55,515 nucleotides of DNA from Subtercola sp. Lineage in GTDB: Bacteria; Actinomycetota; Actinomycetes; Actinomycetales; Microbacteriaceae. The DNA is taken from positions 1 to 55,515 of the forward strand of contig JAODBB010000055.1 of the NCBI GenBank assembly GCA_025463745.1. The letters are read 5' to 3'. The position numbers were made by a program, and so were the translations under genes. Under the pieces are notes generated by a model that saw only the letters and a program-made list of their open reading frames with translations, was not told where the DNA came from and ran no database searches. Below, piece after piece: positions 1-55,515 of the stretch (position 1 is its first letter; each line of letters starts with the position of its first letter).

Positions 1-29
1 TCAGGCAGGCGGGCAGGCAGGCAGGCGGG
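1..29. repeat. short GGCA-type repeat at window edge
   Basis: The first bases are a run of GGCA/GGCG tetranucleotide repeats lying just downstream of the stop codon of the minus-strand membrane protein gene. It is too short to interpret and may continue outside the window. Confidence 0.5.
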
Positions 30-470
30 TCACGCCGCGCGGCGGGTGACGGCGACCACCGAGGGCGACAGCAGCAGTCCGATGCCCACGACCGCCGTGA
101 TCAGCAAGGGCCACCCGTCTTCGGGGCTCGCGAAGATGCTCTGAAAGCAGCAGATCGCCACGATGATCTGCAACACCTGCCACGTGAGCGCGGCGCCCCT
201 GGTCCAGGGGCGCATGCGAAAGACGCCGATGGCGGTGATGAGAACCCAGAGGCCGGCAGCCAGCACCAAGACGATCAGCGCGATGGCCGAAGCGTAGACC
301 TCGGATGGCGCCTGGAGCAGCTCGCTGATCTGCCAGACACCGACGGCGAGCACCACGAGAGACTCGGCCAGAAGTAACAGACCGAGAACGATCAGCAGTA
401 CGGGGCGGCGAATTCGAGCATCCGATCGCCCTGATTGCGCGGATTGCTCAGATTCTGCGGGATCGCTCAT
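30..470 (-). CDS. small four-helix membrane protein (Rv3217c-like position)
   Basis: The 146-residue product has four hydrophobic segments (about residues 22-45, 61-84, 92-113 and 119-138), a charged Ser/Asp-rich cytoplasmic start and a basic tail (TRRAA). No catalytic motif is visible. A GGAG lies just before the ATG. It is divergent from whiB1; a small integral membrane protein beside whiB1 and the PdtaS-type kinase is the arrangement I recall from mycobacteria, so this is probably the same conserved protein of unknown function. The assignment is by size, topology and neighbours, not by recognised residues. Confidence 0.75.
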   Translation of the reverse strand: MSDPAESEQSAQSGRSDARIRRPVLLIVLGLLLLAESLVVLAVGVWQISELLQAPSEVYASAIALIVLVLAAGLWVLITAIGVFRMRPWTRGAALTWQVLQIIVAICCFQSIFASPEDGWPLLITAVVGIGLLLSPSVVAVTRRAA

Positions 471-776
471 AGCTCCGTACCTTCAGAAAACCCTTGATTT
501 GCCACTACCAGTATGCGACCATATTTGAGGTCGATTGTTGCTCACAATGTCGTGGGGGTGCGACGTGAGATTAATCCCAAGCACCCAATGCTGGTCTATA
601 CGCTGACGCGTTCATTTGAGTGCGTTCGTCAGGCTGAACGCACGGCGGGTGACACCCGTTTTCGCTGTGCGTCGGTTATGTCAAGCGCAAACCCAACACA
701 AGCGTAAAAGCGGTCGAGCACACCCGAACTGAGGTCACTCAGACCGAAGCACCCGCACTACCAAGGAGTACCCCCG
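471..776. other. divergent intergenic region upstream of whiB1
   Basis: This 306-bp non-coding gap is AT-richer than its surroundings and separates the divergent membrane-protein and whiB1 genes. It should hold both promoters and a long whiB1 leader. The only firm element is the whiB1 ribosome binding site AAGGAG at 763-768. I could not pick a convincing -35/-10 pair. A 64-codon open frame at 513-707 lacks a ribosome binding site and any family resemblance. Confidence 0.5.
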
Positions 777-1025
777 ATGGATTGGCGCGACAAAGCAGCT
801 TGCTTGACTGCAGACCCAGAACTGTTCTTTCCCGTTGGCAACACCGGCCCGGCCGTCGATCAGATCGACAAGGCGAAAGCCGTCTGTGCCCGGTGCAGTG
901 TCACCGAGGTCTGTCTGCAGTATGCGCTCGAAACCGGCCAAGACAGCGGTGTGTGGGGTGGCCTGAGCGAAGACGAACGTCGTGCGCTGAAGCGCCGCGC
1001 CGCTCGAGCGCGCCGCGCATCCTGA
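777..1025 (+). CDS. whiB1: WhiB-family iron-sulfur regulator, WhiB1 type
   Basis: The 82-residue protein has the four WhiB cysteines (C9, C37, C40, C46, spaced C-x27-C-x2-C-x5-C), the G-V-W-G-G turn at about 58-62 and a basic, Arg-rich DNA-binding tail. The opening MDWR and the ELFFPVGN segment match the WhiB1 subgroup closely. WhiB proteins carry a 4Fe-4S cluster, often nitric-oxide sensitive, and act with the primary sigma factor. AAGGAG eight bases before the ATG fixes the start. The PdtaS-type kinase gene is convergent just downstream, as in mycobacteria. Confidence 0.93.
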   Translation: MDWRDKAACLTADPELFFPVGNTGPAVDQIDKAKAVCARCSVTEVCLQYALETGQDSGVWGGLSEDERRALKRRAARARRAS

Positions 1026-1026
1026 G

Positions 1027-1194
1027 CCTCTCGCAGCTTCGTCGGCTTCCTGTACCTCTGGCAGGTTCGTCGGCTTCCTGTACCTCTCGTAGGTTCGTCA
1101 GCTTCCTGAACTTCTCGTAGGTTCGTCGGCTTCGTGAACCGCCAGCGGATTCGCCGGCCTTCTGATTCGCGAACGGATTCGCCCGCTCCCTGAC
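1027..1194. repeat. 28-bp tandem repeat, six units
   Basis: Starting two bases after the whiB1 stop, six head-to-tail 28-bp units can be aligned: 1027, 1055, 1083, 1111, 1139 and 1167. The first four are close copies sharing the core GTTCGTCGGCTTCCTG; the last two are degenerate. The period is not a multiple of three and the array sits between convergent genes, so it is non-coding. No terminator-like hairpin is obvious. Confidence 0.85.
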
Positions 1195-1241
1195 CCGCTC
1201 CCAGGGTCTTCGAGGCGACGCGGCCGAGTCTTTCGTGCCCG

Positions 1242-2741
1242 TCAGGCCGCGCGCTTCTTCAGCCAGCGGAACGGAATCTCGATGGTCACGACTGTTCCGC
1301 TGCCCACCATGGTGTGCCAGTCGATGATGCCGCCCAGTTCGCCCTGAATGAGGGTGCGAACGATCTGGGTGCCAAGACCCGAGCCCACCTTGCCTTCCGG
1401 CAACCCCGAACCGGTGTCGCGCACCTCGACGGTGAGCGTCTCTTCTGAGCGGCTCGCCACGATTTCGACCCGGCCCTCTTGCCCGGCTAAGCCGTGCTCG
1501 ACGGCATTGGTGACCAGTTCGGTCAGCGCCAATGCCAGCGGTGTCGCATATTCGCTTGGCAGCACCCCGAAACTGCCGCTGAATTTCGGATGCACCGTGG
1601 TGTTGTGCGCCGAAGCGACTTCAGTGACCAGCATCAGTACACGCTCGAAGACCACGTCGAAATCGACGCGCTGACTGAGCCCTTCAGAAAGGGTGTCGTG
1701 CACCACCGCGATGGCGGCGACGCGGCGCATGGCCTGAGACAGGGCATCCTTCGCGTCATCGGAGTGCGTACGACGTGCCTGAATGCGCAACAGTGAGGCG
1801 ACGGTCTGCAGGTTGTTCTTGACCCGATGGTGAATCTCGCGAATGGTGGCGTCTTTGGTAATCAGTTCGCGTTCGTCGTGACGCAGTTCGGTGACGTCGC
1901 GGCAGAGCACAATCGCACCGAAACGCTGACCCCGGGTGCGCAGGGGAATCGCCCGCAGTGACACGGTGACCCCCTTCGCTTCAACGTCGGTGCGCCATGG
2001 CGCACGGCCCGTGACCACGAGCGGAAGCGATTCGTCGACGACGAGCGTGCCGTTCAAGAGCTGCGTCGTCACCTCGGCGAGCGACTGCCCCTCGAGTTCT
2101 TCGGCGAATCCCATGCGGTTGAAAGCCGAGAGCCCGTTCGGGCTGGCGAATGTGACGGTACCTTCGGCGTCCAGCCGGATCAGGCCGTCGGATGCGCGGG
2201 GTGCGCCGCGCCTGGGCCCGGTCGGTGCGCCCAGATCGGGAAAATCGCCGGCAGCGATCATGGCGAACAGGTCGTTCGCACACTCATTGAACGTGAGTTC
2301 TTGCCGACTCGGGGTGCGAGCCTCGCTGAGGTTCGTGTGGCGGGTGACCACGGCGATGGGTTTGTCGGTGGTGGTGGTGTCGCTCGCGGTGAGCCTGCGC
2401 AGCACCGGCACGGCCCGAACGCGGGTGGGAGTCTCTTCGTACCAGTCAGGGGCCGCTGTGTCGACGATTTGAGCGCTCTGAAAGGCGTCGGTGACCTGCT
2501 TGCGCCATTCCGCCTTGACGGCCTGGCCCACGAAGTCGCGGTAGAACAGTGTGGCCGAACTGGATGGCCGCGCATGGGCCACGGCGACAAAACTGCCATC
2601 ACTCGACGGCACCCATAACACGATGTCGGCGAAAGCTAGGTCGGCGAGAAGCTGCCAGTCTCCCACCAGCAGGTGCAACCACTCGATGTCGGCATCAGTG
2701 GAATTGCCCTGCGCCAAAACGAGATCGCTCAATGTAGACAC
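1242..2741 (-). CDS. pdtaS: PdtaS-type sensor histidine kinase (HisKA_2/HWE class)
   Basis: This 499-residue cytosolic kinase starts at a GTG (2741) giving VSTLSDL, which matches the family start; an ATG further upstream would add an unrelated tail. Residues about 1-150 form a GAF-like sensor, about 170-290 a PAS domain, then the HisKA_2 dimerisation helix with I-H-H-R-V-K-N-N (His304/305, phosphoacceptor) and a HATPase with the N box (ELVTNAVEHG) and G boxes (DTGSGLPEG, GSGLGTQIV). No membrane segment is seen. In mycobacteria PdtaS phosphorylates the ANTAR-type antiterminator PdtaR; no PdtaR gene is present here. Convergent with whiB1. Confidence 0.92.
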   Translation of the reverse strand: MSTLSDLVLAQGNSTDADIEWLHLLVGDWQLLADLAFADIVLWVPSSDGSFVAVAHARPSSSATLFYRDFVGQAVKAEWRKQVTDAFQSAQIVDTAAPDWYEETPTRVRAVPVLRRLTASDTTTTDKPIAVVTRHTNLSEARTPSRQELTFNECANDLFAMIAAGDFPDLGAPTGPRRGAPRASDGLIRLDAEGTVTFASPNGLSAFNRMGFAEELEGQSLAEVTTQLLNGTLVVDESLPLVVTGRAPWRTDVEAKGVTVSLRAIPLRTRGQRFGAIVLCRDVTELRHDERELITKDATIREIHHRVKNNLQTVASLLRIQARRTHSDDAKDALSQAMRRVAAIAVVHDTLSEGLSQRVDFDVVFERVLMLVTEVASAHNTTVHPKFSGSFGVLPSEYATPLALALTELVTNAVEHGLAGQEGRVEIVASRSEETLTVEVRDTGSGLPEGKVGSGLGTQIVRTLIQGELGGIIDWHTMVGSGTVVTIEIPFRWLKKRAA

Positions 2742-2950
2742 GAGAACTAGCCTACGGCCGAAACAGCGCGGCCGGTTGCCCGCCGCTGAGCCACTACTCC
2801 CCCGCCCCGCAGCGGGAGGTCTTATCCACAATTGCGCACCCGACGCTTTACACGAACAGACACAACTGCTTTAGTTGCAGCACCCGAGAATCGAGGAACC
2901 CTCACACAGTCACGTCGTAACCACTGAAGCCGCAGACCCAGCGGAGAACA

Positions 2951-3511
2951 GTGCAGAACGACACGTTACCGGAGCCCAAAATGAGTCAACCCTTGCCCGT
3001 CCAGGCGATGGAGCAGGCGCACCCCTTGCGTGCCGTACCACTCAAGGCCGTACCACTCGAGTCTGTACCGCTGAAGGTCGTACCGCCCGAGTCCGTACCG
3101 CTGAGAGTCGTACCGCCCGAGTCCGTTGCGCTGGAGGCCGAACCCTTCGAGACCGTGCCGCTTCAGGCCGTTCTTGCCTCTGCGGGCGACTTTCTCGAGA
3201 GCCTGACCCGGTGCGTTCTCGAAGTGCTGGCCGGAGTGCGAGACATCGACCAACTCGCCCGATGGGTGTCAGACGATGTCTACAAGAACCTCTCGAAACG
3301 GGTGATTCTCTCCTCGCGCGCACGACAGGTAACGGGCCAGCGCTCGATGCGACCCAGCTTCAGCATCGGCCGCACTCTGCTCAGCGAACCACTGCCCGGT
3401 GTGATCGAAGGAGTGGTGATCGTGCATGGCAAGGCTCGCACCCGCGCTGTGGCGTTACGTATCGAGCGTTTCGGCGCTCGATGGAGAGCCAGCGCCATCA
3501 ACGTTCTGTAG
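2951..3511 (+). CDS. Rv3235-family protein with N-terminal pentapeptide repeats
   Basis: The 186-residue product has a repetitive N-terminus (residues 28-72, nine five-residue units of the form x-V-P-L/P-K/E) and a compact C-terminal domain (about 75-186) resembling the small actinobacterial Rv3235 family, including its closing segment with R-W-R-A. The function is unknown. GTG at 2951 with GCGGAG before it is used; ATG at 2981 is an alternative that keeps all repeats. It is convergent with secA. The C-terminal domain belongs near secA in actinobacteria; the repeat region seems lineage-specific. Confidence 0.7.
   Translation: MQNDTLPEPKMSQPLPVQAMEQAHPLRAVPLKAVPLESVPLKVVPPESVPLRVVPPESVALEAEPFETVPLQAVLASAGDFLESLTRCVLEVLAGVRDIDQLARWVSDDVYKNLSKRVILSSRARQVTGQRSMRPSFSIGRTLLSEPLPGVIEGVVIVHGKARTRAVALRIERFGARWRASAINVL
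3032..3166 (+). repeat. 15-bp coding tandem repeat (pentapeptide units)
   Basis: Nine consecutive 15-bp units beginning mostly with GTACC encode pentapeptides such as AVPLK, AVPLE, SVPLK and VVPPE. The last residue alternates between basic (K/R) and acidic (E) in the first six units. Confidence 0.85.
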
Positions 3512-3524
3512 CAGCCGAGCGCCC

Positions 3525-3600
3525 CACCTGCGCCGCAACCGCCCGGGTGCGTCACCTGCGCCGCAACTGCCCGGGTGCCCGACCTGCGCTGCGACCCTCG
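3525..3600. repeat. 28-bp tandem repeat, two full units plus a degenerate third
   Basis: Units begin at 3525, 3553 and 3581. The first two differ at only a few positions and share CACCTGCGCCGCAAC and GCCCGGGTGC; the third is degenerate. The array lies between the convergent Rv3235-like and secA genes. Its core CACCTGCGCCG recurs at 17941 and, with one change, at 30564. Confidence 0.8.
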
Positions 3601-3668
3601 CCCGCGCGGGCACTGTTCTGAAGCGGGGCGCGGACAGCTGCCTGACGGTGACCGGAACCGAGTGTGAG

Positions 3669-6542
3669 CTACTTCTTCTTCTCGCCGGCGCGGCGTTCGG
3701 CACGATTGCCGGCGGGAGGAGCCCCAGCCGGGGTCTTCTGGCCGAAGGCGCCGGTGGTCGTCGGCGCTGGGCGCTGCGGCTGGTTGCCCGAGCGCGGGTT
3801 GCGCGCCGCGGGCGGCACGATGGGCGGGGCGGCAGGAGCCGGAGTGCCGGCGGGGCGAGCCTCGTCTTGGGCGCGCTGGGCCCGGGCCGTGGCAGCCTGC
3901 TCGAGCTGGCCGCGCTGGTTGCGCACCTCGACTCCGCCGGAGTCGCTGGGGGCGGTGTAGCTGAGCTGGCCACCCTCTTCGTTGTGGCCCGTTTCGAGAC
4001 CCTTTGCCTGCACGCTCGGGGCATCCACTGCGCCCGTCGGGGTGTTCACTTCGACCTCGAGGTTGAAGAGGAAGCCCACCGCCTCTTCGCGAATCTGGCC
4101 CATCATCTGCTGAAAGAGCAGGAAGCCCTCGCGCTGATACTCGACAAGCGGGTCGCGCTGTGCCATCGCGCGCAAGCCGATGCCGTCTTTGAGGTAATCC
4201 ATCTCGTAGAGATGATCGCGCCAGCGGCGGTCGATGACCGTGAGCACCACTCGGCGCTCCAGCTCGCGCATGGCCGCTTCACCAAGGGTCGCTTCGCGCG
4301 TCTGGTAGGCGATCTGGGCGTCGGAGAGAATCTCGCGGCCGACGAACTCGCGGCTGATCTTGCCTCGACTGCCTGCTTCGGCGATGACCTCGTCGATCGA
4401 GATCGACACTGGGTACAGCGTCTTCAGCTCGGTCCACATGGCGTCGAAGTCCCAGTCGTCGCCGTTGCCTTCGCCGGCATGGGTTTCTAGCACGTCTTCG
4501 ATGACATCGCTCAAGAATTTCTGCGAGCGCTCATGCAGATCGTCGCCCTCGAGAATGGCTCGGCGGTCGTTGTAGATGGCTTCGCGCTGGCGGTTCAGAA
4601 CGTCGTCGTATTTGAGTACGTTCTTACGAATCTCGGCGTTGCGGCCCTCGACCTGCGACTGCGCGCTGCGAATGGCCCGGGAGACCACCTTCGATTCGAT
4701 GGCGAGGTCGTCGGGTACGTTGCCTCGGCCCATGAGGCTCTCGGCGGCGCCGGCGTTGAACAAGCGCATGAGGTCGTCGGTGAGCGAGAGGTAGAAACGG
4801 CTCTCACCCGGATCGCCCTGACGCCCGCTACGGCCGCGAAGCTGGTTGTCGATGCGACGGGATTCGTGACGCTCGGTGCCGAGCACGTATAGGCCACCGG
4901 CCTCGACGACTTTCTCGGCTTCTTCGTCGACACCCGACTTGACCTCGGCGAGAACGTCGTCCCACGCGACTTCATACTCATCGGGAGTCTCGATCGGGCT
5001 GAGGCCGCGCGAGTTCATCTCGGCGACCGCGAGAAATTCGGTGTTGCCTCCGAGCATGATGTCGGTGCCACGACCGGCCATGTTGGTGGCGACGGTGACG
5101 GCGCCGAGGCGGCCGGCTTGCGCGATGATCGCAGCCTCACGTGCGTGGTTCTTCGCGTTCAGCACTTCGTGCCGCACGCCCTTCTTCGCGAGCAGGCGGG
5201 AGAGGTATTCGCTCTTCTCCACGCTGGTGGTTCCGACCAGCACAGGCTGGCCCGAGGCGTGCCGCTCGACGATGTCTTCGACGACCTGTTCGAATTTCGA
5301 CTGCTCGTTCTTGTAGACGAGGTCGGGCTGGTCTTTGCGCTGCATCGGGCGGTTGGTGGGAATGGCGACCACGCCGAGCTTGTACGTGCTCATGAATTCG
5401 GCGGCTTCGGTTTCTGCCGTACCGGTCATGCCCGAGATCTTCTTGTAGAGCCTGAAGTAGTTCTGCAACGTGACCGTGGCGAGCGTCTGATTCTCGGCCT
5501 TGACCGTGACACCCTCTTTCGCCTCGATCGCCTGGTGGATGCCCTCGTTGTACCGGCGGCCGGCGAGAATACGGCCGGTGTGCTCGTCGACGATGAGCAC
5601 CTCGCCGTTCATCACGACGTAGTCTTTGTCTTTCTTGAACAGGGCAGACGCCTTGAGCGAGTTGTTCAAGAAGGAGATCAGCGGCGTGTTGGCCGACTCG
5701 TAGAGGTTGTCGATGCCGAGGTAGTCTTCGACCTTCTCGATGCCGGGCTCGAGAATGCCGACGGTGCGCTTTTTCTCATCGATCTCGTAGTCTTCATCGG
5801 GGATCAGGCGGGTGGCGACCTGTGCGAACTCGGTGAACCAGCGGTTCGCTTCACCCGAAGCCGGGCCCGAGATGATGAGCGGCGTGCGCGCTTCGTCGAT
5901 CAAGATGCTGTCGACCTCGTCGACGATGGCGAATCGGTGGCCACGCTGAACCATGTCGCTCGCCTGCCACGCCATGTTGTCACGCAGGTAGTCGAAACCG
6001 AACTCGTTGTTCGTGCCGTAGGTGATGTCTGCGGCATACTGCTCCCGGCGCTCGGCGGGAGTCTGGCCGCTCAAGATGACGCCGGTGGTCATGCCGAGGG
6101 CGCGGAAGACGCGACCCATCAGCTCGCTCTGGTAGTTGGCCAGGTAGTCGTTCACCGTGACGATATGCACACCGTCGCCGGCGATGGCATTGAGATAGGC
6201 CGGCAGGGTGGCAACGAGGGTCTTGCCTTCACCGGTCTTCATCTCGGCGATGTTGCCGAGGTGAAGCGCCGCTCCGCCCATCAGCTGCACGTCGAAGTGA
6301 CGAAGACCGAGGGTGCGGCGGGATGCCTCGCGCACGGCCGCGAACGCCTCGGGAAGAAGGTGGTCGAGGCTCTCGCCCTCGGCGTAACGTTCGCGGAGCC
6401 TTGGAGTCTCGTCTTTGAGTTCTTCGTCGCTCAGATGGGTGAAGTCTTCTTCGAGAGCGTTGATCGCCTTGGCGTAGTTTTCGAGACGCCGAAGCACTCG
6501 CCCCTCGCCGACGCGAAGTACCTTTTCAAGAACTGAAGCCAC
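3669..6542 (-). CDS. secA: preprotein translocase motor ATPase SecA
   Basis: SecA drives secretory proteins through SecYEG using ATP. The 957-residue product has Walker A M-K-T-G-E-G-K-T at 101-108, the DEVD Walker B box at about 208-211, the preprotein cross-linking and scaffold domains, and the second nucleotide-binding fold with [10 protein letters not shown] and the [12 protein letters not shown] motif. The GTG at 6542 ([14 protein letters not shown]) is chosen because it matches the family start and has TAGGAG upstream. The tail is Pro/Ala/Arg-rich and lacks the zinc-binding Cys/His end of proteobacterial SecA, as is common in actinobacteria. It follows hpf, separated by a terminator, so it probably has its own promoter. 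Confidence 0.97.
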
Positions 6543-6629
6543 GTGAAATCTCCTACCGGAACCAGCCATGATCCAGCCGGTAATTCTAGCAATCTTAGTT
6601 GTCATTCCTGAAGGTCTTCGGAACGAGCG

Positions 6630-6663
6630 CTGGGGGCGCAACGATTGATCGTCGCGCCCCCAG
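6630..6663 (-). terminator. terminator downstream of hpf
   Basis: Two 16-base arms starting CTGGGGGCGC and ending GCGCCCCCAG pair with one mismatch around a two-base loop. The hairpin lies about 60 bases past the hpf stop and upstream of secA. There is no U-tract, as is usual for intrinsic terminators of high-GC actinobacteria. Confidence 0.75.
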
Positions 6664-6664
6664 G

Positions 6665-6696
6665 CGTCTCGTGAAACCCTGCCGTCTCGTGAAACC
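6665..6696. repeat. 14-bp direct repeat, 18-bp period
   Basis: CGTCTCGTGAAACC occurs at 6665-6678 and again at 6683-6696, between the hpf stop and the hpf terminator hairpin. Confidence 0.8.
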
Positions 6697-6720
6697 GCGG
6701 CGGGTTCATCGGCAGCAGCC

Positions 6721-7434
6721 CTAGGAGAAGACCCTCTCTGTTTCGCGTGCTCCGCTGTGCAACGGCGAAGCGTGGTCGTCGAGCCCTATCACCCCGTAAT
6801 CCCAACCCTTTCGGCGGTAGACGACGCTCGGCCGAAGGGTTTCGGCGTCGATGAAGAGATAGAAGTCGTGACCCACCAGCTCCATCAGGTAGAGCGCATC
6901 GTCGACGGTCATGGGTGCGGCGGCGAAGACCTTCTTGCGAATCACGACGGGCGTGTATTCCTCGTCGGCGACCACCTCGGCGGCTCCCCGTGTATCGTCA
7001 GCCGGTGCTTGCACGGTGATCGCTCCGGTGTTCGCTTGAGCGAGCACCTCGGCTTCTGCCGGAACGACATCGACGACGCTGAAGCCAACCGTGCTCGCCT
7101 CACGCAACGACACCGGGCGATGCTGCCCACGATGCACCTTCTTGCGGTCTTTCGCTCGGCGCACTCTCTCCATGAGTTTGCCGATCGCCAGATCGAAGGC
7201 GACGTATTTGTCGCTGCCTGAGCTCTCGGCTCGCACGACGGGCCCGGGCCCGATCAGGGTGAGTTCAACCCGATCGTCACCGCCTGAGGTGTTCGCCGAA
7301 CTGTGGCGACAGACCTTGACCTCTAACACCAGTGCGCGATCCGCGAGATGCGAAACCTTCTCGGCCTTCTCGGTCGCGTAGCTGCGGAAGCGATCAGTGA
7401 TCCCTAGGTTTCGGCCCGTGATGTTGATCTCCAT
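6721..7434 (-). CDS. hpf: long-form ribosome hibernation promoting factor
   Basis: The 237-residue protein has the N-terminal ribosome-binding domain (about 1-105, opening [17 protein letters not shown], with VEVKV-like strands and the basic helix [14 protein letters not shown]) and the C-terminal dimerisation domain (about 180-237, [19 protein letters not shown] ... [12 protein letters not shown]). Long HPF dimerises 70S ribosomes into inactive 100S particles in stationary phase. AGGAG seven bases before the ATG supports the start. It lies between comF and secA in a conserved actinobacterial order. Confidence 0.95.
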
Positions 7435-7553
7435 GGCAATCTCCTAGTCTCAAAAAGACGCGCCGCCCTGTGGTCAAAGCGAGTTCTTCCGCGCCTTTTC
7501 ACCCACCGTACTCGCCGCCCCTGAATCTGTCACTGAATCTTGCTGAGATTACC

Positions 7554-8279
7554 TCACTGTGTCGAAGATTCGGTAATCACCTCGACAGACGACGCTCCTG
7601 ACCGGCGTTCGGCGAAGGCGAGAGTGGCCGCCCCGAGCACTCGTGCACCCGCATGTTCCAGGGCCCGACGGCACTCGAAGAGGGTTGCGCCGGTCGTCAC
7701 GACGTCATCGACGAGAACCAGATTCCTGCCCTGCAGAGAACCTCCTGCGAATCTCGTGCGAACGAGAAGTGATCCGTCGAGGTTCGCCCGTCGGTCGGTT
7801 ACGCCGAGCCCCGCTTGATCTCGGGTGGCCCTCGCGACCCGCAGGGGGCGGAGGCACGGCAGCCCGACCCGCGACGGCCTCGCGAGCAGCGCGACGGGGT
7901 TGTACCCGCGCTGACGGTAGGCAGCCCGTGAGGAGGGTGCGAGAGCGAGTTCGACGGCCGCGCCCACCGGGAGTCGTTCGAGGGCGGACTGCCGGGCTTC
8001 CGTCACCGCGGCGGAGAGCACGAGCGCCAAGGGTCGCGCGACATCGGTGCGACCCGACTCTTTGAGCTTCGACAGGGCGCTCGCGACGGTTTCTCGGTAT
8101 GGGAGCGCCGACCAGACAGCGAGCGGCGGGGCGTGGGCCCGACGGATGGCGAGCTGTGTGACGGTGGGCACGAGTTGCGCACCGCACGCGTCGCAGAGCG
8201 CGCGATCAGGCGCGCCACAGGCAGCGCAGTCGGTGGGAAGCACGAGGGCGAGCGCGTCGAGAAGTGCGGATCGGAACAT
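7554..8279 (-). CDS. comF: ComF-family phosphoribosyltransferase-like protein
   Basis: The 241-residue protein opens with a Cys cluster (CAACG and CDACG, about residues 18-33) likely binding zinc, followed by a phosphoribosyltransferase fold with the PRPP loop LVLVDDVVTTGATL. ComF members act in DNA uptake in some bacteria, but in actinobacteria this gene simply accompanies mtrAB-lpqB and its role is not established. The ATG at 8279 (MFRSALLD) places the Cys cluster at the expected distance; the upstream extension would be Arg-rich and implausible. Confidence 0.88.
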   Translation of the reverse strand: MFRSALLDALALVLPTDCAACGAPDRALCDACGAQLVPTVTQLAIRRAHAPPLAVWSALPYRETVASALSKLKESGRTDVARPLALVLSAAVTEARQSALERLPVGAAVELALAPSSRAAYRQRGYNPVALLARPSRVGLPCLRPLRVARATRDQAGLGVTDRRANLDGSLLVRTRFAGGSLQGRNLVLVDDVVTTGATLFECRRALEHAGARVLGAATLAFAERRSGASSVEVITESSTQ

Positions 8280-8379
8280 GCATTCATACTGTCCGCCACC
8301 CTTCCGAGCATGGCGGCATGACGAGTCATCTGTGCACAACCCATGCGCACTGCGATGTGGGGAGGAGAAGACCGCCGCG

Positions 8380-10086
8380 TCAGGTCTGCGTCGCCAGCAG
8401 ACTGACGCCCTTGGTGTTCGTCTGCCAGCCGCTGCCACGCTGCTGCTGCAAGTCGCCGGCCGACGTGAGCAGCCACAACCCGCTCACGTCGTTCGCTCCT
8501 GAGAGGCTGACGGCCGAGACCGGCACGCCGAGATTGCTGCTGATGCCGCCGATCTGCTGCAGAACAATGCGGTCGTCGCCACTGGCCGACGCCGTCAGCG
8601 AGGCGACGTTCGAGTCATCGACCCACGTCGCATCCTCTGGTGTACCCGGGCCGCTGGCGAGGATCACCGGATCGCCGAGGCGCTGCGGCACACCGTCTTT
8701 GTCGCGAATGACTGCCGCGACCACCAGTTTCGGAGCGCCGTCGGCCAGCGTGAACGCCAGCACCCTCGTACCGTCGCGCGACACATCGAGCGAGACGATC
8801 GACTGCGCGCCATCCCAGTTCACGGCGACCGGATGCACGGTTCCATCGCTGCCGTACGCGTGCACATCCCCCGGCGAACCGGCAGGCACCGTCCAGACGT
8901 AACCTGCAGGGTCGAGTGACGGCGGCACGAGATTCGGCCGGTTGTCCACCAGCACCGCATCGTTCGCACCGGGTTGTACCGCGAAGACTCCGATAGCGGT
9001 TCCGACGGCGAAGACTCTCGCCGACGACGTGACCGAAAGGGGCGCGAGAGCCTGCACCTTGTCGCTCACTCCAGGAATGGGAACAGGGGCGTCGTTCGAG
9101 AGGTATCCGAACACGTTGGCCATGTCGACGAGAGGTTGGGAGTTGACCCGGGGGTTGACGGTCGGCGTGGGGCCGGCAGCGATGGGCACCTGGTTCTGGT
9201 TGACCGTGATGACGACGCTCGCCACCGACGCCACCGTGCTGAGGCTCTCATCGAGCTGGTATTGCATGCGCTGCAGCGATTGAGGCGTCTGCGACAAGAT
9301 CTGGCTCGAGAGATCGACATTCGCCCTGCCCGATTCGACCACAACCGGCGAATTCTCTGTGCCGTCGGGAAAAGCGGTGACGACGGCGCCTTGCCCGAGC
9401 CACGGCGCAGGCCCCGCGAGCAGCGCCTTCACCACTCGCGTGCTCGTCGTCTCGTCTTTCGCGAACCAGCGAACGTCGGGCACGAGGTACGTATAGGTCG
9501 GGTCGTAGAAGTACAGCGGATGCGAGCTGAACACCTGGCTGAACCGTAACTGCTCGAGGATGATGCCCGGGTTGGCCGCGCTGATGCGCCACTGCCCGCC
9601 TTCTTGGGCGAACGTGAACGGCAGAGTGACGGCAGCGCTCGAGCTGCTCTCGAGGTATTCACCGGTGGCATCGACCTCGGCCAGCGGGGTGACGCTGATG
9701 TTCATGGCGGTGTCGGAAAGGGTCGTTTCAGCTGGCTGACCCGCGTCGATGAGAACACCGGCATTCGGATCCCAGGTCTTCGAAAAGTCGCTGGTCAAAT
9801 ACTTCCGCGCCACCTTGTAGTCACCCTGTGGGCTGGCCGCCGCCTGCAGAAAGCCGTTGAGAATCTGAGACTGGTTCGCACCGGAGACCGGGTCGGGCGG
9901 CAGCAGAATGACGTCGCTGTCGTCGGGGGTCGAACTGACTTCTTGCGAGTGCACCGCACCCGAGTTCGGGATGCCCGTGCATCCGCTCACGGCCAGCACC
10001 GCCGTGACCGCGGCAGCGAGCGCAAGAGCCACTCGGCGGGCTGAGCGACGGGTGACCCGGCGGCGGGAAGGGGTCGAGCCGATCAT
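8380..10086 (-). CDS. lpqB: LpqB lipoprotein, MtrAB accessory protein
   Basis: The 568-residue protein has an Arg-rich start, a hydrophobic signal and a lipobox A-V-S-G-C (C36), so it is probably a lipoprotein on the outer face of the membrane. The first half resembles a GerMN-type sporulation/germination domain and the second half a beta-propeller-like region, the known layout of LpqB. LpqB interacts with the MtrB sensor in mycobacteria. Its ATG overlaps the mtrB stop by four bases, implying translational coupling. Confidence 0.94.
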   Translation of the reverse strand: MIGSTPSRRRVTRRSARRVALALAAAVTAVLAVSGCTGIPNSGAVHSQEVSSTPDDSDVILLPPDPVSGANQSQILNGFLQAAASPQGDYKVARKYLTSDFSKTWDPNAGVLIDAGQPAETTLSDTAMNISVTPLAEVDATGEYLESSSSAAVTLPFTFAQEGGQWRISAANPGIILEQLRFSQVFSSHPLYFYDPTYTYLVPDVRWFAKDETTSTRVVKALLAGPAPWLGQGAVVTAFPDGTENSPVVVESGRANVDLSSQILSQTPQSLQRMQYQLDESLSTVASVASVVITVNQNQVPIAAGPTPTVNPRVNSQPLVDMANVFGYLSNDAPVPIPGVSDKVQALAPLSVTSSARVFAVGTAIGVFAVQPGANDAVLVDNRPNLVPPSLDPAGYVWTVPAGSPGDVHAYGSDGTVHPVAVNWDGAQSIVSLDVSRDGTRVLAFTLADGAPKLVVAAVIRDKDGVPQRLGDPVILASGPGTPEDATWVDDSNVASLTASASGDDRIVLQQIGGISSNLGVPVSAVSLSGANDVSGLWLLTSAGDLQQQRGSGWQTNTKGVSLLATQT

Positions 10087-11834
10087 CCCTTGCCCTCCGT
10101 CGGCAGCACGACGGGCTCGTCGTAGGTGTGGGTGGGGTCGTACGAGCGGGTGAACAAGTGGGCTCCGGTGTCGTCGGTGCGTTCGGTCTGCCGGGATTCG
10201 TCGAGGTCTTCGGGTGGCAGCGGAATGGGCGACGTGCCCACGGGCCGGCCGTGCACGCGCGGGAGGGTCAGCCGAAAACAGCTGCCGACGCCGCTCTCCG
10301 ACCAGACCTCGAGCTGACCGCCGTGCAGCGCGGCGTCTTCGAGAGAGATGGCGAGGCCGAGGCCGGTGCCGCCGATGGTGCGCTTGCGAGACGGGTCGGC
10401 CCGCCAGAATCGCTCGAACACACGCTCGGCGTCGTCGGGGCTCATGCCGATGCCGTAGTCGCGCACGGCGATCGCAATGGCCGACACATTGCTGTCGACC
10501 GAAACCTGAATGGGGCGGCCTTCGCCATGTTCGATCGCGTTGCCGAGCAGATTGGTGACGATGCGCCGGATGCGACGCGAATCCATGTCGACCTCGACAT
10601 GCCCGCCTGGGGCGTAGATGCGCATCTCCGACCCCGCGGCTTCGGCGAGCGGGCGCATCTGATCGATAGCGTCGACGGCCAGGCGCACGAGGCTGGCCGG
10701 CTCAATGTTGAGATCGGCCGACCCCGCGTCGAAGCGGCTGATCTCGAGTAGATCGTTCAGCAGCAGTTCGAACCTAACCGTCTGCGTGTGCAGCAGTTCG
10801 GCGGTTCTGCCGATGGCCGGCTCGAAACTCTCACGCTTGTCGTAGAGAAGGTCGCCTGCCAGCCTGATGGTGGTGAGGGGCGTGCGCAACTCGTGCGAGA
10901 CATCCGACACGAATCGTTGCTGCAATTGCGACAATTCGGCGAGCTGCGTGATCTGACCTTGCATACTGTCGGCCATGCCGTTGAAGGAGCGTGCAAGGGT
11001 GGCGATGATGTCTTCGCCCTTCTCGGGGATGCGCACCTCGAGCTCACCCGAGGCGAGCTTCTCGCTGGTTTCGGCCGCGACACGGATCGGTTCGATGACC
11101 AGCCGCACGATCACCCAGGCGACGAGGGCGATGAGCAGGGTGAGCAGAAGCCCGGCGATCCACAGCGTCTGCTGCACGAAGCTGAGGGTCTGCGCCGAAT
11201 CGGCGAGGTTGTAGCCGAGGTAGAGCTGGTATTGGCCGGCGCTCGGGATGGTGAGCGGAGAGCCGACGATGATGCCCGGATCGGTGCCGCCTGAGCCGTT
11301 GGGCAGCGAAACCGACTGCCAGTATTGGGTCTGAGTTCCGGCTCCGGCGGTGACCTCGGCACGCAATTCGTCTGAGATGACGCCTTGTGTCACCAGCTCG
11401 GGGCTCGCGAACGGCAGAAACGATGTTGCCGTCTGGTCTTGCCCCGGCGCCGCGTAGATGGCGATGAGTCTCGACGATGACGACGACGTTATCTTGGTCT
11501 GGGCGGAGTTCAGCAGAGTGCTCACCGACGAATCGGTGCTCGAGTCAGACGCGTCGAAGATGGTCTGGGCCGTTCTCGCGGCCTGGTTCGCGTCGAGCAG
11601 CACCTGGTTGAGCCGCGAGTGGAAGAGGTCGTTGCCGATGCTGACCGACGTGTAGATTCCTGCGCCCAGCAGCGCGACGGTGGTCAGACCGATGGTGATG
11701 ACGATGGTGCGAAACTGCAGCGAGAGGCGCCACCAGCCGACGATCTGCCGCGGCCACGCCCGCCATTCGTGCGCGAGGAACGGGCCGATGCGGCTGCGCC
11801 CCGATCGGCCCGGCGACGCGGCCGACGTCACCAT
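10083..11834 (-). CDS. mtrB: sensor histidine kinase MtrB
   Basis: The 583-residue membrane kinase has a first membrane segment at about 41-62, an extracellular sensor (63-220), a second segment at about 223-246, a HAMP domain, the H box with S-H-E-L-R-T-P-L (His314), and a HATPase with N box NLLGNAIEHG and G boxes DYGIGMSPDD and GGTGLGLAI. The C-terminal 60 residues are Pro/Asp/Thr-rich. MtrB phosphorylates MtrA to control cell-wall hydrolases and division in actinobacteria. It is 59 bases downstream of mtrA and overlaps lpqB. Confidence 0.95.
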   Translation of the reverse strand: MVTSAASPGRSGRSRIGPFLAHEWRAWPRQIVGWWRLSLQFRTIVITIGLTTVALLGAGIYTSVSIGNDLFHSRLNQVLLDANQAARTAQTIFDASDSSTDSSVSTLLNSAQTKITSSSSSRLIAIYAAPGQDQTATSFLPFASPELVTQGVISDELRAEVTAGAGTQTQYWQSVSLPNGSGGTDPGIIVGSPLTIPSAGQYQLYLGYNLADSAQTLSFVQQTLWIAGLLLTLLIALVAWVIVRLVIEPIRVAAETSEKLASGELEVRIPEKGEDIIATLARSFNGMADSMQGQITQLAELSQLQQRFVSDVSHELRTPLTTIRLAGDLLYDKRESFEPAIGRTAELLHTQTVRFELLLNDLLEISRFDAGSADLNIEPASLVRLAVDAIDQMRPLAEAAGSEMRIYAPGGHVEVDMDSRRIRRIVTNLLGNAIEHGEGRPIQVSVDSNVSAIAIAVRDYGIGMSPDDAERVFERFWRADPSRKRTIGGTGLGLAISLEDAALHGGQLEVWSESGVGSCFRLTLPRVHGRPVGTSPIPLPPEDLDESRQTERTDDTGAHLFTRSYDPTHTYDEPVVLPTEGKG

Positions 11835-11893
11835 CGCTCGACTGACCTCACGCGATCAGCGGCCACGAATCACCGGAGCCGAGCATCCACTCG

Positions 11894-12589
11894 TCACGCA
11901 TCGACGACCGCACCTGCCCGGTAACCGACGCCGCGAACGGTCATCACGATGCGCGGGTTGTCGGGGTCTTCTTCGACCTTCGCACGCAGCCGCTGTACGT
12001 GAACGTTCACGAGGCGCGTATCGGCCTTGTAGTGGTAGCCCCACACCTGCTCGAGCAGCATTTCGCGCGTGAACACCTGCTGGGGTTTTGACGCCAGAGC
12101 GTGCAGCAGGTCGAACTCGAGGGGAGTCAGGTTGATGCGCCCGTCTCCCCGGCGAACCTCGTGCCCCGCCACGTCGAGCTCGATGTCACCGATCAGCATC
12201 GGCCCGTTCGCCAGTGCCGCCGCGAAGGCGCTCGGCCGCAGGCGGGTGCGGATGCGCGCCACCAGCTCTTTCGGGTTGAACGGTTTCACGATGTAGTCGT
12301 CAGCGCCCGATTCGAGGCCCTTCACCACATCGGTGGTGTCAGACTTGGCGGTGAGCATGATGATGGGAACCCCCGATTCGGCGCGGATCTGCGCGCAGAC
12401 CTCGATGCCGTCCATTCCGGGCAGCATCAGATCGAGCAGCACCAAGTCGGGGCGAGAAGCGGAGAAAGCGGCGAAGGCCTCCGAGCCGTCGGCGCAGAAG
12501 ATCGGTTCGAAATTCTCGGCCATCAGAACGATGCCGATCATTTCTGCGAGCGCGGGATCATCGTCGACCACCAGTATGCGAGCATCCAT
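11894..12589 (-). CDS. mtrA: response regulator MtrA (OmpR/PhoB class)
   Basis: The 231-residue regulator has a receiver domain with acidic pocket (VVDDD), phosphoacceptor D53 in LLDLMLPGMDG, the switch Thr in MLTAKSD and Lys in IVKPFNP, followed by a winged-helix DNA-binding domain with LTPLEFDLLHALA and VRGVGYRAG. It is first in the mtrA-mtrB-lpqB-comF-hpf order. MtrA is usually essential and controls cell-wall and replication genes in mycobacteria. A TACCCT/TATGAG-like stretch lies directly before the ATG, so a short or absent leader is possible. Confidence 0.96.
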   Translation of the reverse strand: MDARILVVDDDPALAEMIGIVLMAENFEPIFCADGSEAFAAFSASRPDLVLLDLMLPGMDGIEVCAQIRAESGVPIIMLTAKSDTTDVVKGLESGADDYIVKPFNPKELVARIRTRLRPSAFAAALANGPMLIGDIELDVAGHEVRRGDGRINLTPLEFDLLHALASKPQQVFTREMLLEQVWGYHYKADTRLVNVHVQRLRAKVEEDPDNPRIVMTVRGVGYRAGAVVDA

Positions 12590-12757
12590 AGCTCATAGGG
12601 TAGTGGAGCGCACCCCTTACGGGCTGTGTCGCGGCTGCGCGGCGGCTGACCACAGACTGTGCGAGCATGGGAGGGTGAAAGCGCCGATGCTGGCGCGGCG
12701 CGACGTGGGGGCGTGCTTCACAGACACATTTCTCGTAACGAAAATGAGGAACACCGT

Positions 12758-14257
12758 TTGAGTGACGATCACGAGGCGAGTGCGCCAGGTTCGGGCGGCG
12801 GGGCGCCTGAAGAGGGCGGGCCAGTGGATGCACGATCGGCCGCGCCCGAAGAGGCGACGCTCGCGGCAGCAGCAGCTCCGGCGGCAGCGGCAGCGGCAGC
12901 AGCAGCTCCGGCCCAGGCCCAGGCCGTTCCGGCTCCAGCACTCCTAGAAGTGCCGCCACCATCGCAGAACGCCGCGTACCCACCCCCTCCGCCTCAGAAC
13001 GGTGCGTACCCACCACCGCAGTTCGGCGCGTACCCACCACCGCAGTACGGGCAGTACGCCCCGCCACCGCAGTACGGGCAGTACGCCCCGCCACCCGCCC
13101 AATACGGGGCGTATCCACCACCTCCACCTCAGAACGCCGCGTACCCATCGCCACCGCAGTACGGCGCCTACCCACAACCGCAATATGGCGCATACCCTCC
13201 CCCACCGCCGGGCGCGGCGAATTGGGCCCCACCGCCCAAGCCGGGGCTCGTGCCGCTGCGCCCGCTCGGCTTCGGAACGCTGCTGGGCGCCCCGTTTCAG
13301 GTGCTGCGGCGCAACCCGGGGCCGACCTTCGGCAGCGCCCTGATCATCCAGTTCGCCATTTACCTCGTGACGATTCTCGTCGTTGGGGGCGCGACGTTCT
13401 TCGCCGTCAGCCGGGTGAGCCAGGCGAGCACCGCCGACACCCGTTCGATTGCGGCGGGATCAATCGTGATCGTGCTGCTCTCGGGGCTCATACCGCTGGC
13501 GTTGGCGCTCATTTCGAGTGCGCTGCTGCAGGGCATCCTCGTCATCGAGGTGTCGCGCGAAGTGCTCGGCGAGAAGCGCAAGATGGGCGAGCTATGGCGG
13601 GCGGCCGCGAAACGGCTGTGGCCACTCGTGCTGTGGATACTGCTCGAGGGCATCGCCGTGGTGGTAGTGCTCACCGTCGTGGTGGGCGTCATTGCGGCGC
13701 TCGCGTCGATCGGCGGGGCAGCCGGCGTGGCCCTCGCAGTGATCGCGGGGTTGGTGTTCGCGCTCGGGCTGACGGTTCTCGCGGTGTGGCTGGTCACAAA
13801 GACTTCGCTGGTGGCGTGCGCCATCGTGCTCGAAGGCCTCGGCGTGCGGGCTGCCATCGCGCGCTCGTGGCGGTTGACGAACAGGTCGTTCTGGAAGACG
13901 TTCGGCACCGAGATTCTCGTGTACCTGATCGTGTACATCGCCAGCCTCGTCGTCACTTACCCAGTGAGTCTTCTGCTCAGTCTGGCGTTCGGGTTGTTCA
14001 GCCCGAACGCGTCGTCTGACTCCAGCACAAGCGGCCTCATCTCTCTCCTCGTCGTCGATCTCGTGGTCGGCGTGATCCAAATCGTCTTCGGCGCCATCAC
14101 CGCCGTCGTGCAGGCGGCCGCCATCTCGGTCATCTACATCGATCTGCGCATGCGCAAAGAGGGCCTCGACCTCGAACTGATCCGGTTCGTCGAAGCACGT
14201 CAAGCGGGGTTGACGACACCGAGCGACGATCCGTACCGGGTGCAAAGGCCGGTCTGA
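12758..14257 (+). CDS. Pro/Tyr-rich multi-pass membrane protein
   Basis: The 499-residue product begins with an acidic and Ala-rich stretch, then about 85 residues of PPPQYGAY-like repeats, then a membrane domain of about six hydrophobic segments. The membrane domain resembles the glycerophosphodiester-phosphodiesterase-associated membrane domain widespread in actinobacteria, but no catalytic domain is present. TTG at 12758 is chosen because GAGGA lies seven bases upstream; the ATG at 12659 has no such site. It heads a cluster with DUF4129, DUF4350, MoxR and DUF58 genes, only two bases before the next start. Function unknown. Confidence 0.75.
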   Translation: MSDDHEASAPGSGGGAPEEGGPVDARSAAPEEATLAAAAAPAAAAAAAAAPAQAQAVPAPALLEVPPPSQNAAYPPPPPQNGAYPPPQFGAYPPPQYGQYAPPPQYGQYAPPPAQYGAYPPPPPQNAAYPSPPQYGAYPQPQYGAYPPPPPGAANWAPPPKPGLVPLRPLGFGTLLGAPFQVLRRNPGPTFGSALIIQFAIYLVTILVVGGATFFAVSRVSQASTADTRSIAAGSIVIVLLSGLIPLALALISSALLQGILVIEVSREVLGEKRKMGELWRAAAKRLWPLVLWILLEGIAVVVVLTVVVGVIAALASIGGAAGVALAVIAGLVFALGLTVLAVWLVTKTSLVACAIVLEGLGVRAAIARSWRLTNRSFWKTFGTEILVYLIVYIASLVVTYPVSLLLSLAFGLFSPNASSDSSTSGLISLLVVDLVVGVIQIVFGAITAVVQAAAISVIYIDLRMRKEGLDLELIRFVEARQAGLTTPSDDPYRVQRPV

Positions 14258-14259
14258 GC

Positions 14260-15117
14260 GTGCTGACGGCCGTGCCGTTCGGGGTTTTCGTGTCGCTGAG
14301 TTCGCTCGGCGACGTTCCGGTCGACCCGTCGGCTCCGGATGCCCGGCAGTGGCTGATCGACGAACTCAGTAAACCGCAATACACCCAAGCCAAGCCGACC
14401 CTGCTCGATCGCGCCGCCTCGGCCTTCGGCGACTGGCTCGCTTCACTCGTCGTGCCCTCCGATGGCAATCTCGGCGGGTTGCTGCCGGTGCTCGCGGTGG
14501 TGATTCTGATCGCCCTCGTCGTTGCGGCATTCATCGTGTTCGGGCGGCCGCGCCGCAATCGGCAGGCTGCGACACGAATCGAGGCGCTGTTCGGGTCGGA
14601 TGATCGGCGAACCTCGACACAATTGCGGGCATCCGCAGCCGCAGCCGCGAGCGCCGGTGACTACGTGACGGCTATCGAAGAAATGTACCGTTCGATCGCC
14701 CGGCGTCAGGCCGAACGCACTGTCGTTCGGGTGAGCCCCGGCACGACGGCACGTGATTTCGCCGTGCGAGCGGGGCAGGCGTATACGGGTGCCGCTCTGC
14801 GGCTGGAGTCGGCAGCGCAGGTGTTCGACTCGGTTCGGTACCTCGGTGGCCGTGCTACGCCGGCCGGGTACGAGCAGCTCGCCGCGCTCGAGACGGAGTT
14901 GCGCGATCTCGCGCCGGAGCGCCGCGAATCGGTGCTGGCGGGCGGGCCGCCCGGCTCCGGCAGTCCGGGCGGGCCACCCAGCGGAGTGGGCGTAGCAGCA
15001 GGCGGACTGAACGGCAGCGGGATTGGCGGCGAAGGCGCGGCCGGTGGCAGCCTCACTGCGAGCGCGCATGCTGGCAGCGCACCGGGTGCGGCTACCCAGC
15101 GGGGTGGTTCATCGTGA
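14260..15117 (+). CDS. DUF4129-domain membrane protein
   Basis: The 285-residue protein has an N-terminal extracytoplasmic stretch (RQWLIDELSKPQY), one strong membrane segment (about 70-90, VLAVVILIALVVAAFIVFG), and a cytosolic DUF4129 domain (about 115-215: AAAAASAGDYVTAIEEMYRS ... RYLGGRATPAGYEQLAALE), ending in a Gly/Pro-rich tail. In actinobacteria this family travels with DUF4350, MoxR and DUF58 genes and resembles transglutaminase-associated proteins. GTG start; the stop overlaps the next gene by four bases. Function unproven. Confidence 0.85.
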   Translation: MLTAVPFGVFVSLSSLGDVPVDPSAPDARQWLIDELSKPQYTQAKPTLLDRAASAFGDWLASLVVPSDGNLGGLLPVLAVVILIALVVAAFIVFGRPRRNRQAATRIEALFGSDDRRTSTQLRASAAAAASAGDYVTAIEEMYRSIARRQAERTVVRVSPGTTARDFAVRAGQAYTGAALRLESAAQVFDSVRYLGGRATPAGYEQLAALETELRDLAPERRESVLAGGPPGSGSPGGPPSGVGVAAGGLNGSGIGGEGAAGGSLTASAHAGSAPGAATQRGGSS

Positions 15118-16598
15118 CGGCGACACAAGCGGCTCCCGCTGCCCCGACGCCCGGCGTAGGCGTAGGCGGCCCGGCGGGCGGACAACGAGTCGCCGACGGC
15201 GCTACACCGACGGTTCGCGCGTTCTTCAAGCAGTGGTCGTTCTGGGTGGGCGCGGGCGTTTTCGTCGTGTTGGCCAGTCTGGTGCTGCTGCTCGTGCGAG
15301 GCGGAACGGGGGCCGCCGACAGCGCTCCGCTGTCGATCACGAGCCCGGCACCGGGAGGCAGCCAAGCCCTGGCCGAAGTGCTGCGGCAGCAGGGCGTGAC
15401 GGTGACCGCCGTGAATACCCTCGACGCGGCTCAGGCAGCCGTGGCGGCGGCCGGCGGCGGGGGCAACGGGGGCGGCGTGGCAGCCGGCGGCGCGGCGGGC
15501 CCGGGCAGGGCGCTCACCGCCGCCACCGGCCCGACCGTGCTCATCTACGATCCCGACGAGTACTTGCCCGGCGACCGGTACGACGAAGTCAGCGCGCTCG
15601 GCGCCCGCCTCGTGCTCGTGCAGCCCGACATTTTCGAGCTCGAAGGAGTCGCACCCTCGATCTCGCTGGCGGGGCCTCCCACCGGCCCGGCCGACAACAG
15701 CACCACCGCGACCGCGGGATGCACGCTCCCCGCCGCTCAGGCCGCGGGATCCATCACTATCTCAGGCACGACCTACCGCCCCACTGAGGGCGCCGCCGGA
15801 ACGGGCTCGACGGGCTCCGGCTCGTCGGGGTCGAGCTCGACCGGCTCGATGAGCTCCGGCTCTGGCGTGCCGAGTTCGATCGCAACCGCACAGGCCGTCA
15901 CCGCGTGCTTCGAGACGGGCGGCAACGCGTACTCCGTCGTCGAATCGACGGCCGGAACCGTGCCCGTCACCGTATTGGGTTCCCCCGACGTGCTCACCAA
16001 CGAGCAGATCACCACAGCCGGCAACGCCGCGCTCGCCCTCGGGTTGCTCGGGCAGAGCGATTCGCTCGTCTGGTACACGCCGAGCGCCGCAGACGTGCTG
16101 GCGAACGGGCCGCCGAGCCTTGGAGCGCTGACTCCGGGGTGGGTGACTCCGCTCATCCTGCTGCTCGTCGTGGTGTTCATCGCGTCCGCGGTGTGGCGGG
16201 GGCGCAGGCTCGGGCCGGTGGTCGTCGAGAACCTGCCGGTGATCGTACGGGGCAACGAAACCGTGACGGGCCGCGCGCGGCTCTACGCACGGTCGGGTGC
16301 ACGACTGCGCGCGCTCGATGCCCTCCGCATCGGCACCAGCGGCCGCCTGGCCGGGATGCTCGGCCTCCCCCGCCGCGCAACGCTCGACGAGATCATTCTG
16401 CAGACCTCTGCCGCGACCGGCATTCCAGCCGCCGATATTGCGAGCGTGCTCGTCAACCGGCTGCCGAGCTCCGAAGCCGACCTGCTCGCGCTCTCGCGGC
16501 AGCTCGCCGACGTGGAGCGCGTGGTGCGGCAGAGCGTGTACGGCTCGGCACCGCCCACCTCGGCAGCGCCCTCAACCACACCGTCCTCTACCCACTAG
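15114..16598 (+). CDS. DUF4350-domain membrane protein
   Basis: The 494-residue protein has a membrane segment at about 40-62, an extracytoplasmic DUF4350 domain (SITSPAPGGSQALAEVLRQQGV ... ILGSPDVLTNEQI type motifs; the latter resembles a GATase-like fold) interrupted by Gly- and Ser-rich low-complexity loops at about 113-135 and 228-250, a second membrane segment at about 343-362, and a cytosolic tail. The GTG start overlaps the DUF4129 stop by four bases, implying coupling. The family is a partner of MoxR/DUF58 systems. Confidence 0.85.
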   Translation: MTATQAAPAAPTPGVGVGGPAGGQRVADGATPTVRAFFKQWSFWVGAGVFVVLASLVLLLVRGGTGAADSAPLSITSPAPGGSQALAEVLRQQGVTVTAVNTLDAAQAAVAAAGGGGNGGGVAAGGAAGPGRALTAATGPTVLIYDPDEYLPGDRYDEVSALGARLVLVQPDIFELEGVAPSISLAGPPTGPADNSTTATAGCTLPAAQAAGSITISGTTYRPTEGAAGTGSTGSGSSGSSSTGSMSSGSGVPSSIATAQAVTACFETGGNAYSVVESTAGTVPVTVLGSPDVLTNEQITTAGNAALALGLLGQSDSLVWYTPSAADVLANGPPSLGALTPGWVTPLILLLVVVFIASAVWRGRRLGPVVVENLPVIVRGNETVTGRARLYARSGARLRALDALRIGTSGRLAGMLGLPRRATLDEIILQTSAATGIPAADIASVLVNRLPSSEADLLALSRQLADVERVVRQSVYGSAPPTSAAPSTTPSSTH

Positions 16599-16619
16599 CC
16601 CCACCAGTAAGGAACGCTC

Positions 16620-17759
16620 GTGACCGATTACACCGCCGCTGCCAGCACGGAGCAAGGCACTGCCGCAGGCGCCGAGAACTTCGCGGCCGCACCAGCGCAG
16701 CCCGGCGCAGCCGCCGCGCAGAACCCGGGCGCAGCAACGGCCGCGCATCCGGCCGCCGGGCCAGGCGCGCTGTCGCACGCAGCGAGCAGCGACCCGGCAC
16801 CCAGCACCAACGAGGAGTTGCGCCACGCGCTCTCACGCGTGCGCACCGAGGTGGGCAAGGCCGTCGTCGGCCAAGACGGCGCCGTCAGCGGGATGCTCGT
16901 CGCACTGCTCGCGCGCGGGCACGTGCTGCTCGAGGGCGTTCCCGGCGTCGCGAAGACGCTGCTCGTTCGTTCGCTGTCGGCGGCCCTCAGCCTCGACACC
17001 AAGCGGGTGCAGTTCACTCCCGATCTGATGCCCGGCGACGTGACGGGATCGCTGATCTACGACGCACGTTCGGGTGAGTTTCAGTTTCGTGACGGGCCGG
17101 TGTTCACGAACATCCTGCTCGCCGACGAGATCAACCGCACGCCGCCGAAGACCCAATCGGCTCTGCTCGAGGCCATGGAGGAACGCCAGGTCAGCGTCGA
17201 CGGTGTGAGCCGGCCGCTGCCCGACCCGTTTCTGGTGGCCGCCACGATGAACCCCATCGAATACGAGGGCACGTACACCTTGCCCGAGGCGCAGCTCGAC
17301 CGGTTTCTGCTGAAACTGACGCTCGAGATTCCGGAACGTGATGCCGAGATCGCCATGCTCGCCCGGCACGCGGCGGGCTTCAACCCGCGAGATCTGGCGG
17401 CGGCCGGGGTGACGGCCGTGCTCGGCGCTCGGCAATTGCACGAGGCCCAGGCGGCGGTGGCGGCCGTGCAAGCGACTCCGGATGTTCTCGCCTACGCCAT
17501 CGACCTGGCCCGTGCCACGCGCCACAGCCCCTCGGTGAAGCTCGGGGTGAGCCCGCGCGGAAGCACAGCATTGCTCGCTTCAGCCAAGGCGTGGGCGTGG
17601 CTCAACGGGTTCGACTGGATCACTCCCGACCACATCCAGGCCATGGTGCTGCCGGTGCTGCGGCACCGCATCCAGCTGCGGCCCGAGGCCGAGCTCGAAG
17701 GGGTGTCGGTCGATACGATTCTGCGCGGCATTCTCGCGCAGGTGCAGGTGCCGATCTAG
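16620..17759 (+). CDS. MoxR-family AAA+ ATPase
   Basis: The 379-residue ATPase has Walker A G-V-P-G-V-A-K-T at about 106-113, Walker B with ADEINR, the sensor-1 segment ATMNPIEYEG, arginine-finger region AQLDRF and a lid domain ending ILRGILAQVQVPI. MoxR proteins act as chaperone-like ATPases for membrane or metal-insertion complexes, usually with a DUF58 partner, which follows here. Residues 1-60 are an Ala/Pro/Gly-rich extension not usual for the family. GTG start with AAGGAA upstream. Confidence 0.93.
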   Translation: MTDYTAAASTEQGTAAGAENFAAAPAQPGAAAAQNPGAATAAHPAAGPGALSHAASSDPAPSTNEELRHALSRVRTEVGKAVVGQDGAVSGMLVALLARGHVLLEGVPGVAKTLLVRSLSAALSLDTKRVQFTPDLMPGDVTGSLIYDARSGEFQFRDGPVFTNILLADEINRTPPKTQSALLEAMEERQVSVDGVSRPLPDPFLVAATMNPIEYEGTYTLPEAQLDRFLLKLTLEIPERDAEIAMLARHAAGFNPRDLAAAGVTAVLGARQLHEAQAAVAAVQATPDVLAYAIDLARATRHSPSVKLGVSPRGSTALLASAKAWAWLNGFDWITPDHIQAMVLPVLRHRIQLRPEAELEGVSVDTILRGILAQVQVPI

Positions 17760-17791
17760 CGCCGCGCGCCTCATCCCGCTCCGCGGTCGAC

Positions 17792-17933
17792 TTGCTCCCG
17801 CCCCCCCTCGCCCCTTCTCCGCTCCCGTTCTCCCACCCCGTCCCCCTCGCTCCCGCCCACCCGTCCCCTCGGCCCGTTCGGTTTTCCCGTCCGGCCCTTC
17901 CCTCCTCCGATCCGTCCCGTCCCGTCCCGCCAC
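17792..17933. other. polypyrimidine tract with G-quadruplex potential on the minus strand
   Basis: About 140 bases between moxR and the DUF58 gene are overwhelmingly C and T on the plus strand. The minus strand contains several G-runs close together, for example around 17798-17815 and 17895-17930 (GGGACGGGACGGGAC). It has no coding or ribosome binding signals. Confidence 0.75.
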
Positions 17934-17944
17934 CGTGAGGCACC

Positions 17945-17986
17945 TGCGCCGAATTGCGGCACCTGTGCACGACTCACTTCGGCGCA
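17945..17986. repeat. inverted repeat between moxR and DUF58 genes
   Basis: Arms TGCGCCGAA (17945-17953) and TTCGGCGCA (17978-17986) pair perfectly around a 24-base loop. The same arms form the hairpin at 30568-30609. The element might act as a terminator or attenuator before the DUF58 gene, or as a dispersed repeat. Confidence 0.65.
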
Positions 17987-18054
17987 CCAGCCTCATGACC
18001 CTCCCACCTCCCCATCCAGACAACCGCGACACCCCCACGAAAGGCAGGCACCGC

Positions 18055-19362
18055 ATGGCGATATCGGGCCGATTCGTACTACTAGTGGCGCTCGGCGCGG
18101 TGCCGGTCGTCGTGCTGGGTCAGGCCTATGACCTCGCCGGCGTCGTGCTGGGGTGGTGGCTGGTGCTCTGTGTGCTGCTGGGCATCCTCGATCTGTGTCT
18201 GGCGGGCTCGCCCAGGCGGGTGAGCGTCGAGCGCGCGCTGCCGATGCGAGTGCGACTCGGCGAGACGGTGGAGGCAGAGCTGTACCTCACGAATTCCGGC
18301 CGGCGTACCCTTCGCGGCGTGATTCGAGATGCCTGGCAGCCGTCGGCAGGGGCCGCTACTACGCGCTTCGGGATGAGTATTCCGCGCGGCGAACGTCGGA
18401 TGGTGAGCGTCGAGCTGCGGCCGTTCCGGCGGGGCGAGCGCCGGGTGGAGCAGCTGAGCATCCGGTCGTTCGGGCCGCTCGGCCTGTGGGCGCGGCAAGC
18501 CTCGCTGATCGCCCCGGGACGCATTCGGGTGCTGCCGCCGTTCGTTTCACGCAAGCATCTGCCGTCGCGGCTGGCCCGGTTGCGCGAACTCGACGGCCGC
18601 GCGAGCGTGATGATTCGCGGGCAGGGCACCGAATTCGACTCGCTGCGAGAGTATGTGCGCGGCGACGACGTGCGCTCGATCGACTGGCGCGCAACAGCCC
18701 GGCGCGACGAAGTGATGGTGCGAACCTGGCGCCCCGAACGCGACCGGCGCATCGTGATCGTGATCGACACCGGTCGCACCTCGGCAGCCCGCATCGACAA
18801 CGAACCGCGGCTCGACACGGCCTTCGAGGCGACGTTGCTGCTCTCGGCGCTCGCCTCGGCGGCCGGCGACCGCGTGGATGTTCTCGCCTACGACCGCCGC
18901 ACCCGCGCCCGCGTGCAGGGCGCCACCGGCCCCGCCCTGCTCTCGGCGATCGTCGATGCGCTGGCCCCGGTCGAACCCGAGCTTCTCGAAATGGATTGGT
19001 CGTCGATCCCCGCGCAGGTGCGCCAGATCACCAACCAGCGCGCCCTCGTCGTGCTGCTCACCTCGATCGAGACGCCCGGCTCGTCGCACGGGTTGCTCGC
19101 CGCCTTGCCTCAACTGACGCAGCGGCATACCGTGCTGGTGGCGTCGGTGACCGACCCCTCGACGTTCGCCGCGGTGACGGTTCGGGATGATCGCACCTCG
19201 ACGTACATCGCAGCCGCGGCCGAGCGCGCCCTCCTCGATACAGCGCGGGTGTCTGCCGCTGTGCGCCAACTCGGTGCCGAGGTGGTCACGGGTGCGCCCG
19301 CGGATCTCCCGCCCGCTGTCGCCGACGCGTACCTCGCCCTCAAGGCCGCCGGCCGCCTCTGA
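18055..19362 (+). CDS. DUF58-domain protein, MoxR partner
   Basis: The 435-residue product has two membrane helices at the N-terminus (about 5-45) then the DUF58 region with the family signature GTEFDSLREYVRGDD and SIDWRATAR (about 180-215), followed by a von Willebrand-A-like fold beginning IVIVIDTGRTS. DUF58 proteins accompany MoxR ATPases. ATG at 18055 is chosen for its AAAGG upstream; ATG at 17995 is possible but would add a Pro-rich tail. It is the last plus-strand gene of the cluster, followed by a strong hairpin. Confidence 0.88.
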   Translation: MAISGRFVLLVALGAVPVVVLGQAYDLAGVVLGWWLVLCVLLGILDLCLAGSPRRVSVERALPMRVRLGETVEAELYLTNSGRRTLRGVIRDAWQPSAGAATTRFGMSIPRGERRMVSVELRPFRRGERRVEQLSIRSFGPLGLWARQASLIAPGRIRVLPPFVSRKHLPSRLARLRELDGRASVMIRGQGTEFDSLREYVRGDDVRSIDWRATARRDEVMVRTWRPERDRRIVIVIDTGRTSAARIDNEPRLDTAFEATLLLSALASAAGDRVDVLAYDRRTRARVQGATGPALLSAIVDALAPVEPELLEMDWSSIPAQVRQITNQRALVVLLTSIETPGSSHGLLAALPQLTQRHTVLVASVTDPSTFAAVTVRDDRTSTYIAAAAERALLDTARVSAAVRQLGAEVVTGAPADLPPAVADAYLALKAAGRL

Positions 19363-19416
19363 CCCGCAGGGTCCGCCACGCGCTGCCCGGCGCGCGCGCG
19401 CTGCACGGCGCGTCGC

Positions 19417-19460
19417 TGCGCAAAAGCACCTCGAGAGGCTCGTGGAGGTGCTTTTGCGCA
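19417..19460. terminator. bidirectional terminator between DUF58 and spoIIM genes
   Basis: Perfect 16-base arms TGCGCAAAAGCACCTC (19417-19432) and GAGGTGCTTTTGCGCA (19445-19460) surround a 12-base loop. Located between two convergent genes, it can end transcription from both sides. Confidence 0.88.
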
Positions 19461-19547
19461 ACCCCGATGAATCGCGGCCCGGCGTGTCGGGGCCCGGGGA
19501 GGGGGGAGGGGGAGGACGCGGGGGGAGGGCACGCGGGCTCGGCCGGG

Positions 19548-20543
19548 TCAGGCGGCGACGAGGCGCTTGGCGCCCGCGTCGAAATCGGCGAGGTCGCCGG
19601 TGTGGCCTGCACGAGAGGCGCGTCCGCCCACGAAGAGGATGTAGAAGAGGAACGCGGCGAGCGCCAGGGCGCCGATGCCGATCTTGATCGGCCACGGCCA
19701 GGGCTGCGGCGTCACGAACCCCTCGATGATGCCCGAAACCAGCAGCACGAAGATGAGGCCGATGGCGACGGTGAACAGGGCCCGCCCGTCCTCCGCGAGG
19801 GCCTGCCCGCGCGTGCGCGCGCCGGGGGCGATCCAGGCCCAGAAGATGCGGAGACCTGCGGCCGCGGCCACGAAGATGGCCGTCAATTCGAGCATCCCGT
19901 GCGGCAGGATGTAGGCGAAGAACACGTCGCCGCGGCCGAGGTGGAAGAGCACGCCCGCCGAGACGCCGATGTTCATGGCGTTCTGCAGCAAGAGGTAGGG
20001 CACGTAGACGCCGACGATGCCGAAGGCCACGCACTGGGCGGTGAGCCAGGCGTTGTTGGTCCACACCTGGCCGGCGAACGAGGCCGCCGGGTTCTCGGAG
20101 TAGTAGTTCACGAAGTCGTTCTGGGCGAACTTCTGCAGTTGCTCGTCGGTGCCGAAATTCGCGAGCACCTGGGGATCGTTCAGCACCCAGAAGGCATAGA
20201 GCACGCTCACAACGATCGTGGCGGCGGCGACCACGAGAATGACCCAGCGCAACCGGTACAGCGCCGCCGGCAACCGCAGCGCGAAGAACTCGGGAATGGC
20301 CGCGAAGAGGTTCGAGTTGCCGCTGGTGAACCGCTGACGGGCCCGCGAGAGCGAAACCGAGAGCCGGTCGCCGGCGATCGTCGACCCCGCCGACGTCTTC
20401 AACGCGGAGAGCTCGGTGGCGCCCGACTGGTACCGCTCGATCAGCTCGTCGGCTTCGGCGCCCGAATATGCGCGGCGTCGGCCGAGTTCATCGAGACGAC
20501 TCCATTCGTCACGATGAATTGCTGAATACGCGTCGAGATCCAT
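19548..20543 (-). CDS. SpoIIM/stage II sporulation protein M family membrane protein
   Basis: The 331-residue protein has an N-terminal helical region with YSGAEADELIERYQ and multiple membrane segments (about 100-122, 165-190, 205-235, 255-280, 290-310), including the FFAYILPHGMLELTAIFVA motif typical of the family. In non-sporulating actinobacteria this protein pairs with an RDD protein beside moxR/DUF58; its role is unknown. ATG at 20543 (MDLDAYSAIH) is used; only 17 bases separate it from the divergent RDD start. Confidence 0.87.
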   Translation of the reverse strand: MDLDAYSAIHRDEWSRLDELGRRRAYSGAEADELIERYQSGATELSALKTSAGSTIAGDRLSVSLSRARQRFTSGNSNLFAAIPEFFALRLPAALYRLRWVILVVAAATIVVSVLYAFWVLNDPQVLANFGTDEQLQKFAQNDFVNYYSENPAASFAGQVWTNNAWLTAQCVAFGIVGVYVPYLLLQNAMNIGVSAGVLFHLGRGDVFFAYILPHGMLELTAIFVAAAAGLRIFWAWIAPGARTRGQALAEDGRALFTVAIGLIFVLLVSGIIEGFVTPQPWPWPIKIGIGALALAAFLFYILFVGGRASRAGHTGDLADFDAGAKRLVAA

Positions 20544-20560
20544 CTGCTTAGATGATAGCC
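20544..20560. promoter_or_regulatory. 17-bp divergent promoter region, overlapping -10 boxes
   Basis: Between the spoIIM-type and RDD start codons there are only 17 bases. On the plus strand TAGATG (20549-20554) lies six bases before the RDD ATG. On the minus strand TATCAT (20557-20552) lies eight bases before the other ATG. The two boxes overlap, neither gene has room for a usual leader, and any -35 sequence must lie inside the opposite coding region. Confidence 0.5.
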
Positions 20561-21427
20561 ATGGCAGAGCCACTTCTCGCTCCGACGGCCGCGGCGCACT
20601 CGCTCGAGTACAACGACGAACTTCTGGTCACCGGCGAGGCCGTCGCCCTCGATGTGCGACCGGCGAGTTTCATTCTGCGGGTGGCCGGCGGCATCATCGA
20701 TGTGCTCGTCTCGCTCACGCTCTTCGTACTTCTGGTGCTGCTGCTGTCGGTGTGGGTGAATACGTCGGGCGCCGATTCGGCGTTGTCCACCGCTCTGGTG
20801 CTCTCGACGCTCGTGCTCTGCATCGTGGTGGTGCCGACGGCCGTCGAGACGCTGATGCGGGGGCGCTCGGTGGGCAAGCTCGCGATCGGCGCCCGCGTCG
20901 TTCGTGACGACGGCGGAGCATCCTCATTTCGGCACGCCTTCATTCGGGCGCTCACCGGCGTGCTCGAGATCTACCTGACCTTCGGCGGCATCGCCATCAT
21001 CGTGTCGCTGCTGAACGCCAAGTCGAAGCGGCTCGGCGATCTGCTGGCCGGAACGTTCAGCCAGTACGAACGGGTGCCGCGGCTCGTCTCGAACGCCCAG
21101 CCGGTGCCGCCGCCCCTTCTGGGCTGGGCGCAGGTGGCCGATGTGGCGAAGCTGCCCGACCGGCTGTCACGGCGCATCGCCCAGTTTCTCGCCGAGGCGC
21201 CGCGAATGACTCCGGATGCCCGCGCCCGCCACGCTGCGCACCTGCTGGCCGAGGCCGCTCCCTACGTCACTCCCCTGCCGGCGTGGGCCCACCCCGAGGC
21301 GCTGCTCACTGGCATCGCGGCTCTTCGTCGCGATCGGGAGTACGCCGCACTGCAACTCGAGCGTGCCCGACTGGCCCGGCTCGCCCCCGTTCTCGGCGGC
21401 CTTCCCCACGGCTTTCCCGAGCGCTGA
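20561..21427 (+). CDS. RDD-family membrane protein
   Basis: The 288-residue protein has the RDD domain (about 25-170): opening RPASFILRVAGGIIDVLVSL, a second membrane helix at about 75-95, GRSVGKLAIGARVV, and a third helix. The C-terminal 115 residues are Ala/Pro/Arg-rich and cytosolic. RDD proteins are small membrane proteins, some acting as sodium/proton antiporters; the role here is unknown. ATG at 20561 is used; an in-frame ATG at 20552 would overlap the proposed -10. Convergent with sahH, 18 bases away. Confidence 0.85.
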   Translation: MAEPLLAPTAAAHSLEYNDELLVTGEAVALDVRPASFILRVAGGIIDVLVSLTLFVLLVLLLSVWVNTSGADSALSTALVLSTLVLCIVVVPTAVETLMRGRSVGKLAIGARVVRDDGGASSFRHAFIRALTGVLEIYLTFGGIAIIVSLLNAKSKRLGDLLAGTFSQYERVPRLVSNAQPVPPPLLGWAQVADVAKLPDRLSRRIAQFLAEAPRMTPDARARHAAHLLAEAAPYVTPLPAWAHPEALLTGIAALRRDREYAALQLERARLARLAPVLGGLPHGFPER

Positions 21428-21445
21428 CCCCCGAGCGCTTTGGGG

Positions 21446-22930
21446 CTAGTACCGGTAGTGATCTACCTTGTAAGGACCATCAACACTGACGCCGATGTAC
21501 GCGGCCTGCTCGGGTGTCAGAACGGTCAGTTCTACCCCCAGAGCGTCGAGGTGCAGTCGCGCGACCTTCTCGTCGAGGATCTTCGGCAGCGTATAGACGC
21601 CCACCGGGTAGTTCTCGGGGCTGCCCCAGAGCTCGATCTGGGCGAGCACCTGGTTCGTGAACGAGTTGCTCATCACGAAGCTCGGGTGGCCGGTCGCGTT
21701 GCCGAGGTTCATCAAGCGCCCCTCGGAGAGAATCAGCACCGAACGGCCGGTGGGCAGGCGCCACTCGTGCACCTGCGGCTTGATCTCGACCTTCACCGCA
21801 CCCTCGATGCGCTCGAGGCCCGCGATGTCGATCTCGTCATCGAAGTGACCGACGTTCGCCACGATGGCGAGGTGCTTCATGCCGAGCAGGTGCTCGGTGG
21901 TGATGACGTGCTGGTTGCCGGTGCCGGTGACGAAGATATCGACCGTTGCGAGAACGGATTCGAGGCGGGCGACTTGAAAGCCGTCCATCGCGGCCTGCAA
22001 GGCGTTGATCGGGTCGACCTCGCTGACGATGACGCGGGCGCCCTGACCGCGAAGTGCCTCTGCCGCGCCCTTGCCCACGTCGCCGTAGCCGACCACGAAA
22101 GCGACCTTTCCACCGATGAGAACGTCGGTGGCGCGGTTCAGTCCGTCGGGCAGGGAGTGCCGAATGCCGTACTTGTTGTCGAACTTCGACTTGGTGACGG
22201 AATCGTTCACGTTCATCGCAGGGAAGAGCAGTGCATCCGCGGCAGCCAGCTCGTACAGACGGTGCACGCCCGTGGTGGTCTCTTCGGAGACACCGCGCAT
22301 GTCGGCGGCGATCGTCGTGAACCGATTCGGCGCCTGCTCGAGAGAACGGCGCAGCAGGTCGAGAATGACGGTGTACTCGAAGGTGTCAGACTCGGTAGCC
22401 GCCGGAACGGCACCGGCCAGCTCGAATTCGCGCCCCTTGTGCACGAGCAAGGTGGCGTCACCGCCGTCGTCGAGGATCATGTTCGGGCCGATGAAGGTCT
22501 CGCCGGCTTCGGCGGCCTCGGCGCTCCAGTCGAAGGCCTGGTCGGTGCACCACCAGTACTCTTCAAGGGTTTCGCCCTTCCAGGCGAACACCGGTACGCC
22601 GTTCGGTGCGTCTGGCGTGCCATCACGCCCGACCACGATGGCCGCGGCGGCTTCGTCTTGAGTGGAGAAGATGTTGCAGCTCACCCAGCGCACCTGCGCG
22701 CCCAGCTCGACGAGCGTTTCGATGAGAACGGCGGTCTGCACGGTCATGTGCAGCGACCCCATGATGCGAGCGCCGGCGAGCGGCTTCGATGCGCCGAACT
22801 CTTCGCGCAGGGCCATCAACCCCGGCATCTCGTTCTCGGCGAGGCGAATCTGGTGCCGGCCGGCTTCGGCGAGGGTGAGGTCTCGAACTTTGAAGGGCAG
22901 AGCGATGCTGAGTGAGGGAGCAAAAGTCAT
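21446..22930 (-). CDS. sahH: adenosylhomocysteinase
   Basis: SahH hydrolyses S-adenosylhomocysteine to adenosine and homocysteine using bound NAD, clearing the inhibitor of methyltransferases. The 494-residue product has the substrate region ([21 protein letters not shown]), the NAD-binding fold [19 protein letters not shown], the [10 protein letters not shown] segment and the conserved end PYKVDHYRY. It contains the roughly 40-residue insert of the long bacterial form. ATG at 22930 is the family start; the longer open frame is not real coding. No SAH riboswitch could be recognised upstream. Confidence 0.97.
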
Positions 22931-23053
22931 GCACTCATTATCGCTCACCACGACCCGATCCGGTCCGTCAGGCAGATGGCTGTGCAGAACGTCTGCCGCA
23001 GCGCGGCTGTGCAGAATGAGGAGACCCACCCTGAATGCCGCCCATCGGCGACG

Positions 23054-23080
23054 CTTTCCGCGCGAGTCTCGCGCAGAAAG
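23054..23080 (-). terminator. terminator downstream of DUF3499 gene
   Basis: Thirteen-base arms CTTTCCGCGCGAG and CTCGCGCAGAAAG pair at 12 of 13 positions around a single base. The hairpin lies eight bases past the DUF3499 stop and upstream of sahH. Confidence 0.75.
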
Positions 23081-23088
23081 CCATGAAC

Positions 23089-23301
23089 TCAGATGTCGTT
23101 GCCGACGGAGACGTATCGCATGACCTGCCAGCCCTTCGGCGCCGACAGCCGTTCGGAGTGCCGCGCGCAGAGGTCGTAACTGTGCGGCTCGTGCTGCATG
23201 CTCAGCGGGCCGAGAACCGCCATCGAATCGGCGTAAACATAGGTGAGCGTCGAGATGGCTTCGCCTTGGCATGACACGCGCGAGCAGGTTCTGGTGATCA
23301 T
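23089..23301 (-). CDS. DUF3499 small protein
   Basis: The 70-residue protein has C-S-R-V-S-C, then [16 protein letters not shown], then [17 protein letters not shown], which is the hallmark of the actinobacterial DUF3499 family (Rv3258c position). The Cys and His residues suggest a small zinc-binding fold. ATG at 23301 is used, with GGAGAGG immediately before it; a GTG three codons upstream is an alternative. It is divergent from the metallopeptidase-family gene, the usual arrangement. Confidence 0.85.
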
Positions 23302-23429
23302 CCTCTCCACACTAAATCGCCGAGGGTCGATCGGCCTGGCGGGCGCGCCGTAAGAGGGTGCGCCAAGAAGTCTCACAGACCAGCGCAGGAGGGTGCCCAC
23401 GTCGCGCGGCACCCTCTAGGCTTGCATGC

Positions 23430-23870
23430 ATGCCACGTTCACGGCGCAATAGTTCAGCGAAGACCTCCGCCGGTCGGTATCGCAACCGCCATGGGCGCAC
23501 CCTGCGATCATCGGTGACCGGGCCGCATCTGCCACCGCTGCGCACGCGTATCGACCTCTTCGAAATGACCGTCGCGTCGACAGCCGACTATCTTAAAGGT
23601 GTGTGGCCCGAAGAGCTGGCAGATGTGATTTTCGAGATCGGTGCTGTACCGCTCGGGATGCCCGCTGACGGCGCCCCGGTCGAACGCTGGAGCGTCATCG
23701 GCAATCGCATCATCTTGTATCGGCTGCCGATTCAGCGCCTGTCGAAACTGCACCGCGATGACGAATTGCACAAGCGGATGATCATCGAGAGCTGCGTTTT
23801 TCGCGCGGTCGCCGAGTTGCTCGGCAAAGACCCGTGGGATCTGGCGCCCGACCGCTTTCGCCACTTCTGA
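23430..23870 (+). CDS. metallopeptidase-family protein lacking HExxH
   Basis: The 146-residue protein begins with a basic SR-rich tail, then a fold matching the small actinobacterial 'metallopeptidase family' (Rv3259 position): LPPLRTRIDLFEMTV, VWPEELADVIFEIGAVP, NRIILYRLPI, and a helix HKRMIIESCVFRAVAELLG followed by PWDLAPDRF. The zinc-binding HExxH of true metallopeptidases is replaced by a segment starting H-K-R-M-I-I-E-S, so it is unlikely to be an active protease. ATG at 23430 is used. Function unknown; it consistently pairs with DUF3499. Confidence 0.8.
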   Translation: MPRSRRNSSAKTSAGRYRNRHGRTLRSSVTGPHLPPLRTRIDLFEMTVASTADYLKGVWPEELADVIFEIGAVPLGMPADGAPVERWSVIGNRIILYRLPIQRLSKLHRDDELHKRMIIESCVFRAVAELLGKDPWDLAPDRFRHF

Positions 23871-23889
23871 GTCGAGCAAGAAACCCGGC

Positions 23890-25614
23890 TCAGCCGCCCG
23901 TGCCGGAGTAGATGGTGATCGGCGCCGCCAACGGGCTCGCCGGGCTCACGCTGAAGGCCGAGATCAGTCCATCGCCCAGGTACCCCACCGACGCCATCAG
24001 GGGCGCCGATGTCACCACCGTGTATGACGTGTTCGCGGTCACGGCCTGACCGGTGGCGCTGTTCGCCGCGACGGTGAGCGTGATCGGAGTCACGGCGCCG
24101 GTTGTCGGGGTGAGTGTCACCGCGGCATCCGTATTCGTGGTGTTCACCAGCTGCAGGCGCGGGTTCGGGCCGGTCGCGGTGGCGAACATGAAGGTGCCGC
24201 CGATCGGCGGGCTCGACTGATACCAGGCGAAATCGACGCCGCCGCTGACCACGGCAGACCGGGCACCGACCACGACGGGCTGATCTGACGAGACGACGAC
24301 GCTGTAGGTGTCGTCGGTCAACGACGGGAACGGAAAGTCGGTCACGACTCCCCCGGTGGCGCTGTAGCTCACGGTGGTATCGGCGACACCGAGCGTCTCA
24401 CTCTTCATCGTGACGGTCAGTGTGGCGCCGGCCGAACCGGGCACATACACGCGCAGCGCCGCGGGCAGGTCGCTCGAGGCCGGGTCTGCCGCCTGCTCGG
24501 CGATAGCACTCGTGCTGACGATCTGCACTCCGGCGATGGTCTGAGAGAGCGCCGGGGCTCCGGTGGGGCCGGCAACATCGATACCGCCCGGCGTCAGCCC
24601 GCGAATCACGCTCTGCTGCAGCGAGGCGAGAACGGTGCCGCCGGCAGCGGTGACGTGGATGACCGGCGAAACCACATCGGGAGCGAACCCGGCCAGCGAT
24701 AGTGCCCGCTGCGAGTGCGGCTGCACCGTGATGCCGCTGGTTCCCGGTGCGTTCACCACCCCGGTCTCGTCGAAGATCGACACCGACACCGTCGAGAGTA
24801 CGGCGGTCGGGTTCGACAGAATCAGGTACGTCGAGCGCCCCGTGACGGTAGACCCCGCGGCCAGCCAGGTGTCGGCCGCAGCCTCCGAGCATTCCGAACT
24901 CGCCAGACCCGCGAGGTCTGGGTTGGTGATCTGCTGCGACTGACTGCCGCTGAGCAGGGTGCCGCTCGAACCCGGGGCGGTGAGGGTCGTGGACTGCGAG
25001 GGGCCGGCCACAGCATCCGGAGTCGACAGCGTACCGGTGGTGATCGTGTCGCCGGCGGGCACGATGCCGCCGATGAGGGTGGGGGTGCCGAGCGACACGA
25101 GCGAAAGCGCGCCGTTGCCGCCGCCCGAGGACGAAGGGTCGGCGGGCCCCAAGAACGGCCCGGGGCAGACGCGGGTCTGGTCGGATGCCACGGGGGTGAC
25201 CACCACGCTCGGCACCCCTGTGGCAACGGTGGGCAACGAGAGCACGGCCGCGGCACCGACGGTGGCGGCTCCGAGCGCGAGCACCACGACACTGGTTGCG
25301 ATACGGATGCCCGTACGGGCTGCCGCGCGCCTGCCGGCGGCGGCTGTCGCCGCCGACCGCGGCGTCTTCGTGACCGCGGCTTTCGGAGCCGTAACCTTGG
25401 GGGGCTTCGGTGTCTTGGCCTTGGTGGGTTTGGGCGGCTTGACCATCGTGTTCTCTGAAGTGGCCTCCTCGCGGGGCGCAGGCTCCGGCGCCGGGGAATC
25501 CTGTGCTGCATCGGGGGCGACGACGGCCTCCGATTCGGCCGTGTGCCGTTCATCCGGAACATTGCCCGCGGGCTCGTTCGTCACGGGCGCGTTCTCATCG
25601 AAATCACTCGCCAC
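23890..25614 (-). CDS. DUF5719 membrane-anchored extracytoplasmic protein
   Basis: The 574-residue protein has a cytosolic acidic start, a Lys/Pro-rich stretch (about 58-85, PKPTKAKTPKPP), a single membrane segment (about 104-128) and a long Ser/Thr/Gly/Val-rich extracytoplasmic beta-rich region. This matches the actinobacterial DUF5719 layout. It lies directly downstream of the large glycosyltransferase, overlapping its 3' end by 11 bases, so the two are translationally coupled and probably work together in the envelope. No enzymatic motif seen. Confidence 0.8.
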   Translation of the reverse strand: MASDFDENAPVTNEPAGNVPDERHTAESEAVVAPDAAQDSPAPEPAPREEATSENTMVKPPKPTKAKTPKPPKVTAPKAAVTKTPRSAATAAAGRRAAARTGIRIATSVVVLALGAATVGAAAVLSLPTVATGVPSVVVTPVASDQTRVCPGPFLGPADPSSSGGGNGALSLVSLGTPTLIGGIVPAGDTITTGTLSTPDAVAGPSQSTTLTAPGSSGTLLSGSQSQQITNPDLAGLASSECSEAAADTWLAAGSTVTGRSTYLILSNPTAVLSTVSVSIFDETGVVNAPGTSGITVQPHSQRALSLAGFAPDVVSPVIHVTAAGGTVLASLQQSVIRGLTPGGIDVAGPTGAPALSQTIAGVQIVSTSAIAEQAADPASSDLPAALRVYVPGSAGATLTVTMKSETLGVADTTVSYSATGGVVTDFPFPSLTDDTYSVVVSSDQPVVVGARSAVVSGGVDFAWYQSSPPIGGTFMFATATGPNPRLQLVNTTNTDAAVTLTPTTGAVTPITLTVAANSATGQAVTANTSYTVVTSAPLMASVGYLGDGLISAFSVSPASPLAAPITIYSGTGG

Positions 25615-28600
25615 GTCGCACCCCTTCTCCGACTACTACGGTTGGCAGCTCTTGATCGGTTCGGTCAATTTGCAGCTCGTCGTCGGAAGGGTCATATGCC
25701 GACTCAGCCGGCGCAGATTCCGCCGGAATCGCACCGTCACCTCGGGCACCGCCCGGCTCGCCGGGCCCGCCAGCGTCGCCGCGCGTGTTCGCATGCGCCG
25801 CATCAGCGCCATCGCCCACGTCAGCGGCTGCGCCCGCGCCCGCGCCACCGTTGCCGTTGCCGTTGCCGCTTACGTTCGCATCCTCCGTGGCGTCAGCGCC
25901 ATCGCCCACCCGAGCACCGTCACCAGCACCAGCACCAGCCACGGCACGCCTGCCCGTGCCACCGTCAGGCCCCGCTCCCACCTCATCGAGTGTGGTCGCC
26001 GCACGCAGCCCGTGCGCCTCGAGCCGCCCGGCCGGCAGCGCCAACAGCAGTGCAAGCCCGAAGACGATGGCCTGGATGATCAGAATCAACAGCCCTGCGG
26101 AGGTACCGGTGTTGGTGGGCGAGATCGGCGGCAAAGCCGAGAATCCGGGCGTGCCCGTGATCTCCCACAGTTCGCCCGCGAACGTCTGGCCGATCGAGGT
26201 GAGCGATGCATTGCTGTCGAAGGCGCTCTTCGAACGGGCTACCACGGCCTGAGCATCCGGAGTCGCACTCGAAACTGAGGGCGGTGCGAGAACAACGAAC
26301 TCGATGCCGAGCTGGGCGAGTTGCACGCTGGCGTCGGTTCCGCTGCGCGAAGCGAGGTTGCCCACGAGCTCGGCCACGTTCTGCGCCTCGGGCGTCACCG
26401 TGCTGGTGGTGGCGGCCAGCGTCGACTGGGTTTCGAGAGTGGCGCCCGTTCCATGAACGATGGATGCCGCGAGCCCCCCATCGGACTGCGGATTCAGCAC
26501 CAGCGTTCCCACCCGCGGGTTCGATGCGGCCTCAGCCGTGACGAACGCGGGCAACGACTGACCCGTGCTCGAGTGCACATCACTCGTGGCCGTCAGGGTC
26601 GACGTGGCGACCGGAACTGCCAGAATCGCAATCGCGAACGCCGCCAGCACCGCAGGAAGGCTCGCGAAGCGCTTGAACGTCGACAGGCCGAACGTGGCCG
26701 CACCGACCAGTCCGAGCCAGTACAGGCTGAGCCCCGCGCCCGGCCACACCGAGATCTCGAGCGAGCCCGTCGAACTCACCGAGATGAGCGTCGCGGCGAC
26801 CGCCGTGGCGAACCCGAGAATTCCGACCACGGCCGCAACCGCTGCGATACCCGAGCGTCGAAGGAAGAGCGATACCACGGCCAGCAGCGCGAGCGGGGCG
26901 AGCAGGATGAACGCGATCAGCATCACCGTGTCAGAACTCATTCCCACCGACGAGCCGATGCTCGCCCAGCCGCCGACACCCGACTCGGGCAGACCGAGCA
27001 GCAGATCGAGCAGGCTCGTGGGAGTGTGCGCGTTCGGCAGGCCGGGATCGGCCAAGAGCCCGAAGATGTTGCCGCGCTGCAGCTGTTCCCAGGCGAGCGG
27101 AGCAACCAGCACGAGCGCCGGAAGAGGAATGCCGACGTAGCGCATGGCAGCGCGGCGCGAGACGATGACGGCACCCAGCCAGAGCACAATCAGAGCCGGC
27201 CAGAGCGAAGGCGCCGCCGCGATCACACCGGCGAACAGCAGCGAGGCGATCGCCGACGACGACCAGGAACGCGCGGCCGAAATCCCGGCCAGAAAAAGCC
27301 AGGGCAGCAGGAGATGGGCGATGATCGCGCCGGCCTGGCCTCCATCCAGCGCGGCCAGAAACGGCGGGGCGAGAGCCCAGAGAATGGCGGCGAAGACGCG
27401 CAGACCCTGGCGGTTGGTGAACTTCGCCGCGCAGAACCATGCAGCGAGCGCGGCCAGTGGAAAGGCGATGAGATAAAGCACCACGAGCGCGGCCGAAGGC
27501 GACCAGAACGTCAGTGAACCGAAGATCGCCAGAATGTACGCGAACGGGTCGGATGCTCCGGTGAACCCGAGGCCGAGATCACGCCAGCCGTACCCGACTT
27601 GCGCCCAGAGCCCGGCCGGGTCTGCGCCGAGCGGCAGAAACGAGCCACCGACGATGGCGTTCGCACCGAAGAGCGGGAAGAAGAGCACGAGCCCGAGCAC
27701 CGCTGCTGCCGCCACGATCGCAGCCCCGCCGCCGGAGAAGAATTGCAACTCCTCACGAGACCCGCGGGCCTTCGAGAGAGCCAGTTCGCGTACGAGCGCG
27801 TTGCGTCGGCGCACCTCAGCCCCGGGCACACGGAGCGGCGCGAGTGAGGCCCAACCTGCATGCTTCGTTGTTCGAATCGACCGCCGAGCCGCACCGACCC
27901 GCCCGCTGAACGCCGTCTTGAATGCGGCCGCGAACTCTCCTGCCACGGCGCCGGGCTGCTTGCGCAGCACCTGGAAGAGGGAGCGCAGCACCGCGAGCGG
28001 CACGAGTGAGAGCCAGTGGAAGACAACGGCGAACGCCGGGGCGTACACCAGCCGGCGATGCAGTTGCGCCGAGCGCCTTGTGGTCTGGCGCTTGCGGCGC
28101 TGCGAACCCTTGATCGACGTGCCAGGCCCGGAGAGACCATCGCCTGCCGTCGCGACTTTGGCCGAGGGCACGGCAATCACGCGGTGGCCGGCAAGACGTA
28201 CCCGAATCGAGAAGTCGAGGCCGTTGTCGGCCGTCGGCAGAGCCGGATCGAATCCGCCGAGCTGGTTGAAAACCGTGTGACGCACCAGCATGCCCGCGGC
28301 TCCGAGGCCGAGCACATCGCTCATGCGCTCGTGTTGCGCCTGGTCGAGCTCACGCTCGACGATCGGCACGCTGGCGCCGAAGCGGGTCAGCGACTCCCCG
28401 AAACCGGCGATGAACGCCGAGTCGTCCCACTCCATCTGCTTGGGCCCGGCGACGGCGACGGAAGGGTTCACCTCGACGGCCGCAAGCAAGGCGGCGAGCG
28501 CCCCGGGCTCGGGCGCGGTGTCGTGGGCAAGCAGCCACAGCCATTCGTCGTCGGAGCCAGGTGGAGGAACGACACCCAGCGCATGCGTCACAGCGACACC

Positions 28601-28801
28601 GAACGAAAGACGAGACGATGCCGACAAGAACCCGGTCGGCTGCATTTCGGTGAGCAACTTCGCGGTGCTGTCGGTCGACGCCACATCGACCACGATCAGC
28701 GAGTCGGGCTGTCGCGTCTGGGCGCGAAGAGCCGCGAGCGTTCGCGGGAGACGCTCGGCCCCATTGTGGGCGACCAGTACGGCAGTTACTCGGGCTTGCA
28801 T
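25604..28801 (-). CDS. large GT2 glycosyltransferase with multi-pass membrane domain
   Basis: The 1065-residue protein has an N-terminal GT2 catalytic domain (about 1-230: AVLVAHNGAERLPRTLAALRAQ, VVDVASTDST, LLAHDTAPEPGAL), a basic linker, then about 12 membrane segments between roughly 365 and 760, an extracytoplasmic part, one more helix near 945-965 and a low-complexity Gly/Ala/Asp-rich tail. Such GT2-membrane fusions are common in actinobacteria beside DUF5719; the donor and acceptor are unknown, though a polyprenyl-linked cell-envelope glycan is likely. Its start is 203 bases downstream of whiB2, across a tandem-repeat region. Confidence 0.85.
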   Translation of the reverse strand: MQARVTAVLVAHNGAERLPRTLAALRAQTRQPDSLIVVDVASTDSTAKLLTEMQPTGFLSASSRLSFGVAVTHALGVVPPPGSDDEWLWLLAHDTAPEPGALAALLAAVEVNPSVAVAGPKQMEWDDSAFIAGFGESLTRFGASVPIVERELDQAQHERMSDVLGLGAAGMLVRHTVFNQLGGFDPALPTADNGLDFSIRVRLAGHRVIAVPSAKVATAGDGLSGPGTSIKGSQRRKRQTTRRSAQLHRRLVYAPAFAVVFHWLSLVPLAVLRSLFQVLRKQPGAVAGEFAAAFKTAFSGRVGAARRSIRTTKHAGWASLAPLRVPGAEVRRRNALVRELALSKARGSREELQFFSGGGAAIVAAAAVLGLVLFFPLFGANAIVGGSFLPLGADPAGLWAQVGYGWRDLGLGFTGASDPFAYILAIFGSLTFWSPSAALVVLYLIAFPLAALAAWFCAAKFTNRQGLRVFAAILWALAPPFLAALDGGQAGAIIAHLLLPWLFLAGISAARSWSSSAIASLLFAGVIAAAPSLWPALIVLWLGAVIVSRRAAMRYVGIPLPALVLVAPLAWEQLQRGNIFGLLADPGLPNAHTPTSLLDLLLGLPESGVGGWASIGSSVGMSSDTVMLIAFILLAPLALLAVVSLFLRRSGIAAVAAVVGILGFATAVAATLISVSSTGSLEISVWPGAGLSLYWLGLVGAATFGLSTFKRFASLPAVLAAFAIAILAVPVATSTLTATSDVHSSTGQSLPAFVTAEAASNPRVGTLVLNPQSDGGLAASIVHGTGATLETQSTLAATTSTVTPEAQNVAELVGNLASRSGTDASVQLAQLGIEFVVLAPPSVSSATPDAQAVVARSKSAFDSNASLTSIGQTFAGELWEITGTPGFSALPPISPTNTGTSAGLLILIIQAIVFGLALLLALPAGRLEAHGLRAATTLDEVGAGPDGGTGRRAVAGAGAGDGARVGDGADATEDANVSGNGNGNGGAGAGAAADVGDGADAAHANTRGDAGGPGEPGGARGDGAIPAESAPAESAYDPSDDELQIDRTDQELPTVVVGEGVRRGE

Positions 28802-28899
28802 CCACTCGACTCTAGACGCGGGCCTGCCCGAAACCGGATTGCCGCCCGGCGAGCCGCCGGTTGAGTCTGCGGGAAATGCGTGCGTGCGCGAGGAACAGG

Positions 28900-29011
28900 C
28901 CTGAGTGCTGACCCGCTTCGCTGCCGCCCAGCCTCGGTACTGACCAGCGTCAGAGCTGACGAGCCTCAGTGCCGACCAGTCTCGGTCTCACTCGGCCTGC
29001 GTGCCTAGCCG
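28900..29011. repeat. 16-bp tandem repeat, seven degenerate units
   Basis: Seven consecutive 16-bp units align without gaps, beginning at 28900, 28916, 28932, 28948, 28964, 28980 and 28996, with approximate consensus CCTCAGTGCTGACCAG. The last unit runs through the whiB2 stop codon. The array fills half of the space between whiB2 and the GT2 gene, both on the minus strand. The rest of that space (28802-28899) shows nothing recognisable. Confidence 0.8.
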
Positions 29012-29352
29012 GCCTGCTTACGCAACTTGCGGCGTTCACGCTCAGAGAGCCCGCCCCAGATGCCGAACCGCTCATCATTCGCGAGCGCGTACTCGAGGCA
29101 CTGAGCCTTGACTTCGCAGGTCTGGCAGATGCGCTTGGCGTCGCGAGTCGATCCGCCCTTTTCAGGGAAGAACGCCTCGGGATCGGTCTGCGCACACAGC
29201 GAATCTGTCTGCCAGGCGAGTTGGTTGTCATCGGCACCGATAGACGGTTGCCTGACACCGGGAACCCCCAGGTTGATGGGATCGACGAACCAGTCGTCTG
29301 GAGCCCCCGCGTGAAGGCCTGCGATCGGTCTTGGATTCACATCTGGCGACAT
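29005..29352 (-). CDS. whiB2: WhiB-family regulator, WhiB2/WhmD type
   Basis: The 115-residue protein has the WhiB cysteines C53, C76, C79 and C85, the FFPEKGGSTRDAK segment, the G-I-W-G-G turn and the tail RERRKLRK. The long N-terminal extension and this core match the WhiB2 group, which is needed for septation and division in mycobacteria and sporulation septation in Streptomyces. It is divergent from the GlxA-type regulator and near manA and DUF3499, as in other actinobacteria. Confidence 0.92.
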   Translation of the reverse strand: MSPDVNPRPIAGLHAGAPDDWFVDPINLGVPGVRQPSIGADDNQLAWQTDSLCAQTDPEAFFPEKGGSTRDAKRICQTCEVKAQCLEYALANDERFGIWGGLSERERRKLRKQAG

Positions 29353-29530
29353 ATCACGCCCTCCCTTCTCTCAAGCTTCGGCGTGCCGAGTCTTTCTAGA
29401 AAACCCCTATGAGTAATTACAGCCGTGTAGTTCGCTTACGTCAAGTCGCAGATCGTAAACCCTCAACTGCGCATCTAAGGTTTCGACACGAGGCGTTTGC
29501 CGGAAAGTTATGGCGGTTTATCGATGGTGC

Positions 29531-29536
29531 TAGATA
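29531..29536 (+). promoter_or_regulatory. -10 box of the GlxA-type regulator gene
   Basis: TAGATA lies ten bases before the ATG at 29547 and there is no purine-rich ribosome binding site between them. A transcript starting about seven bases past the box would have a leader of only a few bases. Confidence 0.45.
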
Positions 29537-29546
29537 AGCTGCCACC

Positions 29547-30542
29547 ATGCTGAAAAAAGTGGTTCTGCTCGCCCTCCCCCACGTCGCCCCCTTCGAGTTC
29601 GGCGTGGTGTGCGAGGTCTTCGGCATCGACCGCAGCGACATGGGCGGCCCCGCCTTCGACTTTCACATCGTGACGCCTGAGCCGGGGCCGGTCTCCACGA
29701 GCCTCGGATACACCATGCTGATCACCGAGGGGCTCGCCGCGGCAGACGACGCCGACCTGATAGCGGTTCCGGCTCACCTGATCGACCAGCCCGTGCATCC
29801 GGAGGTCGTACGGGTGCTGCGCGAGGCAGAAGCCCGCGGCGCCTGGATCTTGAGCGTCTGCAGCGGGGCCTTCACTCTCGCTGTGGCCGGCATTCTCGAC
29901 GGCCGCACGGCGACCACGCACTGGATGCACGCGGCCCGCCTTGCCGCTGACTACCCCCTCACCGTGGTGAACCCCGACGTGCTCTTCGTCGAAGACCGTC
30001 ACGTCATCTCGAGTGCGGGCACGGCCGCCGGAATCGACGCGTGCCTGCATCTGGTGCGCACCGAGCTCGGCGCCGCGGCCGCAAACGTGATCGCTCGGCG
30101 CATGGTGGTTCCGCCCCAGCGTTCGGGCGGCCAGTCGCAGTACATCGCCACCCCCGTGGCCCCGGTGCAGAGCGACTCATTCGCCGACGTGACGGAGTGG
30201 ATGCTGAACCATCTCGACCAAGAGCTCCCGGTCGACGAACTCGCCCGCCGTGCCCTCATGTCGGGGCGCACCTTCGCGCGCCGCTTTCGGGCCGACCTCG
30301 GCACCACTCCGGCCGCATGGCTCAACAAGCAGCGCCTCATCCGCGCCCAGCTCCTGCTCGAACAGAGTGACCTCGGTCTCGAGTCGGTCGCCGCCGAGAC
30401 AGGCTTCGGGTCGGCCGCCGTGATGCGGCATCACTTCGTGAAGGTTCTCGGCACGACTCCCGCCGCCTATCGGCGCACGTTCAGCGTCACAGATACTGCG
30501 CCCGAGCCCGAGCCCACCTTCGCCCTGGGTCTGCGGCAGTAG
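29547..30542 (+). CDS. GlxA-type AraC-family regulator with DJ-1/PfpI domain
   Basis: The 331-residue protein combines an N-terminal DJ-1/PfpI-like domain (about 3-180) with the cysteine elbow SVCSGAFTLAVAG (Cys105) and a C-terminal AraC double helix-turn-helix (about 225-320: LARRALMSGRTFARRFRADLGTTP and LESVAAETGFGSAAVMRHHF). Such proteins usually sense small nitrogen compounds or metabolites and activate neighbouring genes, but the ligand is not visible. It is convergent with manA and ends before a hairpin. Confidence 0.9.
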   Translation: MLKKVVLLALPHVAPFEFGVVCEVFGIDRSDMGGPAFDFHIVTPEPGPVSTSLGYTMLITEGLAAADDADLIAVPAHLIDQPVHPEVVRVLREAEARGAWILSVCSGAFTLAVAGILDGRTATTHWMHAARLAADYPLTVVNPDVLFVEDRHVISSAGTAAGIDACLHLVRTELGAAAANVIARRMVVPPQRSGGQSQYIATPVAPVQSDSFADVTEWMLNHLDQELPVDELARRALMSGRTFARRFRADLGTTPAAWLNKQRLIRAQLLLEQSDLGLESVAAETGFGSAAVMRHHFVKVLGTTPAAYRRTFSVTDTAPEPEPTFALGLRQ

Positions 30543-30567
30543 CTTCGCCCGCGCCGAGTGAGTCGCC

Positions 30568-30609
30568 TGCGCCGAAATGAGGCAGGCCTAGCCGCCTCCT
30601 TTCGGCGCA
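30568..30609. terminator. bidirectional terminator between glxA-type and manA genes
   Basis: Arms TGCGCCGAAA (30568-30577) and TTTCGGCGCA (30600-30609) pair perfectly, with an inner AGGC/GCCT pairing inside the loop. It separates two convergent genes. The outer arms are the same as those of the 17945-17986 element. Confidence 0.8.
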
Positions 30610-30637
30610 GCAGTCGCACAGGCGCAGCAGTCTCACA
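30604..30637. repeat. 17-bp direct tandem duplication
   Basis: GGCGCAGCAGTCGCACA (30604-30620) is followed directly by a copy with one change (30621-30637). The first copy starts within the right arm of the terminator hairpin. Confidence 0.8.
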
Positions 30638-30661
30638 GAGGGAATGGTCTCGATCCGGGAG

Positions 30662-31921
30662 TCAGGCCGCGGCGCCCGGAGCGGCGAGAAAGAGTTCGCC
30701 GGCGCCCACGAAAGTGAGGGCGCCCTCGGCGGGAGTGATGTAGAACGATTCGCCGCGCGTAACCTCGACCGAGCCCGTCGACGACGAGACCGTGACCGCT
30801 CCGGCCGTGCAAATGACGATGGCCGGGCCGTCGGGGGTGAACGACGCAGTGGTCGCGCTCGAGAATGCCCCACCGAGGGCCACGCGCACGAGCACGAAGT
30901 CGATGATGTCGGGCTGGTACACCTCTACCCCTGCGGCCGGATGCTCGGGCTCGAGGTAGGGCACGGGTACCGACTCGAAGTGCAGCACATGAAGCAACTC
31001 GGGCACGTCGATGTATTTGGGGGTGAGCCCGCCGCGCAGCACATTATCTGACGCGGCCATCAGTTCGACGCCTAGCCCGCGCAGATAGGCGTGGATGTTG
31101 CCGGCCGGCAAATACAGCGCCTCGCCGCGTTTCAGCGTCACGCGGTTGAGCAGCAGCGACAAGACCACTCCGGGATCGCCCGGGTATTCGGCCGCGAGTG
31201 AGCGCACGGTGTCGAGCGCGTCGCCGAACTCGTTCGATTCGCCAGCGCCGGCGGCCGCTGTGAGAACCCCGTCTGCTCCGACCAGCGCCGTGACCTGCGC
31301 CACCAGCGCAACCACCTGCTCCGAGCCCGAGAGCAGCCATTCCACGCTCGTGCGCAGCGCCTCGGCTGAAGATCCGCGCAACTGCGACTCGAGTGCAGCC
31401 AACGGTTCGGGCTCGGGTACGGCGGAACGGGCATCCGCTGCCTTCAGCACAGCGATCACGCCGCGGATCTCGTCGACCGGCCGAAAGCCGCAGAGCGCAT
31501 CGAAGGTCTCGCTCAGCGCGAAGATCACCTCGGGTTTGTGCAGCGCGTCTTTGTAGTTGCGGTTCGGCGCGTCGGCTGCGAGACCTGCGGCGTTTTCGCG
31601 CTCGAACCCTGCCTTGGCCATGCCGAGTGTGGGATGCGCCTGCAGCGAAAGCGGCGAGTCGGCGGCGAGGATCTTCAACAGAAATGGGAGATGCCCGTGC
31701 GAACCGGCGGCACGCGCGGGGTCGTTCGTAATCCACTCGGCGAGCGTCGCCGCCCCACCGGTCTGCTCCGGATGCACGATCACACTCGGTGAGCCCGGAT
31801 GCGCCCCCAGCCACAGCTCGGCTTCGGGCTTGCCGGTGGGCGGCAGACCCAGCAGATCGGTGATGGCCCGCGCAGACCCCCAGGCGTAGTCTCTAGGCGT
31901 GTTGGTGATCTGCACAAACAT
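30662..31921 (-). CDS. manA: mannose-6-phosphate isomerase, class I
   Basis: ManA interconverts fructose-6-phosphate and mannose-6-phosphate, feeding GDP-mannose synthesis. The 419-residue product shows the zinc site residues in L-Q-A-H-P (Gln94, His96), H-K-P-E (Glu131) and LPAGNIHAYLRGLGVELMAASDNVLRGG with the later His and the catalytic Arg. GGGGAAGG precedes the ATG. It plausibly supplies precursor to the mannose/GDP-6-deoxyhexose polysaccharide locus a few kb away, where the Gmd enzymes use GDP-mannose (inference). Confidence 0.96.
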   Translation of the reverse strand: MFVQITNTPRDYAWGSARAITDLLGLPPTGKPEAELWLGAHPGSPSVIVHPEQTGGAATLAEWITNDPARAAGSHGHLPFLLKILAADSPLSLQAHPTLGMAKAGFERENAAGLAADAPNRNYKDALHKPEVIFALSETFDALCGFRPVDEIRGVIAVLKAADARSAVPEPEPLAALESQLRGSSAEALRTSVEWLLSGSEQVVALVAQVTALVGADGVLTAAAGAGESNEFGDALDTVRSLAAEYPGDPGVVLSLLLNRVTLKRGEALYLPAGNIHAYLRGLGVELMAASDNVLRGGLTPKYIDVPELLHVLHFESVPVPYLEPEHPAAGVEVYQPDIIDFVLVRVALGGAFSSATTASFTPDGPAIVICTAGAVTVSSSTGSVEVTRGESFYITPAEGALTFVGAGELFLAAPGAAA

Positions 31922-31967
31922 GGTGAACCTTCCCCGAGCGAGTCTTATACAAAACTACCAATGAGGT

Positions 31968-31995
31968 TTGACGCGCCTTGACCGGGTCTTAGGCT
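31968..31995 (+). promoter_or_regulatory. promoter upstream of the acyl-CoA dehydrogenase gene
   Basis: TTGACG (31968-31973) and TAGGCT (31990-31995) are separated by 16 bases, a fair match to a primary sigma promoter. The leader would be about 110 bases and would contain the hairpin element at 32021-32067. Confidence 0.5.
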
Positions 31996-32020
31996 GACGA
32001 CGGTTTTTCCCCATCGAACC

Positions 32021-32067
32021 CTCCCAACGTCGCGAGCGACGCGCGGAGCCTCCGTTCGACGGGACCC
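32021..32067 (+). repeat. hairpin repeat element, copy A
   Basis: This 47-bp element contains stem CGTCG/CGACG with loop CGAG, then CGCGGAGCCTCCG. It aligns without gaps to 34623-34669 at 37 of 47 positions. One stem pair changes from T-A here to C-G in the other copy, so pairing is kept. It lies in the predicted leader of the acyl-CoA dehydrogenase gene. Confidence 0.65.
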
Positions 32068-32112
32068 GGTGCAGTGTCTACCGCCTCAGAGCACGCGAAT
32101 GGATGATCGACC

Positions 32113-33321
32113 ATGACTCTCATACACGAACAGACCACCGCTTTCGAGCCTCTGGTCAGCGATTTCTACGGCTACTACAACTTGCTCACCGAGCAGGAGA
32201 AGGAGTCTCTCGCCGCCCTCCGGTCGTACCTCGAAACCGAGGTGAAGCCACTCGTGAACGACCTGTGGGAGCGCGCAGAGTTTCCGCACCAGGTGATCAA
32301 GCGCCTCGCCGAACTGGGGCTGTACCGATTCGCCTGGAAAGAGACGAAGACGTTCGAGAACTCGGCCGTCTTCCGCGGGTTCGTGGCGCTCGAACTCGCC
32401 CGTGTCGACGCCTCGATCGCCACGCACGTCGGCGTGCACAACGGTCTGGCCATGGGCTCGATCAGTGTCGCCGGCTCCGACGAGCAGAAAGCGCAATGGC
32501 TGCCGAAGATGGCGGCGGGCGACATCGTGGGCGCCTTCGGCCTCACCGAACCCGACTCCGGCTCCGACTCGGCACAGGGTCTGCGCACGGTCGCAAGCCG
32601 CGACGCCGAGACCGGCGACTGGATTCTCAACGGCTCGAAGCGCTGGATCGGCAACGCGACCTTCAGCGACATCACCATCATCTGGGCCAAGAGCGCCGAA
32701 GACGGCCAGGTGAAGGGGTTCATCGTGAAGACCGACAGCCCTGGCTACACCGCCACCAAGATCGAGGGCAAACAGAGCCTCCGCATCGTGCAGAACGCCG
32801 ACATCACGCTCGAGAACGTGCGAGTGCCCGAGTCGCTGCGCCTGCAGAACGGCAAAAGCTTCAAAGACACCGCCAGGGTACTGCGTCTCACTCGCGCAGA
32901 GGTGGCCTGGGCATCGGTCGGCAACTCGATCGGCGCCTACGAGGCCGCCGTTCGGTACACCAAGCAGCGGGTACAGTTCGGAAAGCCGATCGCCTCGCAC
33001 CAGCTCGTGCAAGACCTCCTCGTGAAGAGCCTCGGCAACATCACCGCGAGCCTGGCCATGGTGGTGCGCGTGTCGCAGATGCTCGACGAAGGCACCCAGC
33101 GTGACGAGCACTCCGCGCTGGCCAAGGCCTATGCCACGGCGCGAATGCGCGAAACCGTGGCCTGGTGCCGCGAGGCGCTCGGCGGCAATGGCATCGTGCT
33201 GGAGTACGACGTGGCGCGCCACTTCGCCGACGCCGAGGCGCTGTATTCCTACGAAGGCACACGCGAGATGAACACGCTCATCGTCGGCCGTTCCATCACG
33301 GGGTTTGCTGCCTTCGTGTAA
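32113..33321 (+). CDS. acyl-CoA dehydrogenase family flavoprotein (glutaryl-CoA dehydrogenase-like)
   Basis: The 402-residue protein has the three acyl-CoA dehydrogenase domains: an N-terminal helical part, a middle beta domain with FGLTEPDSGSDSAQGLRT and WILNGSKRWIGNATFSD, and the C-terminal helical domain ending in Y-S-Y-E-G-T-R-E-M-N, where Glu381 is at the position of the catalytic base. The Y-E-G-T placement and WIGNA motif fit the glutaryl-CoA dehydrogenase branch, but the substrate cannot be fixed. No electron-transfer flavoprotein gene is adjacent. It appears monocistronic with a long leader. Confidence 0.88.
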   Translation: MTLIHEQTTAFEPLVSDFYGYYNLLTEQEKESLAALRSYLETEVKPLVNDLWERAEFPHQVIKRLAELGLYRFAWKETKTFENSAVFRGFVALELARVDASIATHVGVHNGLAMGSISVAGSDEQKAQWLPKMAAGDIVGAFGLTEPDSGSDSAQGLRTVASRDAETGDWILNGSKRWIGNATFSDITIIWAKSAEDGQVKGFIVKTDSPGYTATKIEGKQSLRIVQNADITLENVRVPESLRLQNGKSFKDTARVLRLTRAEVAWASVGNSIGAYEAAVRYTKQRVQFGKPIASHQLVQDLLVKSLGNITASLAMVVRVSQMLDEGTQRDEHSALAKAYATARMRETVAWCREALGGNGIVLEYDVARHFADAEALYSYEGTREMNTLIVGRSITGFAAFV

Positions 33322-33425
33322 CGTCCCTCCCCACCCGCAGGAGTGGGCCCATTTGCTTCCTTGGTATAACGATTGGAGCCGGTAAGGCATCCTGTCAGCA
33401 AGGCCCTGGGTAGCCTTAGTGCCTG

Positions 33426-34889
33426 ATGCCAAGCTCCCCCGCCTTCGACCCAGCGCAGGCCACCTCCCCGCGGCCGATGCCGGCGATGACGGATGCCCGC
33501 CCCGCCCCGCCCGGCCGCATCCGCCTCGCCGGGCTGGTGTTGTTCACCGCCCTCGGCGGGGATGCCTGGCAGAGCCTGCTCGGCTGGCCGGCCTTCATCG
33601 TGCTCGTCGTCGCACTGACCGCGGCGTGCGTCGTCTCGCTGGTGCGCAGTCATCGCGCGGCGTCGCTACCACTCTCGCGGTACTCGAAGCCACTGGTTGC
33701 GTTTCTGGTGCTCTGCACGGCGTCGATCATCTGGTCGCAGTACCCGAGTGCGACGGTTCTCGGCATCACGTCGCAGTGGCTGGCCGCCATCGCGGGGTTC
33801 TTTCTCGCCGTGTCGTTCTCGTGGCTCGAGATTCTGCGCGCATTAGGAACGGCGTTGCGCTGGCTACTGGGCCTCTCCCTCGTTTTCGAGCTCATTGTGG
33901 CTCTCTTCGTTCGCCATCCGGTGGGCGCACCGTGGCTGCTCGACCCGTGGCACCAGCCGCCGGGCGACTACCAATGGAGCGAGGGCAACCTCTTCAACGG
34001 CGTAGCGATTCAGGGCATCGTGGGCAACCGCAACCTGCTCGCGTTTCTGGTATTGCTCGCGCTCATCGTCTTCACGATCGAGCTCGTCGAGAAGACCCGG
34101 CCGCCCCTCACGGCAGCCTTCTGGATCGGCGTGGCACTGCTCGAACACGCTCTGACCCGTTCGGCGACTGTGCTCTTGGCGACCATCGGGGTGGCCTTCG
34201 TCTTCGTGGTCGCGATGATCATCCGTCGGGTGCCCGTGCCCAAGCGGCTGATCATGTATCCGATCGGCCTCGTCGGGCTGCTCGGCCTCGTCGTCGTCAC
34301 CCTGAACCTCTCCGACCATCTCTTTCCGCTGCTGCACCGCGGCGACACACTGACCGGCCGCGTCGAGATCTGGAACACGGTGCTGAACCTGGCCTGGCAG
34401 CATCCGGTTCTCGGCTGGGGCTGGGTGAGCTATTGGGCGCCCTGGGCCGAGCCGTTCAAGAACCTCATCGTCATCAACGGAACCGTGTATCTGCAGGCTC
34501 ACAACGCCTGGATCGACGTCTTTTTGCAGCTCGGCCTGGTCGGTCTGTTCGTCTTCTCGTGTCTGATCGCAGCCACGGCTGTGCGGTCCTGGTGGATGGC
34601 CGTCGACCCTCCCCTAGGGCCACTCCCCACGCCGCAAACGGCGCGCGGAGCCTCCGGCCGGCGGGGGCCCACCTCACCCGTGGTTGGCGTACCGACGCCC
34701 TACCAGGCCATCGCACTCTTACCGCTGCTCGTGCTGGCGGCCCTCGTCATCCAGAGCCTCACCGAGAGCCGGCTCATCGTCGAAGGCAACTTTCTGCTGC
34801 TGGTGTTGCTCGCCACCAAGGTCAAAATCGACCCGCTGCCTCTCGGCCCGCTGCCTCTCGGCCCGCCACCTCGATCTGTCGCGGGCTAG
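33426..34889 (+). CDS. O-antigen ligase-like membrane protein (WaaL/Wzy superfamily)
   Basis: The 487-residue protein has about ten membrane segments and a large extracytoplasmic loop between roughly 155 and 200 followed by RNLLAFLVLLALI, and a second loop with TGRVEIWNTVLNLAWQHPVLGWGWVSYW, which is the typical Wzy_C/O-antigen ligase signature. Enzymes of this type polymerise or ligate lipid-linked glycans outside the membrane. Residues about 397-420 form a Pro/Arg/Gly-rich loop encoded by the repeat at 34623-34670. ATG 33426 is used with no clear ribosome binding site; ATG 33483 is possible. It starts the polysaccharide locus. Confidence 0.85.
   Translation: MPSSPAFDPAQATSPRPMPAMTDARPAPPGRIRLAGLVLFTALGGDAWQSLLGWPAFIVLVVALTAACVVSLVRSHRAASLPLSRYSKPLVAFLVLCTASIIWSQYPSATVLGITSQWLAAIAGFFLAVSFSWLEILRALGTALRWLLGLSLVFELIVALFVRHPVGAPWLLDPWHQPPGDYQWSEGNLFNGVAIQGIVGNRNLLAFLVLLALIVFTIELVEKTRPPLTAAFWIGVALLEHALTRSATVLLATIGVAFVFVVAMIIRRVPVPKRLIMYPIGLVGLLGLVVVTLNLSDHLFPLLHRGDTLTGRVEIWNTVLNLAWQHPVLGWGWVSYWAPWAEPFKNLIVINGTVYLQAHNAWIDVFLQLGLVGLFVFSCLIAATAVRSWWMAVDPPLGPLPTPQTARGASGRRGPTSPVVGVPTPYQAIALLPLLVLAALVIQSLTESRLIVEGNFLLLVLLATKVKIDPLPLGPLPLGPPPRSVAG
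34623..34670 (+). repeat. hairpin repeat element, copy B, inside the O-antigen-ligase-like gene
   Basis: This copy has stem CGCCG/CGGCG with loop CAAA followed by CGCGGAGCCTCCG, aligned to 32021-32067. It is in frame within the gene and encodes part of a low-complexity loop, suggesting insertion of a mobile palindromic repeat that was tolerated. Confidence 0.6.
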
Positions 34890-34901
34890 TGCGGCAGCGC
34901 G

Positions 34902-35687
34902 TCAGCGATCGAACGACTCTCGCAGCGCCGCAATACCGTCGGTGGCCCCGCCGTCGAAGACCACATTGCCGTGTGAGAGCACAAGAACGCGGTCGCAGAG
35001 GTCTTCCACCTGAGAGGCCGAATGGCTGACCAGGATGATCGTGCGGCCCTCCTGCTGGAACTCCTTGATCTTCGCCATGCACTTCTCTTGGAAAGGCTCA
35101 TCCCCCACCGCCAGAACCTCGTCGACCAGCAGAATGTCGGGGTCGACGTGCACAGCGATTGCGAACGCGAGCCGCACGTACATGCCCGAGGAGTAGAACT
35201 TGACCTGGGTGTCGATGAACGCCTCGATCTCGCTGAAGTCGACGATCGACTGAAAGTACTCGTCGGTCTGCTTGCGACTCAGGCCGAGAATCGAGCTGTT
35301 CAGGTAGACATTCTCGCGCCCGGTGAGATCGGGGTGAAAACCCGCGCCGAGCTCGAGCAGGGCGGCCAGTCGACCCCGGCGCTCTACGAAACCATCGTTG
35401 GGCTCGATGATGCCACCGAGTACCTTGAGCAACGTGCTCTTTCCGGAGCCGTTGGCCCCGACGAGCCCGAGCGTGGTACCGGCCGTGATCTCGAAGTTCA
35501 CGTCGCGCAAGGCCCAGAAGTCGTCTTTGTGCTTCTGCGAACGCCCGAAATTCACGATGCGCTCTTTGAGCGACTTCTCTTTTCTGATGACGAATCGCTT
35601 CGATACGTTTTCTGCCCGAACCACGACGGGGAGTTGCGCGCCGCCTCTGTTTGCTGTTCCGCTCGCGGTCACATCACTCACCGTCAT
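34902..35687 (-). CDS. polysaccharide ABC exporter ATP-binding protein (Wzt/TagH type)
   Basis: The 261-residue ATPase has Walker A G-A-N-G-S-G-K-S-T (about 77-85), the family-specific ELGAGFHPDLTGRENVYLNSSILG, signature YSSGMYVRLAFA and Walker B ILLVDEVLAVGD with SHSASQVEDLCDRV. It lacks the C-terminal carbohydrate-binding domain of O9a-type Wzt, so export need not await a chain-end signal. ATG at 35687 shares one base with the permease stop (TGATG), implying coupling. Convergent with the ligase-like gene 12 bases away. Confidence 0.94.
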   Translation of the reverse strand: MTVSDVTASGTANRGGAQLPVVVRAENVSKRFVIRKEKSLKERIVNFGRSQKHKDDFWALRDVNFEITAGTTLGLVGANGSGKSTLLKVLGGIIEPNDGFVERRGRLAALLELGAGFHPDLTGRENVYLNSSILGLSRKQTDEYFQSIVDFSEIEAFIDTQVKFYSSGMYVRLAFAIAVHVDPDILLVDEVLAVGDEPFQEKCMAKIKEFQQEGRTIILVSHSASQVEDLCDRVLVLSHGNVVFDGGATDGIAALRESFDR

Positions 35688-36679
35688 CAGATCTCCTGGG
35701 CGAAGTTGCCCTGCAGGCGCGAGAAGATGCGCTGTGCGAAGAACAAGGCGACGAGCCCGGCGATGGTTGCGAGTACGAGCAGCAGATCCATGTTGGCGGG
35801 CCATTGCACGGGCGGCACGACGGTCAGATTACCGGGATCACCGAGCACACGCGTCTGACTGCCGGCCTGCCACAGACCGCGCTGAAAGGCGAGCATCGCG
35901 AGGGAGATGGGGTTCAGCAGATAGACGTCGAGCAGCCAGGTGTGGGTCTTGACCGACTGCACGACCAGCGTCCACGAGTAAACGATCGGTGACGCCCAGA
36001 ACAACAGCAGCATCGCGACTTCGACCAGATACTGGATGTCACGCAGGAAGACGTTGAGCGCCGAGAGCACCACGGCGAACGTGACGCCCCAGATCAGCAC
36101 AACGACGAAGGCGACGGGCACATAGAGCAGATTCCACGACACCGGAAACTGGCCGAGCACGATGATCGCAAGCAGCAGCACCACCATCTGCACCAGGAAG
36201 TTGAAGATGGCCGAACCGGTCGAGGCGAGAGGGAATATCTCCCTCGGCAGGTAGACCTTCTTGATCAGCCCACCGTTGGAGATGATCGAGGCCGTGCCAG
36301 TGGAGATGGTCTCGGCGTAGAGCCCCCAGAGGGTCAGGCCGGAGAAGACGAAGATAGCGAAGTCGGGAACACCGCGCGACGCGCCGAGCACGGTTCCGAT
36401 GAACACGTAGTAGATCAGCAACTGCACCAGCGGCTTGATCAGGCTCCACAGAAAGCCGAGCGTGGAGTCTTTGTAGCGAGACTTGAGCTCGCGCCGGATG
36501 AGCAGGTCGAGCAGTTCGCGGTGCTTGGCGATCTCGCGAATCGAGGCGAAGAAACCGCCTACCGATTTGGGGCCAGCACTGACCGAGACCTCGAACGGAA
36601 GCTCTGCCAACCGTTCAGCCCGTTGCTGCGCTACACTCGCCAATTCGTGCCCATTCCCGGGGATTTCGGTCGATCCCAC
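35687..36679 (-). CDS. polysaccharide ABC exporter permease (ABC-2, Wzm/TagG type)
   Basis: The 330-residue protein has a cytosolic N-terminus then six membrane segments, with the ABC-2 motifs RELKSRYKDSTLGFLWSLIKPL and FLRDIQYLVEVAMLLLFWASPIVY. It pairs with the adjoining ATPase to move a completed lipid-linked polysaccharide across the membrane. It follows the glycosyltransferase at 36689 by nine bases, in one minus-strand operon. Confidence 0.94.
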   Translation of the reverse strand: MGSTEIPGNGHELASVAQQRAERLAELPFEVSVSAGPKSVGGFFASIREIAKHRELLDLLIRRELKSRYKDSTLGFLWSLIKPLVQLLIYYVFIGTVLGASRGVPDFAIFVFSGLTLWGLYAETISTGTASIISNGGLIKKVYLPREIFPLASTGSAIFNFLVQMVVLLLAIIVLGQFPVSWNLLYVPVAFVVVLIWGVTFAVVLSALNVFLRDIQYLVEVAMLLLFWASPIVYSWTLVVQSVKTHTWLLDVYLLNPISLAMLAFQRGLWQAGSQTRVLGDPGNLTVVPPVQWPANMDLLLVLATIAGLVALFFAQRIFSRLQGNFAQEI

Positions 36680-36688
36680 TGGTCGATA

Positions 36689-38155
36689 CTACAAGGCGGC
36701 ACCTGATGGTTGGCCCGTGGGCACGAAGTACTGCCACAGCGAGTCGGCGTAGTCCGACCATCCGCGATCTGACAAAAGGGCGGTTTCTGCCACGAGTCGG
36801 GCGTGCAATTCGGCGTCACCGAGTCCCGACTTGAAACCTTCGTAGATGTTGTCGTCGTCTCGCGGATCGACGAAGATGGCTCCGCCACCGATCGCGATCT
36901 CTTTCATACTGCCGAAGTCGCTCGTGACCACCGGAGTGCCCGCCGCGAGCGACTCGCCGACCGGCAGCCCGAAACCCTCGTTGAGCGAGGGGAACACGGT
37001 GAGATACGCCAGGCGGTAGGCGCTCCAGAGCAGGCTGTCGGAGACAGCGGAGATGGCCTTGACCGGTCGGCCGTCTGCCTCGAGCCGCTCGAGCTGGCGC
37101 CGGAAGGCGTCACCGTTCCAGCCATTGCCGCCGATGAAGACAAGCTGGAATTCGACTCCTTCTCGCCAGAGACGCTCGGCCGCGTACAGCACGGCGAGGT
37201 GGTTCTTTCGCGGTTCGTGGCTGCCGACACAGACGACCAGCGGCGCATCCCCCGTTACCAGCCGCGCCCGAGCGACCTCGAAATCGGCCGCCGACACCTC
37301 TTCGGCAACGCTCGGCAGTAGCAGCGGTACGATCTCGGGGCCGGTCAGTCCTGCTCCCGCGAGCATCTGCTTCCACCCCCGGTATTCGGTGGCCGCGGCA
37401 TTCGAGATGGTCGAGATGCGATCGAAGTGCGCGAGGGCCGAGAGGTTGTTGGCGAACGCCGCCGACATGCCGGCGCCCACCGTCTCCGACGAGGTGAGCG
37501 GCACACAGTCGAACCCGATCACCATGGTGCGATTTCCCGAGAATTCGGCCAGGCAGGAGAGGCGGTCGGTGCGCCCCTGCTCAATGGCGAGCTCGGGAAG
37601 GATGTACGTCGTGCCGTACGGAATGGTGAGCACCCACTCGCGTGGCCGGGCGATGCGCGGCACCGACCCGTGCAGCGCGTTTTCGCGCTCGGGGGCAGAG
37701 AGGTGGCGGAGCCCCGTGAAGTTCGCATCCCATCCGACCAGCTCAACCTCGGGCTTGGCCTGCCACTCGAGGATGGTCTGCCGAACGACGCGCTGAATAC
37801 CCGTCGCCAAACCGGTCCGCGCCGTGTGATGCACGTCGACGATCACCGTGTCGTGGGCGATTCGGATGCCCACACTGCGGTTCGGGGAAAGGGGGCGCTT
37901 CGCTTTGCTCACCAGCTTCTGCAGCGCCGGCAAGGCGCCGTTCAGGGCTTGGTCGCGCCGGAACCGCTCGAACTCGTCGTGCAGCGGAAAAACAGCCGAG
38001 ATGGCGGCGTGCGAGAGCCAGAGCAGGTGAGTGTCACCCTCGATCGCGGGGGCGAGCAACCCCAGGTACTCGTCGATGCTCCCGGCACGCGGATCGTGCC
38101 CGAGAACCGTTTTCGACAGCACGCCGAGGCGGCCCAGAACGACGGATGTACTCAC
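36689..38155 (-). CDS. GT4-type glycosyltransferase with conserved N-terminal helical domain (B-type of module)
   Basis: The 488-residue protein has an N-terminal domain with LLWLSHAAISAVFPLHDEF (about 44-62), then VDVHH (106-110) and T-G-I-Q-R-V-V-R (118-125), then F-D-C-V-P-L-T-S-S-E-T, and the GT4 C-terminal fold with GSHEPRKNHLAVLYAAERLW and NEGFGLPVGESLAAGTPV, whose Glu residues bind the sugar nucleotide. It is closest to the gene at 52059 (same DCVPLTSSET and VDVHHT). GTG start overlaps the preceding transferase by GTGA. GIQRVVR-type enzymes are often mannosyl- or rhamnosyltransferases, but specificity is not provable here. Confidence 0.88.
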   Translation of the reverse strand: MSTSVVLGRLGVLSKTVLGHDPRAGSIDEYLGLLAPAIEGDTHLLWLSHAAISAVFPLHDEFERFRRDQALNGALPALQKLVSKAKRPLSPNRSVGIRIAHDTVIVDVHHTARTGLATGIQRVVRQTILEWQAKPEVELVGWDANFTGLRHLSAPERENALHGSVPRIARPREWVLTIPYGTTYILPELAIEQGRTDRLSCLAEFSGNRTMVIGFDCVPLTSSETVGAGMSAAFANNLSALAHFDRISTISNAAATEYRGWKQMLAGAGLTGPEIVPLLLPSVAEEVSAADFEVARARLVTGDAPLVVCVGSHEPRKNHLAVLYAAERLWREGVEFQLVFIGGNGWNGDAFRRQLERLEADGRPVKAISAVSDSLLWSAYRLAYLTVFPSLNEGFGLPVGESLAAGTPVVTSDFGSMKEIAIGGGAIFVDPRDDDNIYEGFKSGLGDAELHARLVAETALLSDRGWSDYADSLWQYFVPTGQPSGAAL

Positions 38156-39717
38156 CTTTTGTCACGCTCCAATGGTTCTACGAGATCGCGCCAGAGGTCG
38201 GCGGCGTAGTCGTTCCAGTCGCGCGGGGGCCGCGCCTCGGCTTCGCCGGCCAGACGCTCGCGCACCCCGGGCTCGGTGAGAATGGTGCGCAGCGCGTCGA
38301 TGAGCTGCCGGTCATCCCTCGGGTCGACCGTGAGGCAGCCCCCACCCACGGCGATCTCGAGGGTGCTGCCGTAGCCGGTGGTGATCGACGGCACGCCCAT
38401 CGCGAGCGATTCGGCGACCGGTAGCCCGAACCCCTCGTGGGTCGACGGAAAGACGGTGCAGTACGCCTCGGCGTACGAGTCGACGAGCACGTCGTCTGAG
38501 GCGCCGCGGAGCAGTTCGACGCCGTGACCGGCGGACTTCAATCGCTTCACTTCGCTGTCGACGAAACGGGTGTAGGCAGACTTGCCGCCGCCGATCATGC
38601 GCACCCGAAAGTCGATACCCTCGCGCCACAGCGATTCGGCGGCGAACAGCACCGCCAGATTGTTCTTGCGGGCCTCTTGGTTGCCGACCATCAAGACCAG
38701 TTTCGAGCTCGGCCTGCCCGTTCGCGGGATTGGTGCCGAACGGTGAGCCGATTCCGAACCGCGTGCGGGCGTCTGCACCGCGAGGGGCACGCTCACGACC
38801 TCGGTCTCGGGGATGCCCTGGGCCGACGCCGCGCGGGCGAAACCACGGAATTCGCCGGCGGCCGACGCGCTGATGGCAGCAATGCGATCGGCGTTCTTCA
38901 CGATCGACAGGTACTTGGCGAACTTCTCACTCTCGCCGTCGGCGATCAGGTCGGCGCTCGCAATGGGAATCGTGTCGTAGCCGATCATGCCGACCCTGTT
39001 TCCCGAGAACCGGGCGAGGGCAGACAACGCAGACCAATAGCCATCACGGGCGACTTCCGGCAGCAGAACGATGGTGCCGTAGGGAACGACGAGCCGCGGG
39101 CGAAAGCCGGGCGGCGGCTCTGCGGGGCGCGCCGATTCCGGCGTCTGCTTCCAGGCATCCCAGTCGACCACTCGACTCCGTTCGACCGTCGACAGCTGCC
39201 GAAGGCCGTTGTCACCGGCCGACCAGCAAGCGAGCACGAGCTCATGCGCGCCATTCCACCGCGAGAGCGTCTCGCGAACGACGCGCTGGATTCCGGTGTT
39301 GTGATTGTATTTCGCGCAGAAGTCGACGTCGACGACCGGAACGTCGACCACGATGTCGAGATCGTAGTCGAGGCACTCGAGCGGGTGAAACGACTGCTGA
39401 ACGCTTTCGAGCACGGCCGACAGGGCGAATTCGGGTGACGAGACACCGAGTGCGCGGCGGGCCTCGAGAAAAACGTCGACATCGGGAAATGACGCCGTGA
39501 GGGCGACCAGGAAAAGCCAGAGTTGCCGATCAGATTTCGAGCGCTGAATGTGGCGCGCGAGCGCGTCGGCGAGAGCTCCGTTGCCCCGCGCCGACAATTG
39601 GCCAACGGCGTCGGCGTCGATGAGCACCCTCGCGGCGGAGGCGAGCCTGCGGCCCAGGGCCGCCGTCGTCTGAGCGCTCGGCGGCTGCGGCCTGAGCGTG
39701 TCGTACGAAGAAGGCAC
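38152..39717 (-). CDS. GT4-type glycosyltransferase with conserved N-terminal domain (A-type of module)
   Basis: The 521-residue protein has the shared N-terminal domain (QLWLFLVALTASFPDVDVF, about 66-83), VDVDFCAKYNHN-TGIQRVVRET (130-150), G-Y-D-T-I-P-I-A-S-A-D, then the GT4 fold with GNQEARKNNLAVLFAAESLW and HEGFGLPVAESLAMG. It resembles the 42605 and 50266 products more than its direct neighbour. It lies six bases after the small coiled-coil gene and overlaps the next transferase by GTGA. The product is cytosolic and probably extends a lipid-linked chain. Confidence 0.88.
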   Translation of the reverse strand: MPSSYDTLRPQPPSAQTTAALGRRLASAARVLIDADAVGQLSARGNGALADALARHIQRSKSDRQLWLFLVALTASFPDVDVFLEARRALGVSSPEFALSAVLESVQQSFHPLECLDYDLDIVVDVPVVDVDFCAKYNHNTGIQRVVRETLSRWNGAHELVLACWSAGDNGLRQLSTVERSRVVDWDAWKQTPESARPAEPPPGFRPRLVVPYGTIVLLPEVARDGYWSALSALARFSGNRVGMIGYDTIPIASADLIADGESEKFAKYLSIVKNADRIAAISASAAGEFRGFARAASAQGIPETEVVSVPLAVQTPARGSESAHRSAPIPRTGRPSSKLVLMVGNQEARKNNLAVLFAAESLWREGIDFRVRMIGGGKSAYTRFVDSEVKRLKSAGHGVELLRGASDDVLVDSYAEAYCTVFPSTHEGFGLPVAESLAMGVPSITTGYGSTLEIAVGGGCLTVDPRDDRQLIDALRTILTEPGVRERLAGEAEARPPRDWNDYAADLWRDLVEPLERDKR

Positions 39718-39723
39718 CGGGAG

Positions 39724-39981
39724 CTATCCGTTACGCCGGCCGGTGAGCCGACCCGGCTGAAAGCTTCGCACTGCACGCAGCGGTTTCGTCACACGCCAGG
39801 AAACCGTCTGTTGCATCGCAGCGAGCGCCTTCGACTCGAACTGTGCAGCAGAGAGCCACCGGTCGGTAGCGCGGTTGAGCACAGCGTCGAGCTCGCCCTG
39901 CAGCCGGTCGCGTTCGGCCTCGAGCTCGGTCACTCGGTTTTCGAGGGCTTGCAGGCGTTCGAGTTCGAGATCTTCTGGCAC
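39724..39981 (-). CDS. small coiled-coil protein with SWRVT-x-PLRAVR module
   Basis: The 85-residue protein has a heptad-rich coiled coil (about 5-38: LERLQALENRVTELEAERD) followed by S-W-R-V-T-K-P-L-R-A-V-R (61-72) and a basic tail. The same module (SWRVTEPIRAVR) is fused in the N-terminus of the 50266 transferase, whose paralogue is the next gene here. It therefore probably binds or tethers that transferase (inference). The GTG start has no ribosome binding site but a perfect TATAAT seven bases upstream, so leaderless translation is likely. No enzymatic motif. Confidence 0.75.
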   Translation of the reverse strand: MPEDLELERLQALENRVTELEAERDRLQGELDAVLNRATDRWLSAAQFESKALAAMQQTVSWRVTKPLRAVRSFQPGRLTGRRNG

Positions 39982-39987
39982 CGCACA

Positions 39988-39993
39988 ATTATA
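39988..39993 (-). promoter_or_regulatory. consensus -10 box, leaderless start of coiled-coil/GT genes
   Basis: The minus strand reads TATAAT six bases before the GTG start at 39981, so transcription would begin at or next to the start codon. No -35 match is seen at the usual spacing. The box overlaps the first unit of a 21-bp tandem duplication. Confidence 0.6.
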
Positions 39994-40031
39994 GGCGGGT
40001 ACGATCAGGGTATAGGCGGGTGCGGTCAGGG
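39990..40031. repeat. 21-bp tandem duplication at the gtrA end
   Basis: Two 21-bp units, 39990-40010 and 40011-40031, share TATAGGCGGGT and TCAGGG and differ at two positions. The second unit contains the gtrA stop codon; the first supplies part of the downstream -10 box. Confidence 0.85.
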
Positions 40032-40595
40032 ATGGCTCGGCGTGTCACGGGCCGCGTCGGCTTCAGCGAAGCTGTCGTCTTCGAAAATCGCCGCCGCCGC
40101 GACTTCAGCCTTCTGCTCGTCGCCCTCGATCGTGTCACCCGATTCGACCATGCCGCTGCGGTGGTGCCCGAAGACCCAGTAGCGGTACAAGGCGAAACGG
40201 AACAGCGTGGCGAGCCCGGTACCGATGAAGTTGCCCGAGATGTTGTCGGCCAGCACGCTGGTGAATCCCAGCACGTAGTGCGTGAACCACAGCATGACGA
40301 CGTTGATCAGCAGGCCGGCGACCGCCACCACCGAGAACTCGAGCAGCTCCCTGATGTAGTTGCTGCGGCGGTGCTCGCGAAAGGTCCAGTAGCGATTGCC
40401 GAACCAGGTCAGCACCGTCGCGACGGCGACAGAGATGACTTTCGACCAGAGCGGCCCGAATCCGCTCGCGAGCATGACGTTGAAGACAGCGATGTCGACG
40501 ACGTAACCGACGGCGCCGACCACGCCGAACTTCAGCAGGTAGCGAACGAGTTTGTCGTAGACGAGCGAGACTGCCCGAGTGAGGCGATGAGGCAT
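40026..40595 (-). CDS. GtrA-family membrane protein
   Basis: The 189-residue protein has four membrane segments (about 14-38, 45-65, 84-106, 113-135) and the GtrA pattern KFGVVGAVGYVVDIAVFNVML near the start and NRYWTF in the middle. GtrA proteins are thought to flip or help present polyprenyl-linked sugars for outer-face modification of polysaccharide. The C-terminal 45 residues are acidic and cytosolic. A TAGTAT box seven bases before the ATG and the absence of a ribosome binding site suggest a leaderless mRNA. Confidence 0.9.
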   Translation of the reverse strand: MPHRLTRAVSLVYDKLVRYLLKFGVVGAVGYVVDIAVFNVMLASGFGPLWSKVISVAVATVLTWFGNRYWTFREHRRSNYIRELLEFSVVAVAGLLINVVMLWFTHYVLGFTSVLADNISGNFIGTGLATLFRFALYRYWVFGHHRSGMVESGDTIEGDEQKAEVAAAAIFEDDSFAEADAARDTPSHP

Positions 40596-40601
40596 TGCCC
40601 A

Positions 40602-40607
40602 ATACTA
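40602..40607 (-). promoter_or_regulatory. -10 box of gtrA-family gene
   Basis: The minus strand reads TAGTAT at 40607-40602, six bases before the ATG at 40595. No ribosome binding site lies between. Confidence 0.45.
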
Positions 40608-40678
40608 CGTGCCTGAGATGGATTCGCTTTTCATTGAACCCGACCGCGGTTTCCCGACCGGACGGTTGCCCGACCGGC

Positions 40679-42418
40679 TCACTTGCAGCCCGGTGCGGTC
40701 ACCTGCGTGGTAGTGGCGTTGATCATGGGGGTGCCGGCGAGCACTGGTGGGCCGTAGGTGCCCGGGGCGCCGCTGAAGGTCGCCGTCACGGTGTTCGTTT
40801 CGCCCGGTGCCAGATCGACGAGGTACCGCGCGACCGGCCGGTTCAGGTCGGATGCACCCGAGCGGACCGTCGCGTCGACACTGGTGTCACCCACCTCCGC
40901 AGACCCGAGGGTCGCGCCGACCGGCCCGTAGATGTACACCTCGGTGCTGAACTTCGCCCCCTTGAAATTGGCGCCGACCACGAAGCTCGGCAACGTCGCC
41001 GCCTCTTCGGGTGTGATCGTGGAATGCAGCGTCACGGTCGTCGTGAAAGTCGGGTTCTGAGTGTTCGTGCACACGTCAGTGTTCAACGTGCTGCTGGTCT
41101 GCAGCCAATAGTCGGTCTTCGACACGGTCACGTCTCTGAAGTACGTTCCGACCAGGGTTTCTTTGGCGTCCGAGGTCGGCAGCACCCCATCGAGCCCGGC
41201 CTGGGTCACCATCTTCTGTTCTGCGTCGACCGGGCTCCAGGCCAAGATGTTGCCGCTTCCGATCGACGTGGTGACCGCCTTCAGCAGCGCCGTCGGATCG
41301 GCGGTCGTGTTCGTGATGCCGGTGAAGATGGTCTTTGCGGCATCGGCGAAGAACGCGTCGGTCTTCGGCTCGATCTCACTCGCGGGGTACCGCAGGTAGA
41401 TGTCATGCAGCAACAGTGGTACAGCGTTCTGTGAATTGATCACATCACCCGTCGACGGCACGGTCATGGGACCAGTCGCCCCGAGGATGTCGCCGAGGGC
41501 GATCGGGTCGATCGAGATGACCCCGTCTACGGTACCGCCCTTGTACTTCTGCCAGAACGCCTCGATGGTCTGCGCCGCGGTGGGAAAGTCGGGGCGGCTC
41601 GTCGACCAGTTCAGGGTCGACGCGAACCCGGCGGAGTAGATGTTCAGCAGGTTCTGGTCGATGTCGCGAACCGAGCCGCCATTGAGGGGGAAGTCGGTGC
41701 TCGACGCCTGATCGGTGATGGCGAAGGTGCCGTTGTCGACCGTGAGCATCGACAGTGACGCCGGCCCACCCCCGAGGCCTGTGGTCTCGGCGTTGTTCAA
41801 GAAGGCGAGAATGTAGTGACGAGGGCCGTTCATGCCAAGGATTCCCTCGACAGTCGCGAGGGTTCCGCGAACCGTGCCGATCTCGTCGTGCGCCTTGCCG
41901 AGTGCGGTGACGAACTGTGTCTTGGCAGAGCTGATCTGGCCGACCGTGCCCGATGTGTCGACCGCCGAGACGGTCGCCTGAGCCGACTGCAGTGCCGTGT
42001 CTGCCGCGGCCAACGCGGCGTCGCCCTGGGTGAGCAGCGCAACGTTCAGGCTTCCGTTGACGGGTTTCAGGGCATCTGGTGTCACACTCGAAGCCACCGT
42101 CATGAGGGGCGGCAGCGCCTGGCTGCCGATCTCGTCGAGCGCCTCGGAGAGCTGCCTGACCGCGGTGAGGTTCTGGCCGACGACCGGCAGGCCCTCGGCG
42201 AACCGGTAGAGCGGGTCATTCGTATGGCTGGCCGCGTCGTGTGCGGCGCTCTGGAACGTCGCCACTGAGGCCGGCAGAGCAGCGACGTCGAGCTTCGTGG
42301 CCTCGACCTGAATCTGGGTGACCGATGTCTGAGCGGTTTCGAGCGACGACTTGGCCTGCAGAGTCTGGTAGACGACCCAGCCGGCGATGGCGGCCAGGCC
42401 GAGGATGACCACACCCAC
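40679..42418 (-). CDS. DUF4012-domain membrane-anchored protein, N-terminus probably frameshifted
   Basis: The visible frame from GTG 42418 gives 579 residues: a membrane helix cut at its start (GVVILGLAAIAGWVVYQ) then a long extracytoplasmic DUF4012 region with RHYILAFLNNAETTGLGGGPASLSML, the family hallmark. Upstream in the same frame the sequence encodes RRLRPRNRKRRRSIVIVLSSV, a proper basic start for that helix, yet there is no ATG, GTG or TTG before the stop at 42584-42586. The natural start is probably GTG 42582 in another frame, joined at the seven-G run 42541-42547. Its function is unknown; it is frequent in polysaccharide loci. Confidence 0.82.
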   Translation of the reverse strand: MGVVILGLAAIAGWVVYQTLQAKSSLETAQTSVTQIQVEATKLDVAALPASVATFQSAAHDAASHTNDPLYRFAEGLPVVGQNLTAVRQLSEALDEIGSQALPPLMTVASSVTPDALKPVNGSLNVALLTQGDAALAAADTALQSAQATVSAVDTSGTVGQISSAKTQFVTALGKAHDEIGTVRGTLATVEGILGMNGPRHYILAFLNNAETTGLGGGPASLSMLTVDNGTFAITDQASSTDFPLNGGSVRDIDQNLLNIYSAGFASTLNWSTSRPDFPTAAQTIEAFWQKYKGGTVDGVISIDPIALGDILGATGPMTVPSTGDVINSQNAVPLLLHDIYLRYPASEIEPKTDAFFADAAKTIFTGITNTTADPTALLKAVTTSIGSGNILAWSPVDAEQKMVTQAGLDGVLPTSDAKETLVGTYFRDVTVSKTDYWLQTSSTLNTDVCTNTQNPTFTTTVTLHSTITPEEAATLPSFVVGANFKGAKFSTEVYIYGPVGATLGSAEVGDTSVDATVRSGASDLNRPVARYLVDLAPGETNTVTATFSGAPGTYGPPVLAGTPMINATTTQVTAPGCK

Positions 42419-42540
42419 CGATGAGAGAACGATGACGATCGAGCGGCGGCGCTTTCGGTTTCGCGGGCGGAGGCGGCGCGAAGGCTCCTGCGTGTCGATG
42501 CTCGTCTCCTGATTGGTCGTGTGGTGCGGCGAATCGGGGT

Positions 42541-42547
42541 GGGGGGG
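42541..42547. other. seven-G homopolymer at the presumed frameshift of the DUF4012 gene
   Basis: One extra base in this run would join the GTG frame starting at 42582 (VSNRTGVFDPALPP) to the DUF4012 frame (HPDSPHHTTNQETS and on). It is either an assembly error or a slippage site. Confidence 0.6.
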
Positions 42548-42604
42548 AGTGCTGGGTCGAACACCCCCGTGCGGTTGCTCACCTTAGCAAGCCGAACCAG
42601 TGAA

Positions 42605-44443
42605 TTACCTTGAAGCTGCCCTCCGCTTGACGATGCGGATCGCCGCCTTGCCTGCCGGCACAACGCCCATCTCGCGCGAACGGGCGACGAAGAACCGCGT
42701 GAGGGGAACGATTTTGCCCACCTTGCGCACGAGCGAACGCTCACGGGCTTGCCGTTGGGCAAGAGCAGCGGATGCCCGCCCCACCCAGCGCTCGAAAGCC
42801 AGTTGCTGGTACCGGAGTTGCTCGTCACTCGGGGCGGCGCTCTCACCGGCAGCGGCACCGGCTCCTCGCCGAACGTGCTCGGCGGCCGGCTCGGCGAGAT
42901 GCGGAGCCACCAGGCCGTCCCAGAGCTCTGCGGCGTAGTCGTTCCACGTACGAGACGCCCGGGTGAGCGCTTCGCCGCGCAAGCGTTCGTAGAGGGCGTC
43001 GTCATTCAGCAGTGCGCTCATGGCGGCTCCGAGGGCTTCGTCGTCGCGGGCATCCACCTGCAGGCAGCCGCCGCCGTTCGCGGCTTCGGCCAGACTGCCG
43101 TGATTCGAGGTGATCACCGGGGTGCCGAGCGCCAGCGATTCGGCGACGGGCAGCCCGAAGCCTTCGTGCAGGCTCGGAAAGACGGTGAACCGTGCCGTGG
43201 CATACGACTGAACAACCACGTCATCGCTCGCCTGGCGCACCACCTCGACCGGGTGCCCGCCAGACTGCAGACGCGCGATCTCGGCGTCGAAGAGGCGCAG
43301 GTGGCGCGCGCCACCACCGCCGATGAAGCGCAGGCGAAACCGCTCCCCCGCGATCCAGAGCCGCTCGGCGGCGAACAGAATGGCGAAGTGGTTCTTGCGC
43401 GGCTCCTGGCTGCCGACCACGACGATGAGCGGCAGCGGGTCGTGCGAAACCGGGGCGCCCGCGGTTTTGGCCTCAGCAGCGGATGCGCGAACCAGCGACG
43501 GCGCGTTCATGGCGAGCGGCACCGCGATCACCGTGGGGCCTTCGATGCCCTGCGCCGAGAGCGCCGACGTGTATCCAGCGAACTCAGCGGCTGCCGATCG
43601 GCTGACGCCGGCCAGCCTCGTCGAGTTCTTGACGACCGTCAGGAATCGTGCAAAGCGCTCGATCTCGATCGGATCTTGGGAATGGGCGCTCACGATGGGA
43701 ATCATGTCGTGCCCGACGATCACGACTCGGTTGCCGCTCACAGCGGCGAGCGCGGCCAGCGGCGCGGCTGTGTCGACCTGGGCCACCTCTATTTCGACGA
43801 TGACGCAGTCGACCGGCACCAGTATCGGCCGACCGGGCCGGCCCGCCTCCTCTGCCACCGTGTGAGAACCGCGCTCGGAGGCCGCTCGCCGCGAATGGGC
43901 GGGCCACTGCAGCACCCGGTCGGGCTCGCGGCCGACCAACAAGCGCAGTGCGGTGGCGCTGTCGTTCCACGCGGCGAGTCTCAGGTCGTGATCGGGCGCC
44001 CACCTCGACACCGTTTCACGCAGCACCCGCTGAACGCCCGTGTTGTGGTCGAAGCGACCGGAGAAGTTCGCATCGATCACCACCTTCTTCGAGACCAGTT
44101 CGATCGGCGAATCGAGGCTGGTCGCGCGGGCGAGAACGGGCTCCAGAGACTCGAGCAGGGCGGCCAGTTCGTCTCCCGGTTCGGCGAGTGCGAGACGCCG
44201 GCGCACGGCGAGATGCTCGTCGATCGTCGGGAAGACGGTGGTGAACGCCACAATAGCGAGCCAAACGTGCTCATCACGCAACGAGTGACGCACGAATCCG
44301 GCAATGGCCCCGGCCCACGCGGCGGCCTCGATTGCGAGGTCTGAAGGCGCATCGCCGGAGGCACCGGCCTTCGGATGCGGCTGCACCGCTTCGCCGAGCA
44401 AGGCGCGCCCCGCCACGCGCAGACGACTCACATATGCATTCAC
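42605..44443 (-). CDS. GT4-type glycosyltransferase, solo member of the five-paralogue family
   Basis: The 612-residue protein has the shared N-terminal domain (HVWLAIVAFTTVFPTIDEH, about 59-77), VVIDANFSGRFDHN-TGVQRVLRET (121-144), G-H-D-M-I-P-I-V-S, and the GT4 fold with GSQEPRKNHFAILFAAERLW and HEGFGLPVAESLALG. It has a longer C-terminal helical, basic tail (about 525-612) not present in the others. The GTG start has a TAGTAT box six bases upstream and no ribosome binding site. It is divergent from gmd and 22 bases before the presumed DUF4012 start. Confidence 0.87.
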   Translation of the reverse strand: MNAYVSRLRVAGRALLGEAVQPHPKAGASGDAPSDLAIEAAAWAGAIAGFVRHSLRDEHVWLAIVAFTTVFPTIDEHLAVRRRLALAEPGDELAALLESLEPVLARATSLDSPIELVSKKVVIDANFSGRFDHNTGVQRVLRETVSRWAPDHDLRLAAWNDSATALRLLVGREPDRVLQWPAHSRRAASERGSHTVAEEAGRPGRPILVPVDCVIVEIEVAQVDTAAPLAALAAVSGNRVVIVGHDMIPIVSAHSQDPIEIERFARFLTVVKNSTRLAGVSRSAAAEFAGYTSALSAQGIEGPTVIAVPLAMNAPSLVRASAAEAKTAGAPVSHDPLPLIVVVGSQEPRKNHFAILFAAERLWIAGERFRLRFIGGGGARHLRLFDAEIARLQSGGHPVEVVRQASDDVVVQSYATARFTVFPSLHEGFGLPVAESLALGTPVITSNHGSLAEAANGGGCLQVDARDDEALGAAMSALLNDDALYERLRGEALTRASRTWNDYAAELWDGLVAPHLAEPAAEHVRRGAGAAAGESAAPSDEQLRYQQLAFERWVGRASAALAQRQARERSLVRKVGKIVPLTRFFVARSREMGVVPAGKAAIRIVKRRAASR

Positions 44444-44449
44444 CGTGGA

Positions 44450-44455
44450 ATACTA
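44450..44455 (-). promoter_or_regulatory. -10 box of the 42605-44443 glycosyltransferase gene
   Basis: The minus strand reads TAGTAT at 44455-44450, six bases before the GTG at 44443, consistent with a leaderless transcript. It sits in the 73-bp gap to the divergent gmd gene. Confidence 0.45.
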
Positions 44456-44516
44456 GTTGATCGTCGCCTTCGATTCAGCTGGCGGCAGCTCCGTCCCACA
44501 GAACACCGAGGAATCT

Positions 44517-45503
44517 ATGCCCCGCGCTCTTATCACTGGAATCACCGGCCAAGACGGTTTGTACCTGGGAGAACTGCTGCTCTCGAAGGGGTATGAGGTC
44601 TATGGTCTGATCCGGGGGCAGAACAATCCCAAGCGTGCCCTGGTTGAGAAGACGTTGCCGGGTGTGCATATCTTGACCGGTGACCTGACCGATCTGTCGA
44701 GTCTGATCCGGGCGTTGGAGGCGGCGAAGCCTGACGAGTTCTACAACCTCGGTGCGATCTCGTTCGTGGCGTACTCGTGGGAGAACGCCAGCTTGACGAC
44801 CGAGGTCACGGCGAAGGGTGTGCTGAACGCGCTCGAGGCGGTGCGGCTGTATTCCGGTGACGACCCGCGTAAGGTGCGGTTCTACCAGGCGTCGAGTTCG
44901 GAGATGTTCGGCAAGGTGCAGCAGGTGCCGCAGAACGAAGACACCCTGCTCTGGCCGCGTTCGCCGTACGGGGTGGCGAAGGTCTTCGGGCATTACATGA
45001 CCATCAACTACCGTGAGTCGTACGGCATGCACGCCTCGAGCGGGGTGTTGTTCAATCACGAGTCGCCGCGTCGTGGGCCGGAGTTCGTGACCCGTAAGGT
45101 CAGCCAGGCCGTGGCCCGTATCTCGCTCGGCTTGCAGAAGAGCATCGTGCTCGGCAATCTCGACGCCCGCCGCGACTGGGGCTTCGCCGGCGATTACGTC
45201 GAGGCGATGTGGCTGATGCTGCAGCAAGACGAGGCCGACGACTATGTCATCTCCACTGGTGAGACCCACTCGATTCGTGAGCTGCTCGAAAAGGCGTTCG
45301 CGGTGGTGGGTATCACCGACTGGGAGCAGTACGTCGAGCAGAACCCCGAGTTCATGCGGCCGGCCGAGGTCGATCTGCTCATCGGTTCCAGCGCGAAGGC
45401 CACCAAGGCACTCGGCTGGTCGCCCAAGGTCGGCTTCGAAGAACTCGTCACCATGATGGTCTTGAACGACGTCGGAGAACAGAAAGCACTCGCGGGCCTT
45501 TAA
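44517..45503 (+). CDS. gmd: GDP-mannose 4,6-dehydratase
   Basis: Gmd converts GDP-D-mannose to GDP-4-keto-6-deoxy-D-mannose, the branch point to GDP-rhamnose, GDP-fucose and related sugars. The 328-residue short-chain dehydrogenase has the NADP loop G-I-T-G-Q-D-G (8-14), catalytic Ser127 and Glu129 in ASSSEMFG, Tyr151 and Lys155 in YGVAK, and the Gmd signatures FNHESPRRGPEFVTRK and LGNLDARRDWGFAGDYV. GAGGAA before the ATG at 44517 fixes the start. Codon choice between about 44580 and 45110 uses more T-ending codons than its neighbours. Confidence 0.95.
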   Translation: MPRALITGITGQDGLYLGELLLSKGYEVYGLIRGQNNPKRALVEKTLPGVHILTGDLTDLSSLIRALEAAKPDEFYNLGAISFVAYSWENASLTTEVTAKGVLNALEAVRLYSGDDPRKVRFYQASSSEMFGKVQQVPQNEDTLLWPRSPYGVAKVFGHYMTINYRESYGMHASSGVLFNHESPRRGPEFVTRKVSQAVARISLGLQKSIVLGNLDARRDWGFAGDYVEAMWLMLQQDEADDYVISTGETHSIRELLEKAFAVVGITDWEQYVEQNPEFMRPAEVDLLIGSSAKATKALGWSPKVGFEELVTMMVLNDVGEQKALAGL

Positions 45504-45517
45504 GGTTCCGCCCACTC

Positions 45518-46486
45518 ATGCCTGTCGCTCTGATCACCGGAATCTCGGGCCAAGACGGCTCCTATCTCGCCGAATCGCTGCTCGCCGACGGGTATCAGGT
45601 GCACGGCATCGTTCGCAACAGCACCGAAGAGAATCTGTCGGCGCTGGGCTCCCACGCGGCTCTCACCCTGCACTCCGTCGATCTGCAGGCTCCGGATGCC
45701 CTCGAGAACGTCGTCGCTCTGACCAGTCCCGACGAGGTGTACTCACTCGCCGCGATCTCGTCGGTGGCCGCGTCGTGGAAAGACCCCGTGCAGACTGGAG
45801 CAGTGAACGGGCAGGTCGTTGTTCGGCTGCTCGAGGCCGCTTCGGGCGTGCAAGAGCGAAGCGGGCATCCGGTGCGCGTCGTGCACGCCTCGAGCGCCGA
45901 GATCTTCGGGCAGGCGGCCGAAACACCGCAGGTCGAAACCACGGCCATCAGGCCGTCGTCTCCGTACGGCGCCTCGAAGGCCTATGCGCACCTCACCGTC
46001 GGCGTCTATCGAGGCCGCGGCCTGCACGCCTCGAACACCATTCTGTACAACCACGAATCGCCTCGTCGCCCCGAGACGTTCGTGACCCGAAAGATCACCG
46101 CGAGCGTCGCACGCATCAGTGCGGGGCTGCAGACGGGCATCGAACTCGGCAATCTCGACGCCCGCCGCGACTGGGGCTGGGCACCCGATTATGTGGCCGC
46201 CATGAGGCTCGCCGCGGCTGCACCGAACCCCGACGATTACATTGTGGCCACAGGGGTTTCGCACACCATCGCCGATTTTCTCGACGCCGCCTTCGCGCGC
46301 GTCGGAATCGACGACTGGTCGGGGCTCGTCGCCGTGAACCCTGAATTCGTGCGGCCCGTCGACCCCGCCGAACAGCTCGGTGACGCTTCGAAGGCGCATC
46401 GAGAACTCGGCTGGGCGCCGAGCGTCGACTTCGAAACGCTGGTCGCCCGCATGGTCGACCACGATCTCGAGCACTTCGCCGGCTGA
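45518..46486 (+). CDS. second Gmd-like GDP-sugar dehydratase/reductase
   Basis: The 322-residue paralogue of the upstream Gmd has G-I-S-G-Q-D-G (8-14), Ser126 and Glu128 in ASSAEIFG, Tyr150 and Lys154 in YGASK, and keeps YNHESPRRPETFVTRKI and LGNLDARRDWGWAPDYV. The order gmd then a second SDR suggests the reductase (Rmd) making GDP-D-rhamnose, but the motifs are Gmd-like rather than those of classical Fcl, so it may be a second dehydratase or a reductase derived from Gmd. It starts 14 bases after gmd. Confidence 0.85.
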   Translation: MPVALITGISGQDGSYLAESLLADGYQVHGIVRNSTEENLSALGSHAALTLHSVDLQAPDALENVVALTSPDEVYSLAAISSVAASWKDPVQTGAVNGQVVVRLLEAASGVQERSGHPVRVVHASSAEIFGQAAETPQVETTAIRPSSPYGASKAYAHLTVGVYRGRGLHASNTILYNHESPRRPETFVTRKITASVARISAGLQTGIELGNLDARRDWGWAPDYVAAMRLAAAAPNPDDYIVATGVSHTIADFLDAAFARVGIDDWSGLVAVNPEFVRPVDPAEQLGDASKAHRELGWAPSVDFETLVARMVDHDLEHFAG

Positions 46487-46514
46487 TCGCCGGCAGACCC
46501 CCCCTCACACCACA

Positions 46515-47693
46515 ATGAACAAGTCTCAGCGCGCTCAGGCGAACGACCGGCGTACTGCCGAACCCGTCGTGCTCTTCGATGCCACCGCCATTCCGGCGAA
46601 CCGGGGCGGCGTGGGCCGGTACGTCGAGAACGTGGTCGCCGAGCTGGTGCGCCTCGGCGTGACCCTCGCCGTGGTCTGCCAGCCACGAGACAAGGCGGCG
46701 TTCGAAGCGGCGGGGGTCAGGAAAGTCGTCACGATCGCGCCGTGGGGAGGCCGGGCATCCGCCAGGTTCATCTGGGAGCAGCTCGCGCTGCCCGGCCTAG
46801 CCCGGAGGCTCGGGGCCACGGTCATCCACTCCCCGCACTACACCTTTCCGCTGGTCACCTCCCGGCGGCGGGTGGTCACGATTCACGACCTCACCTTCTT
46901 CAGTGCGCCCGAGCTGCATGGGCGCCTCAAACGCGTGTTCTTCGGCACCTGGATCAGGGCCGCGAAGCGCTTCAGGCTGACCGTCGTCACGCCCAGCCAG
47001 GCCACGGCGACCGCGTACCTCGGTGAGACCCACGCTCAGCAGAACACGGTATTCGCAGCCCCGCTGGGATACGACACGACGGTGTTCCACCCGCCGACCG
47101 CTGACGAAATAGCCGGCTTCAGCGCCACCTTGAACCCCAGCCCCGCGTCGTGGATCGCGTTTCTGGGCACGCTCGAGCCGCGCAAGAACGCCTCCGCCCT
47201 CGTTCGCGGCTATGTGGAGGCGGTCTCCCCACTCGACCGCGCCGATCGGCCCGCACTGCTCCTCGCCGGCGGCCCCGGCTGGGATGAGACGGTTGCGAGC
47301 ACGGTCGACGCTGCGAGAGCGGCGGGCTTCGACGTTCGCCTACTCGGCTACCTTCCTCTCGAACATCTTCGCGCGCTGCTCGGCGGCGCGCTCATCACCG
47401 CGTACCCGAGCCTCGGTGAGGGTTTCGGCCTCCCCGTGCTCGAAGCGATGGCCTGCGGCAGCGCCGTGCTCACCACGGATCGGTTGTCGCTGCCTGAAGT
47501 CGGCGGAGACGCTGTCAGCTACACCGAGGTCGACTCGGCTAGCATTGCGATTTCGCTTGCCGCTCTGTTGGCCGACCCCTCCCTGCGTGACAGCCTGGCG
47601 GAGAAGGGCATCGCCCGGGCATCCCGATTCACCTGGGCGGCCTGCGCCGACGAACACCTGCGTGCCTACCGCGCTGCACTGGGTGCGAACTAA
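46515..47693 (+). CDS. GT4 glycosyltransferase (family 1 type)
   Basis: The 392-residue protein has an N-terminal Rossmann half with FDATAIPANRGGVGRYVENVV and VIHSPHYTFPL, and a C-terminal half with FLGTLEPRKNASALVRGYVEA and G-E-G-F-G-L-P-V-L-E-A-M-A-C-G. It lacks the special N-terminal domain of the five-paralogue family and is a normal GT4 mannosyl/rhamnosyl-type enzyme. ATG 46515 is used though no ribosome binding site is clear. It follows the Gmd pair by 28 bases in the plus-strand operon. Confidence 0.9.
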   Translation: MNKSQRAQANDRRTAEPVVLFDATAIPANRGGVGRYVENVVAELVRLGVTLAVVCQPRDKAAFEAAGVRKVVTIAPWGGRASARFIWEQLALPGLARRLGATVIHSPHYTFPLVTSRRRVVTIHDLTFFSAPELHGRLKRVFFGTWIRAAKRFRLTVVTPSQATATAYLGETHAQQNTVFAAPLGYDTTVFHPPTADEIAGFSATLNPSPASWIAFLGTLEPRKNASALVRGYVEAVSPLDRADRPALLLAGGPGWDETVASTVDAARAAGFDVRLLGYLPLEHLRALLGGALITAYPSLGEGFGLPVLEAMACGSAVLTTDRLSLPEVGGDAVSYTEVDSASIAISLAALLADPSLRDSLAEKGIARASRFTWAACADEHLRAYRAALGAN

Positions 47694-47711
47694 CTGCCGA
47701 GAGGACCATAC

Positions 47712-48569
47712 GTGGCCAGCCCCATCGCGCTCGTGACCGTGAGCTATTTCTCGCGGCACGACCTTCTGGCGTGCCTGGGTTCGATCGCGCAGGCCGCCGC
47801 CGAGCATCCCGAGGTCTCTGTCGTCAACAACGCGGCGACGGATGACCTGCAACAGGTTCTCGCCGCCTTCGCCCACACCACTCTGCTGAGCCCAGGAACG
47901 AACCTGGGCTACGGCGCAGCCGTCAACTACGCGGCCGAACGACTCGAACCCGCTGCCGAATGGATTCTGGTCACCAACCCCGACGTCGAGTTCGCACCCG
48001 GCAGCATCGACGAATTACTCGCTGTGGCGCGTGCCGACGATCGGATCGGCGTCGTCGGCCCACGCATCACGAATGACGATGGATCGATCTATCCCTCCGC
48101 CCGCGACGTGCCCTCGCTCACGGCCGGCGCCGGGCACGCGCTCTTCCACCGCGTCTGGCCCGGTAATCCGTGGTCGAAAAGGTATCTCCGGGCCGACAAG
48201 TCGAAGACGACCGGCACGACCCCGCTCGCATCAGGGTGGCTGTCGGGGGCATGCCTGCTCGTTCGGCGCACCGCCTTCGAGCAGATCGGTGGGTTCGACG
48301 ACCGCTTCTTCATGTACTTCGAAGACGTAGACCTCGGCGAGCGCCTCGGGCAGGCCGGCTGGCGATTGCTCTACGTTCCGACCGCGAGCGTTCACCACGC
48401 CGGCGGCACCAGCACGCAGGGTCACTCGGCTGCGATGCTGCGTGCCCACCACCAGAGCGCCTACCTCTATCTCGCCAAGCGTTACCACCGGTGGTACCAC
48501 CTTCCGGTGCGTGTCGCACTTCGCATCGGCCTCACCCTGCGGGCCACGACCGCTAGCCTGAGATCATGA
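47712..48569 (+). CDS. GT2 glycosyltransferase (WbbL/rhamnosyltransferase-like)
   Basis: The 285-residue protein has the GT2 pattern ALVTVSYFSRHDLLACLGSI, VVNNAATDD, LVTNPDVEF (the D-x-D-like motif) and WLSGACLLVRRTAFEQIGGFDDRFFMYFEDVDL, typical of WbbL-type rhamnosyltransferases. It is cytosolic. GTG start with AGAGGA upstream; its stop overlaps the next gene by four bases. Confidence 0.9.
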   Translation: MASPIALVTVSYFSRHDLLACLGSIAQAAAEHPEVSVVNNAATDDLQQVLAAFAHTTLLSPGTNLGYGAAVNYAAERLEPAAEWILVTNPDVEFAPGSIDELLAVARADDRIGVVGPRITNDDGSIYPSARDVPSLTAGAGHALFHRVWPGNPWSKRYLRADKSKTTGTTPLASGWLSGACLLVRRTAFEQIGGFDDRFFMYFEDVDLGERLGQAGWRLLYVPTASVHHAGGTSTQGHSAAMLRAHHQSAYLYLAKRYHRWYHLPVRVALRIGLTLRATTASLRS

Positions 48570-50125
48570 CCACCGCTGACACCGCGGCGCTGACGCCGGT
48601 ACGTACTCCGAGCCGCGACACGGCGAATGCCGAACGGCCCACCTCGCGCTTCGCAGGCCTCCGGATGATCGACAGACGAATCACGACCATCGCCTTCTGG
48701 GCGCTTCTCGTCATCGGCTTCGGGCTGCGCATCATGCTCACGTTCACCTCCGCCTATACGATCGACTCCGACAACGCCGTGGTCTTTCTCCTTGCGAAGC
48801 ACATCTCCGAAGGCGACATCACCTGGTTCTTCTGGGGCCAGACCTACGGCGGTACTATGCTCGAACTCCTCGCCGGAGGGGCGATGGTGGTCTTCGGGCC
48901 ACACGTGCAGGTGCTCTCTTTCGTGGGAGTCGCCTTCTTCGCCGGAGCAACCCTGCTCGTGCGCCAGATCGCCATCAGCGCGTTCAAAGACCCCGTGGTC
49001 GGCAACGTCGCCGGCATTCTGTTCTGGTTCTCCGGCTATTGGACAGCGCGGGTCGGGTTCAGCGAACCCGGCTTCTACGGCCCCAGCCTCATGCTCGGCC
49101 TACTCACTATCTGGCTCGTTCTGCGCGGGCCTGCTCGGAAGACCTACCTGCAGTGGGCGCTGATCGGCTTGTTCACCGGTCTTGCCCTTTGGCAGTCGCC
49201 GATGGGCATCGCCATGGCGGCGCCCGCCGTCGTGGTACTGATGGTGCGACACCGCTCCTGGCGCCACTATCTCGTCGGCGCTGCCGCCGGTATCATCGGC
49301 GCACTGCCGTGGTTGCTTCTCCTCACGTCAGGGCTCACGGCCATCAAGCGGCAGACGGGCGGCGAGCTGGTAGTGCGGAGCTTCGTCACCTACTTCACCC
49401 GCCTCGTTCCAGCTGCGTTCTCTGTCGAAAATCAGGTCGAGCGTTTCATCTTCGCCTTCGTCTGCTTACTCCTGCTCGCCCTGCTGGTCGTTCTCACCGT
49501 GCGACGCCGAAGCCTCTGGCTCGGCACCCTTCTGGTGTCGACGGTGCTCGTCGTGATCGTGATCGTCGTGGGAGTCAACATCCTGCTGCTCGGAGACTCG
49601 CTGCGTTACAGCGTCTTCGTGCTGCCCGCGCTCACCATTTCGCTCGCCTATCTCTTCACTCGCATTCCGTTCGTGAGCCTGCTCGCCATGGCTTGGGCTG
49701 TCACGTTCAGCTTCGTACAGACGGCGACCATGTTTCCGACGCTGCACTTCACCGCCGAACCCACCTACACCGTGGGCGACATTCCCGGGCTTGGCGCATA
49801 CCTCGAAGCACACGACATCACCGCGGCATACGGCGACTACTGGCTGGCGTACTCCTTGACGGCCGAGACCAACGAACAGGTGACGGTGGCCACGATCTCC
49901 CTGCCTCGACGTTACGCGCCCTATGAAGCCGCCGCCGAGGCAGCACCAGTCGCAACGCTGATCCTGTTCCAGGACTCTGAAAACGACAAGGCCGTCCAAG
50001 CCAGTACAACGCTCCCGCCGTCGACTCGCACTATCGTCGACGGCTATGCGATGTACACGTTCGCACAACCGTTCGATGCCTACAGCTATCCATGGATGCT
50101 CTCGACCGGTATCTGGCATCCGTAG
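48566..50125 (+). CDS. multi-pass membrane glycosyltransferase, GT-C fold (putative)
   Basis: The 519-residue protein has about 10-12 membrane segments after a 35-residue cytosolic start. The first extracytoplasmic loop contains S-A-Y-T-I-D-S-D-N-A and FFWGQTYGGTMLELLAGG, typical of GT-C enzymes, in which an Asp of that loop is catalytic. Such enzymes use polyprenyl-phosphate sugars to decorate polymers outside the membrane. The start overlaps the GT2 gene by four bases. A degenerate echo of its 3' end follows at 50178. Confidence 0.75.
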   Translation: MTTADTAALTPVRTPSRDTANAERPTSRFAGLRMIDRRITTIAFWALLVIGFGLRIMLTFTSAYTIDSDNAVVFLLAKHISEGDITWFFWGQTYGGTMLELLAGGAMVVFGPHVQVLSFVGVAFFAGATLLVRQIAISAFKDPVVGNVAGILFWFSGYWTARVGFSEPGFYGPSLMLGLLTIWLVLRGPARKTYLQWALIGLFTGLALWQSPMGIAMAAPAVVVLMVRHRSWRHYLVGAAAGIIGALPWLLLLTSGLTAIKRQTGGELVVRSFVTYFTRLVPAAFSVENQVERFIFAFVCLLLLALLVVLTVRRRSLWLGTLLVSTVLVVIVIVVGVNILLLGDSLRYSVFVLPALTISLAYLFTRIPFVSLLAMAWAVTFSFVQTATMFPTLHFTAEPTYTVGDIPGLGAYLEAHDITAAYGDYWLAYSLTAETNEQVTVATISLPRRYAPYEAAAEAAPVATLILFQDSENDKAVQASTTLPPSTRTIVDGYAMYTFAQPFDAYSYPWMLSTGIWHP

Positions 50126-50177
50126 CCTCCTTCCGAGTTAGCAAGAGCCGCAGTCGATTCGTCTCACTTCAACAGTC

Positions 50178-50207
50178 GTTCGATGCTTACAGCCATGCGT
50201 GAATGCT
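50178..50207 (+). pseudogene. degenerate echo of the preceding gene's 3' end
   Basis: These 30 bases match 50071-50100, inside the GT-C gene's 3' end, at 25 positions. In frame they read QSFDAYSHA then a stop, against QPFDAYSYPWM in the intact gene. The copy looks like the remnant of a decayed duplicate. Confidence 0.55.
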
Positions 50208-50251
50208 GTACTAACTCTCAGACGACGAATCTGGCAAGGATTGCTCCGTAA

Positions 50252-50257
50252 TAGAAT
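50252..50257 (+). promoter_or_regulatory. -10 box of the second GT module
   Basis: TAGAAT lies eight bases before the ATG at 50266, with no ribosome binding site in between, implying an almost leaderless transcript. No good -35 match is seen at normal spacing. Confidence 0.55.
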
Positions 50258-50265
50258 GAGTCCTC

Positions 50266-52062
50266 ATGCGATCCACCCCCACTATTCCTCATGCCCGCGA
50301 TCGGGTTGACGCCTCTCAGGCCGCCCAATATCCGTCGGCCGACCAAATCGACTTGTGGTTCAGTGGCCTGAACGTCGGGGTAGGCGGCGGAGCGCCCTCG
50401 GCAGAAGAGATGCAGGCCAGCCTCAGCTGGCGCGTCACCGAACCGATCCGCGCAGTCAGGGTTCGTGAGCGCATTGCGCTGCTGAAGGCAGGAAAGCTGC
50501 CATTTCCTGGCCCGAACGGTGCGTCAACAGCCTTGGCAGGCGCGCGCGCGGCGCTCGACCAGCGTCTACGGCAAGTCGCCCCGCACCTGCTGCAGCACAC
50601 CTCGGCCAGCGAGCTGCGTGCACTCTCGCTCGAGCAACTTCTCGGCAGGGCCACTGCCAGAGTGCACTCCCACGACAACGAGAGTGAACTCTGGCTTCTG
50701 ATGATCGCGGTCGGCGGCTGCTTCCCCGACCAGGCACAGTTATTCGCCTTGCGGCGCGACCTCCACGGCGCAAGCCCGCACGAGGCAACCGCGCGCATCC
50801 TGCACCACTGCGGCGTATGGACGTCGAGGCACCACTCCCACCTGCGCACGATCAAACTCATCAACGACAAGCCCGTGGCCTTCACGGACTTCACCGCCCG
50901 CTTCGGGTTCAATTCGGGCATCCAACGGGTTACCCGGCAGACTCTGTCGCACTGGGAAGGCACGCATGACTGTGAGCTCGCTGCGCTCACAGCTGACGGC
51001 ACGGGGCTGCGCACCCTCGATAAACACGAGACGGCCCGCGTACTCAACTGGACCGGCGACGACGACCATACCCGCGCCGACGACGCAGCCGAACCCGACG
51101 ACTCCGAGAGCGTACTGGTCGTTCCGTGGCAGACCACGGTCTTCGTGCCTGAAGTTCCCGCCGGGCACGGCACATCGACGCTGACAGCCTTGGCGCGCTT
51201 CTCTGACAACTACACGATCGCAATCGGCTACGACACCATCCCCGTGTCGAGCGGTCATTTCGTGCACCGCTCACTGACACTGCAATTCGTGTCTTACCTT
51301 TCGATGCTGAAGTATTTCGACGAAGTGGTGGCCATTTCGGGTGCCACTCATGACGAATTCCTCGGCTTCAGCGAAGCCCTGACGACGCAGGGGCTTCCTG
51401 GCCCGCGAGTGGTCACCGCCGCGCTTCCGATCGAGCACATTCCCGTCGAGCACCTCCCCGCGTCCGCGGCCGACCGCCCCGATACCGACCATGACCCATC
51501 TGACGAGGCTGCTCTTCCGATGGTGCTCTCTGTCGGTAGCAACGAGCCGCGCAAGAACCAGCTCACCGTCATCTATGCCAGCGAAGTGCTGTGGCGCCAA
51601 GGCAAGGAGTTCAGCCTCGTTGTTCTTGGCGGCCGCGGCGACAAGGACTTCACCGATATTCCCGATGCCGTCGCCGCACTGCAGTCGCTGGGTCGGCCGA
51701 TCGAACTGCGCCGCGATGTTGACGAAGCCGACCTCGCACTCGCCTACCGGCAGGCACGATTCAGCGTGTTCATCTCGATTCAAGAAGGGTACGGTCTGCC
51801 CGTCGCCGAATCGCTCGCCGTCGGCACGCCCGTCCTCACCACGAGCTATGGCAGCACGGCCGAAATCGCAGCCGACGGGGGCTGCCTCACCGTCGACCCC
51901 CGTGACGACGATGCCATCGCTGTGGCCATGGGGCAGCTGATCGATGACGACGCGCTCCTCGCGCGCCTCACCCAAGAGATCGACGACCGAAACCACACGA
52001 GCTGGGGCGACTACGCCGAAACAATCTGGCAGATCGTCAACACTAAGGAGAGCCGCAAGTGA
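50266..52062 (+). CDS. GT4-type glycosyltransferase with fused SWRVT module (A-type of module)
   Basis: The 598-residue protein has an N-terminal extension with S-W-R-V-T-E-P-I-R-A-V-R (54-65), then the shared domain (ELWLLMIAVGGCFPDQAQLF, about 141-160), FTDFTARFGFN-SGIQRVTRQT (207-226), G-Y-D-T-I-P-V-S-S, and the GT4 fold with GSNEPRKNQLTVIYASEVLW and QEGYGLPVAESLAVG. It is the counterpart of the 38152 product; there, the SWRVT module is a separate gene. The stop overlaps the next gene by GTGA, exactly as in the first copy. Confidence 0.87.
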   Translation: MRSTPTIPHARDRVDASQAAQYPSADQIDLWFSGLNVGVGGGAPSAEEMQASLSWRVTEPIRAVRVRERIALLKAGKLPFPGPNGASTALAGARAALDQRLRQVAPHLLQHTSASELRALSLEQLLGRATARVHSHDNESELWLLMIAVGGCFPDQAQLFALRRDLHGASPHEATARILHHCGVWTSRHHSHLRTIKLINDKPVAFTDFTARFGFNSGIQRVTRQTLSHWEGTHDCELAALTADGTGLRTLDKHETARVLNWTGDDDHTRADDAAEPDDSESVLVVPWQTTVFVPEVPAGHGTSTLTALARFSDNYTIAIGYDTIPVSSGHFVHRSLTLQFVSYLSMLKYFDEVVAISGATHDEFLGFSEALTTQGLPGPRVVTAALPIEHIPVEHLPASAADRPDTDHDPSDEAALPMVLSVGSNEPRKNQLTVIYASEVLWRQGKEFSLVVLGGRGDKDFTDIPDAVAALQSLGRPIELRRDVDEADLALAYRQARFSVFISIQEGYGLPVAESLAVGTPVLTTSYGSTAEIAADGGCLTVDPRDDDAIAVAMGQLIDDDALLARLTQEIDDRNHTSWGDYAETIWQIVNTKESRK

Positions 52063-53573
52063 GCGACTTCACTATCTGGTCGTCGAGCGTGCGCTCTCTG
52101 ATCACCGAACTCGGCGTCGATGCCTCGGGCGCGAACACCGCACATGAACTCCTCGGCATTCTGGCGCCGGCGCTTGAGGCAGACCTGGCCGACAACCGGC
52201 TCTGGCTGGTCTGGGCGATTCTACGCGGCGAGCTGCCGACAGTAGACGAGTTGGTGGCGTTCCGGCGCAACATCGTTCTGAATGGTGCGCAGAAGGCTAT
52301 CCGCGATCTCGGCGAACGAGCAGACTCGAGCATATTCGGTCTCACCGCCGAGGTCGAGATTCTCACGAACCCCATTCTCGTCGATGTGCACCACACCTCG
52401 AGCACCAGCACGATGTCGGGAATTCAGCGGGTCGTTCGAGAAACGACGGGTCGCTGGGCGGCTGCTCACGAACTGGTCTTTGTGGCGTGGGCCGACAACG
52501 GCCGGGCACTTCGCCGGCTGAGCGCCGAAGAAGAAGCGCGGATGCGCGGCACCACAAGTGACCAGGGCTGCGACGGCCCGCCAGATTCCGATATCGCCGT
52601 CTCTTCGAAACCCGCACCAGCGACGGCGCAGCTGAAGCGGCTCGTCATTCCCAACGGGGGAATCATGATCATCGCCGAGCTCGCGGCCGATGCAGAGCGA
52701 GCAGAGCGCTTTCTGGCCATGGGCAGGTATGCCAAGACGAAAGTCGCCTACATCGGCTACGATTGCGTGCCGCTCACCTCGAGTGAGACCGCATCTATTC
52801 CGATCGCAGCGCATTTTCCGTTGTACCTCGACGCCGTGGCATACGCCGACCGGGTCGCTGCGATTTCTGCATCGACAGCTCACGAGTTCGAATCCTGGAA
52901 GAAGATGCTCCCGTCGTCGGGTCGCACGGGGCCCGACGTGCGTACGGTCTTTTTGGCCGGTGATTCTACAGAACCCTCCGCCGCCGATCTCGCCGCCACT
53001 CGGCGGCGGCTCGAGATCACCAACGGTGAACCGGTGGTTCTCGTCGTCGGGAGCCACGAGCCCCGCAAGAATCACCTCTCCGTACTCCAGGCCGCGAAGG
53101 TTCTGTGGGAGCAAGGTGAGAAGTTCCGGCTCGTGATGATCGGCAGTGCGTCGTGGAACAGCGCCCCGTTCGATGTTCTCGCGAAGATGTTGCAAGAGCA
53201 CGGGCATCCACTGGTCGTTCTGAAGAATTCGTCGGACGGGCTGATTTCGGCGAGCTACCGGCTGGCCACTGTCTCGATTTTCACCTCGTTTCACGAGGGA
53301 TTCGGGTTGCCGATCGTCGAGTCGCTGCGCGCCGGTACGCCGGTTATCGCGTCGAATGTGGGCAGCATGCTCGAACTCGCCGAGCGTTACAAGGGGGTCA
53401 TCACGATCGACCCGCACTCTGACGTCGCGCTCGAGAATGCGCTGCGCACAGCTCTGAACGACCCGGCAGTGCTCGCAGAGAAGCGTCTCGAACTGGCCTC
53501 GAACGTCTACCAGACGTGGGAACAGTACTCAAACGATGTCTGGGAGTATTTCGTCACCGAGAGCTACGTCTGA
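52059..53573 (+). CDS. GT4-type glycosyltransferase (B-type of module)
   Basis: The 504-residue protein has the shared N-terminal domain (RLWLVWAILRGELPTVDEL, about 47-65), V-D-V-H-H-T (109-114), G-I-Q-R-V-V-R (121-127), G-Y-D-C-V-P-L-T-S-S-E-T, and the GT4 fold with GSHEPRKNHLSVLQAAKVLW and HEGFGLPIVESLRAG. It is the counterpart of the 36689 product. GTG start in a GTGA overlap with the preceding gene. It ends 59 bases before the convergent repeat-protein gene. Confidence 0.88.
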   Translation: MSDFTIWSSSVRSLITELGVDASGANTAHELLGILAPALEADLADNRLWLVWAILRGELPTVDELVAFRRNIVLNGAQKAIRDLGERADSSIFGLTAEVEILTNPILVDVHHTSSTSTMSGIQRVVRETTGRWAAAHELVFVAWADNGRALRRLSAEEEARMRGTTSDQGCDGPPDSDIAVSSKPAPATAQLKRLVIPNGGIMIIAELAADAERAERFLAMGRYAKTKVAYIGYDCVPLTSSETASIPIAAHFPLYLDAVAYADRVAAISASTAHEFESWKKMLPSSGRTGPDVRTVFLAGDSTEPSAADLAATRRRLEITNGEPVVLVVGSHEPRKNHLSVLQAAKVLWEQGEKFRLVMIGSASWNSAPFDVLAKMLQEHGHPLVVLKNSSDGLISASYRLATVSIFTSFHEGFGLPIVESLRAGTPVIASNVGSMLELAERYKGVITIDPHSDVALENALRTALNDPAVLAEKRLELASNVYQTWEQYSNDVWEYFVTESYV

Positions 53574-53632
53574 CGGATTCGCGCTTCGGCCGCCAAACGG
53601 GTGCCACCACACGGTAGTGCGAGCCGGCGGCG

Positions 53633-55515
53633 CTAGAACAGCACCGCACTGTCGACGAACAGAGTATTGCCAGTGGTGCTCTCGTAGATCTCGAACCTGA
53701 GCGAGGTGTGATCGGGGTTCGCCAGGGGCAGCTCGACGCTCACCTTCGTCCACGTTCCGCCGACCGTGAACGCGGTGGTCGCGACTTCGGTCGCGCCGCC
53801 GAGCGCCCAGAGCGCGAGCGTACCGCTGAAGGTCTTCGACGGGTCTGACGATCTCAACCACACCTCGCCGGTGTACGGGTCGCCGACAATGGTCTGACGC
53901 TGTACGGTCTGCGACAGTGAGCCCCCCGAGGCAGGCGTGTTGGTCGCAGCGAACCATCCACCGTCTTGCGATGGGATGCTCGTCGCTGCCGTGCTGTAGA
54001 CCGCCGTGTTGATGCTGCCGTTGCCCACACCCCAGCCAGTGAACGAACCGCCCTCGAACGATCCTGCCGTGAGCAGGTTATCGGCCAGCACGCCGTCGTC
54101 GAGAAAGAGCGTATTGCCCGTGCTGTTGAGGTAGATCTCAGGCTTCAGAGTGGTCACCGGCTGGCTGATGTCAGTGGTCACGGTCACCTTGGTCCACGCT
54201 TGGGTGGCGGTGAAACTGGTGTCATTGTAGAAGGCGACACCGCCATCGCCGAGGCCCCAGAGAGTGAGTGTGCCCGAGAACGGTGAGCCCGGTATGCCGG
54301 AACGCACCCAGATCGAGAACGAGTACCGACTGCCGACCGTCGGCGAGGCGCTGACCAATTGGGCCAGAGAATGCCCCGGAGTGGTGGTATTCGTGGCGCC
54401 ATACCATGATCCACCGTGCGCGATCGACGGATCCTGATAGAACGCCCTGTTCACGAAGCCGTTGCCGGGTGCCCAACCGCCCTGCGAGCTCTCGAAGCCG
54501 GGTGACGACAAGAGGTTCTTCAGAGGCGGCGCCTGCCCGTAGGTGAGCGCGGCATTGTCTATGAACAGAGTGCTGTTGGCGGTCGTATTCATGTAGACCT
54601 CGAGGCGTACGAGCGAATGACTGGATGCCCGGATCGGAAGTTTCACGGTCACTTGCTGCCAGGCGCTGCCGACCGTGTACGGCGTGCTCGCCACCTCGGT
54701 CGAGCCGCCCAGACCCCACACGGCGACCGTGCCGCTGAACGGTTCGCCGTAGGCCGAGCGCAGCCAGATCGTCGCGGTGACCTGATCGCCGACGTTGACC
54801 GTTCGATTCACCGTCTGAGCGACAGAGCGGCCCGGAACGGTGGTGTTCGAGGCGAAGAACCACGACCCGTTTTGCGCGACCGACGGGGTGTTGTAGTCGA
54901 CCTGGTTGACGAATCCGTTGCCGGCTCCCCAACCGGCGGAGTCACCCTCGAATGACGGGTTCTGCAGGCCACCACCGGTCGGGTCGCCGAACCAGGTGCT
55001 GAAGTACACCCAGAAGTTGCGGTTGCCGTAGGCAGAGCAGGAGTCTCCAGACCCATACAGGTTCGCCAGCGCCGCCGCGTTCGGCTGATACGGCGTGTAG
55101 ATGTACAGATTCGCCGTGGCTTGGTTCTGGATGTACACCGGGCCCGCGCCACAGCTGGCCGACGGGTTGTACAGAATGTTGTTCACCCGGCCTGGTTGGT
55201 AACTCCACGACGCACTGTTCTTGGTATAACTCTGAAACTGTGCCCCAGCAGCGTAGACCTGGTTGAAGAAGCCGTAGTACGTCGAGTCACAGGCCGCCGT
55301 GTCCGGGCATCCGAAGCCGAGCGCCGAACGATACATATACGTCGTCGGCGAGTTCGTGTTGATGAGGCCTTGCTCTTTTTCGAGCATGACCAGAAGCTCC
55401 TGAGGGTTGATTCCGCAGGCCAAGCCGACCTTCGCGACGATCTGCGCGGCGGTCTCAGAAGCCGCTCCGGTGTACGTCGAGCAGTATGACGTCGCCGGTC
55501 GGGTCGGAGTGGACT
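53633..55515 (-). CDS. partial secreted protein: glucosaminidase/hemagglutinin-like domain plus three beta-sandwich repeats
   Basis: The gene runs off the window, so its signal peptide and start are missing; the frame is open to the last base. The part seen opens with TAAQIVAKVGLACGINPQEL and MLEKEQGLI, then a Cys-rich domain (FGCPDTAACDSTYYGFFNQVY, YNPSASCG, SCSAYGNRNFWVYF) common in secreted actinobacterial proteins sometimes labelled hemagglutinin or muramidase-like. Counting from the internal TTG at 55423, three repeats of about 145 residues follow at 153-293, 303-445 and 449-596, each with a GW-x-GNG start and a final FxDxxxL strand, resembling carbohydrate-binding modules. Convergent with the GT module. 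Confidence 0.82.
   Translation of the reverse strand, partial: STPTRPATSYCSTYTGAASETAAQIVAKVGLACGINPQELLVMLEKEQGLINTNSPTTYMYRSALGFGCPDTAACDSTYYGFFNQVYAAGAQFQSYTKNSASWSYQPGRVNNILYNPSASCGAGPVYIQNQATANLYIYTPYQPNAAALANLYGSGDSCSAYGNRNFWVYFSTWFGDPTGGGLQNPSFEGDSAGWGAGNGFVNQVDYNTPSVAQNGSWFFASNTTVPGRSVAQTVNRTVNVGDQVTATIWLRSAYGEPFSGTVAVWGLGGSTEVASTPYTVGSAWQQVTVKLPIRASSHSLVRLEVYMNTTANSTLFIDNAALTYGQAPPLKNLLSSPGFESSQGGWAPGNGFVNRAFYQDPSIAHGGSWYGATNTTTPGHSLAQLVSASPTVGSRYSFSIWVRSGIPGSPFSGTLTLWGLGDGGVAFYNDTSFTATQAWTKVTVTTDISQPVTTLKPEIYLNSTGNTLFLDDGVLADNLLTAGSFEGGSFTGWGVGNGSINTAVYSTAATSIPSQDGGWFAATNTPASGGSLSQTVQRQTIVGDPYTGEVWLRSSDPSKTFSGTLALWALGGATEVATTAFTVGGTWTKVSVELPLANPDHTSLRFEIYESTTGNTLFVDSAVLF

Follow-up and report, generated by a model that had tools for sequence, protein, structure and literature searches.

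An X-A-B glycosyltransferase arrangement in two versions at a polysaccharide locus of Subtercola

The A-band D-rhamnan (common polysaccharide antigen) of Pseudomonas aeruginosa leaves the cell through a Wzm/Wzt ABC exporter. Among actinobacteria, Rathayibacter has reportedly been the subject of chemical work on cell-wall rhamnomannans that contain D-rhamnose. In one account of the A-band system, WbpX, WbpY and WbpZ are named as D-Rha transferases and GMD/RMD constitute the GDP-Rha route (PMC9415975). In Escherichia coli O9a, the WbdA transferase is brought to the membrane by the coiled-coil-containing C-terminal region of WbdD (PMC3482155). The accessible text of a Subtercola genome paper mentions GT4 once, in a list of CAZyme families (PMC10303725).

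We analyzed a 55,515-nucleotide contig of Subtercola sp. (JAODBB010000055.1 of assembly GCA_025463745.1), hereafter the window. The original prediction, made from the letters of this DNA, was that a two-gene glycosyltransferase module, A followed by B, occurs twice and inverted at the flanks of a polysaccharide locus. The A-B pair was recovered, but the unit is X-A-B: the prediction had overlooked a separate small ORF, X, that precedes A1. X-A-B is a real, conserved arrangement, and the locus that holds it is of an ordinary class; A and B represent two sister types within the GT4 family of glycosyltransferases.

Composition of the X-A-B unit

The four predicted ORFs A1, B1, A2 and B2 are all present (Table 1), with HNTGIQRV or FNSGIQRV and GYDTIP in the A proteins and VDVHHT and DCVPLTSSET in the B proteins. 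The GTGA overlap predicted for A1-B1 and A2-B2 joins both pairs; an overlap of this kind is common, as ATGA or GTGA stands in the right frame in 42 of the 57 A-B pairs examined. A fifth member, C, had escaped the four-member set. When B1 was used to search its own genome, five places including B1 itself scored above 250 bits, all of them in the window, and the next scored 57 bits. In all five paralogues the C-terminal Glycos_transf_1 domain lies above the curated Pfam cut-off. The EX7E motif is typical of GT4 retaining glycosyltransferases, and both of its glutamates are invariant across the five; an EX7E-like core was found in 176 and G[IV]QR[VI] in 161 of the 178 rows of the tree described below. 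No NCBIfam model reached its cut-off for any of the five. Amino acid identities are 38% for A1-A2, 40% for B1-B2, 39% for A1-B1 and 31% for A2-B2, so that the A-to-A and B-to-B pairing is not evident from raw identities of 31-40% and is shown by the tree instead. The highest identity among the five paralogues is between C and A1 (45%).

Table 1. Features of the locus, with positions in the window.
Feature	Position	Strand	Remarks
Wzt-like ABC exporter ATPase	34902..35804	-	Pfam ABC_tran; NCBIfam TagH and Wzt matches below cut-offs
Wzm-like ABC exporter membrane subunit	35687..36679	-	Pfam ABC2_membrane; downstream of B1
B1, B-type GT4 of the core module	36689..38155	-	488 aa; Pfam Glycos_transf_1, 2.8e-22; B half of tree
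A1, A-type GT4 of the core module	38152..39717	-	521 aa; ORF, motifs, Pfam, tree
X, small coiled-coil-like ORF	39724..39981	-	85 aa; SWRVTKPLR; directly upstream of A1
TATAAT box	39988..39993	-	6 nt before GTG of X
GtrA-like membrane protein	40026..40595	-	
DUF4012 protein	40679..42418	-	Pfam
C, third A-type GT4 (fifth paralogue)	42605..44443	-	612 aa; no X element detected
Gmd	44457..45503	+	
Second Gmd-family SDR	45518..46486	+	candidate for next step to GDP-6-deoxyhexose
GT4 outside the GIQRV group	46380..47693	+	ORF as listed; later true start probable
GT2 glycosyltransferase	47712..48569	+	
Membrane protein, possibly GT-C	48566..50125	+	sequence; no Pfam match
TAGAAT, -10-like box	50252..50257	+	8 nt before ATG of A2
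A2, type-2 A with X element fused N-terminally	50266..52062	+	598 aa; SWRVTEPIR at 50425
B2, type-2 B GT4	52059..53573	+	504 aa; B half of tree

The motif S[WF][RK][VILMA][TA]xP[LIVM][RK] has two occurrences across all six frames of the window, one in the X ORF and one at the N-terminus of A2, and did not occur in 50 mononucleotide shuffles. In a 136-row set of related genes, searched up to 600 nt upstream of the transferase domain, 36 of the 45 non-type-2 A genes are preceded by X as an ORF of its own (the other nine show no X), and in all 14 type-2 A genes X is fused in frame; none of the 11 C genes has the motif there. The motif is also present in five of the 66 B-half rows, namely the boundary rows G033, G058, G069, G138 and G362, which fall outside the 61-row B clade. 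With a profile of X, matches were obtained in 17 of the 18 genomes that carry the module and in 6 of the 81 that do not; X-like segments also lie near other genes, and G052 carries the module with no X match. A list of separate X ORFs comprises 21 ORFs of 20 genes, ORFs reaching past the start of the A domain being skipped here and included in the 36 of 45. Most are 75-175 aa at the longest start, and four exceed 250 aa, cases in which X may be one end of a larger protein. A Pfam search of X at E values up to 5 gave nine weak matches, several of them to coiled-coil families and all below cut-off; from these and from its sequence we judge X to be coiled-coil-like.

X appears to be a gene in its own right. 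Pairwise comparison of seven Subtercola copies gave 586, 528 and 878 differences at codon positions 1, 2 and 3, respectively (1750 codon comparisons), the third-position excess being the pattern expected of coding sequence. Readthrough from X into A1 was rejected: in the window and in G009 a stop codon separates the two within one frame, and the five other Subtercola genomes with A1 have them in different frames, which makes X a separate gene.

The presence of X also bears on the expected promoters. A -10 box without a leader had been proposed to head both pairs; this holds for A2, with its TAGAAT, and fails for A1, which has no -10 box of its own, the intervening X ORF ending 6 nt upstream of it. 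The spacing of TATAAT suggests instead that the start of X is leaderless. Of the seven Subtercola genomes with A1, six have this exact hexamer before X, and G001 has TATGAT. An exact copy of the 15-mer TATAATTGTGCGGTG marks the X start in four genomes (the window, G002, G003 and G007), while TATAAT is followed by an altered spacer in G006 and by a 7-nt spacer before ATG in G009. As for the A2 box, a TAGGAT-type box occupies the same place in four of the other nine Subtercola rows of type 2, and a TANNNT lies one base off that place in another (G004_531620); in the remaining four the longest-ORF start is elsewhere and the box is hence not comparable. A consensus scan of positions 36000-54000 gave no excess over shuffles, with 2 promoter-like sites versus 1.9 and 10 terminator-like sites versus 9.7, and the boxes before X and A2 are therefore the sole promoter-like sites relied on here.

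Co-divergence of A and B

The check proposed with the original prediction, that like should group with like at matching branch lengths, came out largely in its favor. The split between A and B received 100/100 support in a careful 53-row tree of representatives chosen from 178 rows. Its support was 31 in a first 68-row tree (three hits below 100 bits dropped), 89 in a 136-row tree that draws on 48 genomes (six hits below 300 bits dropped, four of which were the second member of a divergent type of pair) and 99 in the 178-row tree, which takes in named loci from several actinobacterial families (hits below 350 bits and three identical rows dropped). Within the 53-row tree, the A2 and B2 clades were supported at 100/99 and 100/96, respectively; the letter composition of the window's B2 is unlike that of the rest of the alignment. 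Distances in the window are similar, 2.43 for A1-A2 and 2.66 for B1-B2, and across nine genomes with one type-1 and one type-2 pair they range over 2.40-2.99 and 2.51-2.93. Topologies in which each A groups with its own B were rejected by the AU test (p 1.6e-4 and 2.4e-5), which like the other AU tests below was run on the 53-row set; some groups used in the AU tests were named only after the trees were seen.

Gene order is equally regular. A lies upstream and B downstream in 56 of the 57 adjacent pairs, G069 being the exception, and in all 72 pairs of named loci, whose genomes are partly those of the 57-pair set. The distance matrices of A genes and of their B partners agree (Mantel r 0.89, slope 1.07); the best of 2000 permutations gave 0.13, a figure that is not a probability because the genomes are related. 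The order of A and B has thus been conserved, and the two have diverged in step. The large size of the GT4 family and the frequency of RTGA overlaps among actinobacteria would suit a reading in which generic GT4 enzymes became neighbors by chance and form no module; given the constant A-then-B order and the matching A and B distances, we regard that reading as highly improbable.

Age and distribution of the two module types

The family was found in 18 of the 99 genomes searched, among them 11 of the 12 Subtercola genomes with the window's own counted, and in 47 of 398 Microbacteriaceae genomes in a wider search. The twelfth Subtercola genome (G005, 88% complete) gave no match to A, B, Wzm or X; its second Gmd-family gene lies near a contig end, and the locus may therefore be unassembled. 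Module 2 (A2B2) forms a separate lineage that spans at least five genera of Microbacteriaceae, where the two module types lie either in tandem or inverted. Its A2 and B2 clades hold 14 rows each, drawn from one shared set of 13 genomes: nine of Subtercola (the window's among them), G107, G364, and G198 and G248 of one further genus, with two copies in G004. In Agromyces sp. Soil535 a single pair of each type is present and the two pairs face one another, and G107, G198, G248 and G364 carry both types on one strand.

The original prediction also offered segment duplication as a way in which the locus was built. As a local event this did not survive: both types occur in other genera, and an origin at the level of Subtercola was rejected by the AU test for A (p 4e-57) and for B (p 3e-7). 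The opposite orientation of the pairs at the two flanks is what a recent inverted duplication inside the locus or genus would leave, but with the genus-level event so strongly rejected, the order tandem in other genera, and Wzm and Wzt not duplicated along with the module, such an event is scarcely credible. The separation of the two module types predates the genera in which both occur. What is present in duplicate is an ancient X-A-B module, recurrent in actinobacteria and accompanied by an add-on second type, and not a local inverted duplication.

The depth of module 2 is seen differently by its two halves. Constraining type 2 to fall within Microbacteriaceae was weakly rejected for B (p 0.024) and not rejected for A (p 0.545), so that A2 and B2 may not stem from one event and the dating of module 2 is limited to "before these genera". 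The tendency of B2 to branch apart from the other B genes of Microbacteriaceae, together with the patchy presence of module 2 (13 of 48 genomes; not found in Subtercola G007, which has a single gene on a long branch that belongs to none of the named groups, or in G009), could reflect lateral transfer from another actinobacterial lineage in place of duplication of module 1. We consider this unlikely, as A2 need not fall outside Microbacteriaceae and type 2 appears in Microbacteriaceae only, among the matches listed (76 named loci, biased towards B1).

Each of the 13 genomes with module 2 has both A2 and B2, and each also holds other A and B genes; across the 48 genomes module 2 never occurs alone. 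In G004, G008, G010 and G011, Subtercola genomes that lack A1 and keep C and B1, the other A gene is C.

Proposed function and comparison with described systems

At least two Gmd-family matches were found in 17 of the 18 genomes with the module versus 7 of the 81 without, and a Wzm match in 17 of 18 versus 34 of 81, relatedness being ignored in both comparisons; among module-bearing genomes, G017 gave no Gmd-family match at 1e-50 and G052 no Wzm match at 1e-40. This co-occurrence places the module in the synthesis of an ABC-exported, GDP-mannose-derived glycan. The locus also contains a phosphomannose isomerase gene. A C-terminal glycan-binding domain on Wzt marks the terminator-dependent ABC subtype only; in the Wzt of the window (300 aa) no such domain was found, ABC_tran being the sole Pfam family above cut-off. 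The second Gmd-family SDR scores 280 bits to dehydratases versus 95 bits to the solved reductase 2pk3 and is thus nearer to the dehydratases, so that D-rhamnose is not established; we nevertheless regard it as the likeliest sugar, and the product is perhaps a D-rhamnose-rich glycan.

The locus holds two versions of the co-inherited X-A-B unit, and we consider it somewhat probable that the GT4 pairs build a GDP-mannose-derived glycan and that module 2 adds linkages to it. In this scheme, Gmd and its Gmd-family partner would convert GDP-mannose to a GDP-6-deoxyhexose, of which GDP-D-rhamnose is the likeliest. A and B would act as complementary retaining transferases, alternating to lay down a two-linkage backbone on a lipid carrier, and X may tether A, and with A also B, to the membrane or the export complex. 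The adjacent Wzm/Wzt would export the glycan, to which module 2 would contribute a second linkage pattern, as a branch or a second block. The earlier suggestion of two related chain-building steps is our best guess at the function of the two modules.

Two separate glycans, with separate backbones that share the sugar-nucleotide genes and one exporter, are a possible but doubtful alternative. The modules stand in opposite orientation, each with a promoter-like box and with its own A, B and X, and 35 of the 48 genomes manage without module 2. The exporter speaks for a single product: Wzt has one match in the window and Wzm one in the whole genome at 1e-40, and in every one of the 13 type-2 genomes the stretches examined contain one match to each. 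Nor does module 2 occur without other A and B genes in any of the 13. An extension of the co-inherited scheme, which we put forward tentatively, is that X-A-B is a self-contained, duplicable polymerase cassette in which X, as a stand-alone coiled-coil tether or ruler, docks A-B on the shared Wzm/Wzt, and that the X-A fusion admits a second cassette, with different linkages, to that exporter. If so, the number of cassettes would set glycan complexity in these actinobacteria.

X-A-B is a recurrent actinobacterial glycan module, and nature provides a series with no, one or two modules, with X fused or separate, and with A1 absent and C kept, which allows tests of linkage specificity and of the role of the coiled-coil-like segment in ABC-dependent glycan assembly. 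If module 2 supplies add-on linkages, glycan structure should be predictable from module content.

The claim that no described system has this arrangement was too strong for the general kind, for which there are precedents with several transferases next to gmd and an ABC exporter; for the exact X-A-B unit, a literature search by title and opening of the abstract, with most subscription journals outside its reach, found no description. The module proteins share with CAZy GT4 and Pfam Glycos_transf_1 the C-terminal domain and the EX7E-like core, but their GIQRV-bearing N-terminal half has no Pfam match at 1e-3. In the O9a polymannan system (WbdA, WbdB and WbdC with WbdD), the polymer is likewise ABC-exported and the C-terminal region of WbdD offers a functional parallel for X. 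Unlike WbdD, the Subtercola X is short, stands alone as an ORF or is fused to A, and has no kinase or methyltransferase domain; neither domain had a match among the locus ORFs scanned. With the A-band D-rhamnan system, the Subtercola locus has in common Gmd and several transferases.

Paired modules in other arrangements

Two A-B pairs of the sister GT4 kinds were also found, outside the type-2 clades, at each of the loci L134, L138, L139 and L163, which belong to Cellulomonas sp. URHE0023, Geodermatophilaceae URHB0062, Modestobacter sp. VKM Ac-2982 and one actinomycete MAG. Subtercola G004 possesses two copies of module 2 (A2-B2) on the same strand, and A1 is absent from this genome. A divergent pair type occurs at L063, L065, L079 and L100 (genomes G033, G058, G138 and G362), in which the first gene is a boundary GIQRV-family member carrying the X motif and the second is a GT4 with a weak score (77–114 bits).

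X-like segments and neighboring genes

The window's own genome has only two matches to X, the short coiled-coil-like segment. An additional weak X-like segment is present at similar places in eight Subtercola genomes (G001, G002, G004, G006, G008, G009, G010 and G011).

The second Gmd-family gene retains an SSAE segment resembling the SSSE of Gmd and, despite this Gmd-like segment, adjoins Gmd in many loci. The protein with repeated CBM_4_9 (carbohydrate-binding) matches is also present in several other Subtercola loci.

Coordinates of the features described
Feature	Position	Strand	Remark
Doubled module 2	G004, L048, 530109-539578		
Weak X-like segment	G001:C1:2322749-2322928		Beyond Wzt, the ABC exporter ATPase
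Second Gmd-family gene	Window 45518-46486	+	
CBM_4_9-repeat protein	Window 53633-55423	-	Adjoins B2
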